Shown here: piece by piece, positions 1-64,000 of the stretch | How the letters are laid out: each line of letters starts with the position of its first letter | Numbering within the stretch: the stretch's first letter is position 1 | Origin: Prevotella sp. | Lineage (GTDB): Bacteria; Bacteroidota; Bacteroidia; Bacteroidales; Bacteroidaceae | Assembly: GCA_017615355.1 (NCBI GenBank) | Contig: JAGAAJ010000130.1 | Coordinates: 16,857 to 80,856, forward strand | Direction: 5' to 3' | DNA: 64,000 bases | Program-made: the position numbers and the translations under genes | Notes under the pieces: generated by a model | What the model was told of the DNA's origin: nothing | The model's input: the letters and a program-made list of their open reading frames with translations, nothing else | The model's database searches: none

Positions 1-187
1 TGAACAGCCAGCGTACGTTGGGGTCTGTCTGGTCGATCTCAGCCTGCTGCTGTTTGTCGTAGCATGAATTGGAAGACACAATCATCTCGTATGGCATCCT
101 GATGTGCGTCTTGAATGATGCCACGCACTGCATAATCTCGTCTATGCTATGGTATTCAACTATGACAACAGAGAGTTTGATGTCCAT
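1..187 (-). CDS. Glycosyltransferase family 2, N-terminal part (cut by window edge)
   Basis: The reverse strand opens at an ATG ending at 187 and reads MDIKLSVVIVEYHSIDEIMQ, continuing for 62 codons to the window edge without a stop. The hydrophobic first strand followed by a short helix, and a second strand reading YEMIVSSNS, is the usual start of a GT-A fold family 2 glycosyltransferase. Only the nucleotide-sugar binding start is visible, so donor and acceptor cannot be named. It overlaps the end of the upstream glycosyltransferase gene by 28 bases, so it is very likely translated from the same polysaccharide operon mRNA. Confidence 0.75.
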   Translation of the reverse strand, partial: MDIKLSVVIVEYHSIDEIMQCVASFKTHIRMPYEMIVSSNSCYDKQQQAEIDQTDPNVRWLF

Positions 188-1281
188 AATTTCATATATT
201 GGTTCTTAAGATAATTCTCGGTGGCGTCCTTGTACTGGCTCCAGAGGCTGCCGGCTTTCTCCGACTTCTGGCGGATGTCTTCCCTTGTCAGGCTGGTGGT
301 CAGCCTGATGAGGTCGTCGGACGACTCGTCGATGCCATATCCGAAACCGTTCTGCCGCACTTTGTCGGCTATGATGATGCCGTTGGTGGTGATCAGCGGC
401 TTGCCGACGAACATGGCCTCGTAGTATTTGTTGGGTGCGGCATAGAGGTGGTTGGGGTTCTGCTTGGAGTACATGGCATAGATGACGTCGGAATTGAACA
501 TGATGCGAAGGCCCTTGGAATACTCCACTTTCCCGTAATAGCGGATATGCGGGCAGTCCTTGTGGGCCTCGAGCAAGGCGACGATGTCGTTGGTGCCATA
601 TCCGGCGATGTTGAGGTTGTAGTGGCCCTTGGCGGCTCCCTCAATCACCTCTGCCAGGCATCTGTCGTTGGTGAAGCCTCCGACATACACCAGCGTGACG
701 AGCGGGTTGTCGAACTGGAAGGCCTTGTCCTCATAGAGGAAGTCGGTGGTGGTGAAGGAGGGGATGTTCTGCAGCACACTATAGCGGCCCTCGATGTTGT
801 AGGGTATCTGCCTGACTCGCTCGGGTTCACAGATGATGATGTGGTCGGCACGTTTCACGCTGAACCGTTCCATGAACCTGAAGGCTAGGGAAACGATCTT
901 CCCCTGATTGTAGAGTGTGTCGGATATCCAGTCGAATATGTCGAAGAGGAGGAAATGGCTGCGCCGGCTCAGCATCTTGTAGACGGCGGCAGGGAAGGCC
1001 GCGTCGAGGTCGCAGGCATGGATCTGCAGGTTGTCGTGGAATGAGAACAGGGTCTTGAGAATGAACCACATCCATTTCAGACGGTCGATGATGGCCGCCA
1101 TGCCGCCTTGGTTGTATTTGCTCTTGGCAGGGCAGTAGACGGCATTGGGAAGGCGCTGGGAGTTGCCGAGGCGGTCCCAGGCAATAATCTTGAAATCCAC
1201 CTTTTCCCTCACCAGGAAATCCACATATTTCATGGTGCGGGAGTCGGAGATGATGTCGTTGCAGCGTATGAGGACTAACAT
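160..1281 (-). CDS. GT4-like (GT-B fold) glycosyltransferase of the polysaccharide locus
   Basis: A 373-residue cytosolic protein with the two-domain plan of GT-B glycosyltransferases. The C-terminal half carries the strand TLVYVGGFTNDR near residue 195 and the stretch NKYYEAMFVGKPLITT near residues 286-301, which corresponds to the family donor-site region with the EAMxxGKP motif. It probably adds a sugar to the undecaprenyl-linked repeat unit of the surface polysaccharide. The start overlaps the stop of the wecB gene by 7 bases and the end overlaps the next glycosyltransferase by 28 bases, showing tight operon coupling. The sugar cannot be read from sequence. Confidence 0.8.
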   Translation of the reverse strand: MLVLIRCNDIISDSRTMKYVDFLVREKVDFKIIAWDRLGNSQRLPNAVYCPAKSKYNQGGMAAIIDRLKWMWFILKTLFSFHDNLQIHACDLDAAFPAAVYKMLSRRSHFLLFDIFDWISDTLYNQGKIVSLAFRFMERFSVKRADHIIICEPERVRQIPYNIEGRYSVLQNIPSFTTTDFLYEDKAFQFDNPLVTLVYVGGFTNDRCLAEVIEGAAKGHYNLNIAGYGTNDIVALLEAHKDCPHIRYYGKVEYSKGLRIMFNSDVIYAMYSKQNPNHLYAAPNKYYEAMFVGKPLITTNGIIIADKVRQNGFGYGIDESSDDLIRLTTSLTREDIRQKSEKAGSLWSQYKDATENYLKNQYMKLWTSNSLLS

Positions 1282-2462
1282 GACTTCAGATAGGTAACGA
1301 TTCGCTCACAGGCATGGCCGTCGCCGTAGGGGTTGACGGCCTTGCTCATTTTCTCATATTCAGCGGCATTGTCCAGCAGGAGGCTCATCTCATTCACGAT
1401 CTTGTCATAGTCGGTGCCCACCAGCTTGACGGTGCCTGCCTCCAGCGCCTCGGGGCGTTCGGTGGTGTCGCGCATCACCAGCACAGGCTTGCCCAGGCCA
1501 GGTGCTTCCTCCTGTATGCCGCCGCTGTCGGTCAGGACGACGGATGCCTTCTCCATCAGACAGACAAACTCCAGATACTGCAGCGGCTCGATGAAGAAGA
1601 AGTTGTGGGCCTCGCCCCATCCCTCGCCCAGGTCAAGGGCGTCGATGCCCTTGAATACCTGATGAATGGGCTGGCGCACGTTGGGATTGAGGTGCATGGG
1701 ATAGACAAAGTCCACGTCGGGATACTTCACGGAGAGGTCTTTCATGGCGGTCAGCATACGGATGAAACCGTCGCCGAAGTTCTCGCGGCGATGGCCCGTA
1801 ATCAAAACTAGCTTACGGCTTACGGGCTTACCGCTTAAACGACTTGCGTCATAGCCTGCGTCCTTGAGCACGTTGACTTGCTCAGCGGCAAGGGCGGGGT
1901 CGCTCTTGAGTTTTTCCACCACCATGTGCAGGGCGTCGATGACCGTATTGCCCGTGACGATGATCGTCCCATGGGCATTCTCGGCCTTCAGGTTCTGTTC
2001 GGAGAGTGGGGTGGGAGCAAAGTCGAAGGATGCGATGCGTCCCGTGATCTGGCGGTTCATCTCCTCCGGCCAAGGGCTGTAGATGTTGTGGGTGCGCAGG
2101 CCGGCTTCCACATGGCCTACGGGTATCTGCTGGTAGAAAGCCGCCAGGGCAGCGGCGGTGGAGGTCGTCGTGTCGCCATGTACCAGCACGACGTCGGGCT
2201 TACATTCCTTCAGCACATCACGCATTCCCGTCAGCACCCGGGCCGTGACGTCGTACAGGTCCTGTCCCTGCTTCATGATATTCAGGTCGTAGTCGGGGGT
2301 GACATCGAATATCCTGAGCACCTGGTCGAGCATCTCGCGGTGCTGGCCTGTCACGCAGACGATGGTCTTGAAAGACGCTGACTCTTCCTGAAAGCGTTTC
2401 ACCAGCGGGCACATCTTGATAGCCTCTGGGCGAGTGCCGAAAACCAACATGATTGTCTTCAT
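1275..2462 (-). CDS. wecB: UDP-N-acetylglucosamine 2-epimerase (non-hydrolysing)
   Basis: Converts UDP-GlcNAc to UDP-ManNAc for the surface polysaccharide. I start it at the ATG giving MKTIMLVFGTRPEAIKM, 5 bases after the upstream stop; a longer open frame exists but the GTRPE motif is normally at the N-terminus. Family signatures are GTRPEAIK (residues 9-16), HGDTTT (95-100), PEEMNR (132-137) and TGHRRENFG (222-230), then DSGGIQEEAP near the C-terminus. Length (395 residues) is normal. Just before the TGHRREN motif sits a short extra linker (residues about 209-217) encoded by a tandem heptanucleotide array, which I read as an insertion tolerated in a surface loop. It overlaps the following glycosyltransferase start by 7 bases. 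Confidence 0.95.
   Translation of the reverse strand: MKTIMLVFGTRPEAIKMCPLVKRFQEESASFKTIVCVTGQHREMLDQVLRIFDVTPDYDLNIMKQGQDLYDVTARVLTGMRDVLKECKPDVVLVHGDTTTSTAAALAAFYQQIPVGHVEAGLRTHNIYSPWPEEMNRQITGRIASFDFAPTPLSEQNLKAENAHGTIIVTGNTVIDALHMVVEKLKSDPALAAEQVNVLKDAGYDASRLSGKPVSRKLVLITGHRRENFGDGFIRMLTAMKDLSVKYPDVDFVYPMHLNPNVRQPIHQVFKGIDALDLGEGWGEAHNFFFIEPLQYLEFVCLMEKASVVLTDSGGIQEEAPGLGKPVLVMRDTTERPEALEAGTVKLVGTDYDKIVNEMSLLLDNAAEYEKMSKAVNPYGDGHACERIVTYLKSC
1811..1838. repeat. Heptanucleotide array inside wecB
   Basis: Four copies of a GCTTACG-like unit: GCTTA begins at 1811, 1818, 1826 and 1833, so spacing is 7, 8, 7. The array lies in frame in wecB and encodes the linker LSGKPVSRK ahead of the conserved TGHRREN motif. 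It belongs to the class of 28-bp arrays found throughout this window. Confidence 0.7.
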
Positions 2463-2466
2463 CTCA

Positions 2467-3558
2467 TTAGCATTTAGTGACTTCTTCAATGGCTTCATGC
2501 AGAGCGTTGATATATCCATGCCCATATTGCAGGTCGGGCTCCATGTAGTTGCCCTCGCCCCATTCGTTCCACGACTTGAGGATGACGATCTGCTCCTCAG
2601 CGGGCTTGTCCTTCACCATGTCGAATGCCATAGCGACAAGCTGCTTGAAGTATTTGGGGTGGGCGTCGGTCATGACCAGTCCCCTTGCCCCGGAGCGCGG
2701 CGTGTGGTCCCAGTTGGGGACGATGACGGGGAAGACGTTGCGTTGCCGGCAGTCGTCGTTGATCATGTACTTGATGGCTTTCTTGTATTTGTAAATCTTC
2801 GGAATGCGCAGATACTTCCCGGCAATGGTCTGGAATGCTTTCCTGATATTGCTTGCCTGGTGGTAGATGTTCAGCTGGTCGACATTATGGATGGCGTCGA
2901 ACCCCATGCCGAGGATCTCATCCCGATGCTCGCTGTTGAAGTCGGTCGCCACGAAATAGAAGTCGTCCAGGCCGTTTTCCTTTGCCAGCCTGCGCCATGT
3001 CTTGATGAATGTGGACACATCCTGGAAATGCAGGGCATCATAGACGATATAGAACGGCTTGCCGTTGACACGGATGTAGCGATGGTCCCTGAACGCCGGC
3101 AGCAGATGCATGAAATGGGCTTCATAGTCGGCTTCGCCGGGATAAAGCTGCTCGATGAGGAGCTTGTCCTTGCCCGGATTCTTGGGATCCCAAAGTTTCT
3201 TGTACCAAGAGTGGTTGGCCCATGCCAGGCAGAAAGGGAAGTCGGGCTTTCCCGAGGCAACCACCTCCTCGAAGGGGCGCTGCATCAACTGGCGGCCGTT
3301 GCCGAACCAATACTCATAGTAGCAGAACCCCTCGATGCCAGCCTCTCGGGCCAGCCGGGCCTGCTCCTCGCGAATCTCAGGCAGCCGCAGGTCGTAGAAG
3401 CCCAGGTCGGCAGGGACATGTGGCTGCACATGGCCAGGGAACAGCTTGCTGGCCCTTACCACATTGGTCCATTCGGTAAATCCTTTTCCCCACCATTCGT
3501 CGTTCTCGGGGAATGGATGGTATTGCGGCAGATAATATGCGATGACTCTTGGTTTCAT
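2467..3558 (-). CDS. WbsX-like (GH99-type) polysaccharide enzyme
   Basis: A 363-residue protein starting MKPRVIAYYLPQYHPFPEND and continuing GFTEWTNVVRA, the signature of the WbsX/GHL99 family often found in O-antigen and capsule loci. Near the C-terminus it has ILKSWNEWGEGNYMEPD, the conserved end of the family barrel. Members are annotated as glycosyltransferases or as glycoside-hydrolase-like enzymes, and the true reaction in most loci is not established. No signal peptide is visible, so it should act in the cytosol. It ends 5 bases before wecB and begins 24 bases after the DUF4886 lipoprotein gene, inside the polysaccharide operon. Confidence 0.85.
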   Translation of the reverse strand: MKPRVIAYYLPQYHPFPENDEWWGKGFTEWTNVVRASKLFPGHVQPHVPADLGFYDLRLPEIREEQARLAREAGIEGFCYYEYWFGNGRQLMQRPFEEVVASGKPDFPFCLAWANHSWYKKLWDPKNPGKDKLLIEQLYPGEADYEAHFMHLLPAFRDHRYIRVNGKPFYIVYDALHFQDVSTFIKTWRRLAKENGLDDFYFVATDFNSEHRDEILGMGFDAIHNVDQLNIYHQASNIRKAFQTIAGKYLRIPKIYKYKKAIKYMINDDCRQRNVFPVIVPNWDHTPRSGARGLVMTDAHPKYFKQLVAMAFDMVKDKPAEEQIVILKSWNEWGEGNYMEPDLQYGHGYINALHEAIEEVTKC

Positions 3559-3582
3559 TCTTTCTTTTGCTTAACAAACTTT

Positions 3583-4572
3583 CTATGGGACGACCTGTGT
3601 TGAACTCACGGTATAGGGCTGTTGGCAAGCCAGTTGGGCACATTGCTGACACAGCGCCCTGTTGCTGTCGGTGACAGCTGCCCAGTAGTCGTCATAATAA
3701 TTGTATTCTCCTTTGCCAGGCTTGAAGTCGTCGATGAGGCTGTCGTTGGCTACGTCGATATCGAAAACGGGAGTGAACAATGTTTCGGCCCATGCCAGGG
3801 AGGGAATGTACCGTCCAACGCCAAGGGCCAGGTGGGTGCCGTCGCGGGTCAGCTCATGCTCGGTGTTCAGAGCGGTATGCCTGGCATTCTGAATGGCGGT
3901 GCCCGATGGGATGAGGATGTCGAACCCGTCGTTGAGCATGACCTTTTTGGCGGAATTGACAATCCTTTTCCATCGCTTTTCAGACGGCTCCTTGCATTTC
4001 TCGTAGTGTGACCAATAGGAGTGGATGATGTTCCAGGCCAACAGCACGTCGGGGTTGGTGCAATGCTGGTGAATGGCGCTGGTCAATATGTTCAAGTACG
4101 GATGGTAGGAGTTGTAGTTGGGAGCCAGCTCGCTAAATTGATGAAGCACCACGACATCCCATTTCTGGGTAAGGAGCTGCTGGAGGGTGCCCTCATGCAG
4201 AGGCATGTCTATCTGGCCTGCCACCCTGGATATCGTGTCGGTATTGTTGGAGAGGTATCGCTTGCTCCAGTACTCAAGCGGGGCAGCCGGATACCAGAGG
4301 ATGTAAACACAATAACGGGCAGGGTCGACACCTGCGTTGCGGAGGATCTTGCCAAGAGCAGCGGTGTGGTCCCATGTGTAGCTGTTGCCAATGGCCAGGA
4401 TGCGGAGACTGTCCAGCTCGCTCAGCCTCTTGGCTTTGTCTGACTGGGTGGGAGCGTCGACAAGTATTTCTCTTTCAGAAGAGTTGTCCTCCTTGCAGGA
4501 ACACAGCATGAGCAGCATGTACAAAAGTGCACAAGCCCATGACATCCTGTTTTGAGAGAAATACCTGAACAT
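3583..4572 (-). CDS. DUF4886-type SGNH-like lipoprotein
   Basis: A 329-residue protein with a lipoprotein signal: a hydrophobic stretch LLYMLLMLCSC ends in Cys followed by KEDNSSE, so it should be lipidated and sit in the periplasm or on the surface. The mature start contains LRILAIGNSYTWDHT, the block I motif of DUF4886 proteins, which resemble SGNH hydrolases. A further DGTHLALGVGRY stretch near residue 245 supplies the Asp-Gly-x-His type block. By analogy it may esterify or de-esterify the polysaccharide, but substrate is inference. It lies 12 bases upstream-in-map of the acetyltransferase gene, which fits a role in acyl decoration. Confidence 0.75.
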   Translation of the reverse strand: MFRYFSQNRMSWACALLYMLLMLCSCKEDNSSEREILVDAPTQSDKAKRLSELDSLRILAIGNSYTWDHTAALGKILRNAGVDPARYCVYILWYPAAPLEYWSKRYLSNNTDTISRVAGQIDMPLHEGTLQQLLTQKWDVVVLHQFSELAPNYNSYHPYLNILTSAIHQHCTNPDVLLAWNIIHSYWSHYEKCKEPSEKRWKRIVNSAKKVMLNDGFDILIPSGTAIQNARHTALNTEHELTRDGTHLALGVGRYIPSLAWAETLFTPVFDIDVANDSLIDDFKPGKGEYNYYDDYWAAVTDSNRALCQQCAQLACQQPYTVSSTQVVP

Positions 4573-4584
4573 GCTGGTCTCGTT

Positions 4585-5187
4585 TTATTCTATTTGCTTG
4601 ATGACTCTTGCAGGAGAACCGGCAGCCATACAGTAGGGTGGTATGTCCTTGGTCACCACGCTGTTGGCACCAATGATGGCACCCCGTCCGATCGTCACAC
4701 CCGGCATGATGCAGGACATCTCGCCAATCCATGCGTTCTCCTCAATGACGACAGGCCCCTTGCTCTGAAGCGGGCGGATATTGGGACGAGTGTCCAGCAG
4801 GCTCCTGTCGGATGCTCCGTGGGCATTGTCGGTGACAAATACCTTGCGGCCCATGCGGACATTGTCCTTGATGGTGATGCCGTTGATGCAGGACAGATGG
4901 CTATGGTCGCCAATGTTGACATAGTTGCCGATCTTGACGCTTGGCGTGAAATGCTGGTCCATGTATTCATCATACACCTCGATAACCAGACCTCTGCCCA
5001 TGGTGACATGGTCGGCTATGTCAATGCGCTTTCCACCGTAAAGGACGGTAAACTTGCCAAAGAAGCATTGCTTGCCACAGGAATGGAACTCGTACTTGAT
5101 CCATTCGGAATACATCCGTCGGATGAGGCGCCCCGGTAAGCGTGCCACCTTGGGTGGGAAGAGGGTATGTAGCAGTTTGAAGATCAT
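4585..5187 (-). CDS. Left-handed beta-helix acyltransferase (LbH, WbbJ-like)
   Basis: A 200-residue acyltransferase of the hexapeptide-repeat family. Repeats such as VTMGRG, VKIGNYVNIGDH, NVRMGRKVFV and GVTIGRGAIIGANSVVTKDIPPYCMAAGSPARVIK build the beta-helix, and the final PARV block is the usual C-terminus. It probably acetylates a sugar of the surface polysaccharide using acetyl-CoA. Its start overlaps the stop of the flippase gene by 4 bases (5184-5187), indicating translational coupling. The exact acceptor is unknown. Confidence 0.88.
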   Translation of the reverse strand: MIFKLLHTLFPPKVARLPGRLIRRMYSEWIKYEFHSCGKQCFFGKFTVLYGGKRIDIADHVTMGRGLVIEVYDEYMDQHFTPSVKIGNYVNIGDHSHLSCINGITIKDNVRMGRKVFVTDNAHGASDRSLLDTRPNIRPLQSKGPVVIEENAWIGEMSCIMPGVTIGRGAIIGANSVVTKDIPPYCMAAGSPARVIKQIE

Positions 5188-6494
5188 ATTTTACGTAGAT
5201 AGAATTTCCATAGACAGAACAGGCGGCTCACATGTGCCAAGGCGATGAAAGCCACAATCGACCAGCAGACACTCTCGGGAGCATAGTTGAGGCTGAGGAA
5301 TATGCAGCTGGCCGGCAGACACAGGATGGTGATGGTCTCGACAATCAGGTGGTACTGCTTCACACATCCCACGGCATGCATGATAATCGTGATGGGCATG
5401 CCCACCATCAACAGGAATGCGACAATCATCATCAGCCTGGAGAAGATGATGGTCATGCCGTCGGCATCGCCCAGCCATATCTTCAGGATCTCAGGCATCC
5501 ATATCTCCAACGGCACGATGATGGCACCCATCAGTACTATCAGGGCCAGCGTAGACAGGAGGAACAGCCGGTTGAGATGGCGGTAGTTGCCTTTTGAATA
5601 GTTCATGACCATCTGTGGCCTCACCGCCATGATGACATTGTTGCCGAAGCTGCTGATGGCGTTGTAGATCTGCAAAGCGACGGCAAAGGCAGCATTGGCT
5701 GCAGGTCCTACGTAGACATTCAATGCCACCATATTCCCTTGGAACATCAAGGCGGCTGCAATGCTGCCATAGATCGTCCAGCCAGAGAATGACAAGACCT
5801 GACGGTAGAGTGTCTTGTCCTTTACCTCCTGATAGTGGATATCGCTGATCTTGCGGTTGACATAAGCCTTGTAAAGGACGTAGCCGAGCAGGTTTGAGAC
5901 TATCAGCATCGTTGCATAGAAGATCATCCTGTCTGTAGGAACAACAAATACCAATAGCGCTGCCCCAAGATTGATGAGTGCCTCAGCCACAGTGACAAAG
6001 GCAAAGATATTCATCTTCTCATAAGCCAGCACTACAGCCAGATAAGGCACCTGCAACAAGGTCAATATGAAATTGATGATAGCCAGCTGGTAGACAATGA
6101 GCATTGCTGTAAAGCGTGACTCAGGGCAGTTCATCTGGGTAAAGACAAACCACAGGCCGATGGTCTCCATCCCGATGAAGACGAGAAGGGAGAGCTTTCG
6201 GCTGAGTTTCACGCTGACGCTGAAGGAGTCCCTCGCATTCTCCATGTCATCCTTGCCCATGGCGATGGAGATAAACCGCTGGGTTGACGTAGCCAGGATA
6301 GACTTCAGACAGATGACAATCTGCACGATTCCAGTCGTAGCATTCAGAATGCCATAGTCATCGATGCCCAGTCCCGAGCGAACGTATCTCACTGCCACCA
6401 GATTGATGACCATGAGCAATGCCATGCGGAAGAACAGCAGCAAGGTGTTTTTTGCCACTCTCTTCTCGGTGGGATTGGAGATGATGCTTTTCAT
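5184..6494 (-). CDS. wzx: Wzx-type polysaccharide repeat-unit flippase
   Basis: A polytopic inner-membrane protein of about 436 residues, beginning MKSIISNPTEKRVAKNTLLL. I chose this ATG because it overlaps the upstream stop in an ATGA arrangement (6491-6494); a longer frame upstream is not needed. About a dozen hydrophobic segments and the N-terminal RMALLMVINLVAVRYV helix match MATE/MOP-type Wzx flippases, which move undecaprenyl-diphosphate-linked repeat units across the inner membrane. Neighbours are Wzy-like polymerase upstream and an acetyltransferase downstream, so the locus is Wzx/Wzy-dependent. Confidence 0.88.
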   Translation of the reverse strand: MKSIISNPTEKRVAKNTLLLFFRMALLMVINLVAVRYVRSGLGIDDYGILNATTGIVQIVICLKSILATSTQRFISIAMGKDDMENARDSFSVSVKLSRKLSLLVFIGMETIGLWFVFTQMNCPESRFTAMLIVYQLAIINFILTLLQVPYLAVVLAYEKMNIFAFVTVAEALINLGAALLVFVVPTDRMIFYATMLIVSNLLGYVLYKAYVNRKISDIHYQEVKDKTLYRQVLSFSGWTIYGSIAAALMFQGNMVALNVYVGPAANAAFAVALQIYNAISSFGNNVIMAVRPQMVMNYSKGNYRHLNRLFLLSTLALIVLMGAIIVPLEIWMPEILKIWLGDADGMTIIFSRLMMIVAFLLMVGMPITIIMHAVGCVKQYHLIVETITILCLPASCIFLSLNYAPESVCWSIVAFIALAHVSRLFCLWKFYLRKI

Positions 6495-7567
6495 TTGACT
6501 GCAGGCAAGATGAAGTCCAGACCATACATGTCTCTCAGCGAGAAGTTGATGAGGATGAATGTGACCAGGATCAACAGAATGATTCCGCACCACTTAGGCT
6601 GAATCGTATAGATGATGGTGGGCAGCAATACAACGATGATGGTGCGATACATCGAACCCATGCGCTCTCCCATGGCGGGAATGAAGGAGAATACAGCATA
6701 AGAGACCAATGCGGTGGCCAGTATCTTCAGCATCAACGGGAAATAGCGGGATTTCTCGGTGAGGACGTCTGCATAGTACAGCAGATAGTAGAAAATCAGG
6801 ACGACCAGTATGTGCATCGGTCCGAAGAGGTTCAGACTGGAGACAACGATCTTGCCCTTCTCTTCAATCTCATGATAGATGGCAATCTTATTGCCGATGT
6901 AGGGGATTTCAGATGCGAATTCCAGTCCGAGGTTAAGACCAGCACAGACGTATGACAGCGGTATTGACAGGGCCAAGACCGTTTTCCACACGGTTCCCAA
7001 GGGCTTGTTTCCAAAGAAAAGCAAGGGCAGCAGCATCAGACCGGACAGGTGGAAACATGTTCCTAGGATGAGTATCAGTAAGGCAATCCACCGTTTGCTT
7101 TCGGCGATGAATGGGATGGCCAGCAGCATGCATCCTGACAAGACTCCGGCTCGTATCTGACAGGTTTCGTGCAGTTCGTAATAGAAGCTGATGTATACAA
7201 ACACCATCAGCAGCCATGATTCACTATAGCGACGGAATGCAACGAACTTCAGGATAACTCCCAAGAGTGCATAGACCAGAAAAATGGAATGCACATCGTC
7301 GGTGAACTTGTTGAAGAGCTGTGCTAAGAAGAGATAGGTGAACTCTATCGATTCCTGAACGGAGTCGCTGTATTGGTTGAAAAAGAGTACCTCATATTCC
7401 TCGGAGTCGGGGTCGATGCCGACCTCTCGTGTCGCAGCCATGATGACAAGCAGAGCGCATGTCGTCCAGTAGATGATATTCCTGTGGCTTACTGGTATCC
7501 TGTCCTCGATGAAAATCAGGATACCATAGAGTGCGTATAGCACACAGACTGAGAATACCAGAAACAT
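6491..7567 (-). CDS. EpsG-family polysaccharide polymerase (Wzy-like)
   Basis: A 358-residue multi-pass membrane protein. The segment AATREVGIDPDSEEYEVLF after the second helix matches the EpsG/Wzy_C pattern (R-x-x-x-x-D-Y near the outer face), and the middle contains a cluster of helices with HLSGLMLLPLLFF. It should join repeat units in the periplasm. It lies between wzz and wzx, the expected position for a polymerase, and its stop overlaps the wzx start by 4 bases. Polymerases are poorly conserved, so the call rests on topology, the short motif and context. Confidence 0.82.
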   Translation of the reverse strand: MFLVFSVCVLYALYGILIFIEDRIPVSHRNIIYWTTCALLVIMAATREVGIDPDSEEYEVLFFNQYSDSVQESIEFTYLFLAQLFNKFTDDVHSIFLVYALLGVILKFVAFRRYSESWLLMVFVYISFYYELHETCQIRAGVLSGCMLLAIPFIAESKRWIALLILILGTCFHLSGLMLLPLLFFGNKPLGTVWKTVLALSIPLSYVCAGLNLGLEFASEIPYIGNKIAIYHEIEEKGKIVVSSLNLFGPMHILVVLIFYYLLYYADVLTEKSRYFPLMLKILATALVSYAVFSFIPAMGERMGSMYRTIIVVLLPTIIYTIQPKWCGIILLILVTFILINFSLRDMYGLDFILPAVK

Positions 7568-7641
7568 GGTTGTGATGTCTTAAAGGAAACTCTTCGGAAA
7601 TTGTCCGCAGGCCACTACGCTGGTAACAATGGCAGTCAGAA

Positions 7642-8712
7642 TCATTCCCCGGCTTTGTCTTCTTGCTGGGGACTTTTTTTAGTCACTTCGTCCTTTAATA
7701 AGATATAAAGCGTGGTGCAGAAAGTGGCAAGAAACATCATCACAAAGACAAAGATCATACGCTTCGGGCCGGCTGGACGGACGGGCACGGCGGCTCCCTT
7801 CAACAGGGTGAAGGCCGGCGTACGTTCCTGCACCTTGCTCTGGGCGGCCTGCAACTGTGCCATCAGCATGGAGTAGCTGGTATATTTCAGCTGCATCTCA
7901 TTTTCCAGCGCTGTCAGTTTGTTGCGGTGACTTTCCAGGACGGTGTGCTGGTTGGCATCGGCATAGCGGGCATGCTCCATGTAGGATTTCTCATACTCTC
8001 TGCGGGCACTGTCCACCAAAGTGGTGTAATAGGCCACGTCGATGCGGGCTTTGTTCGTACGATAATCGGTGATGAATTCCTGTAGACGTGAAGTGACGGA
8101 GTCGGCCATCGTCTTGCAGATGAGCGGGTCTTGGTCTCTCACACTGATGCTGATGACGCCCGTCTTCTTGTCCACTCTGATGGCAATGTTTCCACGTATC
8201 GCATTCACCACATCGTTTTGAGCCCTTGACAGGGCGTAAGGATTGAACTGGGTGCTGTCGGCTGCACGTCCTTCATCCTTAGGCTTGCCAAACACCGACA
8301 TGATACCGCCCCACCAGGGATATTTCTGATGCTTGGACAGATAGTCGTAATAAGTAGCCTTGACCCTGCCATCCTGTGTCTGCACCATCGTATTGAAGAG
8401 GTTGCACACGAAGGCATTATCCTCCATCAGGTCAGGATAGAGCAGCGGGGTGATGGCATCGCTGGTCTGCATCTCGCCCAAATCAATGCCGAAGGAAGAA
8501 GCGATGGAGCCCAGCATACCACCGGTTCCCAGGGATGACTCCATCTCGGGTGCCAGACTGGCGTCAGTCATGTAATAGCGTGGCAGACTGAAGATGTAGA
8601 CGCAGGAGAGCACAAAGGTGATGGACAGCGGCAAAAAGAACTTCCTGCGCTTTGAGTAGATTTTGCGTACGACCTCGACGAGGTTGATAACCTCTCTTTT
8701 CTTCTCTTCCAT
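7642..8712 (-). CDS. wzz: Wzz-type chain-length determinant
   Basis: A 356-residue protein with the classic two-helix plan: a first transmembrane segment FFLPLSITFVLSCVYIFSLP near residues 25-45 and a second, IFVFVMMFLATFCTTLYILL near 320-340, flanked by PxxP-type sequence (VPVRPAGPKR). The periplasmic part between them is predicted to be mostly helical, with ALENEMQLKYTSYSMLMAQL. Such proteins set polysaccharide chain length and contact the outer-membrane export protein, encoded immediately upstream. No cytosolic tyrosine kinase domain is fused. A 74-base gap separates it from the polymerase gene, with no gene seen in it. Confidence 0.88.
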   Translation of the reverse strand: MEEKKREVINLVEVVRKIYSKRRKFFLPLSITFVLSCVYIFSLPRYYMTDASLAPEMESSLGTGGMLGSIASSFGIDLGEMQTSDAITPLLYPDLMEDNAFVCNLFNTMVQTQDGRVKATYYDYLSKHQKYPWWGGIMSVFGKPKDEGRAADSTQFNPYALSRAQNDVVNAIRGNIAIRVDKKTGVISISVRDQDPLICKTMADSVTSRLQEFITDYRTNKARIDVAYYTTLVDSARREYEKSYMEHARYADANQHTVLESHRNKLTALENEMQLKYTSYSMLMAQLQAAQSKVQERTPAFTLLKGAAVPVRPAGPKRMIFVFVMMFLATFCTTLYILLKDEVTKKSPQQEDKAGE

Positions 8713-8745
8713 AATCGCTCTTCTTTTTGGGGTGCCGTTTAGGAA

Positions 8746-11244
8746 TTACTTGAAAAGATTAACCAACGTACCTATCATCGTGGCGATGGAGGCTGTGGTA
8801 GATCCGATGGCAAGGGTCTCGGCCGTGCTTAGCTTGTTGCCTCGCTGCTTCGTAGGCACCACGATTTCGCAGCCGGGTTTGGGTTTGTGCTTACGGTCGG
8901 CCTTGGCCACGGTGCCGTTCATATAGATGATGTAGGTCTGTCGCCTTCTGGCGTTGTCGCCATAGCCACCGGCCTGGTTGATGTAGTATTTCAGCCTTTT
9001 TCCCTCAACGAAGTTCGTGGTATTCGGGTACATCACCTCGCCGTTGATTTTCACCATACTGCTGTATTCTGGCACGATGATGCGGTCGCCCTCGCGCAAT
9101 TCGATATCGGCACCGCTGCCAGGATTAGCCAAAGCTAGGTCAAGCTGGATGCCGACAGGGTAGGTGGCACTCATGTCGAGGCGGCTCACATCAATGGAGT
9201 CCTTGCCTCCTGAACGCTTGGCGGCATCGCGCAGCGACTCTTGACGTGCCAGCTCTTCGGCAGTGCGCTGGCGGATGAGGCGGGCGCCAGAGGGATAGGC
9301 TGTTTTCGACAGGCCGCCGGCGCGCTTGATGAGCTCGCTCAATCTTTCACCCTTCTTCGTCAGGGTGTAGGTGCCTTCAAACAGCACCTCGCCCTCAACG
9401 CTGATGTTCTGCTGGGGCAGGTAGCCGGGGCTCTTGCGAACATATACCTCGTCGAAAGGCTCCAAATGGAATGCCTCGGTGCCGTCAACGATAAAACCTT
9501 CCTTGATGGCGAAGGAGTAGTGGCGTGCTACGGTGTCCTGAGACTCAGTGGCGTAGGGGTCGATGATACGGCGGGCTACGTCGACCTTCACCATTGAGGC
9601 TGCATCAGTCGGTCCGCCAGCCTGAAGGATGAAGTCTTCCACCGTCTCATTGCTGGCGTAGCGGTAGATACCAGGATATTGTACCTCGCCGTGGATGGTG
9701 AGGGTAGGGGGCTCGATGGTCTCCTTGCGGCTGGCTACCCAGAGCACGTCCTCATTGCGAAGGGGCACGTCAGGTGATGTGCCGTCCATGATGCCCTTGA
9801 TGTCGACAGAAAGCACTTCCAGTGTGCGGTCTTGCTTCATACGATGCATGACGGCACGGCCGGTAAAGGCGTCCTCACTGATTCCACCAGCAGCCTCGAT
9901 GAGTGAGCGCACGGTGGTAATCTTACCGTCAATCTGGTAGGTTCCAGGATGGAACACGGCGCCTTTCACCTCGGTCATGTTCGAATAGCGTGCGATGATG
10001 GAGTCTACCCAGATAGAGTCGCCGTCGGCCATGCGGAATGTGCCGAAGTCGAACTCATCGACGGTGTGCACAGAATAGAGTGAGCCATTCTTACGGGTAA
10101 CTCGTACCGATGTCTTCAGGGCGTCGCCCGTAAAGCCACCGGCATATTTCAGCAGGGCGCTGAGGCTCTCGTCGGTCTTCATCTCGTAGAACATAGGACG
10201 CTTGATGCGGCCTGTCGCATTGACCAGACAGTCGTAGGCTCCAACGATGATGACATCGTTGTCGGTGAGTTTGACGTTGCCAGTAGCCTTGCCGTTGAGG
10301 ATGAAGTCATAGACGTCGACGGTGCTGACGAGCTTGTTGTTGCGATATACCTTGATGTTACGCAGCGTACCGATGTCGCTGATGCCGCCAGCCATGTAGA
10401 GTGCGTTGAACACGGTGGAGAAGGCTGAAAGCGTGTAGGTGCCTGGGTAGTTCACCTCGCCCATGACATTGACGAGGATGGTGCGTGTCTGGCCTACGCT
10501 CAGACGTATCTGGCTGTCGGCATAGCGTGAGCTGAGCTGTGAGCGCAAGCGTGCATTGGCCTGGGCCACAGTGAGTCCGCTGATCTGCACAGGACCGAAG
10601 CCCTCAATGGTAATGTATCCGTCAGGAGTGATAGTGGCATCGATGCTCTGCTGCGAGGCACCGTAGATTTCAACGGCTACAGCGTCGCCAGGTCCGAGAC
10701 GATAGTCGGCAGGCGTGGCGATGTTCATATTGGGCTCAAAGCTGAGGGCCTCGTTGTTGAAGATGTCGTGTCCGAAGATGCGATTTTTCTCTTTTTGCTG
10801 TTGTTCCAGCAACTGTTCGAGCAGAGCGATGGAGTCGACGGGCATGATGCCGCCCAGCTCAGCCTGCATCATCAGGAAGGTGGGATCGTCTTCGTTCTTC
10901 GTCGTCGACTGCTGCCTGATCATCTGGCTGCCACTGCCTGTGGTGCGCTGCTGTCCGTTGTTGGTGCGCAAACGGTTGTTGGCGTTGTTGATGGCCTCGT
11001 CAGCCACGCTTCCCATACCCGACTGCTGTATCTGCCGCTCGTACTTGCGCTTGATGCGCTGTATCTGCTGGATGTCGATGCCACGCTGCATCAGCTTGGT
11101 CACAATCTCGGTCTGAGAGGTGCCTTTTTCTTTCTCCTCCATAATGAAAGAGATGACCTGGTCGTCAGTCATTGTCGACTGAGCTAAGGCTGCGCTGCCT
11201 GTCAGCAGCAGCATGGCCAGCGCCAAGAGGAATTTTCTCATCAT
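8746..11244 (-). CDS. Outer-membrane polysaccharide export protein with multiple SLBB domains
   Basis: About 832 residues; I start at MMRKFLLALAMLLLTGSAAL because it gives a signal peptide (cleavage near SAALAQ), while the longer frame adds a non-signal leader. After a Gln/Asn-rich N-terminal region comes the Poly_export motif YRLGPGDAVAVEIYG near residue 180, then repeated SLBB beta-grasp blocks, each with the pattern GEVxxPGTY (for example GEVNYPGTYTLSA, GAVFHPGTYQIDG, GEVQYPGIYRYAS, GEVLFEGTYTLTK, GEVMYPNTTNF). This is the long Bacteroidota form of Wza, forming the outer-membrane exit. It lies 66 bases after yidC and upstream of wzz. Confidence 0.9.
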   Translation of the reverse strand: MMRKFLLALAMLLLTGSAALAQSTMTDDQVISFIMEEKEKGTSQTEIVTKLMQRGIDIQQIQRIKRKYERQIQQSGMGSVADEAINNANNRLRTNNGQQRTTGSGSQMIRQQSTTKNEDDPTFLMMQAELGGIMPVDSIALLEQLLEQQQKEKNRIFGHDIFNNEALSFEPNMNIATPADYRLGPGDAVAVEIYGASQQSIDATITPDGYITIEGFGPVQISGLTVAQANARLRSQLSSRYADSQIRLSVGQTRTILVNVMGEVNYPGTYTLSAFSTVFNALYMAGGISDIGTLRNIKVYRNNKLVSTVDVYDFILNGKATGNVKLTDNDVIIVGAYDCLVNATGRIKRPMFYEMKTDESLSALLKYAGGFTGDALKTSVRVTRKNGSLYSVHTVDEFDFGTFRMADGDSIWVDSIIARYSNMTEVKGAVFHPGTYQIDGKITTVRSLIEAAGGISEDAFTGRAVMHRMKQDRTLEVLSVDIKGIMDGTSPDVPLRNEDVLWVASRKETIEPPTLTIHGEVQYPGIYRYASNETVEDFILQAGGPTDAASMVKVDVARRIIDPYATESQDTVARHYSFAIKEGFIVDGTEAFHLEPFDEVYVRKSPGYLPQQNISVEGEVLFEGTYTLTKKGERLSELIKRAGGLSKTAYPSGARLIRQRTAEELARQESLRDAAKRSGGKDSIDVSRLDMSATYPVGIQLDLALANPGSGADIELREGDRIIVPEYSSMVKINGEVMYPNTTNFVEGKRLKYYINQAGGYGDNARRRQTYIIYMNGTVAKADRKHKPKPGCEIVVPTKQRGNKLSTAETLAIGSTTASIATMIGTLVNLFK

Positions 11245-11310
11245 TCTCTTTGTTACATTATTATATAATAATAACTCCTGTTTGCCACTTTTATTGTGAC
11301 AGGCCCTCAC

Positions 11311-13194
11311 TTAGCGCTTTTTCATCTGCTCGCGCATGCGCTTCATCTCCTCCTGCTGCTTCTGCATGGCCTCCAGACGGGCTGCCAGTCCGCTCTTTTT
11401 CTTCGGATTGTTCTTGTTTTCCTTGTAGTTGGCTTCAAGGATAGCAAGCAGCTTAGCGTCGTCGGTGGTCTTGCGCAGCGTCCACATGATGATGGCTGAG
11501 AAGAGCAGCGAGATGAAGTAATAGAAGTTCAGACCGCTACTGTAGTCGTTGAAGATGAAGAAGAACATCACGGGCATCAAGTACATCATCCACTGCATCA
11601 TCTTCAGCTGGCTGGCCTGCTGGCCAATCATCTGATCGCGCTGCTGGCGCATGGTCAGATAGCTATAAAGCAAGTTGCTGATACAAAACAGGATGCAGGT
11701 GAGCGACAGGTGGTCGCCGATGCCCCAGATGGGCTTGCTCCATTCAAAGATGGGGTCGTAGGTCGACAGGTCTTCCATCCAGAGGAAGCTCTCGCCACGC
11801 AGCTGGATAGCGTTGGGCACGAAGAAGAACATCGCAATCCAGATAGGCATCTGTATGAGCATCGGCAGACAGCCGCCCAGCGGGCTGACGCCGTATTGCG
11901 AGTACATCTGCATCATGGCCTGCTGCTTCTGCATCTGGTCTTCGGGCTTGTCGAATTGCTTCGTGGCCTCCTCGAGTTTCGGCTTCAGCACGCGCATCTT
12001 GGCACTCGACATATAGCTCTTCTTCACCATCGGGAAGGTGAGACCCTTCAGGAGCAGGGTGATGAGGATAAGCACGATACCCATGCCCAGTCCAAGGGCG
12101 GTGAGGCCGTCGAAGACATAGAGCGTAAACCAGCGGTTGATCCAGCGTACGAGCCACCAGCCCAGATAGACGAGGTCCTCGAGGTCGAGGTCGCGACCGA
12201 ACTGGCTTTGCTTGTCGATGTTCTTCAGAATCTGGAAGTCGTTGGGGCCAAAGTACATCTCAAATGCATTCGACTCCTGTGTGCTGAATGGTGTCTGCAG
12301 CTCGGCGGTGTATGACTTCAGGTAGTGCGACTCCTTCTTGTGTACCACACTGTTGAGGAAAGCCTCCTTCTCGAAGTGTTTCTGCGGGATGAGCACGGCA
12401 GCGAAGAACTGTGTCTTGAATGCCACCCAGTCCAGTGCCTCCTCAGGACGCTCTGTGTCGTTGCTGCCCTCGCTCAGGTGGTCAGTACCACCATCCACCT
12501 CCTTGTAAGTCAGTGAGGCATAGCGGTTTTCGAAGGTGTAGCCCTTCTCCTGCTGACGACATGAGTCTTTCCAAACCACGTTCATTGTCTTATGGCCTGG
12601 GTCGAAGAACTGGTCCATGCCCTCTGTCTTCACGTTGAAGTGGAGCAGATAGCTGTCGCCCAGTTCGTAGCTGATGATAATCTTCGCACCGTCAGTACCT
12701 GTAGCCGTCATCGTGGCCGTCTTGTCGGTGGCGTTTGACTTTTCGAAGTAGAGGTCGCCAGTATTGATGATTTCCTTCTTCGCATTGGCAGGCAGAGCGA
12801 AGCTCAGGCTCTGGTCCTTGTCGTCGAAGAGTGTCACGTCGGCGTTGCCTTTATAGTCCTTGTAGCCAAGTATCTTGGCTTTCTTCACCACGCCGCCCTT
12901 GTTGTAGATGGTCAGCTCCACTTTGTCATTCTTCAGCACCACCGAGTCAAGTGCCTGTTCCTGCAGGGCATTAAAGAAAGTGCGGGCGCTGTCGGCCTGC
13001 AGCTTCTGCTCTGCTGCCAGAGCGATTGCAGCGCTGTCCTTGGGAGCTTCCTCCTGGGGCTTGTTCTGCTGTTCCTGCTTGGCGGCAGCCTCAGCGGCAG
13101 CCTGCTGTTCGGCGGCCTGTTTCTGGCCCCACATGCTGAAACCTATCAAGACGACGGCTATGAGTACAAAGCCGATGAGTGTGTTTTTGTTCAT
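11311..13194 (-). CDS. yidC: Membrane protein insertase YidC
   Basis: Inserts proteins into the inner membrane, with or after SecYEG. The start MNKNTLIGFVLIAVVLIGFS, which gives the N-terminal anchor helix, is chosen over a frame extending 55 codons further upstream across the promoter. A large periplasmic beta-domain follows, then the conserved insertase core: GMGIVLILITLLLKGLTFPM, MQMYSQYGVSPLGGCLPMLI and WMMYLMPVMFFFIFNDYSSG. The C-terminus is a Lys-rich tail typical of the Bacteroidota type that can bind ribosomes. Length (627 residues) is normal. It is the first gene of the long minus-strand run that includes the polysaccharide locus, from which it is separated by only 66 bases. Confidence 0.96.
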   Translation of the reverse strand: MNKNTLIGFVLIAVVLIGFSMWGQKQAAEQQAAAEAAAKQEQQNKPQEEAPKDSAAIALAAEQKLQADSARTFFNALQEQALDSVVLKNDKVELTIYNKGGVVKKAKILGYKDYKGNADVTLFDDKDQSLSFALPANAKKEIINTGDLYFEKSNATDKTATMTATGTDGAKIIISYELGDSYLLHFNVKTEGMDQFFDPGHKTMNVVWKDSCRQQEKGYTFENRYASLTYKEVDGGTDHLSEGSNDTERPEEALDWVAFKTQFFAAVLIPQKHFEKEAFLNSVVHKKESHYLKSYTAELQTPFSTQESNAFEMYFGPNDFQILKNIDKQSQFGRDLDLEDLVYLGWWLVRWINRWFTLYVFDGLTALGLGMGIVLILITLLLKGLTFPMVKKSYMSSAKMRVLKPKLEEATKQFDKPEDQMQKQQAMMQMYSQYGVSPLGGCLPMLIQMPIWIAMFFFVPNAIQLRGESFLWMEDLSTYDPIFEWSKPIWGIGDHLSLTCILFCISNLLYSYLTMRQQRDQMIGQQASQLKMMQWMMYLMPVMFFFIFNDYSSGLNFYYFISLLFSAIIMWTLRKTTDDAKLLAILEANYKENKNNPKKKSGLAARLEAMQKQQEEMKRMREQMKKR

Positions 13195-13264
13195 CTCTTT
13201 TTTCTTTCTGGATATATAAATAAAAATGTACGCGCGCAAATTGCCTTTTGCGCAAATTTTGGTG

Positions 13265-13296
13265 CAAAGGTACGAATAAGCGAGCGGAAAACCAAA
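13265..13296 (-). promoter_or_regulatory. Promoter of yidC
   Basis: On the minus strand TTTG (13296-13293), 20 bases, then TACCTTTG (13272-13265). This matches the Bacteroidota primary sigma consensus (TTTG at -33, TAnnTTTG at -7). The predicted leader to the yidC ATG is about 65 nt. Confidence 0.75.
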
Positions 13297-13420
13297 GGAA
13301 AACTTGTTTTTCTTTGTTTTCCCGAGCGAAAGTACTTTCGGCGAAGCCAAAGTAATCAACTTTTTTCAGATAGAGTTGTACTTTTTAAGAAAAAAAGATG
13401 CTGGTTTCATCAAAAATGTC

Positions 13421-13428
13421 TATCTTTG
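13421..13428 (+). promoter_or_regulatory. -7 box immediately in front of the DUF3078 gene
   Basis: TATCTTTG matches the TAnnTTTG -7 box. The signal-peptide-bearing ATG lies at 13437, only 9 bases after the box, so the transcript would be leaderless or nearly so. A -33 TTTG is not evident at the usual distance. Confidence 0.5.
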
Positions 13429-13436
13429 CCGCAGTT

Positions 13437-14615
13437 ATGAAGCACATTTTATTCACATTTGCGGTATTTTTTGCGCTCAGCGCCAGTGCCGCCCGAGAGA
13501 ATAAGCCAGGTGAGGGACAGTATTACCGTCTCTTTGCACCGCTTACGTTCTATCACTCAGTAGCCAATGGCCAGCTGTCGATGTCGTCGCAGTCTAACGA
13601 CCAGATTGCGCAGGCTGTCGACAGGGCTTTGATGCACGTCTACCTGAACCGCCCCGATTTGGTGGAGATCACCGAGACGGAGCAGAAGGAGGCCGGCGAG
13701 CTGCGCCAGGATATCATCGAACAGCCTGTGGTGCAGGCTACCACGATGGTGGAACAGGCTGACCCTATGCCTGAGGCTCCTGAGGCCGACCCCGTAGAGG
13801 TGGTCGTAGAGAAGCCGAAGTTCTGGACACGCAAGGGTGATGGCTATCTGCAGTTCATGCAGAACTATGTGTCAGGCAACTGGTATAAGGGCGGTGAGAG
13901 CAACTACTCTGCAGTAGGCAGTCTCACGCTCGAGGCCAACTACGACAACAAGTCGAAATGGAAGTGGGAGAACAAGCTGGAGATGAAGCTCGGCTTCCAG
14001 ACTTCGCGTACTGATACCATCCACAAGTTCAAGGCCCACGAAGACCTGTTCCGCTATACCGGTAAGGTGGGTCTGCAGGCTGCTAAAAAATGGTATTATA
14101 CGCTGCAGGTACTGGCCTATACACAGTTTGCCCGAGGCTTCAAGGCCAACAACGTGAAGACCTTCTCCGACTTCATGTCGCCCTTCAACTTCAACATCGG
14201 TCTCGGTATGGACTACAAGGTGTCGTGGTTTAAGGACAAGCTGACGGGCACCATCAACCTCTCACCCCTTGCCGTCAACTACCGCTATGTCGATCGTACC
14301 GCGCTGGCCAAGAGCTTTGGTGTGAAGACTGACAAGCACACGCACTCACTCACCGACTTCGGTTCGCAGATTACTGCCTCATTAGAGTGGAAGATGAATG
14401 ACGTGGTAACGTGGAAGTCGCGTTTTTACGGTTTCTCCAGCTATCACCGAGCCGAGATTGAGTGGGAAAATACCTTTACCCTGCGTGTGTCGAAGTATAT
14501 CTCGGCCAACCTCTTCCTCTTCCCACGTTTCGACGATGCCAACATTCGCGACAGCGACTTGGGCTATTGGCAGTTCAAGGAATATTCCTCACTGGGCTTC
14601 TCCTACAATTTCTAA
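13437..14615 (+). CDS. DUF3078-type outer-membrane-associated protein
   Basis: 392 residues starting MKHILFTFAVFFALSASAAR, a clear Sec signal peptide; an in-frame upstream ATG exists but would spoil it. The second half (from about residue 130: GDGYLQFMQNYVSGNWYKGG) is rich in alternating aromatic and polar strands such as YSAVGSLTLEANYDNKSKWK and ends SSLGFSYNF with a terminal aromatic, as in outer-membrane barrels. The pattern matches the DUF3078 family of Bacteroidota, whose role is not established. It is transcribed divergently from yidC. Confidence 0.75.
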   Translation: MKHILFTFAVFFALSASAARENKPGEGQYYRLFAPLTFYHSVANGQLSMSSQSNDQIAQAVDRALMHVYLNRPDLVEITETEQKEAGELRQDIIEQPVVQATTMVEQADPMPEAPEADPVEVVVEKPKFWTRKGDGYLQFMQNYVSGNWYKGGESNYSAVGSLTLEANYDNKSKWKWENKLEMKLGFQTSRTDTIHKFKAHEDLFRYTGKVGLQAAKKWYYTLQVLAYTQFARGFKANNVKTFSDFMSPFNFNIGLGMDYKVSWFKDKLTGTINLSPLAVNYRYVDRTALAKSFGVKTDKHTHSLTDFGSQITASLEWKMNDVVTWKSRFYGFSSYHRAEIEWENTFTLRVSKYISANLFLFPRFDDANIRDSDLGYWQFKEYSSLGFSYNF

Positions 14616-14679
14616 TCATCGATAAAAACGACATAGATTCGTGTTTTTTCGATGTAGGAAGAAAAAAGTTGTGGAAAAA

Positions 14680-14711
14680 TTTGGCGGGATAAAAAAAAGT
14701 GTGTACCTTTG
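14680..14711 (+). promoter_or_regulatory. Promoter of the tRNA-Arg gene
   Basis: TTTG (14680-14683), 20 bases, TACCTTTG (14704-14711). It is a full match to the Bacteroidota consensus; the tRNA begins 23 bases after the box. Confidence 0.8.
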
Positions 14712-14734
14712 CACCCGCAAATCAGAAAACGGAT

Positions 14735-14808
14735 GGCTCCGTAGCTCAACTGAATAGAGCATCTGACTACGGATCAGAAGGTTGTGGGTTTGAATCCCGC
14801 CGGAGTCA
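14735..14808 (+). tRNA. tRNA-Arg (anticodon ACG)
   Basis: 74 nt fold as a cloverleaf: acceptor GGCTCCG pairs with CGGAGTC (one G-U), D stem GCTC/GAGC, anticodon stem TCTGA/TCAGA with loop CTACGGA, so the anticodon is ACG (inosine-modified, reading CGN Arg codons), and T stem GTGGG/CCCGC with loop TTTGAAT. Discriminator base A follows at 14808 and CCA is not encoded, as is common in this group. Confidence 0.96.
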
Positions 14809-14814
14809 CATAAG

Positions 14815-14845
14815 AGGCAGTCGAATGACTGCCTTTCTTGTTTTT
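14815..14845 (+). terminator. Terminator after tRNA-Arg
   Basis: Perfect 8-bp stem AGGCAGTC/GACTGCCT with loop GAAT (14815-14834), followed by T-rich sequence including a run of seven T residues. Confidence 0.85.
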
Positions 14846-14865
14846 TTGCTCTTTGGCGCTCTTGC

Positions 14866-15183
14866 TCAGTCCAAATGGAAGAGCTCAGGCAGGGGAATAG
14901 TGACGGGTGAGTTGTCGGCATTTACCTCCATGATGTCGGCCATCATGTCCCACCAGCGCTGGGTGATGGGGTCGACGTTCTCAGTGTCCTGTGAATTGCC
15001 GTCGCCCGTACACTCCTGGTAGGCAAAGAGGATGTTGGTGTCCTTGTCCCAGTAGATGCTGTAGTTCTGCACACCCTGCTCCTTGATCATCTTCACCAGC
15101 TCGGGCCAGATGGCGGCGTGACGCTTCTCGTATTCTTCCTCACAGCCAGGCTTGAGGAACATCTTAAAGGCAAATCGTTTCAT
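14866..15183 (-). CDS. rhaM: L-rhamnose mutarotase
   Basis: A 105-residue dimeric alpha-beta barrel enzyme that interconverts the anomers of L-rhamnose. The family pattern is clear: KMFLKPGCEEEYEKRHAAIW, then EQGVQNYSIYWDKDTNILFA and a C-terminal QRWWDMMADIM. The His in RHAAIW and the paired Trp residues are the expected ring-binding positions. No other rhamnose catabolic gene is nearby, so it is probably an isolated copy. A glycosyltransferase gene lies 54 bases upstream on the same strand, separated by two heptanucleotide arrays. Confidence 0.93.
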   Translation of the reverse strand: MKRFAFKMFLKPGCEEEYEKRHAAIWPELVKMIKEQGVQNYSIYWDKDTNILFAYQECTGDGNSQDTENVDPITQRWWDMMADIMEVNADNSPVTIPLPELFHLD

Positions 15184-15186
15184 ATT

Positions 15187-15256
15187 GTTGAGAGTTTAGT
15201 GTTTAGAGTTGAGAGACATTTGTCTGTAGGTTATTGGTTAACGTTTATTGGCTATT
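15187..15256. repeat. Two adjacent heptanucleotide arrays
   Basis: 15187-15214 holds GTTGAGA, GTTTAGT, GTTTAGA, GTTGAGA; 15229-15256 holds GGTTATT, GGTTAAC, GTTTATT, GGCTATT. Each is four units of 7 bp. The second overlaps the 3' end of the glycosyltransferase gene and supplies its last codons and stop. The first, extended to 15220, matches the array in recQ at 29 of 34 bases. Confidence 0.75.
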
Positions 15257-16122
15257 GTCAGGAAATAGCCCAGCTTGTAGAGCTTGAAGATGCGCAGGGA
15301 GGGATGCTTGCTGCAGAGGATGCGACGCTCCAGCCAACCGAAGAGCCAGTGCCATAGGCAGATGAGCCAGCGCACAGGGGCGATGTGGATGCCTTCGACG
15401 GCGGTGAGCATCTGGGAATAGCCGCGCAGCTGCTGGCGCTTGTCGTGCAATGTTCGCAATCCCTCCTCGGTCTTGCTGACGAAGTGGGGGTTGTCCTCGA
15501 AAGTGAAGAAACCGGCTGGGTTGGCGATATGTGTGATGTTGATGCCGGCCTGCTTCAGCTGCTTGCCGAAGAGCACGTCCTCATAGCCGTAGGTGCGGAA
15601 TTGTTCGTCGAAGGGGTGTTCCACCATGATGCTGCGTCGCACCAGGAAGTTGGCGGTATGAAAGTGCTGATAGGGCCTCAGACGGCGCTGTTCAGCGGTG
15701 TGCATGTGCTCGTTGGCCTTCTCGTAGCGATAGCGCAGGTTGTTCTTTGGTGCCTCGCCCACTTTGTATCCTCCATAGACCACATCGCCGCCGGCCAGCA
15801 GATAGTTGATGATGAAACCTGGGTCGAAGATGGTCATATCGCAGTCGAGATACAGCAGCCACTCCTTTCGTGCCATCGAACACAGCAGATTACGTATGCG
15901 CGCACGCCCGATGTTCTCCTCCAGCGCCATAAAGCGACAATTCGGCCATTGGCTGATCTCCCAGCATTGCTCTACTAAGGCCTTGTCTGTAGAGCCATCG
16001 TCGATGACAATCAGTTCGAAGTCCAGATCCTTGATGGTTTGGGCCTGACGGCACAGTTCCTTGACCGTCGGCCTGGGGTCGGCGTTGTACATCGGGATGA
16101 GTATCGACAGCTCTTTTCTCAT
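15238..16122 (-). CDS. Glycosyltransferase family 2
   Basis: 295 residues from MRKELSILIPMYNADPRPTV; a longer open frame runs upstream through repeats and is rejected. GT-A features are the first strand LSILIPMYN, ELIVIDDGSTDK with the DDGS motif near residue 48, and the DxD-type motif LYLDCDMTIFD near residue 105. A GYEDVLFGKQL block follows near residue 185, a pattern of polypeptide- and chondroitin-type family 2 enzymes. The C-terminal LICLWHWLFGWLER looks amphipathic and may anchor it to the membrane. The last codons (LTIANKR) and stop are made of a tandem heptanucleotide array. The -7 box ends 9 bases before the ATG, suggesting a near-leaderless transcript. Confidence 0.88.
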   Translation of the reverse strand: MRKELSILIPMYNADPRPTVKELCRQAQTIKDLDFELIVIDDGSTDKALVEQCWEISQWPNCRFMALEENIGRARIRNLLCSMARKEWLLYLDCDMTIFDPGFIINYLLAGGDVVYGGYKVGEAPKNNLRYRYEKANEHMHTAEQRRLRPYQHFHTANFLVRRSIMVEHPFDEQFRTYGYEDVLFGKQLKQAGINITHIANPAGFFTFEDNPHFVSKTEEGLRTLHDKRQQLRGYSQMLTAVEGIHIAPVRWLICLWHWLFGWLERRILCSKHPSLRIFKLYKLGYFLTIANKR

Positions 16123-16130
16123 TTCAGGCC

Positions 16131-16138
16131 CAAAGGTA
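16131..16138 (-). promoter_or_regulatory. -7 box close to the glycosyltransferase start
   Basis: Minus-strand TACCTTTG (16138-16131) lies 9 bases before the ATG at 16122, so the mRNA would start at or just before the start codon. Confidence 0.5.
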
Positions 16139-16144
16139 CAAAAA

Positions 16145-16248
16145 AGTTGAGAGATGAGGGTGGGGAGTTGAGAGTTTTTTGCGCTTTGTTTCATAAAAAA
16201 AGTTAATGCCGAAGAGATAACTCCTCGCTCATAACTCTTAACTCCCAA
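16145..16248. repeat. Inverted pair of heptanucleotide arrays
   Basis: Left array 16145-16172: AGTTGAG, AGATGAG, GGTGGGG, AGTTGAG. Right array 16221-16248: CTCCTCG, CTCATAA, CTCTTAA, CTCCCAA. The right array resembles the reverse complement of the left, with 48 bases between them. The pair lies between the divergent promoters of the glycosyltransferase gene and rpsP. Confidence 0.65.
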
Positions 16249-16256
16249 ATAATTAG

Positions 16257-16264
16257 TACCTTTG
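16257..16264 (+). promoter_or_regulatory. Promoter -7 box of rpsP
   Basis: TACCTTTG, about 60 nt upstream of the rpsP ATG. The -33 region is a poor match. Confidence 0.55.
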
Positions 16265-16326
16265 CACCCGCTTTCACGAGATGGAAGCATGAAATTCAAA
16301 TTTTAACAATAAAAACAAATTAAAAC

Positions 16327-16869
16327 ATGGCAACAAAAATCAGATTGCAGCGCGGCGGTCGCAAAGGCTACGCTTTCTACAGCATCGTAATCGCTGACGC
16401 TCGTGCACCACGTGATGGTCGTTTCACTGAGAAGATTGGTTCTTACAATCCTAACACCAATCCCGCCACGGTAGACTTGAATTTCGACCGTGCATTGTAC
16501 TGGGTAGAGGTTGGCGCACAGCCCACCGATACTGTCCGCAACATCCTCAGCCGTGAGGGCGTGTACCTGATGAAGCACCTCAAGGGTGGCGTGAAGAAGG
16601 GCGCTTTCGACGAGGCTGCCGCACAGAAGAAGTTTGATGCATGGAAGGCCGACAAGCAGAAGGGTCTTGAGAAGGTGGCTGCCGACGAGAAGAAGGCAAA
16701 GCTGGATGCCGCCAAGAAGGCTCTGGACGCTGAGAAGCAGGTGAACGAGGCTATCGCCAAGAAGGTGGCCGAGAAGAAAGCTGCTGCCGCCCAGGAGGCT
16801 GCTGCTGCCGCTGCTGCTGAGAACGCAGCTGAGGCTCCCGCTGCCGAGGAAGCACCCGCTGAGGCTTAA
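16327..16869 (+). CDS. rpsP: 30S ribosomal protein S16 with long Ala-rich extension
   Basis: The first ~85 residues are S16: [40 protein letters not shown] and the [12 protein letters not shown] block. It binds 16S rRNA during small-subunit assembly. After this core the protein continues for about 90 residues of Lys/Ala/Glu-rich, probably helical sequence ending AEEAPAEA, giving 180 residues in all, a length typical for Bacteroidota rather than the 80-100 of other bacteria. The usual partner genes rimM and trmD are absent; instead a LolA-like gene starts 3 bases after the stop. Confidence 0.97.
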
Positions 16870-16872
16870 GAA

Positions 16873-17487
16873 ATGATGAAGCGCGTTTATCTATTGTTGA
16901 TAGCGCTATGCGTTAGCGTTGCCTCGTACTGCGATGAGTCGCAGGACGAGGCACGACGCATTTTAGAGAAGTCCTATGAGCTGGTTTACGGGCCGCAGGG
17001 ATGCACCTTCCACTATGACGTTAATCTGATTGGCGTCTACAAAACAGCGGGCACCAATTGGTTCAAGGGCAAGAAAAGCAAGTTCGTCGACGATCGTGCC
17101 GATTCGTGGAGCGACGGCGTGACGATGTACACCGTCTACCGCAAGAAGAAGGTTATTGAGATCAACGATGCCCAGTCAGACAAGCGCGACAAATACTCGT
17201 CGAAGTTCAAGTTCACGCTCGATGACTTCGACTACTCTATGGAGCGCACCAATGGCGGCATCATGATTTCGCTGAAGCAGCGTCGCGGAGCACGTGGCAC
17301 CGTGAAGCAGGCCAAGGTTCTTGTCAATGCTCAGACCTATGCCCCTATTCTCATCAAGGTGAAAGTGGCGCTGTTCTGGGCAAACATCAAAATCAGCAAT
17401 TTCAAGTCGGGTGGCATCAGCGACGACATTTTCGTCTTCCCCCGTGCCAACTACGGCAGTGACTACACTTACGATGACCGTCGCTAA
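16873..17487 (+). CDS. LolA-like periplasmic outer-membrane protein/lipoprotein chaperone
   Basis: 204 residues with signal peptide MMKRVYLLLIALCVSVASYC (start could be either of two adjacent ATGs). The mature part resembles LolA-like beta-sheet proteins: an early helix EARRILEKSYELV, strands such as TFHYDVNLIGVYKT, and the C-terminal DDIFVFPRANYG, comparable to the D-x-x-F-x-F-P block of that family. LolA carries lipoproteins from inner to outer membrane; whether this paralogue does so is inference. It is translated from the rpsP message, with only 3 bases between the genes, and its stop codon lies in the loop of the terminator hairpin. Confidence 0.65.
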   Translation: MMKRVYLLLIALCVSVASYCDESQDEARRILEKSYELVYGPQGCTFHYDVNLIGVYKTAGTNWFKGKKSKFVDDRADSWSDGVTMYTVYRKKKVIEINDAQSDKRDKYSSKFKFTLDDFDYSMERTNGGIMISLKQRRGARGTVKQAKVLVNAQTYAPILIKVKVALFWANIKISNFKSGGISDDIFVFPRANYGSDYTYDDRR

Positions 17488-17502
17488 GCGGCGGTTTTTT
17501 TA
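17477..17502 (+). terminator. Terminator of rpsP operon, overlapping a stop codon
   Basis: Stem ACCGTCGC / GCGGCGGT (one G-U pair) with the TAA stop codon as the 3-base loop (17485-17487), followed by seven T residues. Confidence 0.85.
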
Positions 17503-17539
17503 TGCCTTTTTTGAAAATGGCTACCCGCAAGGAGTGTGC

Positions 17540-19492
17540 CTATCCTCTTTTCTTTAGCGACAGCAGACCGTCGTCGTCGATGACGATCTCCTCATAGATC
17601 ATCGTTTCCAGCGCCGTCTCGATGGGCTCGTAGGGCATTTTAATCTGATGCAATTCTGACACGTGGTGCTGCTTTCCGTCGGCCAGCAGCTCCTCTATCA
17701 GCGTCTGTGCCTTGTCTACGTCCTCCGCCTTGCTGAGGGTGTGATGCCGTTCAAGGCACACGTCGCATTGTCCGCAGTCCTTTGTGTCGTCCTGACCGAA
17801 GTAGTGCAGGAGCATCCGGCTGCGGCATCGGTTTTCGCTGGTGGCATATTCAATCATTTTCTCGATGCGTTCGCGATAGCGCTCCTTCAAGTTGTCGTAG
17901 ACGGATGGCGGCAGCTGCAGATGTTCCGATTCCTCGCGCCGTTGGGTGTAGCGGATGAGCGGCGTGCTGCGCTGTGGGATGAAGTCGACGATGCCCCTGC
18001 GGTCCAGTTCTTTTAAAATAAGGTACACCTGCGGGCGCGTGAGGCCTGTCTGCTGAGCCAGAAACGCCTCGTCGATGTATACGTAGTCGTTGAACAGTCC
18101 GCTGTAGTTGCGCAGCAGCGTCACGATGAGCCCGTCGGTCTCTGCCCCGTTGTCGCGTAGCCGGTAGAGGTCGTCGCGTTCCAGTCGGAAACGCAGGCGT
18201 GCCTGGCCCTCCTCTTCCTCCTGATAGTTGATGTAGCCTGCCCGCTGCAGAATCTTCAATGCCGAGAGCACACGGGTGGGGAAGTGGTGGAAGTTGTGGC
18301 AGAACTTGTCGATGGGAAACTCGAAGACGTGATTGAAGCCTGAGCCCACGCCTATCTGGTAGAAGTAGGCCAGATGGTCGTACACCTCCCTGATCTCGTC
18401 CTTCTCAGGGAAGGTGTCGCCGATGCGTTTCAGCAGTTTTCCGCGGTCGCTGTCGTTGAAGAGCAGCACGGCGTAGGCCTTCTGTCCGTCGCGTCCTGCG
18501 CGGCCTGCCTCCTGGAAGTAGGCCTCGATGCTGTCAGGACAGTCGGCGTGCAGCACCACGCGCACGTCGGGCTTGTCGATGCCCATACCGAAGGCGTTGG
18601 TAGCCACCATGATACGTATCTTGCCTGCCTGCCATTCCTTCTGCCGCTGATCCTTGATGTTGCTGTCCAGGCCAGCGTGGAAGAAGGTGGCACTCATGCC
18701 CGCCTCGTTCAGCATCGTGGCAATCTCCTTGGTTCGGCGACGGCTGCGTGTGTAGATGATAGCTGTGCCAGGCACGTTCTGCAGGATGTGGTGCATCTGC
18801 TCCTCCTTGTCGCTCACATAGCGCACGATATAGGCCAGGTTCTTCCGCTCAAAGCTCATGCGGAAAACGTTGAACGTTGAGTGACTTTTGTTGGCTTTGG
18901 TAATGTCTCTTAACTCTAAACTCTTAACACTTAACTTATCAATGATGTCGTTGATAACCAGCGGTGTAGCGGTAGCGGTGAGGGCGAGGATAGGTGCTTG
19001 CGGCACGATGCTGCGAATCTTTCCGATAGCCAGGTACGACGGACGGAAATCGTAGCCCCACTGGCTGATGCAGTGCGCCTCGTCCACGCAGATGAAGCTC
19101 ACCTGCATGTGCTCGAGCTTCTTCAGGAAGAGCTCCGACGACAGTCGCTCGGGCGAGACGTAGAGCAGCTTCACGGCACCGAAGACTGCGTTCTCCAGGA
19201 TGCGCAGCACATCGTCGTGGGCCATATCAGAATGGATGGCGGCAGCCCTGATGCCCCTATGGCGCAGGTTCTGCACCTGGTCCTTCATCAGCGCGATGAG
19301 GGGCGTGATGACGATACACGTGCCCTCCTGAGCCAGCGCCGGCACCTGGAAGGTGATGCTCTTGCCGCCGCCCGTCGGCATCAGTCCCAGCGTGTCGCAG
19401 CCGCTGCCGATCGACTCGATGATCTCGCGCTGAATGCCGCGGAAATCATCGTAGCCCCAGTATTTCTTCAGTATGCTCTGGTAGTTGTCCAC
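17540..19492 (-). CDS. recQ: ATP-dependent DNA helicase RecQ
   Basis: A 650-residue 3'-5' helicase for replication-fork and recombination repair. Motifs are in order: the RecQ N-terminal FRGIQREIIE, Walker A PTGGGKS (39-45), DEAH (137-140) in VDEAHCISQWG, LTATAT (171-176), MGIDKPDVR and QEAGRAGRDG. A zinc-binding RQC region follows (C-x17-C-x2-C-x2-C type around CGQCDVC), then a winged-helix end; no clear HRDC domain is seen. Residues about 188-207, between the first helicase domain and FRMSFERKNLAYIV, are an extra low-complexity linker encoded by heptanucleotide arrays. The frame stays open. A TAAATTTG box lies 37-44 bases upstream of the ATG on the minus strand. Confidence 0.97.
   Translation of the reverse strand: MDNYQSILKKYWGYDDFRGIQREIIESIGSGCDTLGLMPTGGGKSITFQVPALAQEGTCIVITPLIALMKDQVQNLRHRGIRAAAIHSDMAHDDVLRILENAVFGAVKLLYVSPERLSSELFLKKLEHMQVSFICVDEAHCISQWGYDFRPSYLAIGKIRSIVPQAPILALTATATPLVINDIIDKLSVKSLELRDITKANKSHSTFNVFRMSFERKNLAYIVRYVSDKEEQMHHILQNVPGTAIIYTRSRRRTKEIATMLNEAGMSATFFHAGLDSNIKDQRQKEWQAGKIRIMVATNAFGMGIDKPDVRVVLHADCPDSIEAYFQEAGRAGRDGQKAYAVLLFNDSDRGKLLKRIGDTFPEKDEIREVYDHLAYFYQIGVGSGFNHVFEFPIDKFCHNFHHFPTRVLSALKILQRAGYINYQEEEEGQARLRFRLERDDLYRLRDNGAETDGLIVTLLRNYSGLFNDYVYIDEAFLAQQTGLTRPQVYLILKELDRRGIVDFIPQRSTPLIRYTQRREESEHLQLPPSVYDNLKERYRERIEKMIEYATSENRCRSRMLLHYFGQDDTKDCGQCDVCLERHHTLSKAEDVDKAQTLIEELLADGKQHHVSELHQIKMPYEPIETALETMIYEEIVIDDDGLLSLKKRG
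18867..18935. repeat. Heptanucleotide arrays inside recQ
   Basis: 18867-18880 is AACGTTG twice; 18907-18934 is CTCTTAA, CTCTAAA, CTCTTAA, CACTTAA. Together they encode an in-frame extra linker between the two RecA-like halves of RecQ. 18902-18935 matches, in reverse complement, the intergenic array at 15187-15220 at 29 of 34 bases. Confidence 0.75.
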
Positions 19493-19576
19493 AGATTGTT
19501 GAGGGGTTGAGTGACGCTAATCATGCCGCAAATTTACAATTTTTTCCTGATACCATGTACGAAACTTTCAAAAACC

Positions 19577-19608
19577 TTTGCTCATATCGTTAATTCTTTG
19601 TAATTTTG
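19577..19608 (+). promoter_or_regulatory. Promoter of the outer-membrane barrel gene
   Basis: TTTG (19577-19580), 20 bases, TAATTTTG (19601-19608); the start codon is 33 bases downstream. Confidence 0.75.
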
Positions 19609-19640
19609 CCACTTGAAAGCAATTCAACCAACAATACGTT

Positions 19641-20354
19641 ATGTTCAAAGACCTTTCCAAGCGCATTTTCGCCGTTGCCCTGGTGGTGATGGCCAGTGTC
19701 TCTGTCAGCGCACAGAGGACGATGTCCGTGAACCAGTATCGCCGTGCCAACTACGACAAGCAGGTAAAGTACAACCCCTATAGCGTCAACCACAGGTCAC
19801 AGGAGACGAAGGGCTATGGCATCTTCTTTGCCGAGTACAATCCGCACTCCTGGTGCTATGAAGATGAGTACTCATCGGAGACCACCAATGGCTATCACGG
19901 AATCTCCGTCGGCTTCACCTATTTCGTGCCTTTCGGCTCGCCGCTGGGACTTGATGCAGGTGCAAAGCTCCAGTACCTGTTCCGCAGGGAAACGGAGCAG
20001 GGCGTGAAGGAGACCTTCGAGATGCTGGCTGCCACAGTGCCCGTCAGCCTGGCCTACGACTGGACTATTTCCGATAGCTTCGTCCTCCATCCCTATGCCG
20101 GCCTCTATGGACGCTATGGCATCTCTGCCAAGACACAGACCGAGGCTGCCGAGCGCCGCTACACAGAGGACTGGATGAAGAGCGATCACCCCATGGGTGG
20201 CATGAAACGCTTCATGGGCGGTTGGCAGGTAGGTGCCAACTGTCGTGTCAGCGAGGTGTTCAGTTTTGGTGCCTCCTATTGGATGGACTTCGGCAAGGTG
20301 ACCGACTACAACAAGATCCGAGGCTTCAACATCATGCTAGGCGCTACATTCTAA
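19641..20354 (+). CDS. Small outer-membrane beta-barrel protein
   Basis: 237 residues. MFKDLSKRIFAVALVVMASV SVSAQ is a Sec signal peptide. The mature protein consists of alternating hydrophobic strands, for example GISVGFTYFVPFG, LDAGAKLQYLF, VLHPYAGLYGRYGI and VFSFGASYWMDFG, and ends FNIMLGATF with a C-terminal Phe, the usual end of barrels folded by BAM. It looks like the OmpX/OmpW-like 'outer membrane beta-barrel' group. Its ligand or function is unknown. It has its own promoter and no partner gene in an operon. Confidence 0.75.
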   Translation: MFKDLSKRIFAVALVVMASVSVSAQRTMSVNQYRRANYDKQVKYNPYSVNHRSQETKGYGIFFAEYNPHSWCYEDEYSSETTNGYHGISVGFTYFVPFGSPLGLDAGAKLQYLFRRETEQGVKETFEMLAATVPVSLAYDWTISDSFVLHPYAGLYGRYGISAKTQTEAAERRYTEDWMKSDHPMGGMKRFMGGWQVGANCRVSEVFSFGASYWMDFGKVTDYNKIRGFNIMLGATF

Positions 20355-20450
20355 ACACACTTCATTACCGCAGCACCGACTTCGCGCACTTCGGCCAGTG
20401 TTGGTTTCTTTATGAAATCTCATTGAAACTTTGAGAAAAATACTAAAAAA

Positions 20451-20482
20451 TTTGTACGATACAATAATATGTTGTATCTTTG
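20451..20482 (+). promoter_or_regulatory. Promoter of the first tailed-protein unit
   Basis: TTTG (20451-20454), 20 bases, TATCTTTG (20475-20482), a full consensus match; about 60 nt of leader precede the ATG at 20551. Confidence 0.82.
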
Positions 20483-20550
20483 TGGCCGTTTTATGACACA
20501 AAGAAATCTTTTTAATCTAATTAACTAATAATTTTTTAACCACTAAAAAC

Positions 20551-22083
20551 ATGAGAAAATTTACAAAATTGATGCTCACACTGGCGCTACTAGTGCTTGC
20601 TGGAGGAGCTAAAGCTGACACCGAAAGAGTGAATTTGACATTCGGAACAGATTGGTATTGTACTGCCAGTTGGAATGCGGAAACTAGAATCTTTTCCTGG
20701 GGCTCAGGTGGTACAGGTAATCCCGATTGGATTTTTATAAATGTTACGAATCTTTCTGGTGATGTTTCTAAATACACGAAGTTATATTTTAAGCTGGAAA
20801 ATTTTACAAATTCGGCAGATAATAAACTAACTCTGTATTTTAAAGAGAATAAAGGCAATACACAGTCGATGGATTATGTAGCAAAGGTTGAAATCACTCC
20901 CGATGCAAATGGCGAATTTGAGTTTGACCTGACAACATTTGACTGGAAAAATAATGCAAATCCATCTGAGACAATTGACAAAACTAAAATTTATGATGTT
21001 ACTCTCTATGGTGGAGCAAGATCTGGTGATGGAGATGGTTCTGTTAAAATTACTGAGGCCTATGTTGAGCGCCCCAAGGTAACATGGAATGCCAGCAAGA
21101 ATCACATGTTACTGGCTACTAATGGTGAGGCAAAGTCAAATCCTTGGGATTACCAAGTCAACTATACATTGCCCACTCCTTTGGTAAAAGATAAGACTTA
21201 TGTCATTGAATATGCTATCAATGCTGTTAATGGTGGTGAGACTCGTGTTGTGCCTAATGGTGATGGTGCACAGTATCTTGATACTAAGGGCTTATGGACT
21301 AATGAATTCACAAGATATAAGGTTGAGTTCACAGCTAATGGTAATCATACCAAACTTGAAATTGACTTGGGTGCCTGTGGTGGCGAGGTGTACTTCGATA
21401 ATGTTTCTTTGGTAGAGAAAGGGCAAACCACGAATCTGATTGCCAATGGTGACTTTGAAACAGAGGGAACTGCAGGTTGGTCAGCTGTTAGCAATACAAT
21501 TGCACAGGTTGAAAAAGAACTTGGCGAAATTCAGGAACCAGGCATTCTCGTTAGCGTTGGCGAAGCTGGCTGGAGGACTTTCCGTACTGGCTCAAACGTA
21601 CAGGTTTCAGATCCCAATGTCAAGGCTTATGCTGCGAAATACATGGCTGAGGGTAATTATGTACAATTGACTCCGGTTACAGAATTTGGTGCTTGGCAGT
21701 CTGTTCTTATTGAGGCTCCGCAGGGTAATTATTTATTGAAGTCTCCTGCAAGCGTTACAGGTATCGATGATGCAATTAATGATCTGAAGGCCAATGGACC
21801 CACTCCACTTCCTGGCGACGGAACCCTTTATGGTTTGGCTAAGATAAACGGTGTGGTTGGCTTCTATAAGATTGCTAGCACATCAGAAGTTCCTGCATGG
21901 GCTATTTACCTCCAGATTCCAGCTGGCGGCCGTGAGTTTATTGGCTTCGGTGATGAGACAACTGGCATCAGCACCGTGAAGGCTGTGGAGGAAGACCATG
22001 TGGTCTACACCCTTGGCGGTCAGCGTGTGGTAAATGCCAAGAAGGGCATCTTCATCGTGAACGGCAAAAAGGTTATTAAGTAA
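20551..22083 (+). CDS. Secreted protein with carbohydrate-binding-like module and C-terminal sorting-like tail
   Basis: 510 residues. MRKFTKLMLTLALLVLAGGA is a signal peptide. The middle (about residues 180-300) has the jelly-roll pattern of family 4/9-like carbohydrate-binding modules, including EVYFDNVSLVEKG and NLIANGDFETEGTAGW. Near residue 335 begins a module GEAGWRTFRTGSNVQVSD...VQLTPVTEFG, shared with the next large protein. The last ~35 residues (VVYTLGGQRVVNAKKG, then IFIVNGKKVIK) form a tail also seen at the ends of three other proteins in this window, resembling type 9 secretion C-terminal signals. No catalytic motif is recognised. A 53-residue microprotein gene follows after 44 bases. 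Confidence 0.75.
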   Translation: MRKFTKLMLTLALLVLAGGAKADTERVNLTFGTDWYCTASWNAETRIFSWGSGGTGNPDWIFINVTNLSGDVSKYTKLYFKLENFTNSADNKLTLYFKENKGNTQSMDYVAKVEITPDANGEFEFDLTTFDWKNNANPSETIDKTKIYDVTLYGGARSGDGDGSVKITEAYVERPKVTWNASKNHMLLATNGEAKSNPWDYQVNYTLPTPLVKDKTYVIEYAINAVNGGETRVVPNGDGAQYLDTKGLWTNEFTRYKVEFTANGNHTKLEIDLGACGGEVYFDNVSLVEKGQTTNLIANGDFETEGTAGWSAVSNTIAQVEKELGEIQEPGILVSVGEAGWRTFRTGSNVQVSDPNVKAYAAKYMAEGNYVQLTPVTEFGAWQSVLIEAPQGNYLLKSPASVTGIDDAINDLKANGPTPLPGDGTLYGLAKINGVVGFYKIASTSEVPAWAIYLQIPAGGREFIGFGDETTGISTVKAVEEDHVVYTLGGQRVVNAKKGIFIVNGKKVIK

Positions 22084-22127
22084 AGTTAACAGGTAAAGTA
22101 GTTAAATGGTTTAATTGAAGAACGATT

Positions 22128-22289
22128 ATGAAAAAGACATATATAAATCCTGCTATCGAGGTAATCCTTGTGAAGTCTCCTGATTTGATGGTGACATCAG
22201 TCGGTGTATATGATACCGAGATTGAGGCAAAAGACATGCTGAGTCGTGACGTAGTGGACTTCGGTGACGACAGCTTCTTCGACGAATAG
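22128..22289 (+). CDS. MKKxYIxP microprotein 1
   Basis: A 53-codon gene not separated by any terminator from the large secreted protein before it. It begins MKKTYINPAIEVILVK, continues SPDLMVTSVGVYD and ends LSRDVVDFGDDSFFDE. Its close relative at 24819 shares MKKxYIxPxxEV, a Met-rich middle and an LSR-x-FFD acidic end, and occupies the same position after another tailed protein, which makes coding very likely. No signal peptide or membrane segment is visible. Similar short proteins are, to my knowledge, common as hypotheticals in Prevotella. Function is unknown. Confidence 0.75.
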   Translation: MKKTYINPAIEVILVKSPDLMVTSVGVYDTEIEAKDMLSRDVVDFGDDSFFDE

Positions 22290-22320
22290 TGCCTCTAATC
22301 GAGAAGTATAGTATTGCAGA

Positions 22321-22355
22321 AGCGCCCCAGGGAGAAATCCTTGGGGCGCTTTGTG
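22321..22355 (+). terminator. Terminator of unit 1
   Basis: Arms AGCGCCCCAGG (22321-22331) and CCTTGGGGCGCT (22339-22350) form a strong GC stem around a short A-rich loop, followed by TTGTGTGT. It closes the large protein plus microprotein unit. Confidence 0.75.
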
Positions 22356-22467
22356 TGTATGGGGCTGGGGCGGAAGTTGCAGTCGTATTTGTTGCCTGAT
22401 ATTCGCAGGCTAAGTTAACTATCTATAAATTTTTAAGAAAAAATGTTATTTTCCCACAATTATTTTT

Positions 22468-22475
22468 TATATTTG
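22468..22475 (+). promoter_or_regulatory. Promoter -7 box of the second tailed-protein unit
   Basis: TATATTTG, with no good TTTG at -33. The leader to the ATG at 22592 would be about 110 nt. The 22290-22591 gap holds the unit 1 terminator and this promoter; no further gene is seen there. Confidence 0.5.
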
Positions 22476-22591
22476 TAGCCGATTTGTGAGGTCGCTCCTC
22501 ATTTGTCATCCGTGCCATCATAAGCGACACGACATTCTGATGCTGACTACGACAAAACAATATATTTATTTACTAACAAATCTAATAAACA

Positions 22592-24772
22592 ATGAGAAAG
22601 AAAATCTTTACTTTATTGACGCTCATGCTCATGTCGATAGGCAGTGCGTGGGCAGACGGAATCACTTATAAAAGTGATTTTGCTGACAACACAGCGATTT
22701 GGCTAACTCAAGGTTATGTTGATGAAGTCGCAAGTTCAGGGAGCTATTGGATCGCAAAAGGAGGAAAGCTGACTTCAGTGAAGAATCTAAAAGGAAAAAA
22801 GTTTATTGATCCTACCACCAACGAAGTCGCAGCTGATGCCCAATATTCTTCTGATACCAACTTTTATGTAGAAAAAGCTTACAATAGCGACAATTCTAAA
22901 GATCAAAGTTTATATATTTATGTGACAGGAGTTGCAAAAATGTATTTTTATGCATGGGATAATGGCTCACTTGATGGGCGTACCATGAATATTTCGGTAA
23001 ATGGTGAGGATGCTGGTGTAATTACATTTTCTAATGGAAGTCAAAATGCTCAATATACATCTGTATTGTTAGATAGAACCGTGAACAATACCATTAGGAT
23101 TAATGGCTCAAATGAAGTGTTATTAGTAGCTATTAAGCCGGTGCTTAATATTACAGCAACTGCATTTGAAGGAGTAAAAGAAGGAAATACAAAATTGACG
23201 CTAACAACAGACTATACTATTGATGATGCCACAAAGACTATTACTTTGACTGAAGCCCATAAGGTAGCTTCTCCCCCCACGAATATAAAGTTGATTAAGC
23301 GTATGACTTTTTCTGATTCATCGACTTCCGACGAAGATGTCAGTGTTACCTTCGGAGCGACAGCAACAGCAGGTTATTTTACTTCTAGCTCAACGATAGC
23401 TATTGGATCCGATAATTATACAGTTAAGGTCCCATATGATGTTACTCCTACCTTGTCACTTGACGAAACTTCAGGATCCATAATATTGAAATCATACGAG
23501 CCAATCACCTCAAAAGTTGTAAAACTGTCAGGTGGTAATCTGACTGATGGCACTTATGACGCACCAACGGCAGTGGGTATTACTGTGACTCCTTCAACAT
23601 TTACCGTTTCTGGAGGCACATTAATTGATGAGGAGTTTACTATTACACCTTCGGCTTCAGCTTCGGCTAGTACGGTACTTACTTTCACTGTTGGAACAGC
23701 GTCGGTAGACTATACGCTAGGCTTCTCTCAACCTGCTCAAGGATCAGCTACAGAAGTTATGTCGGTTTCTACTGCTACAACATGGGATTGGACGAAAGCT
23801 GGGAATGAGGTAACTGAGGTTAAACTTACAGATTCAACAAATCCAACAAGAGAAACAGAATTTATCCTCTCTAATCTTCCTGAAATCAATAATGACGCCA
23901 ATTTTAATTCGGCAGCATTAAAAGTAAAAGTAGAGTATCCTGTTCGCGATGGTAAATACATGCAGGGTGGATATGTAACTCTTAAAACGACAGTATCTGG
24001 AACTATTGCAGTGACCTTCACAAATACAGGTAGTAGCAACAATGATCGTTGCCTTACTGTTGATGGAGCGTTATATCCAGACGTGGTCTCTGGTAAGAGT
24101 AATAGTAATGGCCAGGTCACAAAAACAGTATTTGTGAATGCAGGTACCCATGTCCTAAGTGGAGCACAAATTAGTGATGAGGCCCCTAATTATCTGCGTT
24201 TCTATAAGATTATTTTCAATCCTTGTGAGATCGCAGACATCACTGATGCAGGCTGGGCAACACTCTATACGGGTAGTGCTCTTGACTTCTCAGGTGTTTC
24301 AGGGCTGACTGCCTATACTGCAACATGCTCAGAAAACACTGTGACACTGACACCGGTCAATGATGTCCCTGCCAATACGGGCGTGGTGCTGAGGGGCGAT
24401 GCAGGTTCATACACGATTCCCGTGGCTACCAGCTCTACTACTGACAAGGGTGACCTCATCGGTTCGACAACTGAGGCAACGGCATACAATGCATACAACG
24501 GCTTTACACTATATATGCTGAATAAGGTGGGCGATAAGGCTCAGTTTGTACCCGTTACAGAAGGATCAATAGCTGCAGGCAAGGCATTCCTGAAGGTTTC
24601 TGCTAACTCTGCTCGAGAGTTGTCAGTTGTGGTTAATGGCGAGACGACGGGAATCGCTGAAGCGAACGAAAACCAAAACGAAAACCGTTATTATGACCTG
24701 AGCGGTCGCCGCGTGGTTCAGCCCACTAAGGGACTGTATATTGTGAATGGACGTAAGTTCGTCGTCAAATAA
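22592..24772 (+). CDS. Large secreted protein with C-terminal sorting-like tail
   Basis: 726 residues. MRKKIFTLLTLMLMSIGSAWA is a signal peptide. The N-terminal part looks like a carbohydrate-binding-like beta-domain, followed by Ser/Thr-rich Ig-like modules (about 200-390, e.g. TPTLSLDETSGSI). Near residue 553 starts ADITDAGWATLYTGSALDFS with VTLTPVNDVPANTG, the same module as in the preceding large protein. The end is RYYDLSGRRVVQPTKGLYIV NGRKFVVK, the shared tail. The junction between module and tail is a run NENQNEN, encoded by a hexanucleotide-type repeat also found in the kinase gene at 26.8 kb. A microprotein gene follows after 46 bases. No enzymatic motif is recognised. Confidence 0.75.
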   Translation: MRKKIFTLLTLMLMSIGSAWADGITYKSDFADNTAIWLTQGYVDEVASSGSYWIAKGGKLTSVKNLKGKKFIDPTTNEVAADAQYSSDTNFYVEKAYNSDNSKDQSLYIYVTGVAKMYFYAWDNGSLDGRTMNISVNGEDAGVITFSNGSQNAQYTSVLLDRTVNNTIRINGSNEVLLVAIKPVLNITATAFEGVKEGNTKLTLTTDYTIDDATKTITLTEAHKVASPPTNIKLIKRMTFSDSSTSDEDVSVTFGATATAGYFTSSSTIAIGSDNYTVKVPYDVTPTLSLDETSGSIILKSYEPITSKVVKLSGGNLTDGTYDAPTAVGITVTPSTFTVSGGTLIDEEFTITPSASASASTVLTFTVGTASVDYTLGFSQPAQGSATEVMSVSTATTWDWTKAGNEVTEVKLTDSTNPTRETEFILSNLPEINNDANFNSAALKVKVEYPVRDGKYMQGGYVTLKTTVSGTIAVTFTNTGSSNNDRCLTVDGALYPDVVSGKSNSNGQVTKTVFVNAGTHVLSGAQISDEAPNYLRFYKIIFNPCEIADITDAGWATLYTGSALDFSGVSGLTAYTATCSENTVTLTPVNDVPANTGVVLRGDAGSYTIPVATSSTTDKGDLIGSTTEATAYNAYNGFTLYMLNKVGDKAQFVPVTEGSIAAGKAFLKVSANSARELSVVVNGETTGIAEANENQNENRYYDLSGRRVVQPTKGLYIVNGRKFVVK

Positions 24773-24818
24773 TAACTACTGAAATTCTTGCTAATTACTT
24801 TCAAAACTATAATAAGAC

Positions 24819-24977
24819 ATGAAAAAGAAATATATAGAACCAGTAACAGCCGTTTATGAGGTAAAAACCGCTGGCATGATTGCAGTATCCGGCTTCGAAG
24901 AGTCCTTGGGAAACACTGGAGGAAGTGGTAGTGGCGCTCTCTCGCGTGAATCCTTCTTCGACGATGATGAGTTATAG
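24819..24977 (+). CDS. MKKxYIxP microprotein 2
   Basis: A 52-codon gene starting MKKKYIEPVTAVYEVK and ending LSRESFFDDDEL, with a Gly/Ser-rich centre (NTGGSGSG). It is the evident paralogue of the 53-residue gene at 22128: same N-terminal motif, same acidic FFD end, same distance (about 45 bases) after a tailed secreted protein, and the same position before a terminator. The conserved ends with a variable middle are compatible with a peptide precursor, a small partner of the secretion process, or a structural microprotein; nothing decides between these. Confidence 0.75.
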   Translation: MKKKYIEPVTAVYEVKTAGMIAVSGFEESLGNTGGSGSGALSRESFFDDDEL

Positions 24978-25000
24978 AATAGTAACAATGTCTATAAGTG

Positions 25001-25034
25001 GCGCCACAGGGGAAGTTCTTCTGTGGCGCTTCTC
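25001..25034 (+). terminator. Terminator of unit 2
   Basis: Perfect 9-bp stem GCGCCACAG (25001-25009) and CTGTGGCGC (25021-25029) with an 11-base loop, followed by TTCTCT. Its layout parallels the unit 1 terminator. Confidence 0.7.
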
Positions 25035-25097
25035 TGATATATAGTTGCGTCCAAAAATAAGTTTTTGCATAGAGCCAAAAGATTTTCTGGTTCATTC

Positions 25098-25128
25098 TTT
25101 GTGTTTAGCTAAAGAATGATTATTTTTG
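25098..25128 (+). promoter_or_regulatory. Promoter of the 317-residue unknown gene
   Basis: TTTG (25098-25101), 19 bases, TATTTTTG (25121-25128); the start codon is at 25184. Confidence 0.75.
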
Positions 25129-25183
25129 CAGAGTAATGATGTGATAAGTAAAGACCGTTGTACAACAAATCAAAAAGACGATT

Positions 25184-26137
25184 ATGAAGAAAAGGAGGAA
25201 CAATAGGCGGAATATGCCGATAGCCACGCTCATCAAGAACTATGTCGACAAGAAGAGTGGCAAGGTGTCGGACTCAAGAGATGAGATAAAGTGGCGCTTC
25301 AGGGCGCAGGACTGGACGGTTCAGAAGAAGATAATGGCCGCCTTCCTGGAAGGAGGGAAGACGGACAGGCACTGGGCCTATTCCGAGCTGCTCGACCTGT
25401 GGGACAGCTCGTTTGAGGCAAAGATAAGGGAGCTGTGGGAGCAGTACCACGAGGAGCGATGCAAGTGGGTGGTTATCAGACACCTCCCCTTGGACTATGT
25501 CAGGCAGAATATGCAGGAGTTTACTGACGAGCGCGACTACTACTTCGTCAGTATCCGTTTGGCAAAGGACAAAGACTACGTGATTGACCGTGAACAACTG
25601 TCGGATACCGACTACCTCTCCGTGCTCTATCACTCGGGTAGGGGAGTGGACGAGCAGGAAGGCCTCGACATTTTATATAATATTGTACGCGACTATTGCG
25701 TCGAGGGCATCGATAGATATGACGTGAATACAAGATGGGTTGTTCTGATGGACGAACTCGCAGGTCCCGTGCATCTGCGGGATGCGAGGTTGGCCATTTA
25801 CTATTTGGAGATGGCCGACTGCAGCAAGCCAGTCTTGGCGTTTGAGGAGTGGAGCAACAAGGTGATAAAGGCGATGAATGACAGCGAAGAAATGAAAAGC
25901 CTGACTCCCCAACCTTTATTAGACAATGGCTATGATAGCCGTAAGCTGGGCATCCTTCGCAAATACGCCTATCTGGCTTTGGACGATAAATATAAGAGTC
26001 CTACAGACCCCTCGCCCGATGAGATGTTGAAACCTGTGGAGCGCTGCTTCTACATTGACGACGATGACATGTATCAACAAAGAGAATCTCTCCTTGATTC
26101 ATCGTCTTACAATCCAGGCGAGGATATACCCTTCTGA
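25184..26137 (+). CDS. Unknown cytosolic protein with an SSB-like C-terminal tail
   Basis: 317 residues with no signal peptide or membrane segment. The N-terminus is strongly basic (MKKRRNNRRNMPIATLIKNY), which would suit nucleic acid contact. The body is predicted to be mainly helical and rich in Trp and charged residues (KWRFRAQDWTVQKKIMAAFL, then HWAYSELLDLWDSSFEAKIR). The C-terminus is acidic and ends NPGEDIPF. The last residues equal the conserved DIPF end of single-stranded DNA-binding protein, through which SSB recruits RecQ, PriA and others. I do not recognise the family. It is a single-gene transcription unit with its own promoter, convergent with the kinase gene 15 bases beyond. Confidence 0.7.
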   Translation: MKKRRNNRRNMPIATLIKNYVDKKSGKVSDSRDEIKWRFRAQDWTVQKKIMAAFLEGGKTDRHWAYSELLDLWDSSFEAKIRELWEQYHEERCKWVVIRHLPLDYVRQNMQEFTDERDYYFVSIRLAKDKDYVIDREQLSDTDYLSVLYHSGRGVDEQEGLDILYNIVRDYCVEGIDRYDVNTRWVVLMDELAGPVHLRDARLAIYYLEMADCSKPVLAFEEWSNKVIKAMNDSEEMKSLTPQPLLDNGYDSRKLGILRKYAYLALDDKYKSPTDPSPDEMLKPVERCFYIDDDDMYQQRESLLDSSSYNPGEDIPF

Positions 26138-26152
26138 CGGGTGACCGACTAC

Positions 26153-27751
26153 TCAATAATAACCTAGGCTGTCTACATAAGCGCTGTCGTTATAGGAGCC
26201 GTAGGGTTCTTCTTCATAGTCTTCTTCTTCGGCTTCGGCTTCTTCCACAGGTTCAGCTTCGGCCTTTTTGAAATAGCTTGAAGCATATTCTTCGTAGACG
26301 GATCTTTCGGCGCCTCTGAATAGAACAATCGCATTGTTGGTGTTGTCATCTCGTCCCACATAAGTATAGAGCATCTTTGCCTTCCCGTCCTTGTCGTCTG
26401 CAATATAGAAACGTTCATCTTTCTGACTGTCTACGTCATCTGCGTATATCATCCTTGAGGGTATTTTTTCGAGAATGTCCAGCACTTCATCGCGTGTGGT
26501 GCTGCCTTCACAGAGAAGCACTCTTGCCTCGCCCATTTGTTCGTCGGAATTATCCGTGTAGTCATCGTGATAGCCTTCCTGGCTGTCAAAGAGTACTGCG
26601 ATGTCTGCTACGGCTTTATCCAGATATTCCACATCCTTCTTGCTGTTGAGCAAGATAAGGGCAATGACGATGACGGGGATGAGGCAGATGAGCACCCATA
26701 GCCAGGTTCGACGCTTCTTCTTTTCAGGGGAAGCCATCTTAGTAGAGCTCGACTCAGACTCTTCGGCCAGTTTTGTGGCAACGGTCTCGTTCCCGTTCCC
26801 GTTTTGGTTTTCGTTTTCGTTCCCTTTTTGGTTTTCGTTTTCGTAGCGAAGCGTTTCGTTTTCGTTTTGGTTTTGGTTTTCGTTTTTCATCGCATCCATC
26901 ATCTCCTCCATCGACTGGTAGCGCTGCTTGCGGCTGCTCTGCATGGCTCGGCTGATCACCTGCCAGGCACAGTCGCTGATGTGGGTGGGGCGTTGCAGGG
27001 GCTCGTCGGCCAGGTCGGTGGCTTCTGTCGGAGCCTTGCCCGTGAGCAGGAAATATAGGGTGGCGCCAAGGCTATAGATGTCAGTAGTGGGCGAGAAAGC
27101 CTGCACGCCGCCCTCGCGGTACTGTTCCAACGGTGCGAAGCCCTTGCTGTAGCCTACGGGCGTGGTGGTGGTCTGATGGCCTTTCTGGTCGTAGTGTTTC
27201 GACACGCCGAAGTCTATCAGCACGACGTCATCGTGTCCCTGCTCGTCCTTTCTCAGCAGGATGTTGGCGGGCTTCACGTCGAGGTGCATCGTCTGCCGCT
27301 GGTGCAGGCTGCTGAGGGCCTGCGCCGTCTGCATCGTCAGCTCAAAGGCTCTGGCCTCAGGCAGCGGTCCGCCAGTCTTCACCAGCGCGTCGAGCGATCC
27401 TCCCTCGACGAACTCCATCACGTAGTAGGCCGTCTCGTTCTCCTCAAAGATGTCGTAGATACGCACGATGTGAGGTGCGCGGTCGAGCGAGGCAATCATG
27501 CGTGCCTCCTTGATAAACTTCTCGCGGTAGAGGCTCACCGTCTCGCGCTGGCTCTCCGTACCCACCGTCACGTGGTGTGTGTCTCCGTCACGTTCGCAGT
27601 AGTCCTTCATGAAGAACTCCTTGATGGCCACGCGGCGCTCCAGGCCCTCCTGTATTCCCTCGTAGGTAATGCCGAAGCCACCCTGTCCCAGCGTGCGCTT
27701 CACCCTGTATTTGCCGCCTTGCAGCAGGCTGTCTTTTTGTAATGTTTGCAT
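26153..27751 (-). CDS. Membrane-anchored Ser/Thr protein kinase
   Basis: 532 residues. The N-terminal Hanks-type kinase domain has the glycine loop LGQGGFG (21-27), Lys44 in VAIKEF, catalytic loop HLDVKPAN (156-163, so Asp158 with Leu in place of the usual Arg, i.e. non-RD type) and DFG (180-182). After the kinase domain comes a linker rich in N, E and Q built from hexanucleotide repeats, then one transmembrane helix (WLWVLICLIPVIVIALILLN, near 345-365) and a periplasmic domain of unknown fold with an acidic, Glu-rich C-terminus. The kinase would face the cytosol and the C-terminal domain could sense the periplasm. It has its own promoter. Confidence 0.9.
   Translation of the reverse strand: MQTLQKDSLLQGGKYRVKRTLGQGGFGITYEGIQEGLERRVAIKEFFMKDYCERDGDTHHVTVGTESQRETVSLYREKFIKEARMIASLDRAPHIVRIYDIFEENETAYYVMEFVEGGSLDALVKTGGPLPEARAFELTMQTAQALSSLHQRQTMHLDVKPANILLRKDEQGHDDVVLIDFGVSKHYDQKGHQTTTTPVGYSKGFAPLEQYREGGVQAFSPTTDIYSLGATLYFLLTGKAPTEATDLADEPLQRPTHISDCAWQVISRAMQSSRKQRYQSMEEMMDAMKNENQNQNENETLRYENENQKGNENENQNGNGNETVATKLAEESESSSTKMASPEKKKRRTWLWVLICLIPVIVIALILLNSKKDVEYLDKAVADIAVLFDSQEGYHDDYTDNSDEQMGEARVLLCEGSTTRDEVLDILEKIPSRMIYADDVDSQKDERFYIADDKDGKAKMLYTYVGRDDNTNNAIVLFRGAERSVYEEYASSYFKKAEAEPVEEAEAEEEDYEEEPYGSYNDSAYVDSLGYY
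26786..26886. repeat. Hexanucleotide repeat (TTTTCG/TTTTGG) in the kinase linker
   Basis: About 100 bases of TTTTCG and TTTTGG hexamers, coding on the minus strand for alternating Asn with Glu or Gln. Within it the block coding LRYENENQK is closely repeated at 62585-62620, and a shorter version occurs in the 726-residue secreted protein near 24665. Confidence 0.75.
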
Positions 27752-27771
27752 AGGTTTCTGATTGTTTGCTG

Positions 27772-27803
27772 CAAAAATACAAAAAACACTTTAAACCGCC
27801 AAA
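27772..27803 (-). promoter_or_regulatory. Promoter of the Ser/Thr kinase gene
   Basis: Minus-strand TTTG (27803-27800), 20 bases, TATTTTTG (27779-27772). The ATG at 27751 lies about 20 bases further, giving a short leader of roughly 14 nt. Confidence 0.75.
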
Positions 27804-27849
27804 ATATCCAGCCGATTTCTTGTTGTTATTACGTTTATATAAGTGTTTC

Positions 27850-27957
27850 TTACATCTCCACCAGCCAATAGCCGTTTCCCTTAGTCTTGTGCTCAGACTT
27901 CAGGTTGAACGGACGGCCGCTGAGGGTGCTTTTGTTGGACATTTGCAAATTTCTCAT
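27850..27957 (-). CDS. Possible 35-codon small ORF or gene remnant
   Basis: An open frame reading MRNLQMSNKSTLSGRPFNLK and ending GNGYWLVEM. Residue usage looks protein-like rather than random, and the end resembles the last strand of a larger domain, so it may be the residue of a deleted gene. No ribosome-binding site or promoter is obvious. Confidence 0.25.
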   Translation of the reverse strand: MRNLQMSNKSTLSGRPFNLKSEHKTKGNGYWLVEM

Positions 27958-28150
27958 CAAGAAATTTCAAATTCTATCTACATCCTGCACTTTTTCTTGT
28001 ATCTTTTTTGTTTTCAATGGTTTATATAGTGTATGCTACCTACACTTTTTTCTTCATACATACACTTTTTTCCGAATATTGGACGTTGTAATGAACAAAT
28101 ATTAAGTTATTATGCTTATTATCAATATGTTCCTAAAAGTTTCAAAGTAA

Positions 28151-28209
28151 GAAACAATCTGTTTCTAAGCAGGAAACACTTTGTTTCCAAGCGAGAAACA
28201 AAATGTTTC
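28151..28209. repeat. Array of three short palindromes
   Basis: Three hairpins with a period near 22 bp: GAAAC-AATCT-GTTTC (28151-28165), GGAAACA-CTT-TGTTTCC (28172-28188), GAAACA-AAA-TGTTTC (28195-28209). A weaker fourth half-site follows. They lie in a 27780-28430 gap without a confident gene. Confidence 0.7.
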
Positions 28210-28308
28210 CGATGTGGAACATTTGCTGAAACAATTTCTCTTACCTTCCTTTCTTGCCCTCAGAATCAGATCTCAAACGGCACCTTCAGCCACATAATCA
28301 TCGAAAAA

Positions 28309-28350
28309 GTGTAGGTAGGGTGTAGGTATAGTGTAGGTTGAGTGTAGGTA
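28309..28350 (+). repeat. Four direct repeats with exact 11-bp period
   Basis: GTGTAGGTA begins at 28309, 28320, 28331 (last base T) and 28342. One further GTGTAGG occurs near 28408, and an inverted copy CTACCTACACTTTTTTC lies near 28038-28054, opposite GAAAAAGTGTAGGTAG at 28303-28318. An 11-bp period puts all units on nearly the same face of the helix, as in iterated regulator-binding sites. Confidence 0.7.
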
Positions 28351-28427
28351 TAAAGGCATACATACACTCTGCAACTTTCAGTAACACAGGTAGATAAATG
28401 CAAATAGTGTAGGATGTATGTAAAACA

Positions 28428-28737
28428 TTAAAAATCGGCCGTTCTATCTTCCAAAAGCATTACTTTCCCTGCTTTTGGTATGGCCTCAGCTAAGTCATGA
28501 CGACTGTAGCTGATGAATACATCGTAAGTATCTGCCGAGGTTTTGGTCTCCGTTGTCCCTGCCGGCTGAGAATCCGTGCTCACGGTTCTCTTCTCCTTGG
28601 GTTTCTTGGGGAAGATTCTGTTGGCCCAAATTGTTAGGCTTTTGTCGGTGCTGAACGCCTCCACTAGTGCCTCATACTGTTGGTCGCTGATCTTGGTGTT
28701 TGTGGTGGCATCGTCGTGAATCTCGCCCAGATCCCTT
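28428..28737 (-). pseudogene. Remnant of a TIR-domain gene
   Basis: An open frame without a proper start (a TGA precedes it) reads DDATTNTKISDQQYEALVEA, then a basic linker and YDVFISYSRHD, the start of a TIR domain, after which the frame ends within 20 unrelated residues. A complete TIR gene begins with the same pattern (YDVFISHSNKD) 5 kb away at 33654. So this is the end of a gene truncated both sides: the region before the TIR domain survives and nearly all of the TIR domain is gone. The original could have been an effector with a C-terminal TIR domain. Confidence 0.6.
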
Positions 28738-28861
28738 CAGTCAGAAGTCACCCAAGGGTAGGCTCGCAATCGAAAAAGGCGGCACGAAAATGACGCAGGA
28801 AGACCTGCGCCATTTCGTGGAAGACCTGATCTTGCCCAGATATCTGGAACGGAACAGTTAA
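28736..28861 (+). pseudogene. C-terminal fragment of an unrecognised gene
   Basis: The plus strand reads FSQKSPKGRLAIEKGGTK and ends EDLILPRYLERNS before TAA. It abuts the minus-strand TIR remnant at about 28737, so the join looks like a recombination junction. There is no start. The parent gene is not recognised. Confidence 0.3.
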
Positions 28862-28875
28862 TGCGAGCTCGGCTC

Positions 28876-28973
28876 TTCTCTCACTTAATCACGACCTTGA
28901 GCTGAAGCTCGAGCTCGTTCACGCTCGGAAAACTGATGCAAGCATCACTTTTCTCTCACTTAATCACGACCTT
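28876..28973. repeat. Direct duplication of the end of the C10 protease gene
   Basis: TTCTCTCACTTAATCACGAC plus CTT occurs at 28876-28898 and again at 28951-28973. The second copy contains the last codons (VVIK) and stop of the protease gene; the first is a displaced copy that would encode KVVIK and stop. Confidence 0.7.
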
Positions 28974-31352
28974 TTTGCCGTTGTGGATATAAACGCCTCG
29001 TGTCAAGGCGTCGCTACTGATACGACGTCCTTGTAGGTCGTAATGGATGCCATCAGCAGATGATTTCGTGATTGCCGGCTCTTCGATGCCTAAAGCTTCC
29101 TCGGAATACGTGAAATAGCCCAAATGGTAAAGGACAGTATTTTCCTGGTTTCCATTATCATAGAACTCTATGTAAAACCAGTAATTGTAGTCTTTGGGCT
29201 TCAGTATTTCGCTGCCGATTGTGAATGAAAGCTCTGTGCTTTCTCCCGGTTTGATATGGGCGTACCAAACACGATTCCAGTTCCATGTGGGGTATCCGTT
29301 GTCTATATCATAGATGATATTTCCGTCGCCATCTATTTTATTAACCTGTACTGTGGCTTTTATCATATTGGCGAAATCGGTATCTCCGATATTCTTTATT
29401 TTGCAGACGAGCTCAAGTTCTTTGTGAACAACCTTGTTGTCATCCACGCCCTTGGCAGTGACCTCGGCCTCCAGCTGGCAGTGAGGAGCATCGGTGACGG
29501 TCATCGTTCCTGTGTAGATAACCTGTTTTCCTTCCCAGTCGGTAGTGATCCTGACTTTGTGCGTCCCCTTGGAGGGTGATGCCGTGCAGAAGTCTATATA
29601 GTCAGACTTGCCGGGGTCAATGTATGCACCCACGCCTGTTCTCACCTTTTCTTCTTCGTCAATCCAGAGGAAGATTTCGTTTTCGTAGTTCGTGCCGTTA
29701 TTGGTCAACCATACGCGCATGTCCAGCTTCTGGCCCTCGTAGGCGGCGTAGTATTCTACCTTGTCTATATGCAGATTGGGTTCCGTTGATGATACGTCAA
29801 TATGCAGTTTGTTGTTATTGATGGTGGCGGTAAAATGGCGCATGGGTTTACCTTCTTCATCAGTATATAGATATTCCAGGTATTCCTCCCATTCCTGTGC
29901 CCCGTTGTTGCGGAAGAGGGGGAATAGCTGATAGGTGCCGTCTGCCAACCCTTTACCCATGTTGAATTTCATGTTGAGGTTGGCAGTTTCCTGATCGGTG
30001 GTGGCTGAGCACAGTTCTCGCTTCAGCAGTCCGTTCTGAAACAGTCCCCATCCATAATCCATCGTGTGGCCGTTGTTGTCTATGCGTTTCATGACGGCAC
30101 TCAGCACGATGTCCTTGAAATCGTCGCTGGATGAACTGCGTGTGAAGTCTGCCTTCGCCAATTCGTAGTTGCCATAATCCACGCTGACAATTGGCACCGC
30201 ATCGTTGCCCTTGTCGGGCTGGAAACCGAAAAATGCTGCCTGATAGACGTTGTAGCCGCTGAATTCCACAAAACCAGTCTGATTCCAACAATCGTTCAGC
30301 ACTCCTAATCTGAAGAATGAGTCGAAACCACCACGGCCAATTTCTCCTACATTAGCGTGGAAGAAGCCTTTCCCGTCATAGCCATCGATAATGAACTGGT
30401 GCGACTGGTTGCCAACGGCTCCTGCCGAATAAGGCACTGGGCGACCTGCCTTCAGCTCGTTGTATACCATTTCTTCCCACACATCGTGTGGATAGTTGCC
30501 TGCTCTCAGGTAGCGTGCCCCTTTGTCGAAGCCAAAATACTTGGCGATGAGCTCGTTGTCGAAGACCGATGCCGAGCCATTTGTAGAGTACTCCATGTTT
30601 AGGGCGCAGCCTGCGTATAATAGCAGTTTTGTTACTTCGGCGATTGATGGGTCTGTCGGGTCTATCGTATCCCTTTTGTCATCGTCAATCATTTCATAAT
30701 TCAGATGCATTTTCGAATAGTCAAACGTGGTCGGCGGCAAGGCTGGTAACTCATATCCTCCGTAGGTTGTATATGCCGGAATTTCCACCGTTGTACCTTG
30801 GGGATACTGATAGTAATACATCAGTTGGGCTAATGTCAGCGCCACACAGCCTACTACAGTATTCCTCCCTGCAATCTCATCGTAGGGACAATTGTAGTTA
30901 AACGGAAGATATTGATGCCACACGGTTTGAATGAGCGGCGCAATGGGTTCGCGGATGGAGGCTTCGGGAGCCCCGCTACTAGCGTTTTCACTACGCATCG
31001 TGCCAATCTGCTGATCGTAGCTGAGGAGCATCAACTGTATGGGCTCAGGCATCATGAAGATACCGGATGTGCCTGTATGGCCATAGGCAAGCACTGGCTC
31101 CACACAGTCGTCGCCGGCAACGATGACGTATGACCCGTCAGCATCATCGGCGAAGGCATAAAGATTCTTCATGCCAATGTCTTTCATTTGCAACTGAGGT
31201 GCGGAGGGAGCCCTATTGCCATTCGTCTTTCCTGTTGGAATGTTCGTCATGAACTGGGAGGCAATTTGCAGCGCCCTTTCCTTTTCAATGGATTCTGCCA
31301 ACACCAATAGAGGCATAGCCAGGACGAACAATGTGAATGTAAATTTCTTCAT
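28956..31352 (-). CDS. C10 (streptopain-like) cysteine protease with C-terminal tail
   Basis: 798 residues. MKKFTFTLFVLAMPLLVLAE is a signal peptide, followed by an Spi/propeptide-like region (about 22-130) with GSYVIVAGDDCVEPVLAYG. The C10 catalytic Cys is C169 in VVGCVALTLAQLMYYY and the His is H318 in QSHQFIIDGYDG. The block normally HVNWGWGG reads HANVGEIGRGG, so the Asn is kept (N334) but the neighbouring Trp is Val. Ig-like domains follow, and the tail ends DLQGRRISSDALTRGVYIHN GKKVVIK, like the other tailed proteins here. It should be exported and processed at the cell surface; activity is uncertain because of the changed Trp. Confidence 0.85.
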   Translation of the reverse strand: MKKFTFTLFVLAMPLLVLAESIEKERALQIASQFMTNIPTGKTNGNRAPSAPQLQMKDIGMKNLYAFADDADGSYVIVAGDDCVEPVLAYGHTGTSGIFMMPEPIQLMLLSYDQQIGTMRSENASSGAPEASIREPIAPLIQTVWHQYLPFNYNCPYDEIAGRNTVVGCVALTLAQLMYYYQYPQGTTVEIPAYTTYGGYELPALPPTTFDYSKMHLNYEMIDDDKRDTIDPTDPSIAEVTKLLLYAGCALNMEYSTNGSASVFDNELIAKYFGFDKGARYLRAGNYPHDVWEEMVYNELKAGRPVPYSAGAVGNQSHQFIIDGYDGKGFFHANVGEIGRGGFDSFFRLGVLNDCWNQTGFVEFSGYNVYQAAFFGFQPDKGNDAVPIVSVDYGNYELAKADFTRSSSSDDFKDIVLSAVMKRIDNNGHTMDYGWGLFQNGLLKRELCSATTDQETANLNMKFNMGKGLADGTYQLFPLFRNNGAQEWEEYLEYLYTDEEGKPMRHFTATINNNKLHIDVSSTEPNLHIDKVEYYAAYEGQKLDMRVWLTNNGTNYENEIFLWIDEEEKVRTGVGAYIDPGKSDYIDFCTASPSKGTHKVRITTDWEGKQVIYTGTMTVTDAPHCQLEAEVTAKGVDDNKVVHKELELVCKIKNIGDTDFANMIKATVQVNKIDGDGNIIYDIDNGYPTWNWNRVWYAHIKPGESTELSFTIGSEILKPKDYNYWFYIEFYDNGNQENTVLYHLGYFTYSEEALGIEEPAITKSSADGIHYDLQGRRISSDALTRGVYIHNGKKVVIK

Positions 31353-31420
31353 AATGGTAATTTTTTTTTACGGATTGGTATCATTACAGACGGTCGTGCA
31401 TCATGTCGCGATACTCTTCA

Positions 31421-31969
31421 TCAGTCGTGCCCATTGTTTCTGGCGTTTACCTTTTGGATATTTCTAATGAAGTTTTGCCGATTTGCTTCCATCACCTTTT
31501 TTTCTAATTCATTTCCATCAAACCAAGTCCAATACCATTGGGGAATAGCAGGCTGTACTATGCCGGGTATGATTGCGTCTATCCTTCCTTTGTCATCCGC
31601 TATCCACCCCATCTCCCAGGTAGCCGTATCTATTTTAGCCAACTTCAATGCATTTGCATTCGTTTCCCAACCATGAGACATATACCACTCTATCTTTATG
31701 GGATAAAAGAAATTATAAATATACTTAAAGCAATCTATGTCGTGATCATATGACAGGATGTCGTTTACCAGTGATTGTACCTTTTCCTCCCATCCAAAGG
31801 GATGAGCCTCTTTTTGTGTTTCAATGTACCATGCCATTGTCTCATAGAAGTTGGACTCACACAAAACATTACATTCAAAAATTCCAAAGTTCAATCTTGA
31901 CTGAAATACATTCAGGAAAGCAAACTCTTTCTTGTAGAGCTCTGGATTCACCTTTTCTTTCTCTTCCAT
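31421..31969 (-). CDS. Unknown 182-residue cytosolic protein
   Basis: No signal peptide, membrane helix or known motif. The protein is rich in Trp, Phe and Tyr (HPFGWEEKVQSLVNDILSYD, IYNFFYPIKIEWYMSHGWET) and ends in a basic segment KVMEANRQNFIRNIQKV. It is more AT-rich than its neighbours. It lies between the C10 protease and the TIR-WG gene on the same strand, 56 bases after the latter, and could be co-transcribed with it. I do not recognise the family; an immunity- or accessory-type role is only a guess from position. Confidence 0.6.
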   Translation of the reverse strand: MEEKEKVNPELYKKEFAFLNVFQSRLNFGIFECNVLCESNFYETMAWYIETQKEAHPFGWEEKVQSLVNDILSYDHDIDCFKYIYNFFYPIKIEWYMSHGWETNANALKLAKIDTATWEMGWIADDKGRIDAIIPGIVQPAIPQWYWTWFDGNELEKKVMEANRQNFIRNIQKVNARNNGHD

Positions 31970-32025
31970 ATTTATTATTGTTCGTGTTAGTGTGCCCCTA
32001 TAATTTGTTGGTTTTATTGTCTCAT

Positions 32026-33654
32026 TTATTTCACCACCCGTCCGGTCTTGTCGATGTAGTGCTCAATATCATCGCTACCCTCGACCTGAGCTAGGCCATT
32101 GTGGAACGAATCTGCTTCTTCCCACTCGCATGGGATAACAATTTCTCCTGTCTTGTCAATGTAGCCGTACAACCTGTTTTGATCCCTTACAAGAGCCAGG
32201 CCATCGCTAAAGCTGTATGTATATTCCCACTGACACGGAATCACCACCTGGCCCGTCTTGTCAATGAATCCCCATTTGCCATTATTGTCCTTAACAGGAG
32301 CCAGGCCTTCCCTAAACCCCCAAACATCATCCCACTGACATGGAATCGCCAGATTGCGTGTGTTCTCTATGAAGCCCCATTTCCCATTCCTGTTCTGGAC
32401 AGGAGCCAAACCTTCGCTGAACCAGTATGCGTTATACCACTGGCATGGGATTATCCCCAGGCCGTTTTTGTCGATAAAGCCATATTGACCATTACTATCC
32501 TGGACGCGAGCCATGCCCTCGTAGAAGGGACTAGCCAAAAGCCACTTGCACGAGATGACCGGCCTTCCCGTTTCGTCGATAAAGCCCCATAGGTCATTAA
32601 CTTCCTGAACAGCAGCTAAGCCTTCGCTGAAGTCGGATGCTAATTTCCAGTCGCATGGAATCATTATATATCCTGTCTTGTCGATAAAGCCCCAATAGCC
32701 ATTGCTGTCCTGAACAGGAGCCAAGCCTTCTTTGAAGTTACCTGCGTCACTCCACTCGCATGGAATAACAACCTCTCCGGTTTTGTCAATGAAACCGTGA
32801 TTCCACCCGCTATCCATGACGTGAGCCAAGCCCTCGGAAAAGTTTGATACATTATCCCACTGACATGGAATCACCAATTTGCCAGTATCATCGATAAAGC
32901 CGTAATCCCCATCAGCATTCGTCCATGGATGTAGGGACTGGTCGGTGTAGGCCTCTTCGATGTCTTCTGCAGGCTTATTACTGTCGCTTTTGCCCGTCAT
33001 CAACCAAATACCCAAAGCAACAACCAATGCTGCGCCTGCAGCAATCCATAGCCGCCGTTTCTTGTCGCTTGTCTCATCGTCCCATTCGTCCTCGTATTGA
33101 TCGTCCTCCTCGCTGTCGACCTGATCGGTCTGCACGGTTTCCTCGAAAGAAGACCGTACAGTCTCTTGTGATACATGCTTCATGGTTGGGATGGAGTCTT
33201 CCGCGGAGATTGTCACTTCTGGTTGCTCGTCTGTTATGCTTTTCAGTTCCACGCCCAGTGTACTGGCAATGACCTGAGCCAAGTCTTCCAGCTTCTCAGC
33301 ATAGTGGGGATAGGCCACCAGCCAGTGCTTGCGAGCCAGGTAGTAGCTGAACTCCTCGTTCATTGGCGTTTCATCCACGAGGAAGGGGATGATGGTCTTC
33401 CCTTCGTTGAAAGCACGCTCAACCTCGTTGGCTACGTGCTGTGACTCGCTGGAGCTGCGTGTATACACCAGCACCATCAGGCGGCAGCTCTTGATGCCAT
33501 GAATGATTTCAAGTGCGTAGCGCTCCCCGGGCCTTACATCGCGTGGGGCAATCCAGCATGGGATACCATATTGTTCCAATACGTGGCAGATGGCATCGGC
33601 CACCGCCTTGTCCTTGTTTGAATGACTGATGAATACGTCGTATTTCTTATCCAT
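32026..33654 (-). CDS. TIR - transmembrane - WG-repeat protein
   Basis: 542 residues in three parts. Residues 1-130 are a TIR domain (MDKKYDVFISHSNKDKAVAD, WIAPRDVRPGERY, LMVLVYTRSSSESQHVANEV), with a Glu at 77 in the position expected for the NADase glutamate (a second Glu is at 79). A charged linker leads to one transmembrane helix (LWIAAGAALVVALGIWLMTG, near 205-225). The rest is eight full and one partial WG-type repeats of about 35 residues, pattern GFIDKTGxVVIPCxW...FSEGLAxVxD. The TIR side should be cytosolic and the repeats periplasmic. WG repeats are thought to bind ligands or partners. A signalling or defence role by NAD cleavage is inference. Confidence 0.88.
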   Translation of the reverse strand: MDKKYDVFISHSNKDKAVADAICHVLEQYGIPCWIAPRDVRPGERYALEIIHGIKSCRLMVLVYTRSSSESQHVANEVERAFNEGKTIIPFLVDETPMNEEFSYYLARKHWLVAYPHYAEKLEDLAQVIASTLGVELKSITDEQPEVTISAEDSIPTMKHVSQETVRSSFEETVQTDQVDSEEDDQYEDEWDDETSDKKRRLWIAAGAALVVALGIWLMTGKSDSNKPAEDIEEAYTDQSLHPWTNADGDYGFIDDTGKLVIPCQWDNVSNFSEGLAHVMDSGWNHGFIDKTGEVVIPCEWSDAGNFKEGLAPVQDSNGYWGFIDKTGYIMIPCDWKLASDFSEGLAAVQEVNDLWGFIDETGRPVISCKWLLASPFYEGMARVQDSNGQYGFIDKNGLGIIPCQWYNAYWFSEGLAPVQNRNGKWGFIENTRNLAIPCQWDDVWGFREGLAPVKDNNGKWGFIDKTGQVVIPCQWEYTYSFSDGLALVRDQNRLYGYIDKTGEIVIPCEWEEADSFHNGLAQVEGSDDIEHYIDKTGRVVK

Positions 33655-33752
33655 AGTTTGGTAGGCTTAGTTCTTTTCTTTGATTGTCTTTCGCGGTCGT
33701 AATGGCTAAAGCTATAAACAAGAGTCGTTTCATGAGTTTGTGATTTTCGATG

Positions 33753-33760
33753 CAAAGATA
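33753..33760 (-). promoter_or_regulatory. -7 box of the TIR-WG gene
   Basis: Minus-strand TATCTTTG; the leader to the ATG at 33654 would be about 90 nt. No TTTG at the usual -33 distance. Confidence 0.45.
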
Positions 33761-33865
33761 CAAAAACTATTCAAAATCAAGACGGATGAAGGCAGGTGTT
33801 GCAGTCGTATGATAGCGATCGTCATGTAAATGAAAATAGTTAGACCGAATATCGTACAGAAATAA

Positions 33866-34744
33866 CTAAAATTCTTTTACTATACCTTTCTTAACTCGCA
33901 TCCTTACTTCGTCCATTCCGATTTTTTCATTCAAATTGACATAATATCTCCAATGAGTAGAATCTGGTATTTCTTTAGGTGGAGTCATGTAGTCTCCATA
34001 AATAAGTCGTAAATAATCATCATACTGTAGCGGAAGCCTCGTTGGCCTTCCTTCAAATTTAAGTGTTTCATAACCTTCAAACCATTTCGAATCCAAAAGA
34101 TATCTATTGCCTGTATAAGTATTGTAATATGTAGCCAAATACTTCCCTTTTTCAATTCCAGATATTTTTTTCTCCCAACTCATAGCTTTCTTTCTTGTGT
34201 ATTGTTGAATAAACTTAGGTGCAAGAATGCTATATAAGTAGCGAGTTGCATTTCCACTTCTTTGCTTTACTGCTTTTATAACATCTATCAAAGATACTTT
34301 CAAATAAGTATATTCATGTAACAATTGCCATCTCCTATAACTATTATAATTTGATTCGAATTCCTGTAAATCGTCTCCTACATAATCCAAAGGAAAGATA
34401 TCGACAAATACACCTATATCTATAGGTTCCTCTCTCCTTTCAACCAAGGTGGTCCGCTGACTACAAATTTTTAAGAAGAATACCGAATTCGAGCCATCAT
34501 GTGCAGATAGCAAGTCATAGCCATAAGACCTTAACTCATCTCTCATCATGAAAAGTTTATCATAGTCCTTTCTCAACATGTGAAGATCGATATCATCATC
34601 CCATGGAATTAAACCTTGATGGCGAACCGCTCCAATGCCTGTTCCGTATGCAGCCCACCATTGTAAGTTGTGATCATCTAAAAACTTGACTGTAAAGTCA
34701 TAGACTTCCAGCAATTTCTTTTTATATGCTTCTTTGAAATCCAT
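33866..34744 (-). CDS. LicD-family nucleotidyltransferase
   Basis: 292 residues with the LicD signature: WWAAYGTGIGAVRHQGLIPW followed by DDDIDL, so the metal-binding Asp cluster is at 49-53. Later FVDIFPLDYV is also family-typical. LicD proteins transfer phosphocholine or other phospho-groups to surface glycans. The gene is distinctly AT-rich compared with the ~50% GC flanks and stands alone, with a TAAATTTG box (34784-34777) about 33 bases before the ATG. Composition and isolation suggest acquisition by transfer. It could decorate the polysaccharide from the 1-11 kb locus, but this is inference. Confidence 0.88.
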   Translation of the reverse strand: MDFKEAYKKKLLEVYDFTVKFLDDHNLQWWAAYGTGIGAVRHQGLIPWDDDIDLHMLRKDYDKLFMMRDELRSYGYDLLSAHDGSNSVFFLKICSQRTTLVERREEPIDIGVFVDIFPLDYVGDDLQEFESNYNSYRRWQLLHEYTYLKVSLIDVIKAVKQRSGNATRYLYSILAPKFIQQYTRKKAMSWEKKISGIEKGKYLATYYNTYTGNRYLLDSKWFEGYETLKFEGRPTRLPLQYDDYLRLIYGDYMTPPKEIPDSTHWRYYVNLNEKIGMDEVRMRVKKGIVKEF

Positions 34745-34915
34745 AATAATTCAACCCTATTACTTAATATGTGCTGCAAATTTACAATAATTATTTGAAT
34801 ATGGCTGCATATTTGTTTTTTTTTATTTCACTACCCGTCCAAAGGAGCATTGTCTTTAAATGTTAATAAAATGTAAATGTGATGTGAATTTCCTTTTTTT
34901 TCAAATTGTTTTGTA

Positions 34916-34984
34916 TATATTTGCAAAAAAATAAAACTGGACAGGCTCCAATCCGTAAGGATTCCTGAAACGCTACTAACTATA
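34916..34984 (+). promoter_or_regulatory. Promoter and structured leader of the fimbrial operon
   Basis: TATATTTG at 34916-34923 is the -7 box. In the ~55-nt leader, AATCC-GTAA-GGATT (34950-34963) is a hairpin with a GNRA-type tetraloop, extended by CAGG (34942-34945) pairing with CCTG (34964-34967) across a 4-base bulge. It may influence translation or stability of the message. Confidence 0.5.
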
Positions 34985-36250
34985 ATGAGCATAAAAAGTA
35001 TCTTTAGATATTTTGTACCCATAGTGCTTTTTGCAGTAGGCCTGCCGCTGATAGCTATCGCTCAGTCGGCAGACACATTGGAGGTGCAGTTTCGTGTGGG
35101 GCAGAGTGACTTGGATCTACGCTTTGCCGACAATGAGCAGCACATTCATGATTTTTTGGAATACGTCAAAAAGAACTTTGCTGAGGTTGCCCCAATAGAC
35201 ATGTCGCTGACCATCTATGCAGGGGCTTCTCCTGAAGGGCCGTCGGAGTTGAACCGCCGTCTGGGAGAACAACGTGGTATCTCGCTGCGCGATGTGCTGT
35301 TGCAGCATCTCGATGGCCGTATCAAAAACATTACTGTTGTCAACCAGGGAGCACGCTGGGGTGCTTTATATAATAATGTGGAGAAAAGCAACGAGTCGTG
35401 GCGTGAGGACGTGTTGCGCATCCTTGAGAAGCATCCTGAAAAGGACACCTGGAAGATTGACCCGCGCGAACAGCAGCTGCGCAAACTGAAGAACGGGCGC
35501 GTGTGGCGAGAGCTTAACGAGCGCTATCTGCCATCGCTTCGTAGCTCAGGCTCTGCTATCGTGGCCAAAATGACCGAGCCTCTGCCCCCGCAGCGTGACA
35601 CGCTCGTCATCTACGATACCATTGTCTATGTGCCTGAGCCCTGCCCTGAGCCCTTTATAGACCATCGTCCCTACTGGGCCGTCAAGACAAACCTGCTGCT
35701 CTGGGGCGTCATTGCGCCCAACGTCCAACTGGAGGCTCCTGTGGGTGAGAGCAACCGCTGGAGTATAGAAGGCGAGTTCTTCCTGCCTTGGTGGACGTGG
35801 AGCCACAATGCCAATGCCGAACAGTTCTTTAATTTGGGCGTGGAGCTGCGCTACTGGCTGGGCGACCGCCAGAGGCATCACACCCTTGATGGCTGGCATA
35901 TCGGTGCAGGGCTGGCAGGTGGCTATTACGACTTCGAATGGAAGCGCCATGAGGGATGGCAGGGCGAATATCTGAATATCTACTGCAACATTGGCTATCA
36001 GCACCGTTTCGGACGGCGCAACCAATGGCTGGTTGATGGCGGACTCGGTTTGGGCTATATCCCAACCAAGTTCCGACACTATCTGGGAAGCTCCATCTTC
36101 CCTGAAGGACACGAGGAACAATATGACGACCACCTGATGTGGCAGAACAACGGTTGGCGCCACATCTTAGGGGCTACCCATGTCAACGTGACCCTGGGTT
36201 ACCTCTTCGACGCCAAGGATCTCTATCAAAAAATCAAGAAGTTAAGATGA
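34985..36250 (+). CDS. DUF3575-type outer-membrane protein of a fimbrial operon
   Basis: 421 residues with N-terminal signal segment IFRYFVPIVLFAVGLPLIAI. The first domain (LEVQFRVGQSDLDLRFADNE, then LTIYAGASPEGPSELNRRLG and EQRGISLRDVLL) resembles an OmpA-like peptidoglycan-associated fold. The second half, from YWAVKTNLLLWGVIAPNVQL, is the DUF3575 barrel with many aromatic strands (GLAGGYYDFEWKRH, YLNIYCNIGYQHRFG). Proteins of this kind open Bacteroidota fimbrial operons, where they may act in assembly or in anchoring at the outer membrane. Its stop overlaps the next gene in ATGA (36247-36250). Confidence 0.82.
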   Translation: MSIKSIFRYFVPIVLFAVGLPLIAIAQSADTLEVQFRVGQSDLDLRFADNEQHIHDFLEYVKKNFAEVAPIDMSLTIYAGASPEGPSELNRRLGEQRGISLRDVLLQHLDGRIKNITVVNQGARWGALYNNVEKSNESWREDVLRILEKHPEKDTWKIDPREQQLRKLKNGRVWRELNERYLPSLRSSGSAIVAKMTEPLPPQRDTLVIYDTIVYVPEPCPEPFIDHRPYWAVKTNLLLWGVIAPNVQLEAPVGESNRWSIEGEFFLPWWTWSHNANAEQFFNLGVELRYWLGDRQRHHTLDGWHIGAGLAGGYYDFEWKRHEGWQGEYLNIYCNIGYQHRFGRRNQWLVDGGLGLGYIPTKFRHYLGSSIFPEGHEEQYDDHLMWQNNGWRHILGATHVNVTLGYLFDAKDLYQKIKKLR

Positions 36251-37368
36251 AGAAATGCTCAATAATCATACTGATGGTGCTTGCAGCTATGGCTTGTGAG
36301 CGACGTGAGCTGTGGATCTTCCAGGACAACTTCAAGCAGGTGGAGGTCGATGTGGACTGGCGCTATTACGACCGCGACCGGCAGCTCTTTCCTCACACAC
36401 CAGACCCCAGCGGCATGACGCTGTGGCTTTTCCCCCGAGACGGACGTGCCTCTATCAGCTATACTACTGCTGAAGTGCGCCATTTCGAGACATACCTCAG
36501 TAAGGGCGACTACGATGCATTGGTCATCGACTACTCACCTTCCGAGTATGGGCATCAGGTGTTCGTAGACATGGATTATGCCAAGACAGCTAAGGTGCAG
36601 AGCGCCGTCAGCAGCTATCAGCCCGATTCGATTAGCGAGCTCTTCGGTCCTGGGTGCTTTGCCGGTGAATTACCTTATATGCAGTCCTCAGGCTTGTACA
36701 CTGTCAGCTCTGAGCCTGAGAAAATGGCCAGTGACACGATTTTCATGCACATTGACACGGGCAACTACGACGAATACATTCCCTATCAGGAACGTGAATC
36801 CTATCAGTCCTCTCTCGTCCACCAGAGCTTCGAGATGCAGCCTGTCCTCATTCCCTGGCACATGCGAGTACGTATCTATATCAAGGGCATCTACTACCTC
36901 TATCAAGTGAAGGCCTCCATCGCCGGCCTAGCCGATGGATACTACCTGATGCGGCAGCAGGCGTCAGACACACCCTGCCTGCTGGGCCTTGACGACTGGG
37001 AAATACATGTTACAGGTGACAATGTGGGCTATATTGCGAAGACGTTCAGTACCTGGGGTTTGCTCAACCAACAAAACCTCTATTCAACCGAAATAAGTCC
37101 TGGTGAGGTGTGCATAGATCGTCCAGTCGACGAATTGCGCCTAAACCTGCGTTGTCTGCTTCGCGACCGTCGTACTGTATGCTACTACCATTTTGACGTG
37201 GGAAATCTGGTTCGTGTGTATAACAACGAGTATGCTATGCGAATAGACCTGCTCGAGGGCTTCGAAGGCCAGCCTGACCTGCCCTACGTTGAGGGTGTCA
37301 ACGGCCTGGACTTCGGCGGTGTGGTCGTTCCCTGGGAAGATGGCACCAAAGTTGACGTAGACTTTTAA
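36247..37368 (+). CDS. DUF5119-type fimbrial-operon lipoprotein
   Basis: 373 residues beginning MKKCSIIILMVLAAMACERR, a lipoprotein signal with Cys at 17. I choose this ATG because it overlaps the upstream stop; the longer frame has no signal. The mature protein starts ELWIFQDNFKQVEVDVDWRY and continues PSGMTLWLFPRDGRASISYT, the DUF5119 pattern, with a Mfa2-like beta-sandwich plan. It probably anchors or caps the pilus at the cell surface. It is placed directly before the fimbrillin gene, with a 73-base gap. Confidence 0.8.
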   Translation: MKKCSIIILMVLAAMACERRELWIFQDNFKQVEVDVDWRYYDRDRQLFPHTPDPSGMTLWLFPRDGRASISYTTAEVRHFETYLSKGDYDALVIDYSPSEYGHQVFVDMDYAKTAKVQSAVSSYQPDSISELFGPGCFAGELPYMQSSGLYTVSSEPEKMASDTIFMHIDTGNYDEYIPYQERESYQSSLVHQSFEMQPVLIPWHMRVRIYIKGIYYLYQVKASIAGLADGYYLMRQQASDTPCLLGLDDWEIHVTGDNVGYIAKTFSTWGLLNQQNLYSTEISPGEVCIDRPVDELRLNLRCLLRDRRTVCYYHFDVGNLVRVYNNEYAMRIDLLEGFEGQPDLPYVEGVNGLDFGGVVVPWEDGTKVDVDF

Positions 37369-37441
37369 TTCTGATTCATAATTCCGATATTAATCAATTG
37401 AGAAATAATCATTTAAATCATAAACTATTAACTTTTTCAAC

Positions 37442-39475
37442 ATGAAAAAACTATTCTGTTTTGCAGTAGCTGCCACTATATTGGTTGGCTGCTCGAATGA
37501 AGAGCTGAATGTGCAGGACAATGTTCAAAAAGCATCGCAGGAGGCTCCCGTGAGATTTGATGTCTACGCTCAGCGTAGCGTGACCCGTGGCGGTACGCCT
37601 AATGATATCACAAATGCTAATATCGGTGAGATGGGTTTTGGCGTTTTTGCATACTACACCGCAGGTGAGAAGTATGACACTAAGGCTACACCCAACTTCA
37701 TGTACAACCAGAAGGTGGTATCTAAAACAGTACCAACTGAGGGTGAAGGTGCTGGCCTGGCTAAGTGGACGTACGAGCCTGTGAAGTATTGGCCAAATGA
37801 GTTCGGTAACGCAGCTATCTCGGACGAAATAGACTATGTGACCTTCTTCTCATATGCTCCTTGGACGAACATTGAGCCAACTACTGGTGAGGTGGATGTA
37901 ACGGGCATAACAGATGAAGCTTTGAAGGCTAAGGCTCAGAACTACAACATCATCTCAGTCAATAAGAACAGTGCTTCGGGCGACCCCATTATCAAGTATG
38001 TGGTGGACACTGATCCGAGTACTTCTGTTGACCTTCTTTGGGGTGTGGCAGCTCCGAACAATGGCTATTCTGAAGGTATTGGCGGCAACAAAGTGACCAT
38101 TGAGTCGGGTAAGCCCTTCGTTAATTTGGTGAAGCCTAATGACCCGGTGAATGACCTTATTCGCTTTAACCTGAAACACGCTTTGGCCAAAGTGAAGGTG
38201 ACCATCGACTACATTGCTGATCAGCCAACCCCGAGTGAAGGTACAACGACTACAGCTTCCACTACAGCATCAGCAACGATCAATGCAAACGAGACACGTA
38301 TCTACGTACGTTCGTTCACGCTAGGTGGCTTTGCCACGAAGGGTGCCCTGAACCTGAACAACACCACTGCCGGTGAGCCATTGTGGAAGGACTTTGACGG
38401 TGTGAAAGACCTCACCTTTGATGATGTGACTTTCTTTGATGGCCGCAGAGATTCTAAAGAAGGCGATGTTAATGGCATTCAATACAATGAGACCCCTCAG
38501 GGTTTGAATCCCAACATCATTGAAAACTATTGTGCCACTACGACAGCTAATGGGAAAACCATTTTTGCTGATGGTAAGAATCCTGGCGTAACCGCAGAAG
38601 AACAGCTTCTCTTTGGAGGCGTTGCAAACGCAAACAATGGTTACTTCTACGTTATTCCAAGAAACAATAAAAAAGGTGAGCCAGTTAACATTTCCATCGT
38701 ATATGATGTGGAGACGATCGACCCGAACCTTGCAAGTACTCTTTCTGACGGTGTGACGAAAGGACTCTCCATCGAGAATATCATTTCTAAGCGCGATATC
38801 TTCCAGGGCGTTGACTTCGAGGCTGGCAAGCAGTATGAAATCAAGATTCATATCGGAATGACCAGTGTGAAGGTTGATGCATACGTCACAGAATGGGTTG
38901 ACAATGGCAAGTCTACTGTTGATCTGCCTTACAACCAGGATGCAAGATATAATTTTGCTTCATATGGTGGCTCGGAATCAGATGCACCGCTTTGGGGATA
39001 TGGTGAGGTGCTGGCAACAGGTGTAGTCTCTGGCGAATATTCGCAGGTTAAAGTGCTGACGAATCTTCCTTCCAATACGTTAGTTGGTACTACCTACTGG
39101 GTTAAGACTGAAGGCGATGGTCGTAAGCTACTGTATTTGGATGCGAATGGAACTGCAACCGATCCGGCAATCTATGTTAAGGCTGAAAAAGTGACAAAGT
39201 ATTCTTTCACTTCATACGGATCTGATGATTCAGATGCAGTTGTATGGGCTACTGGTACCGTAGAAACAGCAGGCTTGAAGGACGTTCCTTATAGTGGATA
39301 TCAGGCCGTTAAGGTGCTTGCTAATTCACAACCTGGCTATATCAACAAGACCTACTATGTAGCAAGCACTGCAACTGGTACGGCAAAGACCCAGTTGTAT
39401 GTAGAGAAATCAGGTGCTTTGGAGGCAACTGCAGATCCTGCAATTTGGGTCACTTTCGCTACTGCAACTCCATAA
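37442..39475 (+). CDS. Fimbrillin-family pilin with duplicated C-terminal domain
   Basis: 677 residues. MKKLFCFAVAATILVGCSNE is a lipoprotein signal (Cys16). The fimbrillin pattern follows: VTRGGTPNDITNANIGEMGF with the Arg used in protease-dependent maturation, FMYNQKVV, YWPN, and TFFSYAPW. The C-terminal ~180 residues are unusual: two tandem copies (about 500-583 and 583-668) of a module beginning YxFxSYGxxxSDAxxWxxGxV and ending ATxDPAIxV. Type V pilins are lipoproteins cut at the Arg and joined by strand exchange, so this is a probable shaft or accessory pilin. It is 49 bases from the second fimbrillin gene. Confidence 0.86.
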   Translation: MKKLFCFAVAATILVGCSNEELNVQDNVQKASQEAPVRFDVYAQRSVTRGGTPNDITNANIGEMGFGVFAYYTAGEKYDTKATPNFMYNQKVVSKTVPTEGEGAGLAKWTYEPVKYWPNEFGNAAISDEIDYVTFFSYAPWTNIEPTTGEVDVTGITDEALKAKAQNYNIISVNKNSASGDPIIKYVVDTDPSTSVDLLWGVAAPNNGYSEGIGGNKVTIESGKPFVNLVKPNDPVNDLIRFNLKHALAKVKVTIDYIADQPTPSEGTTTTASTTASATINANETRIYVRSFTLGGFATKGALNLNNTTAGEPLWKDFDGVKDLTFDDVTFFDGRRDSKEGDVNGIQYNETPQGLNPNIIENYCATTTANGKTIFADGKNPGVTAEEQLLFGGVANANNGYFYVIPRNNKKGEPVNISIVYDVETIDPNLASTLSDGVTKGLSIENIISKRDIFQGVDFEAGKQYEIKIHIGMTSVKVDAYVTEWVDNGKSTVDLPYNQDARYNFASYGGSESDAPLWGYGEVLATGVVSGEYSQVKVLTNLPSNTLVGTTYWVKTEGDGRKLLYLDANGTATDPAIYVKAEKVTKYSFTSYGSDDSDAVVWATGTVETAGLKDVPYSGYQAVKVLANSQPGYINKTYYVASTATGTAKTQLYVEKSGALEATADPAIWVTFATATP

Positions 39476-39524
39476 AGCAGTATCGGCGACTCTGCCTTTC
39501 CGCCAAGACAAAGAATTTTTTTAC

Positions 39525-40667
39525 ATGAAGAAGATGAGACGATATCTCTTTTTGATGATCTCCTCAGTACTGTTGGCTGCGTGTAACAACGATGTCGACA
39601 ATGTAGGCAACGAGGGCTATGTGCCGTCCAACAAGGTAATTGTCTTCGATGCTGCTGAAGAGGGTGCCGTCACTAGGGCCAATGGTATGATTGACGACAA
39701 TGTGCTGAAGACAAAAGGCTTTGGCGTATTCGGCTGCTATACTGGCGATATGACCTATGAGAACACCACCGTCTCGTCTGACTTCATGTACAATCAGCTG
39801 GTGACGTACAACAGCAACAGCCGTGTTTGGGAGTATTCACCATTGAAATACTGGCCTAATAACAGTGCTGACTATGTCAGCTTCTTCGCCTATGCTCCCT
39901 ACGAGGCTACGCCATGTGACGACGGCCGTTGCATTATCGACATGTCGAAAAAGAAAGACCTCGGCGACCCCTGGATCAACTATCGCCTTGCAGAAGATCC
40001 CTGGAATCCGAAGAATCCCCAGGTAGACCTGCTCTACGGTCAGCAGGAACAAGGCTACAACTATGGCTACTCCTCTTGGCTTGACCAGCAGAAACCAAAT
40101 GATCCCGTTGACAGCAAGCTGAAATTTACTTTCCGACATGCATTGGCTTGCATAGGCGACGAGATTACCATCAGGCTTTCACCTAGGTTGATAAGCCTTG
40201 TCGAAGGCTACGTCACCAGCATCAAAATCACTAATGTGACTATCAACTACAAAAACCTGACTACTAAGGCCCGCCTTGTGCTGCGTACTGAAGGCTTTGC
40301 CAACTGGAAAGAAATCATTTCGGGCGAGCTTGCCGTCACCCGTACATACAATAAAGAAGTTGAAGTCAAATTCTCTCCCTTTGAAACTGCCGAGAAGAAT
40401 ATCTCCTCTGGCGACGGCCTGTTCTACATTCCCTTAAAGGTTGCAGAAGCTGACCCTATGGCAGAGGTCACCATCGCTTACACTGTTACAAATAATACCA
40501 ACCACTCCTATTCTGGTACCGCCACCACCTCGTTCCCGCTGAGTCTGAACATGGAAGGCCAGAAGCAAGGCATCGCCCTTCAGCTCACCGAAACGCTCGA
40601 TCTGCAGCATCTCGTCTACACCATTGGCAATGGAGCCACAGAACCCTCCTATAGTCGTCAACGCTAA
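39525..40667 (+). CDS. Second fimbrillin-family protein
   Basis: 380 residues from MKKMRRYLFLMISSVLLAAC, a lipoprotein signal; an in-frame upstream extension overlaps the first fimbrillin gene and is rejected. It has the same pattern as the first: EEGAVTRANGMIDDNVLKTK, FGVFGCYTG, DFMYNQLVTY, PLKYWPNNSADYVSFFAYAP. No duplicated C-terminal module is present. It is likely another pilin subunit (for example an accessory or tip protein), co-transcribed with the gene before it. The next gene starts 16 bases after its stop. Confidence 0.86.
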   Translation: MKKMRRYLFLMISSVLLAACNNDVDNVGNEGYVPSNKVIVFDAAEEGAVTRANGMIDDNVLKTKGFGVFGCYTGDMTYENTTVSSDFMYNQLVTYNSNSRVWEYSPLKYWPNNSADYVSFFAYAPYEATPCDDGRCIIDMSKKKDLGDPWINYRLAEDPWNPKNPQVDLLYGQQEQGYNYGYSSWLDQQKPNDPVDSKLKFTFRHALACIGDEITIRLSPRLISLVEGYVTSIKITNVTINYKNLTTKARLVLRTEGFANWKEIISGELAVTRTYNKEVEVKFSPFETAEKNISSGDGLFYIPLKVAEADPMAEVTIAYTVTNNTNHSYSGTATTSFPLSLNMEGQKQGIALQLTETLDLQHLVYTIGNGATEPSYSRQR

Positions 40668-40683
40668 AAAGGAAGAAGAAAAT

Positions 40684-43600
40684 ATGATTGTCAGGAAGAC
40701 CATAAAACTGTTGCTACTTTCCATTCTCTTGGCTTGGTTCGGAGGAATTGGAAGTGTGTGGGCTGTTGATCAATCTGGTGAGAACAACTATGTAAAGTAT
40801 TTGACTAGTTCCCAAGGTTTCAATATCCAATTCAAATATAAAGGAAGTTGGCAAAAAACCACATTTAATGATGGAGGCTACAAGACTGTGGTAAAAGTCG
40901 GTAATGATGAGGCGAGCATTTGTTCTAGCGGTTTTCAATTTGGGACAGAATACACTGCTCTCAATATTGGAGTCACCATAGTTGCATCAATTAACTCTGC
41001 GAGACCTTGGTCTGTCAACATTAAGTACATCATCAAAAACAAATCCGGGTCACCATTAACGTTTAAAATAGGCTCTTGGGCAGACACACAGGTCGGTTCT
41101 GATGACAGCGCCAACATTGAACGAGAGGGGAACAATACTATTATGATGACTTCGAGTTCAGGAGCAATGTATGGTATTACTGCTGGCACAGATCCGTTCT
41201 CTACATTGTGGTATGGCTATTATGGTTCTGCAAGTAGTAATGTTTTTAATGATAACCAAGGTCAATATCAAGGAACTAGTACAGATAGCGGTCTTGCATG
41301 GTCGTGGACTATTGAAAATCTTGCTGCCGGCGCAACAAAAGAAATTGAATTTGGCGGCTTGGCCCCTTCAGTCAGAATGTCTAGTTACACCTATGGTGGC
41401 ACGCTTTCCACCCCATCAATATCAATTGAGGGGGATCCTTCCTTCACATATTATTACAATACAACAGGTAACAACTCAGGAGGCAATCCATGGAGTAATG
41501 TGACGAGCAGCACGTATTTAAATGCCGGTTCGTACTTTATATACGCCCATGTTGAACCAGGTGGCTCGGATCCCGCTTATAATACACCTACCACTCCCTT
41601 CACTGTTAGCAAGGCCACTCCACAGGCCAGCGACTTTACCTTTATTCCGCCAAGTAATCTTGTGTATAACGGCACACAAAAAACAGCAACTTTGACCAGC
41701 GGCAAGACGGGCATGGGAACCATCACCGTGAAATACTATAGTGGCTCTACGCTACTGTCTTCTGCCCCAAAGGACGTAGGTACCTACACCGTGAAGATTG
41801 ATGTGGCAGAGGGAACTAACTATGTAGCCGCCACAAACCTCACTAATAGCTGGATGTTCACCATCGCCAAGGCCCCCCCGCAAGCCAGCGACTTCACCTT
41901 TACTCCACCAAGTAATCTTGTATATAACGGGACGCTAAAAACGGCAACCGTGACCACCAACCTCTCAGGTGGCAAGACAGGCATGGGAAACATCACTGCT
42001 GTGAGATACTTCAAGGGCACTACAGAGTTGGGCTATGCCCCGACTGACGCAGGCACCTACACCGTAAAGATCGATGTGGCTGCGGGGACGAACTACACTG
42101 CTGCTACAGGTATCACTGCTGCAACTTGGACGTTCACCATCACTCCCAAACCCCTCACCAGCAACGACATTATAGTAACCATAGCCACTGCTACCTATAG
42201 TGGCGAAGAACAGATGCCCGTAGTTATCGTGATGGACGGAACGAAGGTGCTGGTTAAAAATACGGATTTTGAAGTCAGCAAAAAGGGAGCTGAACTCAAG
42301 AATGCCCAAACCTATGTAGACGAAATCATCATCAAGGGCATAGGCAATTACAGCGGCACATTATCTGGCGACTTCACTATCAACCCAAAAGACATCAGCC
42401 TGTGTACGGTGACGGGCAACTCCATCTCCTATACGGGTAATGTCATCAACCCCTTGGCAGATTTGGTGGTGAAAGACGGGAACACCACTCTGAACACTAC
42501 CGACCATTACACAATCAGTGTGAGTGGCGACTATACCTATAAAGATCCGGGCACATACGCCAATGCCATCACCATCACTGGCAAAGGCAACTACACTGGC
42601 ACAAAATATGTGAATTTCATTATTGCAGCAGGTGGGGCAATAGATCTCTCGACGGCTCTCATCACTTCGTCGGCAGTATATACAGGAGCCAGCCTGCCTC
42701 CTTCCAGCCAAACGGTAACCGTGAAGATTGGCGAAACGACGCTTACCTCAGGATTTACCATAAGCTATAATGGTAATGCTTCAGACTATGTGGATGCGAA
42801 GACTTATATCAATGCCATTGTAATTACAGGCAATGGTAATTCCTACTACGGCACAGCCACCGCCAACTACATCATTCTGCCCCGCTCTGTATCGGATACC
42901 GATATCACGGTAACGGACGTTTCATATAATCGCGCTGCACACGACACCAAACCACAGATTACCGTAAAATATGACGACAATACGATTCCTGGCTCCAACT
43001 ATACGGTGACCCCTGCCAGCGTTACTGAAGCTGGTGTCTATACGCTGACCATCGCCGGTGTGGACAATAGTAGCCTTGTCGGCTCTACTACGAAGACGAT
43101 CATGGTGACGAAAGCACTGGATGGCACCTATACTGACGATTTCACCATTACCGAGACTCCCACGCAGATCTATGATGGAACAAATGCCATACAGCCGGCA
43201 GTCAGCGTGTACGACAATGGCAGGCTCTTGACCTTGGGTAAGGAATACACCATTGAATACGGAGACAACAACACGGAGGGAACCGCTGCTGGCAGCATCA
43301 CGATAACTGGCGTTGATCCCTATTTTAACAGCAAAACTTTCACCTTCGGCATCGTTAGCGAATACTTCACGGAAGACGGTATTACATATCACGCCAATTC
43401 GAGCACGACGGTGGCAGTGGGCAACAAAGGCGATGCAGCCACTACAAAGACGGGGGCTGTGACCATACCTGCTGAAGTGACACATGTGGTTGTATTCAAG
43501 GTGACAGGCATAGAAACGGGCGCCTTCAAGAACTGTACGGAAATCACGGGCATCAGTATGCCGCATAATACCACTCTATACCTCGAATCGATTGAAAACG

Positions 43601-44568
43601 AAGCCTTCGAAGGTTGCACGGCCTTGCGCTATATCGACCTGTGTGATGCCACTGCCTTCACGCCTACCAGCCTTGAGCGTAACATTACAGCATCGCCGTT
43701 CTTTGGCGTTCCCAAGCAGGCACTGGTCTACCTGAACGGCACAACCTTTAGAGGTGAAAACTACGTCTATAAACCGGGCGACGGCACGCATTACTACTGC
43801 GAGCTGTTCAAGATTTACGACGATACGGGCGGCGACCAGTTGGGCTTCAGCGAAACAAATGGCTACAAGTGGGCCTTTGAGAACCGTCATAGCTTCACGG
43901 CCTATACCTTGCAAAACACCCGTATGCTGACTGCAGGCAAGCACTACACCACCTGTCTGCCCTACGAACTGGACATCCCTAACTCCTTCAAGGCATATAC
44001 CCTCGATGCTGCCAGCGACAAGATCTTCGGATTCAGGGAGGTGACAGGTAGGCTGAAAATGAAAGACGACTATCCTGTGCCCTACCTCATCATACCCTCA
44101 GCCAGTGGCCAACTGCTGAGCACCACGAATGTCTTGGTGCAGGAGTTTAAGGAGGAGGATGGCATAGCAGACAAGTTGGCCGCCAACAAGGTGGAGGCAG
44201 GCTCCTTCGCCATGTATCCCAACATGCGCTATATGGATAAAGGTGATTCCTTTGGGAAGTACATCATGCAATACAATAACGGCAATCCCGCGTGGCTACA
44301 GATTATCAGCGATGGCGCACAATACACAAACCACCCGAACAGGGCCTGCATCCTGCCTATGCGTGCCTATATCGTCAATACAGGTAGTGGCAGTCGCGAG
44401 AGTATGGGTGTTAGCCTTACCAACCTAGATGGCAGTACGGTGCTCTTTGATATTGACCAGCTGCAAATCGACCGCAACGAACTCTACGACTTGCAGGGCC
44501 GTAAACTCTTGGCTCCACAGCGCAAGGGGGTGTACATCGTCAATGGCAAGAAGGTCATGATGAAATAG
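40684..44568 (+). CDS. Giant MBG/LRR surface protein ending in a sorting-like tail
   Basis: 1294 residues from MIVRKTIKLLLLSILLAWFG, a signal peptide. A first beta-domain (30-310) is followed by two near-identical MBG-type repeats (about 312-400 and 400-490; YNGTQKTATLTSGKTGMGTI, DVGTYTVKIDVAEGTNY) and several related repeats (ELKNAQTYVDEIIIKGIGNY and similar) to about 890. A BspA-type LRR_5 stretch (ETGAFKNCTEITGI, ENEAFEGCTALRYIDL) lies near 940-985. The end is LYDLQGRKLLAPQRKGVYIV NGKKVMMK, the same tail as three other proteins here. It sits 16 bases after the second fimbrillin gene, so it is probably an adhesin made with the pilus. Confidence 0.82.
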   Translation: MIVRKTIKLLLLSILLAWFGGIGSVWAVDQSGENNYVKYLTSSQGFNIQFKYKGSWQKTTFNDGGYKTVVKVGNDEASICSSGFQFGTEYTALNIGVTIVASINSARPWSVNIKYIIKNKSGSPLTFKIGSWADTQVGSDDSANIEREGNNTIMMTSSSGAMYGITAGTDPFSTLWYGYYGSASSNVFNDNQGQYQGTSTDSGLAWSWTIENLAAGATKEIEFGGLAPSVRMSSYTYGGTLSTPSISIEGDPSFTYYYNTTGNNSGGNPWSNVTSSTYLNAGSYFIYAHVEPGGSDPAYNTPTTPFTVSKATPQASDFTFIPPSNLVYNGTQKTATLTSGKTGMGTITVKYYSGSTLLSSAPKDVGTYTVKIDVAEGTNYVAATNLTNSWMFTIAKAPPQASDFTFTPPSNLVYNGTLKTATVTTNLSGGKTGMGNITAVRYFKGTTELGYAPTDAGTYTVKIDVAAGTNYTAATGITAATWTFTITPKPLTSNDIIVTIATATYSGEEQMPVVIVMDGTKVLVKNTDFEVSKKGAELKNAQTYVDEIIIKGIGNYSGTLSGDFTINPKDISLCTVTGNSISYTGNVINPLADLVVKDGNTTLNTTDHYTISVSGDYTYKDPGTYANAITITGKGNYTGTKYVNFIIAAGGAIDLSTALITSSAVYTGASLPPSSQTVTVKIGETTLTSGFTISYNGNASDYVDAKTYINAIVITGNGNSYYGTATANYIILPRSVSDTDITVTDVSYNRAAHDTKPQITVKYDDNTIPGSNYTVTPASVTEAGVYTLTIAGVDNSSLVGSTTKTIMVTKALDGTYTDDFTITETPTQIYDGTNAIQPAVSVYDNGRLLTLGKEYTIEYGDNNTEGTAAGSITITGVDPYFNSKTFTFGIVSEYFTEDGITYHANSSTTVAVGNKGDAATTKTGAVTIPAEVTHVVVFKVTGIETGAFKNCTEITGISMPHNTTLYLESIENEAFEGCTALRYIDLCDATAFTPTSLERNITASPFFGVPKQALVYLNGTTFRGENYVYKPGDGTHYYCELFKIYDDTGGDQLGFSETNGYKWAFENRHSFTAYTLQNTRMLTAGKHYTTCLPYELDIPNSFKAYTLDAASDKIFGFREVTGRLKMKDDYPVPYLIIPSASGQLLSTTNVLVQEFKEEDGIADKLAANKVEAGSFAMYPNMRYMDKGDSFGKYIMQYNNGNPAWLQIISDGAQYTNHPNRACILPMRAYIVNTGSGSRESMGVSLTNLDGSTVLFDIDQLQIDRNELYDLQGRKLLAPQRKGVYIVNGKKVMMK

Positions 44569-44609
44569 CTTGTTACGCAATTGTTTTTTTCCATGAAACC
44601 ACGTCATTT

Positions 44610-44642
44610 CTGCCCTTAATTATTGTTAGGGGCAGTTTTTTT
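44610..44642 (+). terminator. Terminator of the fimbrial operon
   Basis: Arms CTGCCCTTAA (44610-44619) and TTAGGGGCAG (44627-44636; one G-U) followed by a run of T residues. No gene is seen in the rest of the 44569-44770 gap apart from a promoter. Confidence 0.82.
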
Positions 44643-44735
44643 GACCGCAACCAATCGTGCCAATGTTTTTTTGACTGATATGGGAGCGTTTTAAGAAAAA
44701 TCTCTGATTTTTTTCGTGGAATTATTTTTTTACAC

Positions 44736-44743
44736 TAACTTTG
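44736..44743 (+). promoter_or_regulatory. -7 box of the substrate-binding-protein gene
   Basis: TAACTTTG, about 28 bases before the ATG at 44771; a TTTTCG lies at the -33 distance. Confidence 0.5.
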
Positions 44744-44770
44744 CAACCTGATAGGCAAAATGTGAAGGAA

Positions 44771-45718
44771 ATGAGAAAGATAGTCATTGTGCTGATGATG
44801 CTGGCCGGTCTGGCGGTCGCAGGAAAGGGCAGGGCGCAGGAGCGATTCGTCTTCATGCCGCAATGGACGGCACAGGCGCAGTTTGCGGGCTACTACGTGG
44901 CTCTTGAGAAGGGCTTCTACAAGGCTGAGGGCCTCGACGTGGACATCGTGCATCCGTCGCCTACGCAGTCGACGCTCAGTCGAGTGCAGAACGACGAGGT
45001 GGACGCTACGACGCTGCAGCTCTGTCAGGCCATGAAAGTAGTCGACGGCGGCGTTCCGCTGGTGAACATCCTGCAGACGTCGATGAACAGCGCGCTGACC
45101 ATCGTCTCGCGACGGGGCATGGACCCGTTGAAGCAGAAAGGGGCACGCGTGGCTATCTGGAGCAGCGACTTTGCCGATATGGCTTTGTGCATGAGTGCTC
45201 AGGAGCACTTGGACTATGAGTGGGTGAAGTATGCCTCGACCATGAACCTGTTTATCAAGGGTGCTGTCGACGCTGCCGTTGCCATGAGCTACAACGAGTT
45301 CTACCAGCTGGCGCAGACGGGCCTGCCGGTGACGGAAGCCTGCGTCTATCGCTTCTGCGACAGCGACTATAACGTGCCTGATGACGGCATCTATATGCGT
45401 CGCGAGCTGTACGAGCAGAAGAAGGAGCAAGCCCTGAAGTTTGCCAAAGCCAGCCGCAAGGGTTGGGAATGGGCGGCTGCCCATCCTGACGAGACGCTGG
45501 AGATCGTGATGAAATATGTACGCGAAAACCATATCGCCACCAACAGCACGCTGCAGAAGCTGATGCTGGCCGAGGTGCTGAGGTTGCAGATTGACCGCGA
45601 GACGGGCAAACGCGAGTTCCGGCTGAATCCCAACATGGTGCTGCTGGCCTCGAACCTGATGATGAGAAACCATCTGCTCACGCATGATGTAAGTTACGAA
45701 CAACTCATTGACCATTGA
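44771..45718 (+). CDS. NMT1/THI5-like substrate-binding protein
   Basis: 315 residues with signal peptide MRKIVIVLMMLAGLAVAGKG. The mature start FVFMPQWTAQAQFAGYYVAL followed by EKGFYKAEGLDVDIV is the NMT1/THI5-like pattern found in binding proteins for pyrimidines, sulfonates and similar solutes. The usual permease and ATPase genes are missing. Instead the next gene, 12 bases on, encodes a membrane phosphatase with an extracytoplasmic sensor domain, so this protein may present a ligand to that sensor. The last residues (LIDH) and stop are made of a tandem heptanucleotide repeat. Confidence 0.85.
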   Translation: MRKIVIVLMMLAGLAVAGKGRAQERFVFMPQWTAQAQFAGYYVALEKGFYKAEGLDVDIVHPSPTQSTLSRVQNDEVDATTLQLCQAMKVVDGGVPLVNILQTSMNSALTIVSRRGMDPLKQKGARVAIWSSDFADMALCMSAQEHLDYEWVKYASTMNLFIKGAVDAAVAMSYNEFYQLAQTGLPVTEACVYRFCDSDYNVPDDGIYMRRELYEQKKEQALKFAKASRKGWEWAAAHPDETLEIVMKYVRENHIATNSTLQKLMLAEVLRLQIDRETGKREFRLNPNMVLLASNLMMRNHLLTHDVSYEQLIDH

Positions 45719-45730
45719 CCATTGACCATT
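45707..45730. repeat. Heptanucleotide array at a gene junction
   Basis: ATTGACC three times plus ATT. It supplies the last codons and stop (TGA at 45716-45718) of the binding-protein gene and fills the gap to the next ATG at 45731. Confidence 0.75.
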
Positions 45731-47683
45731 ATGAAGAGTCCTATCAGATATATCCGCGATTCGCTCTCCACAAGACTTAGCCTGTGGATAGTGCTGTTTG
45801 CTGCCGTCGTGTTTGTGGCAGCCCTTGGTTTTATGTTCATAGAGTCGCGGAAGACCGTCCGCCAGGAGGCTGAGAGCCGTGCCTCGCAGGTGCTGGAGAG
45901 TACGGTGCTGCGGGTCAATGGACTGCTCGACCGCGTGGTGGTGGCTACTGATAACCTGGAATGGCTGGTGCTGCGACATTTGGACGAGCCCGACTCGATG
46001 TTCGTCTATGCCAAGTGCTTTCTGGAGAACAATCCCGATCTGAATGGCTGTTCGATTGCCTTCGAGCCTGATTTCTTCAAGGATCGCGGACGCTATTTCT
46101 CGGCCTATTCCTACAACGACAACGGCACGGTGCTGGTGACACAGGAGGGCAATGAGCAGTACGAGTATTTCTATATGGACTGGTATCAGCTCTGCAAACT
46201 GCTGGATCGTCCCTGCTGGACGGAACCTTTCTTCGACTATAACAACCTCAACGACGTCTACTCGAAGGAGATGATTGCCTCCTACTGCAAACCCATCAAG
46301 AATGCCCAGGGAAAGTATGTGGGCACCATCGCGGTAGACCTGTCGCTGGAGTGGCTCTCGAAAACGGTCTCTTCCGTGAAGCCATACCCCAACTCCTACA
46401 GCATCATGATAGGCGAGGGTGGTACCTATTTCGTCCATCCTGACACCACTAAGCTGTTCTACCAGAGCATCTTCACACCGATGATAGAGCAGACCTATGG
46501 CGCTGCCGCCGATGCCCAGCCCGATTCTACGCTGGCCGCCCTGGGACACGCTATGCAGCGTGGCGAGGAGGGCATGCAGGAGTTCAATATCGACGGCGAG
46601 AAGTGCTATGTGTTCTACAAACCGCTGGGCAACACAGGATGGAGCGTGGCTATCGTCTGTCCGGAAAGCGACATCTACGGCGGCTATAACCGTCTGCAGA
46701 CGACGGTAGCGTGCATCGCCCTTGCCGGGCTGCTGATCATGCTGCTCGCATTTGGACGCATCGTAGCGAAGGAACTCAGGCCGCTGCGGAAGCTGGCCAC
46801 CCAGACGGAGGCCATCTCGTCAGGCTATTTCGATATGGTGCTGCCCAACAACGGACGTACCGACGAGATAGGCCAGCTGACACAATCGTTCGACAACATG
46901 CAGCATTCGCTGGTGAGCTATATCGACGAACTGAAGAAGACCACCACGCAGAAAGCCACCATCGAAAGCGAGCTGAAGGTGGCCAGCGACATACAGATGA
47001 GCATGGTACCCAGGATCTTCCCTGCTTTCCCCAACCGCGAGGACATCGACCTCTACGCCTCGATGACACCGGCCAAGGAGGTGGGTGGCGACCTCTACGA
47101 CTTCTTCGTGCAGGACGAGCGCCTCTACCTCTGCGTGGGCGACGTGTCAGGAAAAGGGGTGCCTGCATCGCTGTTTATGGCCGTCACTCGCAACCTGTTC
47201 CGCATCATCGCCCAGCAGGGCTACTCACCTGCCGAAGTGGCCACTCAGATCAACCAGTTCCTGACCAAGGACAACGAGACGGGCATGTTCGTCACGATGT
47301 TCATCGGAATGATCGACCTGCAGACGGGACGGCTCGACTTCTGCAACTGCGGACACAATCCTCCCATCATCGACGGCCAGTTCGTTAAGGTGGAAAACAG
47401 CAACCAGCCGCTGGGCCTGTGGGAGGAAGCTCCCTTTGTGGGAGAGAGCATCGACGACATCAGAGGCAGACAGCTGCTCATCTATACCGATGGTCTCAAC
47501 GAAGCTGAGAACAATGAAAACGAGCCGCTGGGCGACGACCGCGTGCTGGAACTGATGGCCGACACAACGAAGCTCAGTTCGAGGGAGGTCGTTGAGAAAC
47601 TCAAGGAGGCAGTCGAGGCCCACCGTTCAGGCGCTAATCCCAACGACGACCTGACGCTGATGTGTCTAAGAATATTAAGGTAA
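45731..47683 (+). CDS. Membrane PP2C/SpoIIE-type phosphatase with sensor and HAMP domains
   Basis: 650 residues. I start at ATG 45731; a TTG three codons earlier is within the repeat. Helix [20 protein letters not shown] (20-40) leads to a dCache-type periplasmic sensor (45-325, with [14 protein letters not shown] and [15 protein letters not shown]), a second helix ([20 protein letters not shown]), HAMP (about 345-400) and a SpoIIE/RsbU phosphatase domain (from about 430: [38 protein letters not shown]). The metal-binding Asp residues of GGDLYD and GDVSG are present. It probably dephosphorylates an anti-sigma-factor-antagonist-like partner in response to a signal; no such partner gene is nearby. 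Confidence 0.9.
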
Positions 47684-47711
47684 AAAGATATCTATTCAAA
47701 ACCACAAAGTT

Positions 47712-49211
47712 ATGGCAGACAGACTGTTTATTTTCGATACTACTCTGCGCGACGGCGAACAAGTGCCGGGTTGTCAGCTCAACACCGTAGAGAAAATTCA
47801 GGTGGCGAAGGCGCTGGAGCAGTTGGGCGTTGACGTGATTGAGGCTGGATTCCCCATCAGTTCGCCAGGCGACTACCACAGTGTCATCGAGATTTCGAAG
47901 GCTGTGACGTGGCCCACGATATGTGCGCTGACGCGAGCCGTGCAGAAAGACATCGACGTGGCCGTAGAGGCCCTGCAGTATGCCAAGCGCAAGCGCATCC
48001 ACACGGGCATCGGCACCAGCGACGAGCATATCAAGTACAAATTCCAGACTACTCGTGAGGACGTCATCGAGCGTGCCGTATGGGCCGTGAAGTATGCCCG
48101 TCAGTTTGTCGACGATGTGGAGTTCTACGCCGAGGATGCCGGTCGCACCGACAACGCCTTCCTGGCACAGGTCGTAGAGGCCGTGATCAAGGCAGGTGCC
48201 ACAGTAGTGAATATCCCTGACACCACGGGCTACTGTCTGCCCATTGAGTTCGGAGAGAAAATCAAATACCTCAAGGAACATGTCGACAACATCGACAAGG
48301 CCATCATCTCGACCCATTGCCATAACGACCTGGGATTGGCTACGGCCAACACGCTGGAGGGTGTGCTGAACGGCGCCCGTCAAGTGGAGGTGACCATCAA
48401 CGGCATCGGCGAGAGAGCTGGCAATACGTCGCTGGAGGAGATAGCAATGATTCTGAAATGCCACAAGGGCATCGGCATCGACACCAATCTCAACACGATG
48501 AAGATCTATCCCACCAGCCGAATGGTTTCGTCTTTGATGAATATGCCCGTGCAGCCCAACAAGGCTATCGTGGGACGTAACGCCTTTGCACACTCGAGTG
48601 GCATCCATCAGGATGGCGTGCTGAAGAACGCACAGACCTACGAGATCATGAATCCCAAGGATGTGGGTATCGACATTGACAGCATCGTGCTGACTGCCCG
48701 TAGCGGACGTGCAGCCCTGAAGCACCGTCTGCATGCCTACGGCGTCGACGTGAGCGACGAGAAGAAGGTGGACAAGATCTACGAGAAGTTCCTGCAGCTG
48801 GCCGACCTGAAGAAGGAGGTGAGCGATGCCGACGTGCTCATGTTGGCAGGTGCCGACACCGCTGAGCAGCACGCCGTGAAGCTCGACTTCCTGCAGGTCA
48901 CTACGGGTAAGGGTGTGAAGAGCGTGGCCTCCATCGGATTGGATATCAGCGGTCAGAAGTTCGAGGCAGCCTCGAGCGGCAACGGTCCTGTCGACGCAGC
49001 CATCAAGGCTCTGAAGCGCATCATCATGAAGCAGATGACCATGAAGGAGTTTACCATCCAGGCCATCTCGAAGGGCAGCGACGATGTGGGTAAGGTACAC
49101 ATGCAGGTGGAATACGAAGGACAGCTCTACTACGGATTCGGCGCCAATACCGACATCGTGACGGCTTCGGTCGAAGCATATATTGACTGTATCAATAAGT
49201 TTAGAAAATGA
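47712..49211 (+). CDS. leuA: 2-isopropylmalate synthase
   Basis: 499 residues; condenses acetyl-CoA with 2-oxoisovalerate, the first committed step of leucine synthesis. Catalytic signatures are [12 protein letters not shown] (9-20), [10 protein letters not shown], the metal site [14 protein letters not shown] near residue 200 and [13 protein letters not shown]. The C-terminal LeuA dimer/regulatory domain (from about 385, e.g. [13 protein letters not shown]) gives leucine feedback inhibition. It starts a five-gene operon 28 bases after the phosphatase gene and its stop overlaps leuC in ATGA (49208-49211). No leader peptide was seen. Confidence 0.97.
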
Positions 49212-50602
49212 GTTCCACCCTTCTTGACAAGATTTGGGATGCCCACGTCGTTCAGAATATTCCAGATGGTCCTACACAATTGTATATCGACCGTCTGTAC
49301 TGCCACGAGGTGACGTCGCCACAGGCCTTTGAAGGACTAAGGCAGCGTGGTCTGAAGTGCTTCAGACCTGAGCGCATCGTCTGTATGCCAGATCATAACA
49401 CACCGACGCATGACCAGGACAAAACCATCGAGGACCCTGTGTCACGCAAGCAGGTGGAGACGTTGGAGCGTAACGCTAAGGAGTTCGGCCTCAAGCACTT
49501 CGGCATGTACTCCAAGGACAATGGCATCATCCACGTCGTGGGGCCTGAGAAAGGACTGTCGCTGCCTGGTATGACCATCGTCTGCGGCGATTCACACACG
49601 TCGACACACGGCGCTTTGGGCGCTGTGGCCTTCGGCATCGGCACCAGCGAGGTGGAGATGGTGATGGCCTCGCAATGCATACTGCAGCAGAAACCGAAAT
49701 CGATGCGCATCACCATCAACGGACGATTGGGTAGGGGAGTGACGCCGAAGGACGTGGCGCTCTACCTGATGGCTCGGCTCACCACCAGCGGTGCTACGGG
49801 CTACTTCGTGGAGTATGCTGGCGAGACGGTGCGCGAGATGTCGATGGAAGGTCGTCTGACGCTGTGCAACCTCTCGATAGAGATGGGTGCTCGTGGCGGC
49901 TTCATCGCTCCTGACGTTGTTACCTTTGATTATCTCAAAGGCAGGGAATATGCACCCAAGGGCGAGGCGTGGGACAAGGCTGTCAGCTACTGGCGCACGC
50001 TGAAGAGCGACGACGATGCCTTCTTCGATAAGGAGCTGACCTTCAATGCCGCAGATATCGAGCCGCGCATCACCTACGGCACGAATCCTGGAATGGGAAT
50101 AGGGATAACTGAAAGCCTCCCCCCAGCCCCCTCCCAAGGAGGGGGAGAGTTAGGGTACCTAAAGGCGCTGGGCTACATGCAGTTCCTGCCTGGCGAGAAA
50201 CTATTGGGCAAAAAGGTGGACTATGTCTTCCTTGGTGCCTGCACGAATGGCCGCATTGAGGACTTCCGTGCCTTCGCCTCCATCGTGAAGGGAAGAAAGA
50301 AGGACGACGATATTGTTGCTTGGCTCGTGCCTGGCTCATGGGCCGTCCTTCAGCAGATTCAGAACGAGGGACTTGATGCTGTACTTGAGGCTGCCGGCTT
50401 CGAGATTCGTCAGCCAGGCTGCTCGGCCTGTCTCGCTATGAACGACGACAAGGTGCCTGCCGGCAAGCTCTGCCTCGCTACCAGCAACCGCAACTTCGAG
50501 GGCCGTCAGGGTCCAGGTGCACGCACCATCCTCTGCTCGCCGCTTACTGCCGCTGCTGCCGCTGTCACAGGAGTAATCACAGATCCAAGGGAACTACTAT
50601 GA
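49208..50602 (+). CDS. leuC: 3-isopropylmalate dehydratase, large subunit
   Basis: 464 residues; with LeuD it isomerises 2- to 3-isopropylmalate using a [4Fe-4S] cluster. The cluster Cys residues are in [13 protein letters not shown] and in [12 protein letters not shown], and [15 protein letters not shown] is the usual aconitase-family block. Between [13 protein letters not shown] and [13 protein letters not shown], where family members have a ~20-residue linker, the DNA is a GC-rich palindromic repeat (50113-50156) encoding [15 protein letters not shown] in frame. The start and end overlap leuA and leuD by 4 bases each. Confidence 0.96.
50113..50156. repeat. GC-rich palindrome inside leuC
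   Basis: Core CCCCCTCC (50127-50134), CAA, GGAGGGGG (50138-50145), within a longer CTCCCCCCAG...AGGGGGAG context. It resembles the elements at 58242-58345 and is translated as a Pro/Gly-rich linker of LeuC. Confidence 0.8.
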
Positions 50603-51189
50603 AACAGAAATTCAACGTCATCACCAGCACCTGCGTTCCTCTGCCCATAGAGAACGTGGATACCGACCAGATTATCCCTGCGCGTTTCCTGAAAGCCACC
50701 GACAAGGAGGGCTTCGGGCAGAACCTGTTTCGCGACTGGCGCTACGACAAGGAAGGGAAACCTGTCGAAAGCTTTGTGCTCAACGACCCAAGCTTCAAGG
50801 ATGCTGTGATTCTCGTGGCAGGAAATAATTTCGGCTCTGGCTCTTCGCGAGAGCACGCCGCATGGGCTATCGCAGGCTACGGCTTTCGCGTGGTCATTAG
50901 TTCATTCTTTGCTGATATTCACAAGCAGAATGAGTTGAACAACTTTGTGTTGCCCGTGCAGGTGAGCGAGGCTTTTCTGCAGGAGCTCTTCGCCAGCATC
51001 AAGGCCGATGCGAAGACTACGGTCACCGTCGACCTGCCCCAGCAGATCGTCACCAACAACGCTACGGGCCACAACGAACACTTCGACATCAATGCCTACA
51101 AGAAGCATTGTCTCATCGAGGGCCTCGACGACATCGACTTCCTTGTGGCGAACCAACAGAAAACCATAGACTGGGAAAACAAACAATAA
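50599..51189 (+). CDS. leuD: 3-isopropylmalate dehydratase, small subunit
   Basis: 196 residues, the swivelling subunit partner of LeuC. Signatures are [20 protein letters not shown] at the N-terminus and [20 protein letters not shown] in the middle, the substrate phosphate-like contact loop. Length is normal. It overlaps leuC by 4 bases and is followed after 4 bases by the next synthase gene, so subunits are probably made in matched amounts. Confidence 0.97.
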
Positions 51190-51193
51190 CCCT

Positions 51194-52765
51194 ATGCCAG
51201 AATCCTATACGACCATCAAACCCAGGTTCATTGAAATCATGGACTCCACGCTGCGCGACGGTGAGCAGACCAGCGGCGTGAGTTTCCTGCCCCATGAGAA
51301 GCTGATGATTGCCCGCATGCTGCTGCGCGACCTCAACGTAGACCGCATCGAGGTGGCATCGGCACGTGTCAGCGACGGCGAGAAGGAGGCCGTGAAGATG
51401 ATCTGTCGCTATGCCCGCCAGATAGACCGCCTGCAGAGTGTGGAGGTGCTGGGCTTCGTCGACGGACACGCCTCTGTCGATTGGATAGTTGATGCCGGCG
51501 CCTGCACGATGAACCTGCTGTGCAAGGGCTCTCTGCGCCATTGTCAGGAGCAGCTTCACAAGACGCCCGAGGAGCATATCGCCGATATCCTCAGCGTGGT
51601 GGATTACGCTCATTCCAAGGGTGTAGGCGTCAATATCTACCTGGAGGACTGGAGCAGCGGTATGAAGGACTCGCCAGAATATGTCTATCAGTTGATGGAT
51701 AGCCTGACTTCACACCTCTCACCTCTCACTTCTCACCCCTCTATTACACGTTTCATGCTACCCGATACGCTGGGCATTATGAATCCGCTACAGGTGGTGG
51801 AGTATATGCGTAAGATGCTGAAGCGTTATCCGGAGGTGCATTTCGACTACCACGCTCACAACGACTACGACCTCGCTGTGAGTAATTCTTTGGCTGCTGC
51901 ATTGAGTGGTGCCAAGGGACTACATGTCACCGTGAACGGCCTGGGCGAACGTTGTGGCAATGCGCCGCTGTCGAGTGTGCAGGTCATCCTGAAGGATCAG
52001 TTCAACGCGAAGACCAGTATCAACGAGGAGAAACTGATGGATGTGAGCCGCCTCGTCGAGAGCTACAGCGGCATCGCTATCGCCCCCAACCAGCCTATCA
52101 TCGGCGACAATGTCTTCACACAGGTGGCTGGCGTTCATGCCGACGGCGATCAGAAGGGCGGTCTCTATCACAATCCCCTTGTGCCAGAGCGTTTCGGTAG
52201 AAAACGTGAGTATGCGATGGGCAAGACCAGCGGCAGGGCCAACATCGCACGCAACCTGCAGGAGCTGGGCTTGGAGCTGACGCCAGAGCAGACGCAGCGT
52301 GTGACGAAGCGTATCACCGAGCTGGGCGACAGAAAGGAAGTGGTGACGCAGGACGATCTGCCCTTCATCGTGAGCGATGTCCTGAAGCACGACGTCACCG
52401 AGGACAAGGTGAAGCTCGTCAGCTATCAGGTGTCGCTGGCCTACGGTCTGAAGCCGCTGGCCAACGTGAAGGTGGAAATCAATGGTCAGCAGTACGAGGG
52501 TCACTCATCTGGCGACGGTCAGTACGACGCCTTCGTGAAAGCCCTGCGCAAGATTTACAAGGAGTACCTCGACCGCACCTTCCCTTTGCTGCAGAATTAT
52601 GCCGTCACCATCCCGCCTGGTGGTCGTACCGATGCTCTGGTGCAGACCGTCATCACTTGGCAGATGCCCGAGGGCAAGGTGCTGCGCACGCGTGGTCTCG
52701 ATGCCGACCAGACCGAAGCCGCCATCAAGGCTACCATTAAAATGCTTAACATTGTAGAGAAATAA
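51194..52765 (+). CDS. cimA: Citramalate synthase-like (alpha-IPM synthase family) enzyme
   Basis: 523 residues of the LeuA/CimA family: [20 protein letters not shown] replaces the leuA version, with [20 protein letters not shown] as metal site, [15 protein letters not shown], and a C-terminal regulatory domain ([16 protein letters not shown]). With leuA already in the operon, this paralogue probably makes citramalate from pyruvate and acetyl-CoA, giving a threonine-independent route to isoleucine through LeuCD and LeuB; a second isopropylmalate synthase is the alternative. Residues 171-183 ([13 protein letters not shown]) come from a heptanucleotide array in a loop before FMLPDTLGI. Confidence 0.85.
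51713..51740. repeat. Heptanucleotide array inside the cimA-like gene
   Basis: CACCTCT, CACCTCT, CACTTCT, CACCCCT: four units of 7 bp. It encodes most of an extra Ser/His/Leu/Pro-rich loop in frame. Confidence 0.75.
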
Positions 52766-52769
52766 TACT

Positions 52770-53825
52770 ATGAAACTGAAAATAGCCGTTTTGCCGGGCG
52801 ATGGTATTGGTCCGGAGATTATGCAGCAAGGCGTGGCCGTGATGAAGGCCATCGCCAGCAAGTTTAATCACGATTTCTCATTTGAGGAAGGGCTGGTGGG
52901 TGCCTGCGCTATCGATGCCGTTGGCGACCCCTATCCTGAGAATACGCATAAATTGTGTATGGAGAGTGACGCCGTGCTCTTCGCCGCTGTGGGTTCGCTG
53001 AAATACGATAACGATCCTACGGCTCCTGTGCGTCCTGAAACAGGACTGCTGGCTATGCGCAAGAAGCTGGGCCTCTTTGCCAATATCCGTCCTGTGGCCA
53101 CTTTCGACTGTCTGTTGCACAAGTCGCCGCTGAAAGACGAGCTGATAAAGGGTGCCGACTTCATCGTCATCCGCGAGCTGACCGGCGGCATGTATTTCGG
53201 CGAGAAGTATCAGGACAACGACAAGGCCTTCGATACCGATATCTACACTCGTCCTGAGATAGAGCGCATCCTGAAGGTGGGCTTCGAATATGCGATGAAG
53301 CGTAAGAAGCACCTTACCGTCGTTGACAAGGCCAACGTGCTGGCCAGCTCTCGCCTGTGGCGACAGATTGCGAAGGAGATGGAGCCGCAGTATCATGAGG
53401 TGACCACCGACTATATGTTCATTGACAACGCCTCTATGCGGGTGCTGACGGAGCCGCGATTCTTCGACGTCATCGTGACTGAGAACACATTCGGAGATAT
53501 TCTTACTGATGAGACATCGTGCATTACCGGCTCGATGGGCCTGCAGCCGTCATCATCGCTGGGCCTGCACACGCCGCTGTTTGAGCCAGTGCACGGCTCA
53601 TGGCCTCAGGCTGCCGGACAGAACCTGGCCAATCCGCTGGCGCAGATTCTCTCTGCCGCCATGCTGCTGGAACATTTCGAATTGAAGGAGGAAGGCGCGT
53701 TGATTCGTGAGGCTGTCGATGCCTCGCTGGCTGCTAATGTGCGCACTCCTGAGATACAAGTGGAAGGCGGCGCCCACTACGGCACGCGGGAGGTTGGCAA
53801 GTGGATTGTGGACTATATCCTCTAA
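52770..53825 (+). CDS. leuB: 3-isopropylmalate dehydrogenase
   Basis: 351 residues; oxidises and decarboxylates 3-isopropylmalate (and, if the cimA-like call is right, methylmalate) with NAD. Signatures are [20 protein letters not shown] at the N-terminus, [19 protein letters not shown] and the metal/NAD segment [20 protein letters not shown] followed by GLQPSSSLG. It is the last gene of the operon, 4 bases after the synthase gene, and is convergent with mfd with only 12 bases between the stops. Confidence 0.97.
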
Positions 53826-53837
53826 TCCACAGCCTCT

Positions 53838-56800
53838 TCAATTAAGGTTGCTGGGTTTCATAATGGTTTGTAAAACGCGCACGGCCTCTTCCACCGTGGG
53901 CACATCGGCGATGACCATCGAGCGACGCAAACCGCGCTGACCGGAGGGTGCCGGCATCTCGCGAAGATTGCAGCGGCGCACCTCGTGTGTGGCATAGTCG
54001 ATGATGCAGTCGAAGGTCTCGCTTTGGTAATACGGACTCTCGGGATTCTGCACGAAGTAGAGGAACATCCGCCCCTGCTTCAGCATGATTTTCTCGCATC
54101 CCAGCAGCTTGCCCAATCGTCTCAACGGCACCACGTGCAACAGCTCCTGTGCCACGGGCGGCATCTTGCCGAAGCGGTCGGTCATCCTCGTCTTGTAGGC
54201 CTCCAGCTCCTTGTCGTCCTTGATGTTGTCCAACTCGCGGTAGAGCAGGATGCGCTCCGAATCGCTGGGCACGTAGCTGTCGGGGAAATACATCTCGAGG
54301 TCGGATTCGAGAACGCAGTCGCTTACAAATGAAGAATGAAGAGTGAAGAATGAAGAATTTGCTGCCGCCGTGCCATGCGTTGAAGAATTTGCTGCCGCCG
54401 CACCTTTACCAGTTGGGATGGCGGTGGCACATTCTTCATTCTTCATTCTTAATTCTTCATCCCCTTCATTCCTCAGCTCAGTCATCGCCTCGTTGAGGAT
54501 TTTCTGATAGGTCTCATAGCCGAGGTCGGAGATAAAGCCGCTCTGTTCAGCACCGAGCAGATTGCCGGCACCGCGGATGTCGAGGTCCTGCATGGCGATG
54601 TTGATGCCTGAGCCCAGGTCGCTGAAGTTCTCCAAGGCCTCCAAGCGGCGACGGCTGTCGGCTGGAAGGGCTGAGAGTGGCGGCGCCAGCAGATAGCAGA
54701 ATGACTTGCGGTTGCCTCGGCCTACACGACCGCGCATCTGGTGCAGGTCTGAGAGGCCGAAGTTGTGGGCGCTGTTGATGATGATGGTGTTCGCGTTGGG
54801 TATGTCGATGCCGTTCTCGACGATGGTCGTAGATAGCAGCACGTCGTAGTCGTAGTTGGAGAAGTCGAGCACAATCTGCTCCAGCTCGTCGGGCTTCATC
54901 TGTCCGTGACCGACGGCGACGCGGCAGTCGGGGATGTATTTCAGAATCAAGTCCTTCAGCTCCCTGAGGTTGTTGATGCGGTTGTTGACGAAGAAGACCT
55001 GTCCGTTGCGGCTCATCTCGAAGTTGATGGCCTCGACGATGATGTCGGCCGAGAAGGTGTGAATCTCCGTCTGTATGGGGTAGCGGTTGGGCGGCGGCGT
55101 CTGTATGACGCTCATGTCGCGGGCTCCTACCAGCGAGAACTGCAGGGTGCGTGGGATGGGCGTAGCACTCATCGTCAGCGTGTCGACGTTGGTCTTCATC
55201 TGGCGCAGCTTCTCCTTCGTAGAGACGCCGAATTTCTGCTCCTCGTCGATGATGAGCAAACCCAAGTCCTTGAACTTCACGTTTTTGCCGATGAGTTTGT
55301 GGGTGCCGATGAGGATGTCAATCTTTCCCTCCTCCAGGTCTTTCAGCAGGGCGGTGGTCTGCTTGGCGGTACGGGCTCGGGTGAGATAGTCCACCCTGAC
55401 GGGCATATCCTTCAAGCGGTTGCTGAATGTGTGATAGTGCTGATAGGCCAGCACGGTGGTAGGCACGAGCACGGCCACCTGCTTGCCGTCGGTGGCAGCC
55501 TTGAAGGCAGCACGCACAGCCACCTCGGTCTTGCCGAAGCCCACGTCGCCGCAGACAAGTCGGTCCATCGGCGTGTTCTTCTCCATATCGGCCTTCACGT
55601 CCTGCGTAGCCTTCAGCTGGTCGGGCGTGTCCTCGTAGAGGAATGAAGCCTCGAGCTCGTGCTGCAAATAGCTGTCGTGACTGAAGGCGAAGCCGCGCTG
55701 ATGACGGCGCGTAGCGTAGAGCTTGATCAGGTCGCGGGCGATGTCCTTGATGTGCTTCTTCGTGCGTTCCTTCAGGCGCTCCCATTGGCCTGTGCCCAGC
55801 GTCGACATGCGTGGAGGCTGTCCGCCGTCTTGGCTCTTGTATTTCGATACCTTGTATAGGGAATGGATGGATACATAGATGGCATCGCCTCGTTGGTAGA
55901 TGATTTTGATCATCTCCTGGAAGGCCTCTCCTCCATTCGCATTAGTGATGGGCATTCTCACCAATCCGCCGAACTTACCCACGCCGTGATCGATGTGCAC
56001 CACGTAGTCGCCCATCTCAAACTGCTGAATCTCCTTCAGCGTCAGCGCCACCTTGCCGCTGCGGGCCTTGTCGCTCTTCAGGTTGTATTTGTGGAAACGG
56101 TCGAAGATCTGGTGGTCGGTGAAGAGACAGAGCCTGAGGTCGTGGTCGATGAAACCCTCGTGCAGCGTCTTGTCGATGCCCTCGAAGCTGAGGCTGCTCT
56201 TCTCTGCGAGGATGTCCTTCAATCGCTCTATCTGCTTGGGACTGTCGGCCAGCATAAAGAGCTTGTAGCCTTTCAGCAGGTAGTCCTCCAAAGATTGCGT
56301 CAGCAGGTCGAAATTCTTGTGGAACAACGGCTGCGGCGAGATGTGGAACCTGATGATGGCAGGAGCGGCGCTCCCGCTTGAGACAAATTCTATGTGCCTG
56401 AAGGACTGCGCCAAGGTGTCAAACTGCGTGCCTGTGGTGAGCAGGGTCTCGCGTTGCATCTCCTGCTCTATCTGCTTGGCTTCCATCTCCGTAGCACCCT
56501 CCAAGCGCTCCTTCATGGCCTGCGTAGAGAAGCCCTCCTGATAGGTGCGCTCGATGGTCTCGCGGGTGTAGTTGTAGTTGCGGAACACGAGGATGGCATC
56601 GTTGGGCAGGAAGGTGAGCAGCGAGGCTTTCTGCTGCGTCACACTCATCTCGGGCACGATGGTGGCCTGCTGGCAACGCTCCTTCGACAGCTGATCCTCC
56701 ACCTCGAAGGTGCGGATAGAGTCGATGTCGTCGCCGAAGAAGTCGATGCGGAAAGGATATTCGTGGCTGAAGCTGAACACGTCGAGGATGCTGCCGCGCA

Positions 56801-57332
56801 GGGCAAACTGTCCGGGCTCGTAGACGTAGTCCACCTCGCGGAAACCCAGCTCGCGCAACTCCTTCAGCACCTTCTCCACGTCTGCCGTCTGCCCCTCGGT
56901 CAGCGTCAGCGACTTCTCGTCAAACTGTTGGCGAGCCACCACCATCTCGGCCAAGGCCTCAGGGAAAGATACAATGTAGAGACCAGAGGTGGGGTGGGAG
57001 AGACGGGAGAGCACCTCCGTGCGCAGGATCTCGTTGGCAGGGTCTTTCTGACCGTATTTCACGGCGCGCTTGTAGCTGGAGGGGAAGAACAGCACGTGGC
57101 TGTCGCCCATCTGCTGTGTCAGGTCGTGGTAGAAATAGCCTGCCTCCTCGGCGTCCTGCAGGATGAAAAGGAAGACTTTCTGGAGCTTCAAGGCTGCGAA
57201 GACCACCGACGACGAAGAGGCCGACAACCCTTCAAGGGCCATCCGCCGCATCTTCTCATTCCCTAAGGTCTTCGTCAGCGCCTTCACTTGCGCTGATTTC
57301 CCGTAAAGGGCTTGCAGCTCCTGAAAATTCAT
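53838..57332 (-). CDS. mfd: Transcription-repair coupling factor Mfd
   Basis: 1164 residues; removes stalled RNA polymerase and recruits UvrA. Domains in order are a UvrB-like N-terminal module, the RNA-polymerase-interacting CarD-like domain (EMGDYVVHIDHGVGKFGGLV), Walker A GDVGFGKTEVAVRAAF, the DEEQ box IIDEEQKFGV, MSATPIPRTL, MRGRVGRG and the C-terminal TRCF domain (SERILLYRELDNIKDDKELE). Residues about 958-1002, between the motor and TRCF domains, are an extra Ala/Asn/Ser-rich linker encoded by an inverted pair of heptanucleotide arrays with an internal direct repeat. A full promoter lies just upstream, with a very short leader. Confidence 0.97.
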   Translation of the reverse strand: MNFQELQALYGKSAQVKALTKTLGNEKMRRMALEGLSASSSSVVFAALKLQKVFLFILQDAEEAGYFYHDLTQQMGDSHVLFFPSSYKRAVKYGQKDPANEILRTEVLSRLSHPTSGLYIVSFPEALAEMVVARQQFDEKSLTLTEGQTADVEKVLKELRELGFREVDYVYEPGQFALRGSILDVFSFSHEYPFRIDFFGDDIDSIRTFEVEDQLSKERCQQATIVPEMSVTQQKASLLTFLPNDAILVFRNYNYTRETIERTYQEGFSTQAMKERLEGATEMEAKQIEQEMQRETLLTTGTQFDTLAQSFRHIEFVSSGSAAPAIIRFHISPQPLFHKNFDLLTQSLEDYLLKGYKLFMLADSPKQIERLKDILAEKSSLSFEGIDKTLHEGFIDHDLRLCLFTDHQIFDRFHKYNLKSDKARSGKVALTLKEIQQFEMGDYVVHIDHGVGKFGGLVRMPITNANGGEAFQEMIKIIYQRGDAIYVSIHSLYKVSKYKSQDGGQPPRMSTLGTGQWERLKERTKKHIKDIARDLIKLYATRRHQRGFAFSHDSYLQHELEASFLYEDTPDQLKATQDVKADMEKNTPMDRLVCGDVGFGKTEVAVRAAFKAATDGKQVAVLVPTTVLAYQHYHTFSNRLKDMPVRVDYLTRARTAKQTTALLKDLEEGKIDILIGTHKLIGKNVKFKDLGLLIIDEEQKFGVSTKEKLRQMKTNVDTLTMSATPIPRTLQFSLVGARDMSVIQTPPPNRYPIQTEIHTFSADIIVEAINFEMSRNGQVFFVNNRINNLRELKDLILKYIPDCRVAVGHGQMKPDELEQIVLDFSNYDYDVLLSTTIVENGIDIPNANTIIINSAHNFGLSDLHQMRGRVGRGNRKSFCYLLAPPLSALPADSRRRLEALENFSDLGSGINIAMQDLDIRGAGNLLGAEQSGFISDLGYETYQKILNEAMTELRNEGDEELRMKNEECATAIPTGKGAAAANSSTHGTAAANSSFFTLHSSFVSDCVLESDLEMYFPDSYVPSDSERILLYRELDNIKDDKELEAYKTRMTDRFGKMPPVAQELLHVVPLRRLGKLLGCEKIMLKQGRMFLYFVQNPESPYYQSETFDCIIDYATHEVRRCNLREMPAPSGQRGLRRSMVIADVPTVEEAVRVLQTIMKPSNLN
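54329..54459. repeat. Inverted pair of heptanucleotide arrays inside mfd
   Basis: Left array 54329-54356: ATGAAGA, ATGAAGA, GTGAAGA, ATGAAGA. Right array 54432-54459: TTCTTCA, TTCTTCA, TTCTTAA, TTCTTCA, the reverse complement of the left. Between them GAAGAATTTGCTGCCGCCG occurs twice (54352-54370 and 54382-54400). The whole element is open in the mfd frame and looks like a small mobile element with terminal inverted arrays. Confidence 0.8.
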
Positions 57333-57345
57333 AAATAAGCGGTTG

Positions 57346-57377
57346 CAAAGGTACGATTATTTTTGTAGCCTCGCAAA
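57346..57377 (-). promoter_or_regulatory. Promoter of mfd
   Basis: Minus-strand TTTG (57377-57374), 20 bases, TACCTTTG (57353-57346), full consensus. The ATG at 57332 is only 14 bases beyond the box, so the leader would be about 7 nt. Confidence 0.78.
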
Positions 57378-57394
57378 TAATCCAGTTGAAAAAG

Positions 57395-58213
57395 TTACTT
57401 CGCTGGTATCGCCAGCGGTTTCAAATCGTCGTAAGTCCCGTTGAAAATGTTCAGGTCTACCTTCTCCTTGATGCCAGGCAGCTGGCCGCGGTCGGAGTGT
57501 TGCCAGAAGGCCCACGGCCCCTTGTAGCGCACGCTGTCCACGTGGTAGTGGGCAATCCAGTAGGGGTAGAGGTCGAACACGGGGTCGTTCATATACTGCT
57601 GGCGGAAGCTGTGATAGGTGTAGAGGATGGGCCTCACGCCGTAGTGCTGCTCCACGCGTGCCAGCCATTCGAGGATGCCCTGCCGGAAGTCCTCGGCGCT
57701 GATGCCCTGCGGCCTGATTTCCACGTCGAGCACGGGTGGCAGGTCGCCAGGCTGCAGCTCCACATTGCGGATGAAGTGCTCGGCCTGCTGCTTCGCCGAC
57801 GTCGTGGTGCGATAGAAATGATAGGCGCCACGCATGATGCCGTATTTCCTCGCCCCTTCAAAGTTCTTCCTGAACTGCGAATCCACGATGTCGCTGCCCT
57901 CGGTGGCCTTGATGAAGGCGAAGATGATGGGGTAGCCGTCGATGGAGGCGCTGTTGCGCAGCAGCTCCCAGTTGATGCTGCCCTGATGGTGGCTCACGTC
58001 GATGCCGTGCACGGTGTAGCCCTTCGGAGCATCGGCATTGTCGGCGACTGAGGACGTGAAGATGGCTCTAAACAGGAAGAAGCAGCTGACCACAACGATG
58101 ACGGCACCTATCAGCGATGGCCAAAGCCGCTGCCACCGCTTTCCCAGAGAGGCCTTTCTCGTGCTTTTGCGCCTGGTGCCTTTCTTCTTGCGTACCGTCT
58201 TCTTCCTTACCAT
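57395..58213 (-). CDS. GH25 family lysozyme (N-acetylmuramidase-like), membrane-anchored
   Basis: 272 residues. A very basic N-terminus (MVRKKTVRKKKGTRRKSTRK) precedes one helix (LIGAVIVVVSCFFLFRAIF, near 34-52), so the enzyme is a type II membrane protein with the catalytic domain outside. GH25 motifs are GIDVSHHQG (70-78), FAFIKATEG (98-106) and PPVLDVE (159-165), giving the Asp and Glu of the active site; the C-terminal WAFWQHSDRG block is also typical. It should cut peptidoglycan glycan chains, either in cell-wall turnover or against other bacteria. It lies downstream of a repeat-pair element that separates it from pfp. Confidence 0.92.
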   Translation of the reverse strand: MVRKKTVRKKKGTRRKSTRKASLGKRWQRLWPSLIGAVIVVVSCFFLFRAIFTSSVADNADAPKGYTVHGIDVSHHQGSINWELLRNSASIDGYPIIFAFIKATEGSDIVDSQFRKNFEGARKYGIMRGAYHFYRTTTSAKQQAEHFIRNVELQPGDLPPVLDVEIRPQGISAEDFRQGILEWLARVEQHYGVRPILYTYHSFRQQYMNDPVFDLYPYWIAHYHVDSVRYKGPWAFWQHSDRGQLPGIKEKVDLNIFNGTYDDLKPLAIPAK

Positions 58214-58241
58214 GAATGGTGTGTTGATATTTGCGCAGAAA

Positions 58242-58345
58242 CTCCCCTCCCTTCAAGGGGAGGGGCCAGGGGTGGGGTCTGTAACTGTTTTCTATTTGGT
58301 GATTACTGACCCCACCCCCAACCCCTCCCCTACAAGGGAGGGGAG
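58242..58345. repeat. Paired inverted GC-rich repeats (MITE/BIME-like)
   Basis: Copy 1 (58242-58279) and copy 2 (58308-58345) are ~38-bp inverted copies with 28 bases between them. Each contains its own hairpin (CCCCTCCC...GGGAGGGG). The unit resembles the palindrome in leuC. In the pfp-lysozyme gap it could fold into a large structure and reduce read-through. Confidence 0.82.
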
Positions 58346-58374
58346 CGGCTGCGCGTAGTTATGACGCGGGTCTC

Positions 58375-60012
58375 TTACTTTGCCTGCTCCAGAGCCAGGG
58401 TGCGTGTGGGCTGGTCGCACACCTCGGTGGGTCCCCAGTACTGGATGGGGCCGGGATAGATGTAGGCCGTCTTGCGGGCCCACTCGTCGCGATGTGCGGC
58501 AAACTCCTTGAAGGGAGCGCCGTCGAGCTCGACGAGGGCCTTGCGGATCACGGGCTTCATCTCGCCGTTGCGCTTCTCCATGTTCATCATCATCGTGATG
58601 GGCACACCGCCGGCCTTCCACTCAGCAGCGGGAGCTGTGGTGTTCTGCACGATGGCCATGTAGCCGGTCTTGCCGGCAGCGATGAGCTGGGCAGCGCTGT
58701 TGCCGAGGGCATAGCAGTAGTCGGCGTCGAAGTTCGACGGAGCGGCGCAGCGGCCCTCGTAGCCGAAGAAGTGGTGCTGTGTGGCGAACTTGCCCTTGAA
58801 GGTGCCGGCCTTCTTCATCTTCTCCAGCTTCTGGGCAACCATCGTCGAGAGCAGTTTTTCTGTTTCGATGAGGCTCACCTGCACGTTGCCGTGAGGATCG
58901 CGGTCGAGAGCCAGCTGACGGGCCACGCCTACGGGCAGGCTGTTGAACACGGCGAGGTTCTCCTCGGTGAGGTGGCTCTTGGCGAAGTCCACCTGTTCGT
59001 CGCGGCTGATCTCCTTAGCCTCGGGCAAAGCCAGCACGTCGTTGAGCTGGGCGATGAGCTTCTTGATGGCGGGGATGAACTCGATGACGCCCTCGGGAAT
59101 GATCACCGTGCCGAAGTTGTTGCCGTCGGCAGCGCGCACGGCCACAGCCTGTGCGATGTAGTCCACGATGTCGTTGAGGCTCATGCCCTTGGCCTCCACC
59201 TCCTCAGAGACGAGGCAGATGTTGGGCTGTGTCTGCAGGGCGCACTCCAGGGCTATATGGCTGGCCGAGCGGCCCATCACCTTGATGAAGTGCCAGTATT
59301 TGCGGGCCGAGTTGCAGTCGCGCTCGATGTTGCCGATGAGCTCGCTATAGGTCTTGCAGGCGGTGTCGAAGCCGAAGCTGGTCTCAATCTGGGCGTTCTT
59401 CAGGTCGCCGTCGATGGTCTTCGGGCAGCCGATCACCTGCACGCCGTACTGCTTGGCGGCATAGTATTCAGCCAGCACGCAGGCGTTGGTGTTCGAGTCG
59501 TCGCCACCGATGATGACGATAGCCTTGATGTTGAGCTCGCGGATGATCTCCAGACCCTTCTCAAACTGCTCCACCTTCTCCAGCTTCGTGCGGCCAGAGC
59601 CGATCATGTCGAAGCCGCCGGTGTTGCGGTAGTCGTCGATGATGTCCTTCGTCAGCTCCATGTAGTTGTGGTCCACCAGACCGCCAGGGCCCAGGATGAA
59701 GCCATAGAGGCGGTTTGCGGGGTTCAGCTTCTTCACGGCGTCAAACAGGCCGGTGATGACGTTGTGGCCGCCAGGAGCCTGACCGCCGCTGAGGATGATG
59801 CCCACGTTCATGGGCTCGTGCTTCGTCTCCTCGCCGGGAACAAACTCCACCAGCGGCATACCATAGGTATTGGGGAAGAGCTTCTTGATCTCCTCCTGGT
59901 TGTCAACACTCTGTGTGGCGGCGCCTTCCACAGCCTTCACGGCACCCTGCAGGCCTACGGGCAGCTTCGGCTGGTAGGCGGCACGGGCCATCTGCAATGC
60001 ACTTTTTTCCAT
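58375..60012 (-). CDS. pfp: Pyrophosphate-dependent 6-phosphofructokinase
   Basis: 545 residues; phosphorylates fructose 6-phosphate with PPi, reversibly, in glycolysis and gluconeogenesis. The key motif GGDDSNTNA (169-177) has Asp where ATP-dependent enzymes have Gly, the known marker of PPi use, and CPKTIDGDL (196-204) supplies the second marker Lys and the catalytic Asp. [15 protein letters not shown] is the substrate-site block. The length fits the long PFP clade of Bacteroidota and plants. A TAACTTTG box lies on the minus strand at 60070-60063. Confidence 0.96.
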
Positions 60013-60062
60013 TGTTCTGATTCTAAAATTATAAATAAAGTGTTCGGTTTTCTAACGGGGTG

Positions 60063-60070
60063 CAAAGTTA
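60063..60070 (-). promoter_or_regulatory. -7 box of pfp
   Basis: Minus-strand TAACTTTG; the leader to the ATG at 60012 would be about 45 nt. The -33 site is not clear. Confidence 0.5.
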
Positions 60071-60141
60071 CTGCTTTTCATTGATATTCTATCATTTATG
60101 AAGCAGAAATTTTTCGCGGCGGATGCGTTTTTTGCTTTACC

Positions 60142-60603
60142 TCAAATGTTCAGACCATAGGTCTGCTTCACCTCGTCCATCACGAAGGTGCTCTCGATGG
60201 AGGCCAGGCTCTCGATCTCGCCCAGTTTGTTGAGCACAAACTCCTGATAGTGCTTCATGTCGCGGGCACGCACCTTCAGCAGATAGTCGTAGGCACCCGA
60301 CGTGTTGTAGCACTCCGTCACCTCCGGCAAGCGCTGTATGCGCCTGACGAAGGCGTCGGCTATCTCGTGGTTGATCTGCTTCAGCTTCACCTTGCAGAAC
60401 ACCAGCAGTCCCTGTCCGCATTTCTCCGCATTGAGCACGGCCACGTATTTCTTGATATACCCCTGCCGTTCTAGCCGTTTCTGCCTTTCAAACACAGGTG
60501 TGGGCGTCAGGTGCACGGCGTCGGCCAGCTCCTTCGTCGTCAGTTTGGCATTCCGCTGCAGCGTGCGCAGTATCTGCCAGTCGGTTTCATCCAGCTTTTC
60601 CAT
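60142..60603 (-). CDS. Lrp/AsnC-family transcriptional regulator
   Basis: 153 residues. The N-terminal helix-turn-helix is DETDWQILRTLQRNAKLTTK followed by ELADAVHLTPTPVFERQKRL, and the C-terminal RAM/AsnC ligand-binding fold contains VTECYNTSGAYDYLLKVRAR. Such proteins form octamers that respond to amino acids. Target genes are unknown, though the leucine operon 8 kb away is a natural candidate. It is 18 bases downstream of the kinase-TonB gene. The 19 bases around its start codon equal those around the start of that kinase gene. Confidence 0.94.
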   Translation of the reverse strand: MEKLDETDWQILRTLQRNAKLTTKELADAVHLTPTPVFERQKRLERQGYIKKYVAVLNAEKCGQGLLVFCKVKLKQINHEIADAFVRRIQRLPEVTECYNTSGAYDYLLKVRARDMKHYQEFVLNKLGEIESLASIESTFVMDEVKQTYGLNI

Positions 60604-60621
60604 CGTCTCTTGGTTTATATG

Positions 60622-62352
60622 TCAGTTCAGCCTGAACGTTACGGGGATGTTATACTTGACGCGTACAGGCCTTCCATCCTGAGTACCGGGAGTCCAGCGG
60701 GGCATTGATCTAAGAACGCGAACTGCCTCCTTGTCAAGCGAGGGGTCAACACTTCGAACCACGGTGACATTACTGATGGAGCCGTCAGTCTCAACGACGA
60801 AGGTACATACCACTTTGCCTTGAATGCCGTTTTCTTCAGCTACTGCAGGATATTGGATATTGTTGGCGAGAAATTGCATCAGCGCAGTTAGGCCTCCTGG
60901 GAATGCGGGCTGATTTTCCACCACGTCATAGACTCTGTTGTCTGACTCTTGCCTGCTGGGGCTTTGTTGGGCAGCCCTGTCGGCTTCTTGCCGCTGTCTT
61001 TCCTGGGCAGCTCTGTCGGCTTCTTGCCGTTGTCTTTCTTGTGCAGCTCTTTCGGCATCTTGCCGCTGCCTTTCCTGGGTAGCTCTGTCAGCTTCTTGCC
61101 GTTGTCTTTCCCGTTCGGCCTGTTGCTGGGCCTCGCGCTCTGCCTGTCTGATACGTTCTTCCTCCAAGGCTTGCTGGCGCTCCTGCTCCAAGGCTGCAAT
61201 CATCTCGAGGGAGTCTCTTTCTGCATTGTCCTCGTCTGCGTCCTCCATATCGGCATCTGCCAGCTCTTCTTCATCGTCGTCATCGTCATAGCGATGTTTG
61301 TCCGAGCCTTTGCCAAGCAGCAGTATCAAGGCCGCTATAATGGCTGCGGCCAGCACGCCACCCACTATGTACCACACCTTGCGCCGGCGTCCGGCAGTCT
61401 CTTCGTATTCATCGTCATCGTCATTCAGCTGTTGCGGATTCGACACTACCGTCGGCGAATCATCCGGATGGAATGTGGCGGCCATGAATTTGCGCACCTC
61501 TGCCACCGTCTGAGGGCGCTCGTTGCGGTTGGGCTCCATGAGCCAGGTGATCAGGTGCCGTGTGCCTTCGCTGGTCGACGGGGGGAAATGGAATGCGCCG
61601 CCGTCTTGTATGGCCGATACCGAGGGAGGCGTCTCGCCTGTCATCAGGTTGTACAAGGTGGCTCCCAGCGCATACAGGTCGGTCCAGGCACCCATGCGTT
61701 TGGTCTCGCCTGATATTTGTTCCGTGGGGGCATAGCCTGGTGTGTAGCACAATCCGGTAGAGGTGGATAGCGAATAGCCCTCGGCATCGTGAAACTGCTT
61801 ACTGGCGCCGAAGTCGATAAGCACCAGCCTGCCGTCGTCGACAGCAATGATGTTGCCCGGCTTCAGGTCGAGGTGCCAGATGTTCTTGCTGTGCACCACC
61901 TCCAAGGCATTGAGTATCTGGTCGGCGAAACCTATCACCTCGTCCTCGCTGAAAGGATGTCCCTGCTGCTTCAGGCGTTCGGAAAGCGATGCCCCGTTCA
62001 GGTAGTCCATGAGATAGTAGGCCGTTCCGTTTTCCTCAAACAGGCTAAACACATGCACCACGTGGGGATTGTCGAGCTGCTGCAGGCGAGTGGCTTCCTT
62101 GCGGAACTTCGATTTCTGCGCCTCAAACTCATCACGGTTGTCGGCATTGCTGACGCTCACCTGCTGGCTGTCGGTATCGCGTTCGTTGACGCCACGCAGG
62201 AAGAATTCCTTCAGCGCGTAATTCACTTCACTGGCAGTATCGACCACACGGTAGGTGTTGCCAAAGCCGCCCGATCCCAAATGCTGTACCACCCGGTATC
62301 TGCCATCTTGAAGCAGATAGCCGATGGGGAGGATGTTCGTTCGTTTTTCCAT
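60622..62352 (-). CDS. Ser/Thr kinase fused to a TonB C-terminal domain
   Basis: 576 residues from MEKRTNILPIGYLLQDGRYR. The kinase domain has GSGGFGN (26-32), Lys48, HLDLKPGN (160-167, Asp162, non-RD) and DFG (180-182). Then come an acidic and Gln-rich linker, a single transmembrane helix (VGGVLAAAIIAALILLLG, near 325-342), a 12-residue repeat region rich in Arg/Gln/Glu (QERQRQEADRAA about four times) forming a likely long helix, and a C-terminal TonB domain (PAFPGGLTALMQFLANNIQY, then PRWTPGTQDGRPVRVKYNIP and VTFRLN). The kinase would be cytosolic and the TonB end periplasmic, which suggests coupling of phosphorylation to outer-membrane receptors. Confidence 0.92.
   Translation of the reverse strand: MEKRTNILPIGYLLQDGRYRVVQHLGSGGFGNTYRVVDTASEVNYALKEFFLRGVNERDTDSQQVSVSNADNRDEFEAQKSKFRKEATRLQQLDNPHVVHVFSLFEENGTAYYLMDYLNGASLSERLKQQGHPFSEDEVIGFADQILNALEVVHSKNIWHLDLKPGNIIAVDDGRLVLIDFGASKQFHDAEGYSLSTSTGLCYTPGYAPTEQISGETKRMGAWTDLYALGATLYNLMTGETPPSVSAIQDGGAFHFPPSTSEGTRHLITWLMEPNRNERPQTVAEVRKFMAATFHPDDSPTVVSNPQQLNDDDDEYEETAGRRRKVWYIVGGVLAAAIIAALILLLGKGSDKHRYDDDDDEEELADADMEDADEDNAERDSLEMIAALEQERQQALEEERIRQAEREAQQQAERERQRQEADRATQERQRQDAERAAQERQRQEADRAAQERQRQEADRAAQQSPSRQESDNRVYDVVENQPAFPGGLTALMQFLANNIQYPAVAEENGIQGKVVCTFVVETDGSISNVTVVRSVDPSLDKEAVRVLRSMPRWTPGTQDGRPVRVKYNIPVTFRLN
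60963..61106. repeat. 36-bp coding tandem repeat in the kinase-TonB gene
   Basis: About four units of 36 bp encode QERQRQEADRAA-like repeats (with D/E and T/A changes). The units give the periplasmic helix that would span from the membrane towards the outer membrane. Copy number may vary between strains. Confidence 0.75.
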
Positions 62353-62385
62353 CGTCTCTTGGTATTTGTTTCTACTATTCCGCTG

Positions 62386-62393
62386 CAAATTTA
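62386..62393 (-). promoter_or_regulatory. -7 box of the kinase-TonB gene
   Basis: Minus-strand TAAATTTG, about 34 bases before the ATG at 62352; -33 site not clear. Confidence 0.45.
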
Positions 62394-62440
62394 GTCATTT
62401 TTTCTGATTTCTCTCTCCGTTTCAACATTATTTTTCTCTG

Positions 62441-62704
62441 ATGCAGAAAAATGGGAATACCGTCACTCCCGTTCGGGAACACCGTTATTCTGCTGAGGAG
62501 GCTCTTTATTCTGCTGAAGAAGCTGTTTATTCTGCTGAAGAAGCTGTTTATTCTGCTGAGGAGCCTCCTTATGAAATTTTAGAGCTTCGCTACGAAAACC
62601 AAAGCGAAAACCAAAAAGCCTCCCCTCATCGGGAAGGCTCTTTCATGTTCAGCCGGCGTTTAACGTTCTTTCCTCTCTCCTCTTTCCTCTTTCCTCTAGA
62701 TTAG
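62441..62704 (+). CDS. Repeat-rich 87-codon ORF of doubtful reality
   Basis: The frame starts MQKNGNTVTPVREHRYSAEE and holds four copies of a seven-residue unit YSAEEAV/L, then LELRYENQSENQK, a block that also occurs in the linker of the kinase at 26.8 kb in the same frame. There is no recognisable domain, signal or promoter, and the 3' end runs through a heptanucleotide array. It may be a spacer built of repeats rather than a gene, but the shared reading frame of LRYEN with the kinase argues that some translated version once existed. Confidence 0.3.
   Translation: MQKNGNTVTPVREHRYSAEEALYSAEEAVYSAEEAVYSAEEPPYEILELRYENQSENQKASPHREGSFMFSRRLTFFPLSSFLFPLD
62485..62568. repeat. 21-bp minisatellite, four copies
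   Basis: TTATTCTGCTGAAGAAGCTG-type units begin at 62485, 62506, 62527 and 62548; units 2 and 3 are identical and the outer two differ at a few positions. Confidence 0.88.
62667..62694. repeat. Heptanucleotide array near 62.7 kb
   Basis: TCTTTCC, TCTCTCC, TCTTTCC, TCTTTCC: four units of 7 bp ending just before the stop of the pseudogene on the minus strand. Confidence 0.75.
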
Positions 62705-63904
62705 GGATTCACCACGGGCTCATCGCCCCAGCCGCTGTTGTTGCCGCTGCCAGCGCTGCCACCGACAAGGTACACGCCCTTGGTGTTGGAGAGCTCGACC
62801 TCGCCGTTCTTGATGCGCTGAGCCATCGAGGTGTAACCCAGCTCGGCGTCCTGCGTCAGGCGGGCCTGAGTGGCCTGGCCGGTGGTGCGGCAGTGAATGC
62901 GCACGCACTTCACGTTGCCGTTGGAGGCGTCGTACGTGCCGTCGGCAGCACGGGTGGCCTTACCCAGGCTGAAGGCCTCGACATCGTTGGCGTGCATCGT
63001 GGTGACGGCAGGGGTGAAGATGCACAGGTCGTCGAACTTCACGGGCGTGCCCTCCAGCACCAGGTGACGCACACAAGTGGCGCATTTCGTCAGCACACCG
63101 AGGATGATGTCGTAGGTGTAGGGCGAGCCGTGGCTCTGGATGTGCTTGGCCAGACCCTTGATGTCGATGGGGGTCGTTGTTGTTGGAGCGAGCATAGATC
63201 TTGCCGAAGTTCTTGTGCCCCTGAATCTTGTTTTTGTTATAGAACTTGCGGGTGGAATCCGGCGTCGACGAGATGGTGAAGCAGGCACGGATGGTAGGAT
63301 TGCCCGTCACACCGTCGGCCGTGGCACGAAGGGCACTGGCGCGGTCGCGGTCGTAGACATTGCGGAGCAATACCGATACCTGCTTGTGACCGCCACACAA
63401 GCGGTCGGCCATCTCCACCTCGGGCAGGTTGAAGTACTGCGTGAGTCCACCCTGTGCCTCCAGCGCCATCGCGTTCTGGATAAAGGCGGCATTGGTCGTG
63501 TTCGACGGCGGGAAACGGAAGGTCACCTCAGGGCGTTCGGGCTTGTCCTTGTTGGCGCCCTTGGTGTTCTTCTGCTTCTGCCACTCCAGGAGCTTCTTCT
63601 CCTCGGCCTCGTCGTGCTGGCGGAAATCGCGGCAAATGGCTTTCGCAAGAGTGGTCAATTGGCCCTTGTTATCGCCCGAATGGGCCACAAGGTTGGCCAT
63701 CATGCCCGTCGGCTCCTTCCAAGTGAGGTCAGGATACTGAAATTCCGCGCCGCTGATGTGTGCGCCAAGGATAGGGAAGAACATCGGAACAAGGGGTTCG
63801 TACATGTCTTTTGAGGCCTGTGAGAGCAGGATTTTGATGCATTCTGTGCCCTTGCCGAGGCTTGGCATCGTGGGGGCTGTCTGTTTTGAAATGTCGTATT
63901 TCAT
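62701..63904 (-). pseudogene. Frameshifted chimera of a DUF3987-like protein and an HU-like protein
   Basis: From ATG 63904 the frame gives MKYDISKQTAPTMPSLGKGT and a block (LVPMFFPILGAHISGAEFQY, NKDKPERPEVTFRFP, TNAAFIQNAMALEA) like the N-terminal half of DUF3987/VirE-type proteins. Near residue 230 this passes into RKFYNKNKIQGHKNFGKIYA, the start of an HU-like DNA-binding protein. The frame is then lost at a run of five C (63169-63173); the other frame continues DIKGLAKHIQSHGSPYTYDI and reaches PVVNP and stop at 62701. Removing one C restores a single ~400-residue protein. So either a true frameshift or an assembly error, in a gene fusion whose parts are usually separate neighbours. Confidence 0.65.
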
Positions 63905-64000
63905 TGATTTATAGCTTTTTAGATGAATTATGATTGGCCATTATTCCAGTTATTCCAATTCCAGTTATTTTTTTAAGCATGTCCAATTCTTTTCTTTTAT

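Follow-up and report, generated by a model that had tools for sequence, protein, structure and literature searches.

The short tandem arrays of 7-bp units in the window (the whole 64,000-nucleotide stretch of a rumen Prevotella assembly that was analysed) are best read as the product of non-autonomous palindromes resembling Rickettsia palindromic elements together with heptanucleotide slippage. With moderate confidence, we propose that the palindromes form several families and are copied whole with their heptads, and that solitary arrays are half-elements, units or slippage products.

A first-pass annotation of the window had described the arrays as dispersed and the period of seven as special, and genome-wide counts bore this out. 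A 1,239,795-bp sample of the assembly (G000; 147 contigs, ~90% complete, 38% of the genome scanned) contained 111 period-7 arrays compared with 15 of period 6 and 17 of period 8; this check could have shown them to be ordinary sequence, in which seven is no more frequent than six or eight, and it did not. An order-3 Markov control produced none. The counts in 1,078,042 bp of a sister genome (G040) were 39, 2 and 18, and the excess of period 7 over period 8 is therefore smaller there. Of 52 loci from the Prevotella group, 27 showed the pattern again. This one genome has at least seven heptamer families, and many different units occur across the genus, with unit variation concentrated at two of the seven positions in several families. 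Most arrays (69/111) sit within coding sequence, and several adjoin promoters or start codons. The earlier statement that arrays are mostly of four copies holds after rounding for the AATGAAG (10/16) and GTTGAGA (16/26) families but not as a general rule, as copy number across all families ranges from 3 to ~13, with units sometimes mixed.

An inverted partner accompanies 21 of the 111 arrays, compared with none of 218 shuffled flanks; the other 90 have no such partner. In the paired arrays, about four heptads lead into a short apical stem specific to the family, then a loop and a complementary arm, over roughly 70-130 bp in all; the arms extend to both ends of the element as terminal inverted repeats. 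Like the Rickettsia-type elements, these are dispersed palindromes in many copies, and the architecture recurs with unrelated sequences. Nine copies of family B align from end to end, and three copies of family A have one TTAA variant in common, in the same right-arm heptad. A family-B model returned 10 loci above 60 bits in the sample, 8 of them model inputs; across 1.08 Mb of G040 no match exceeded 48.6 bits. The model also matched in one- and two-contig genomes. Apical cores have heptads on either side, and one core (L084) carries arms from two families. GGTGAGA arrays (n=42), like those of AATGAAG (n=16), have ends that are phase-locked relative to simulated random ends; GGAAAGA shows this weakly and at one end only, and GTTGAGA and GGTTGAT do not. 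Solitary families differ among themselves in this respect. Compensatory changes gained no support: a double change was seen in 1 of 19 consensus pairs, and the covariation term was unfavourable.

Within the window, the listed arrays at 15187, 15229, 18867/18907, 45706, 51713, 54328, 54430 and 62667 were recovered, and those at 1811, 16145 and 16221 proved weak. The arrays listed separately at 54329 and 54432, and at 18867 and 18907, are in fact the two arms of one hairpin each. The first is a family-A hairpin at 54328-54460 (arms 54328-54358 and 54430-54460, heptad AATGAAG, apical stem TTTGCTGCCGCC, fold z -7.68) lying in frame in mfd (53838-57332, minus strand); at this site G040 and G041 have another palindrome instead, with the frame kept. 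The second, a family-B hairpin at 18866-18936 with GTTGAGA-type arms and apical GTGACTTTTGTT / AATGTC, lies in frame in recQ (17540-19492, minus strand) and scores 61 bits against the family-B model, of which it is itself an input. At the hairpin, RecQ exceeds its E. coli counterpart by ~15 residues, and the G040 site holds a hairpin with a different heptad, AATTACG. A solitary CACCTCT array at 51713-51741 on the plus strand (GGTGAGA family, antisense) is in frame in a cimA-like gene (51194-52765), whose product has 8 more residues than Leptospira CimA at that site; G040 and G041 have other palindromes there. The earlier claim that arrays are translated as in-frame linkers is upheld for these three genes by the length differences from relatives, and is not supported for wecB as a clear heptad array: the 1811 repeat (TRF 85% matches, 9% indels) falls below the array thresholds used and, being too weak, was not counted. 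WecB is nevertheless ~10 residues longer at this site than two solved relatives, and 1811 may be a degenerate insert.

The spacer between two minus-strand genes at 15187-15257 comprises a family-B arm ending ACATTTGTC (15187-15223; model match for the site weak, 20 bits, E 0.24) followed by a GGTTATT array (15229-15257), which was recognised by eye in the letters and has no period-7 row in TRF. The array at this site has ~4 copies here and ~16 in G040; copy number also changes at a fixed site at L032 5749, which is not true of the hairpin families. As had been noted, two arrays provide stop codons: the 15229 array for gene 15238-16122, and the solitary CATTGAC array of 3.6 copies at 45706-45730 (plus strand), which contains the TGA (45716-45718) of gene 44762-45718 and is adjoined by the next gene. 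A solitary TCTTTCC array of the GGAAAGA family at 62667-62697 (minus strand) lies directly past the stop codon of gene 62701-63288 (minus strand). Between two divergent genes, 16145-16246 is a degenerate hairpin with family-B-like arms (weak model match at 16142-16246, 29 bits, E 0.0015); the arrays at 16145 (TRF 68% matches) and 16221 (no TRF row) are probably its paired arms, and the site measures ~102 bp here compared with 47 bp in G040. Rfam returned one tRNA and nothing else across the window.

The clearest sign of copying is a pair of family-B elements 3.8 kb apart at one locus (L032), which are identical at 85 of 86 positions and both end at heptad boundaries. G040 has 12 bp in place of ~93 bp at one of these sites and no hairpin at the other, which indicates that copying in these families takes in the heptads as part of the unit. 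For arrays that form the arms of such hairpins, the number of heptads is then a property of the whole copied element. The left flanks of the pair match at 12 of 25 positions (6 expected). The second site in G040 carries 22 bp of heptad-like appearance, and G040 may therefore have lost the element at that site. By our reading of 19 orthologous loci, the array is absent in 6, replaced by another repeat in 8 and one is shared in 5; orthologues mostly lack the linkers in common, and the earlier view of them as inserted stands. In-frame insertions missing from relatives occur in unrelated genes (mfd, recQ, the cimA-like gene, L066 and others), and in 11 of 12 coding rows the orthologues differ in length by a multiple of 3.

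We suggest that heptads probably begin by slippage and are later captured into the arms of a palindromic element, with about four imperfect heptads per arm and an apical stem, which would be copied whole to new sites. Solitary arrays would be half-elements, discrete heptad units or arrays changing length by 7-nt slippage. Gene-breaking insertions would be lost, and survivors would be found in the gap from one stop codon to the next start codon or within protein linkers that tolerate them; the surviving coding insertions would be in frame and, for most, in the stop-free orientation, and one tolerated site could receive different elements in different species. The near-identical pair, the family alignments, the absence or replacement at orthologous sites and the conservation of frame are observed; the role of a putative trans-acting enzyme in the copying, and how the 7-nt unit arose, are inferred. 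The first-pass interpretation had dispersal, period, in-frame translation and parallels right, and missed that some of the arrays are hairpin arms, copied with the entire hairpin.

Pure replication slippage, with a polymerase that prefers 7-nt slips, direct repeats growing anywhere and inverted partners arising by template switching, would explain arrays of up to ~13 copies with mixed units, the many kinds of heptamer across the genus, the solitary majority and the length differences between orthologous arrays such as GGTTATT, some of which differ in length only; a polymerase-contact idea appears in the available text of two papers (PMC4679880, PMC4692102). We consider it rather unlikely, and agree with the earlier annotation that slippage alone is insufficient for all arrays, because the apical sequence outside the heptads is family-specific, the 86-bp copied pair is nearly identical and the ends are phase-locked in two families. 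Ordinary MITEs, deletion derivatives of a host DDE transposon with terminal inverted repeats heptad-rich by chance, share with these elements inverted repeats, small size, many copies and lineage-specific amplification. However, one architecture with unrelated sequences is unexpected for a single MITE family, no target-site duplication is clear in aligned empty sites, whose flanks have diverged, and a search for a parent transposon by family-A/B arm pairs in 1.24 Mb (38% of the genome) gave no convincing long pair; we hold this origin improbable. The longer inward family-B pairs number four (777-3838 bp), and at least two combine arms of separate elements.

That the arrays are DNA- or RNA-binding regulator sites retained by selection is very unlikely given the number in coding sequence and their turnover between sister species, even though variation is greatest at two unit positions in several families, some arrays lie near promoters or start codons, and MacGregor, in the available text of PMC4679880, suggested translational control by TAACTGA repeats. 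An assembly artefact of the metagenome bin might be suspected from its fragmentation and incompleteness and from one array at the ends of two contigs (L059, L065), but is scarcely credible with the reading frame preserved in all but one of 12 coding rows, recurrence in 27 of 52 Prevotella-group loci and family-B matches in the one- and two-contig genomes G064 and G080. No mobilising enzyme was found. Matches to the Y1 transposase (PF01797) numbered zero in the ~90% complete assembly, with positive controls in five genomes, and no RVT_1 reverse transcriptase was present in it; REP/RAYT and reverse-transcriptase origins were rejected on these grounds. More tentatively still than the copying of palindromic elements, a sequence-blind but length-strict Prevotella process might make and spread hairpins with about four 7-nt units per arm and letters free, a possibility we hold doubtful. 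Were it true, the machinery would recognise architecture rather than letters, and lineages would mint their own heptamers and reseed linkers such as that of Mfd.

Heptanucleotide repeats are known from distant bacteria, with no agreed mechanism. Cyanobacterial STRR repeats are heptamer arrays; Elhai (2008) reportedly described small dispersed repeats within heptamer arrays (Nostoc SDR), and Costa is said to have described tRNA-Leu intron hairpins with heptads. The Prevotella elements resemble these in their heptamer arrays, embedded hairpins and heptads in both arms, but those are cyanobacterial. REP/BIME elements, which RAYT Y1 transposases mobilise, are likewise multicopy short hairpins; the Prevotella elements are larger and have heptad arms, and no Y1 was found in G000.

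The two parallels named in the first-pass annotation, the heptanucleotide STRR sequences of cyanobacteria and the palindromic elements of Rickettsia, are the right ones. In its available text, PMC10969869 describes Rickettsia palindromic elements of ~100-150 bp in several families, in frame in unrelated genes and varying between species. The Prevotella elements share the small palindromes, several families, in-frame insertions and species differences, but have arms of direct heptads and many intergenic insertions. As far as the available text of PMC4692102 goes, Xanthomonas and Nostoc repeats usually have four units, with degenerate positions, occasional inversion and genome-to-genome variation; Prevotella has the same period, four as the usual unit number in two families, degenerate positions, occasional inverted repeats and variation among related genomes, and differs from their single G-rich unit type in having at least seven families, apical-stem hairpins and many in-frame cases. 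The TAACTGA repeats of Beggiatoaceae, cyanobacteria and five Bacteroidetes are also direct heptads by start and stop codons, within genes in the stop-free orientation only (mostly so in Prevotella); they consist of one seldom inverted heptamer, with no copied hairpin described in the available text (PMC4679880), in contrast to the many heptamers and hairpins here. A literature search, with most subscription journals outside its coverage, found no publication describing either heptamer arrays or hairpins with heptad arms in Prevotella.

One genus with many heptamers, presence and absence between sisters and a near-identical copied pair makes slippage and mobility separable, and the Prevotella hairpins and strips offer a testable case of tiny repeats spreading and reshaping genes, including those of housekeeping proteins. 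The Mfd linker amounts to a naturally replicated experiment, one gap in a DNA-repair protein holding varied small repeats, in frame, in many relatives; since the same gap is filled by differing repeats, it lets one test how protein segments born of repeats are tolerated and used. Period-7 arrays occur in 17 of 43 non-standard Mfd linkers and in none of 33 standard ones.

The first-pass annotation held that its inserted arrays would be refuted if 7-bp units were no more frequent than 6- or 8-bp units, and a comparison of unit lengths shows that they are more frequent. Self-match scoring at shifts of 2 to 30 was applied to the window and 80 further stretches of its host assembly, G000 (3.25 Mb, 147 contigs, ~90% complete), together 1,239,795 bp or 38% of the assembly. 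The scan returned 111 arrays of period 7 (one possibly counted twice, because contigs L059 and L065 have one array in common at their ends) versus 15 of period 6 and 17 of period 8. Periods 14 and 21, harmonics of 7, gave 61 and 50 arrays, no other period exceeded the 17 of period 8, and a Markov-3 control copy of the sample contained no arrays at any of these periods. Grouped by unit sequence, the period-7 arrays make up at least seven families, with some oddments besides. Repeats of other unit lengths are also present: a dispersed 8-bp family around CGTTAT/ATAACG and a dispersed 6-bp family around CGTTTT, the latter also found at window 26788-26886 (loci noted for these families are L018 19260, L045 6211, L047 1439, L060 6276, L068 1017 and others), and tandem repeats of greater length (105, 36/72 and 21 bp) at window 32185-32787, 60962-61111 and 62485-62559, mostly within long ORFs.

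The window arrays at 54328 and 54430, both in mfd, are the two arms of a single hairpin. It belongs to family A, with the structure (AATGAAG)4-AATTTGCTGCCGCC-loop followed by a complementary return arm; family B is built likewise, as (GTTGAGN)4-GTGACTTTTGTC-loop and return arm. Heptads GGTGAGA, GGTTGAT, GGTTATT, ATAGTGA and others also form hairpin arms in G000 or its sister genome G040. An inverted partner was detected for 21 of the 111 arrays at a score reached by none of 218 shuffled flanks, and for the other 90 none was detected at this threshold. One element, L084 10405-10511, is a hybrid, with the left arm and core of family A and a right arm of family-B heptads. Covariation across nine copies lent the pairing no added support. 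A further dispersed inverted-pair element of ~120 bp, ACTCCCCTCCC...GGGAGGGGAG, lies at window 58237-58355 and has many matches in relatives, above all in G041.

Two family-B copies 3.8 kb apart in L032 differ at a single one of the 86 positions that run from the first GTTGAG to the last CTAAACA. In their flanks, 4 of 25 positions match on the right and 12 of 25 on the left, the left-hand figure exceeding the 6 expected. Where the first copy lies, G040 has 12 bp in place of ~93; where the second lies, it has no hairpin but 22 bp of sequence that is itself heptad-like, so that the hairpin may have been lost from G040 there. Three family-A copies have a TTAA variant in common, located in the same heptad of the right arm. 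On this evidence, the heptads of families A and B are part of the copied unit. Compared with simulated random ends, array ends are phase-locked for GGTGAGA (n=42; p<0.0001 at the last base and p=0.00015 at the first) and AATGAAG (n=16, half of them hairpin arms; p=0.00025 and 0.0005), at the last base only for GGAAAGA (n=16, p=0.03), and not for GTTGAGA (n=24) or GGTTGAT (n=12).

A profile built from family-B copies scored >60 bits at 10 loci in the G000 sample and at least 19 in the whole assembly, with 8 model inputs included in each count, and returned nothing above 48.6 bits in the G040 sample. Of 150 genomes in the genus, 87 have a match to it at E 0.001, G000 among them; in an order-wide draw it matches 18 of 119, one being G000 and the other 17 scoring at most 48 bits.

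Orthologous flanks were present in a 1.08 Mb sample of G040 for 23 of 126 tested G000 arrays, or 19 loci after merging arms, which we sorted by reading the alignments. The array or hairpin is absent from G040 at six (L019 16511, L029 15674, L032 3183, 5176 and 7006, L066 6100), a different repeat is present at eight (L019 7179, L038 4217/4289, L038 7146, L058 751, L068 9017, window 18907, 51713 and 54328), and a related repeat occurs in both genomes at five (L025 17317, L032 5749, L058 1581, L068 14488, L079 4276). L038 4217/4289 could alternatively be a diverged array common to both genomes. In the reverse comparison, flanks were present in the G000 sample for 18 of 59 tested G040 arrays; one example is the family-B-like hairpin at G040C5 96448, which G000 lacks.

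Among the matches listed, the nearest kin of the window's Mfd come from rumen Prevotella metagenome assemblies (L089, RUG12386, 91% identity; L090, Tb.RUG.323, 86%). Between conserved anchors, 91 mfd loci (L089-L149, L169-L198) yielded 76 distinct linkers, which may not be independent events, 33 of standard pattern and 43 non-standard. Under codon shuffling (p<=0.005), 17 of the 43 show significant period 7, the linker of the window among them, and none of the 33 does. No other period between 4 and 14 is significant in more than 5 non-standard linkers, apart from the harmonic 14 (15 of 43); among standard linkers, period 4 occurs in two and period 12 in one. The heptamers vary (ACTCTCA in L148, CTCTTAC in L116, CATTCCA in L098, ACCCTCC in L130, and others), and G040 and G041 have a different, non-heptad palindrome at this site. 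A base-shuffle test gave a hairpin or period-7 signal in 29 of the 76, including one standard-type linker (L191). The mfd-flanking loci of 52 other Prevotella-group members (443,614 bp) hold 75 period-7 arrays, with at least one in 27 of the 52; over periods 4 to 15, period 14 gave 51 and the remaining periods at most 16. A set of 27 loci from other bacteria (200,690 bp) holds three period-7 arrays. In L136, from another Prevotellaceae assembly, AAGGTCA-type arrays of up to ~319 bp lie near mfd (3146-7646).

We favour a reading in which small non-autonomous palindromic elements would carry their own heptads along, selection would filter the inserted elements, and ordinary 7-nt slippage would act underneath. 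Neither a Y1 transposase nor an RVT_1 reverse transcriptase was found in the ~90% complete G000 assembly, and no clear target duplication is seen where the empty sites, whose flanks have diverged, were aligned. Two papers describe heptanucleotide repeats scattered through genomes of Xanthomonas, Nostoc, Beggiatoaceae and some Bacteroidetes, in many cases four units long and at times inverted, and report a proposal by others that a polymerase contact length sets the unit of 7 (PMC4692102; PMC4679880); in-frame palindromic elements are known from Rickettsia (PMC10969869). The literature searched held no report of heptad-armed hairpins of many heptamers within a genus, copied as units and filling one protein linker in many relatives, and this combination therefore appears to be new.

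Genes hold fewer arrays than their share of the sequence would predict, but still most of them: by a simple hexamer gene caller made for this analysis, 69 of the 111 lie within coding sequence, 20 cross a gene end and 22 are intergenic, while coding sequence makes up 91% of bases. Of 27 genic GGTGAGA-family arrays, 22 run antisense; read forward, the unit includes TGA, which with a unit length of 7 falls in every frame. The first-pass annotation had described arrays inside genes as translated, in-frame linkers, and in coding sequence the difference in length between G000 and its sister is divisible by 3 in 11 of 12 comparisons, two of which are the arms of the mfd hairpin; the sole exception, L079 4276, lies 62 nt from the called start. 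At the array site RecQ exceeds its E. coli counterpart by ~15 residues, and the cimA-like protein exceeds Leptospira CimA by 8. GGTTATT-type arrays begin 41 nt past the called gene start at L072 9660, L072 15530 and L044 15472, where translation by eye suggests that they code for the hydrophobic core of the signal peptide. Elsewhere, arrays directly adjoin GTACCTTTGCA-like sequence (L068 9017, L021 13791-13875, L073 16075, L085 298, window 16145-16246), which we take to resemble a Bacteroidota promoter box, and may therefore change promoter spacing.
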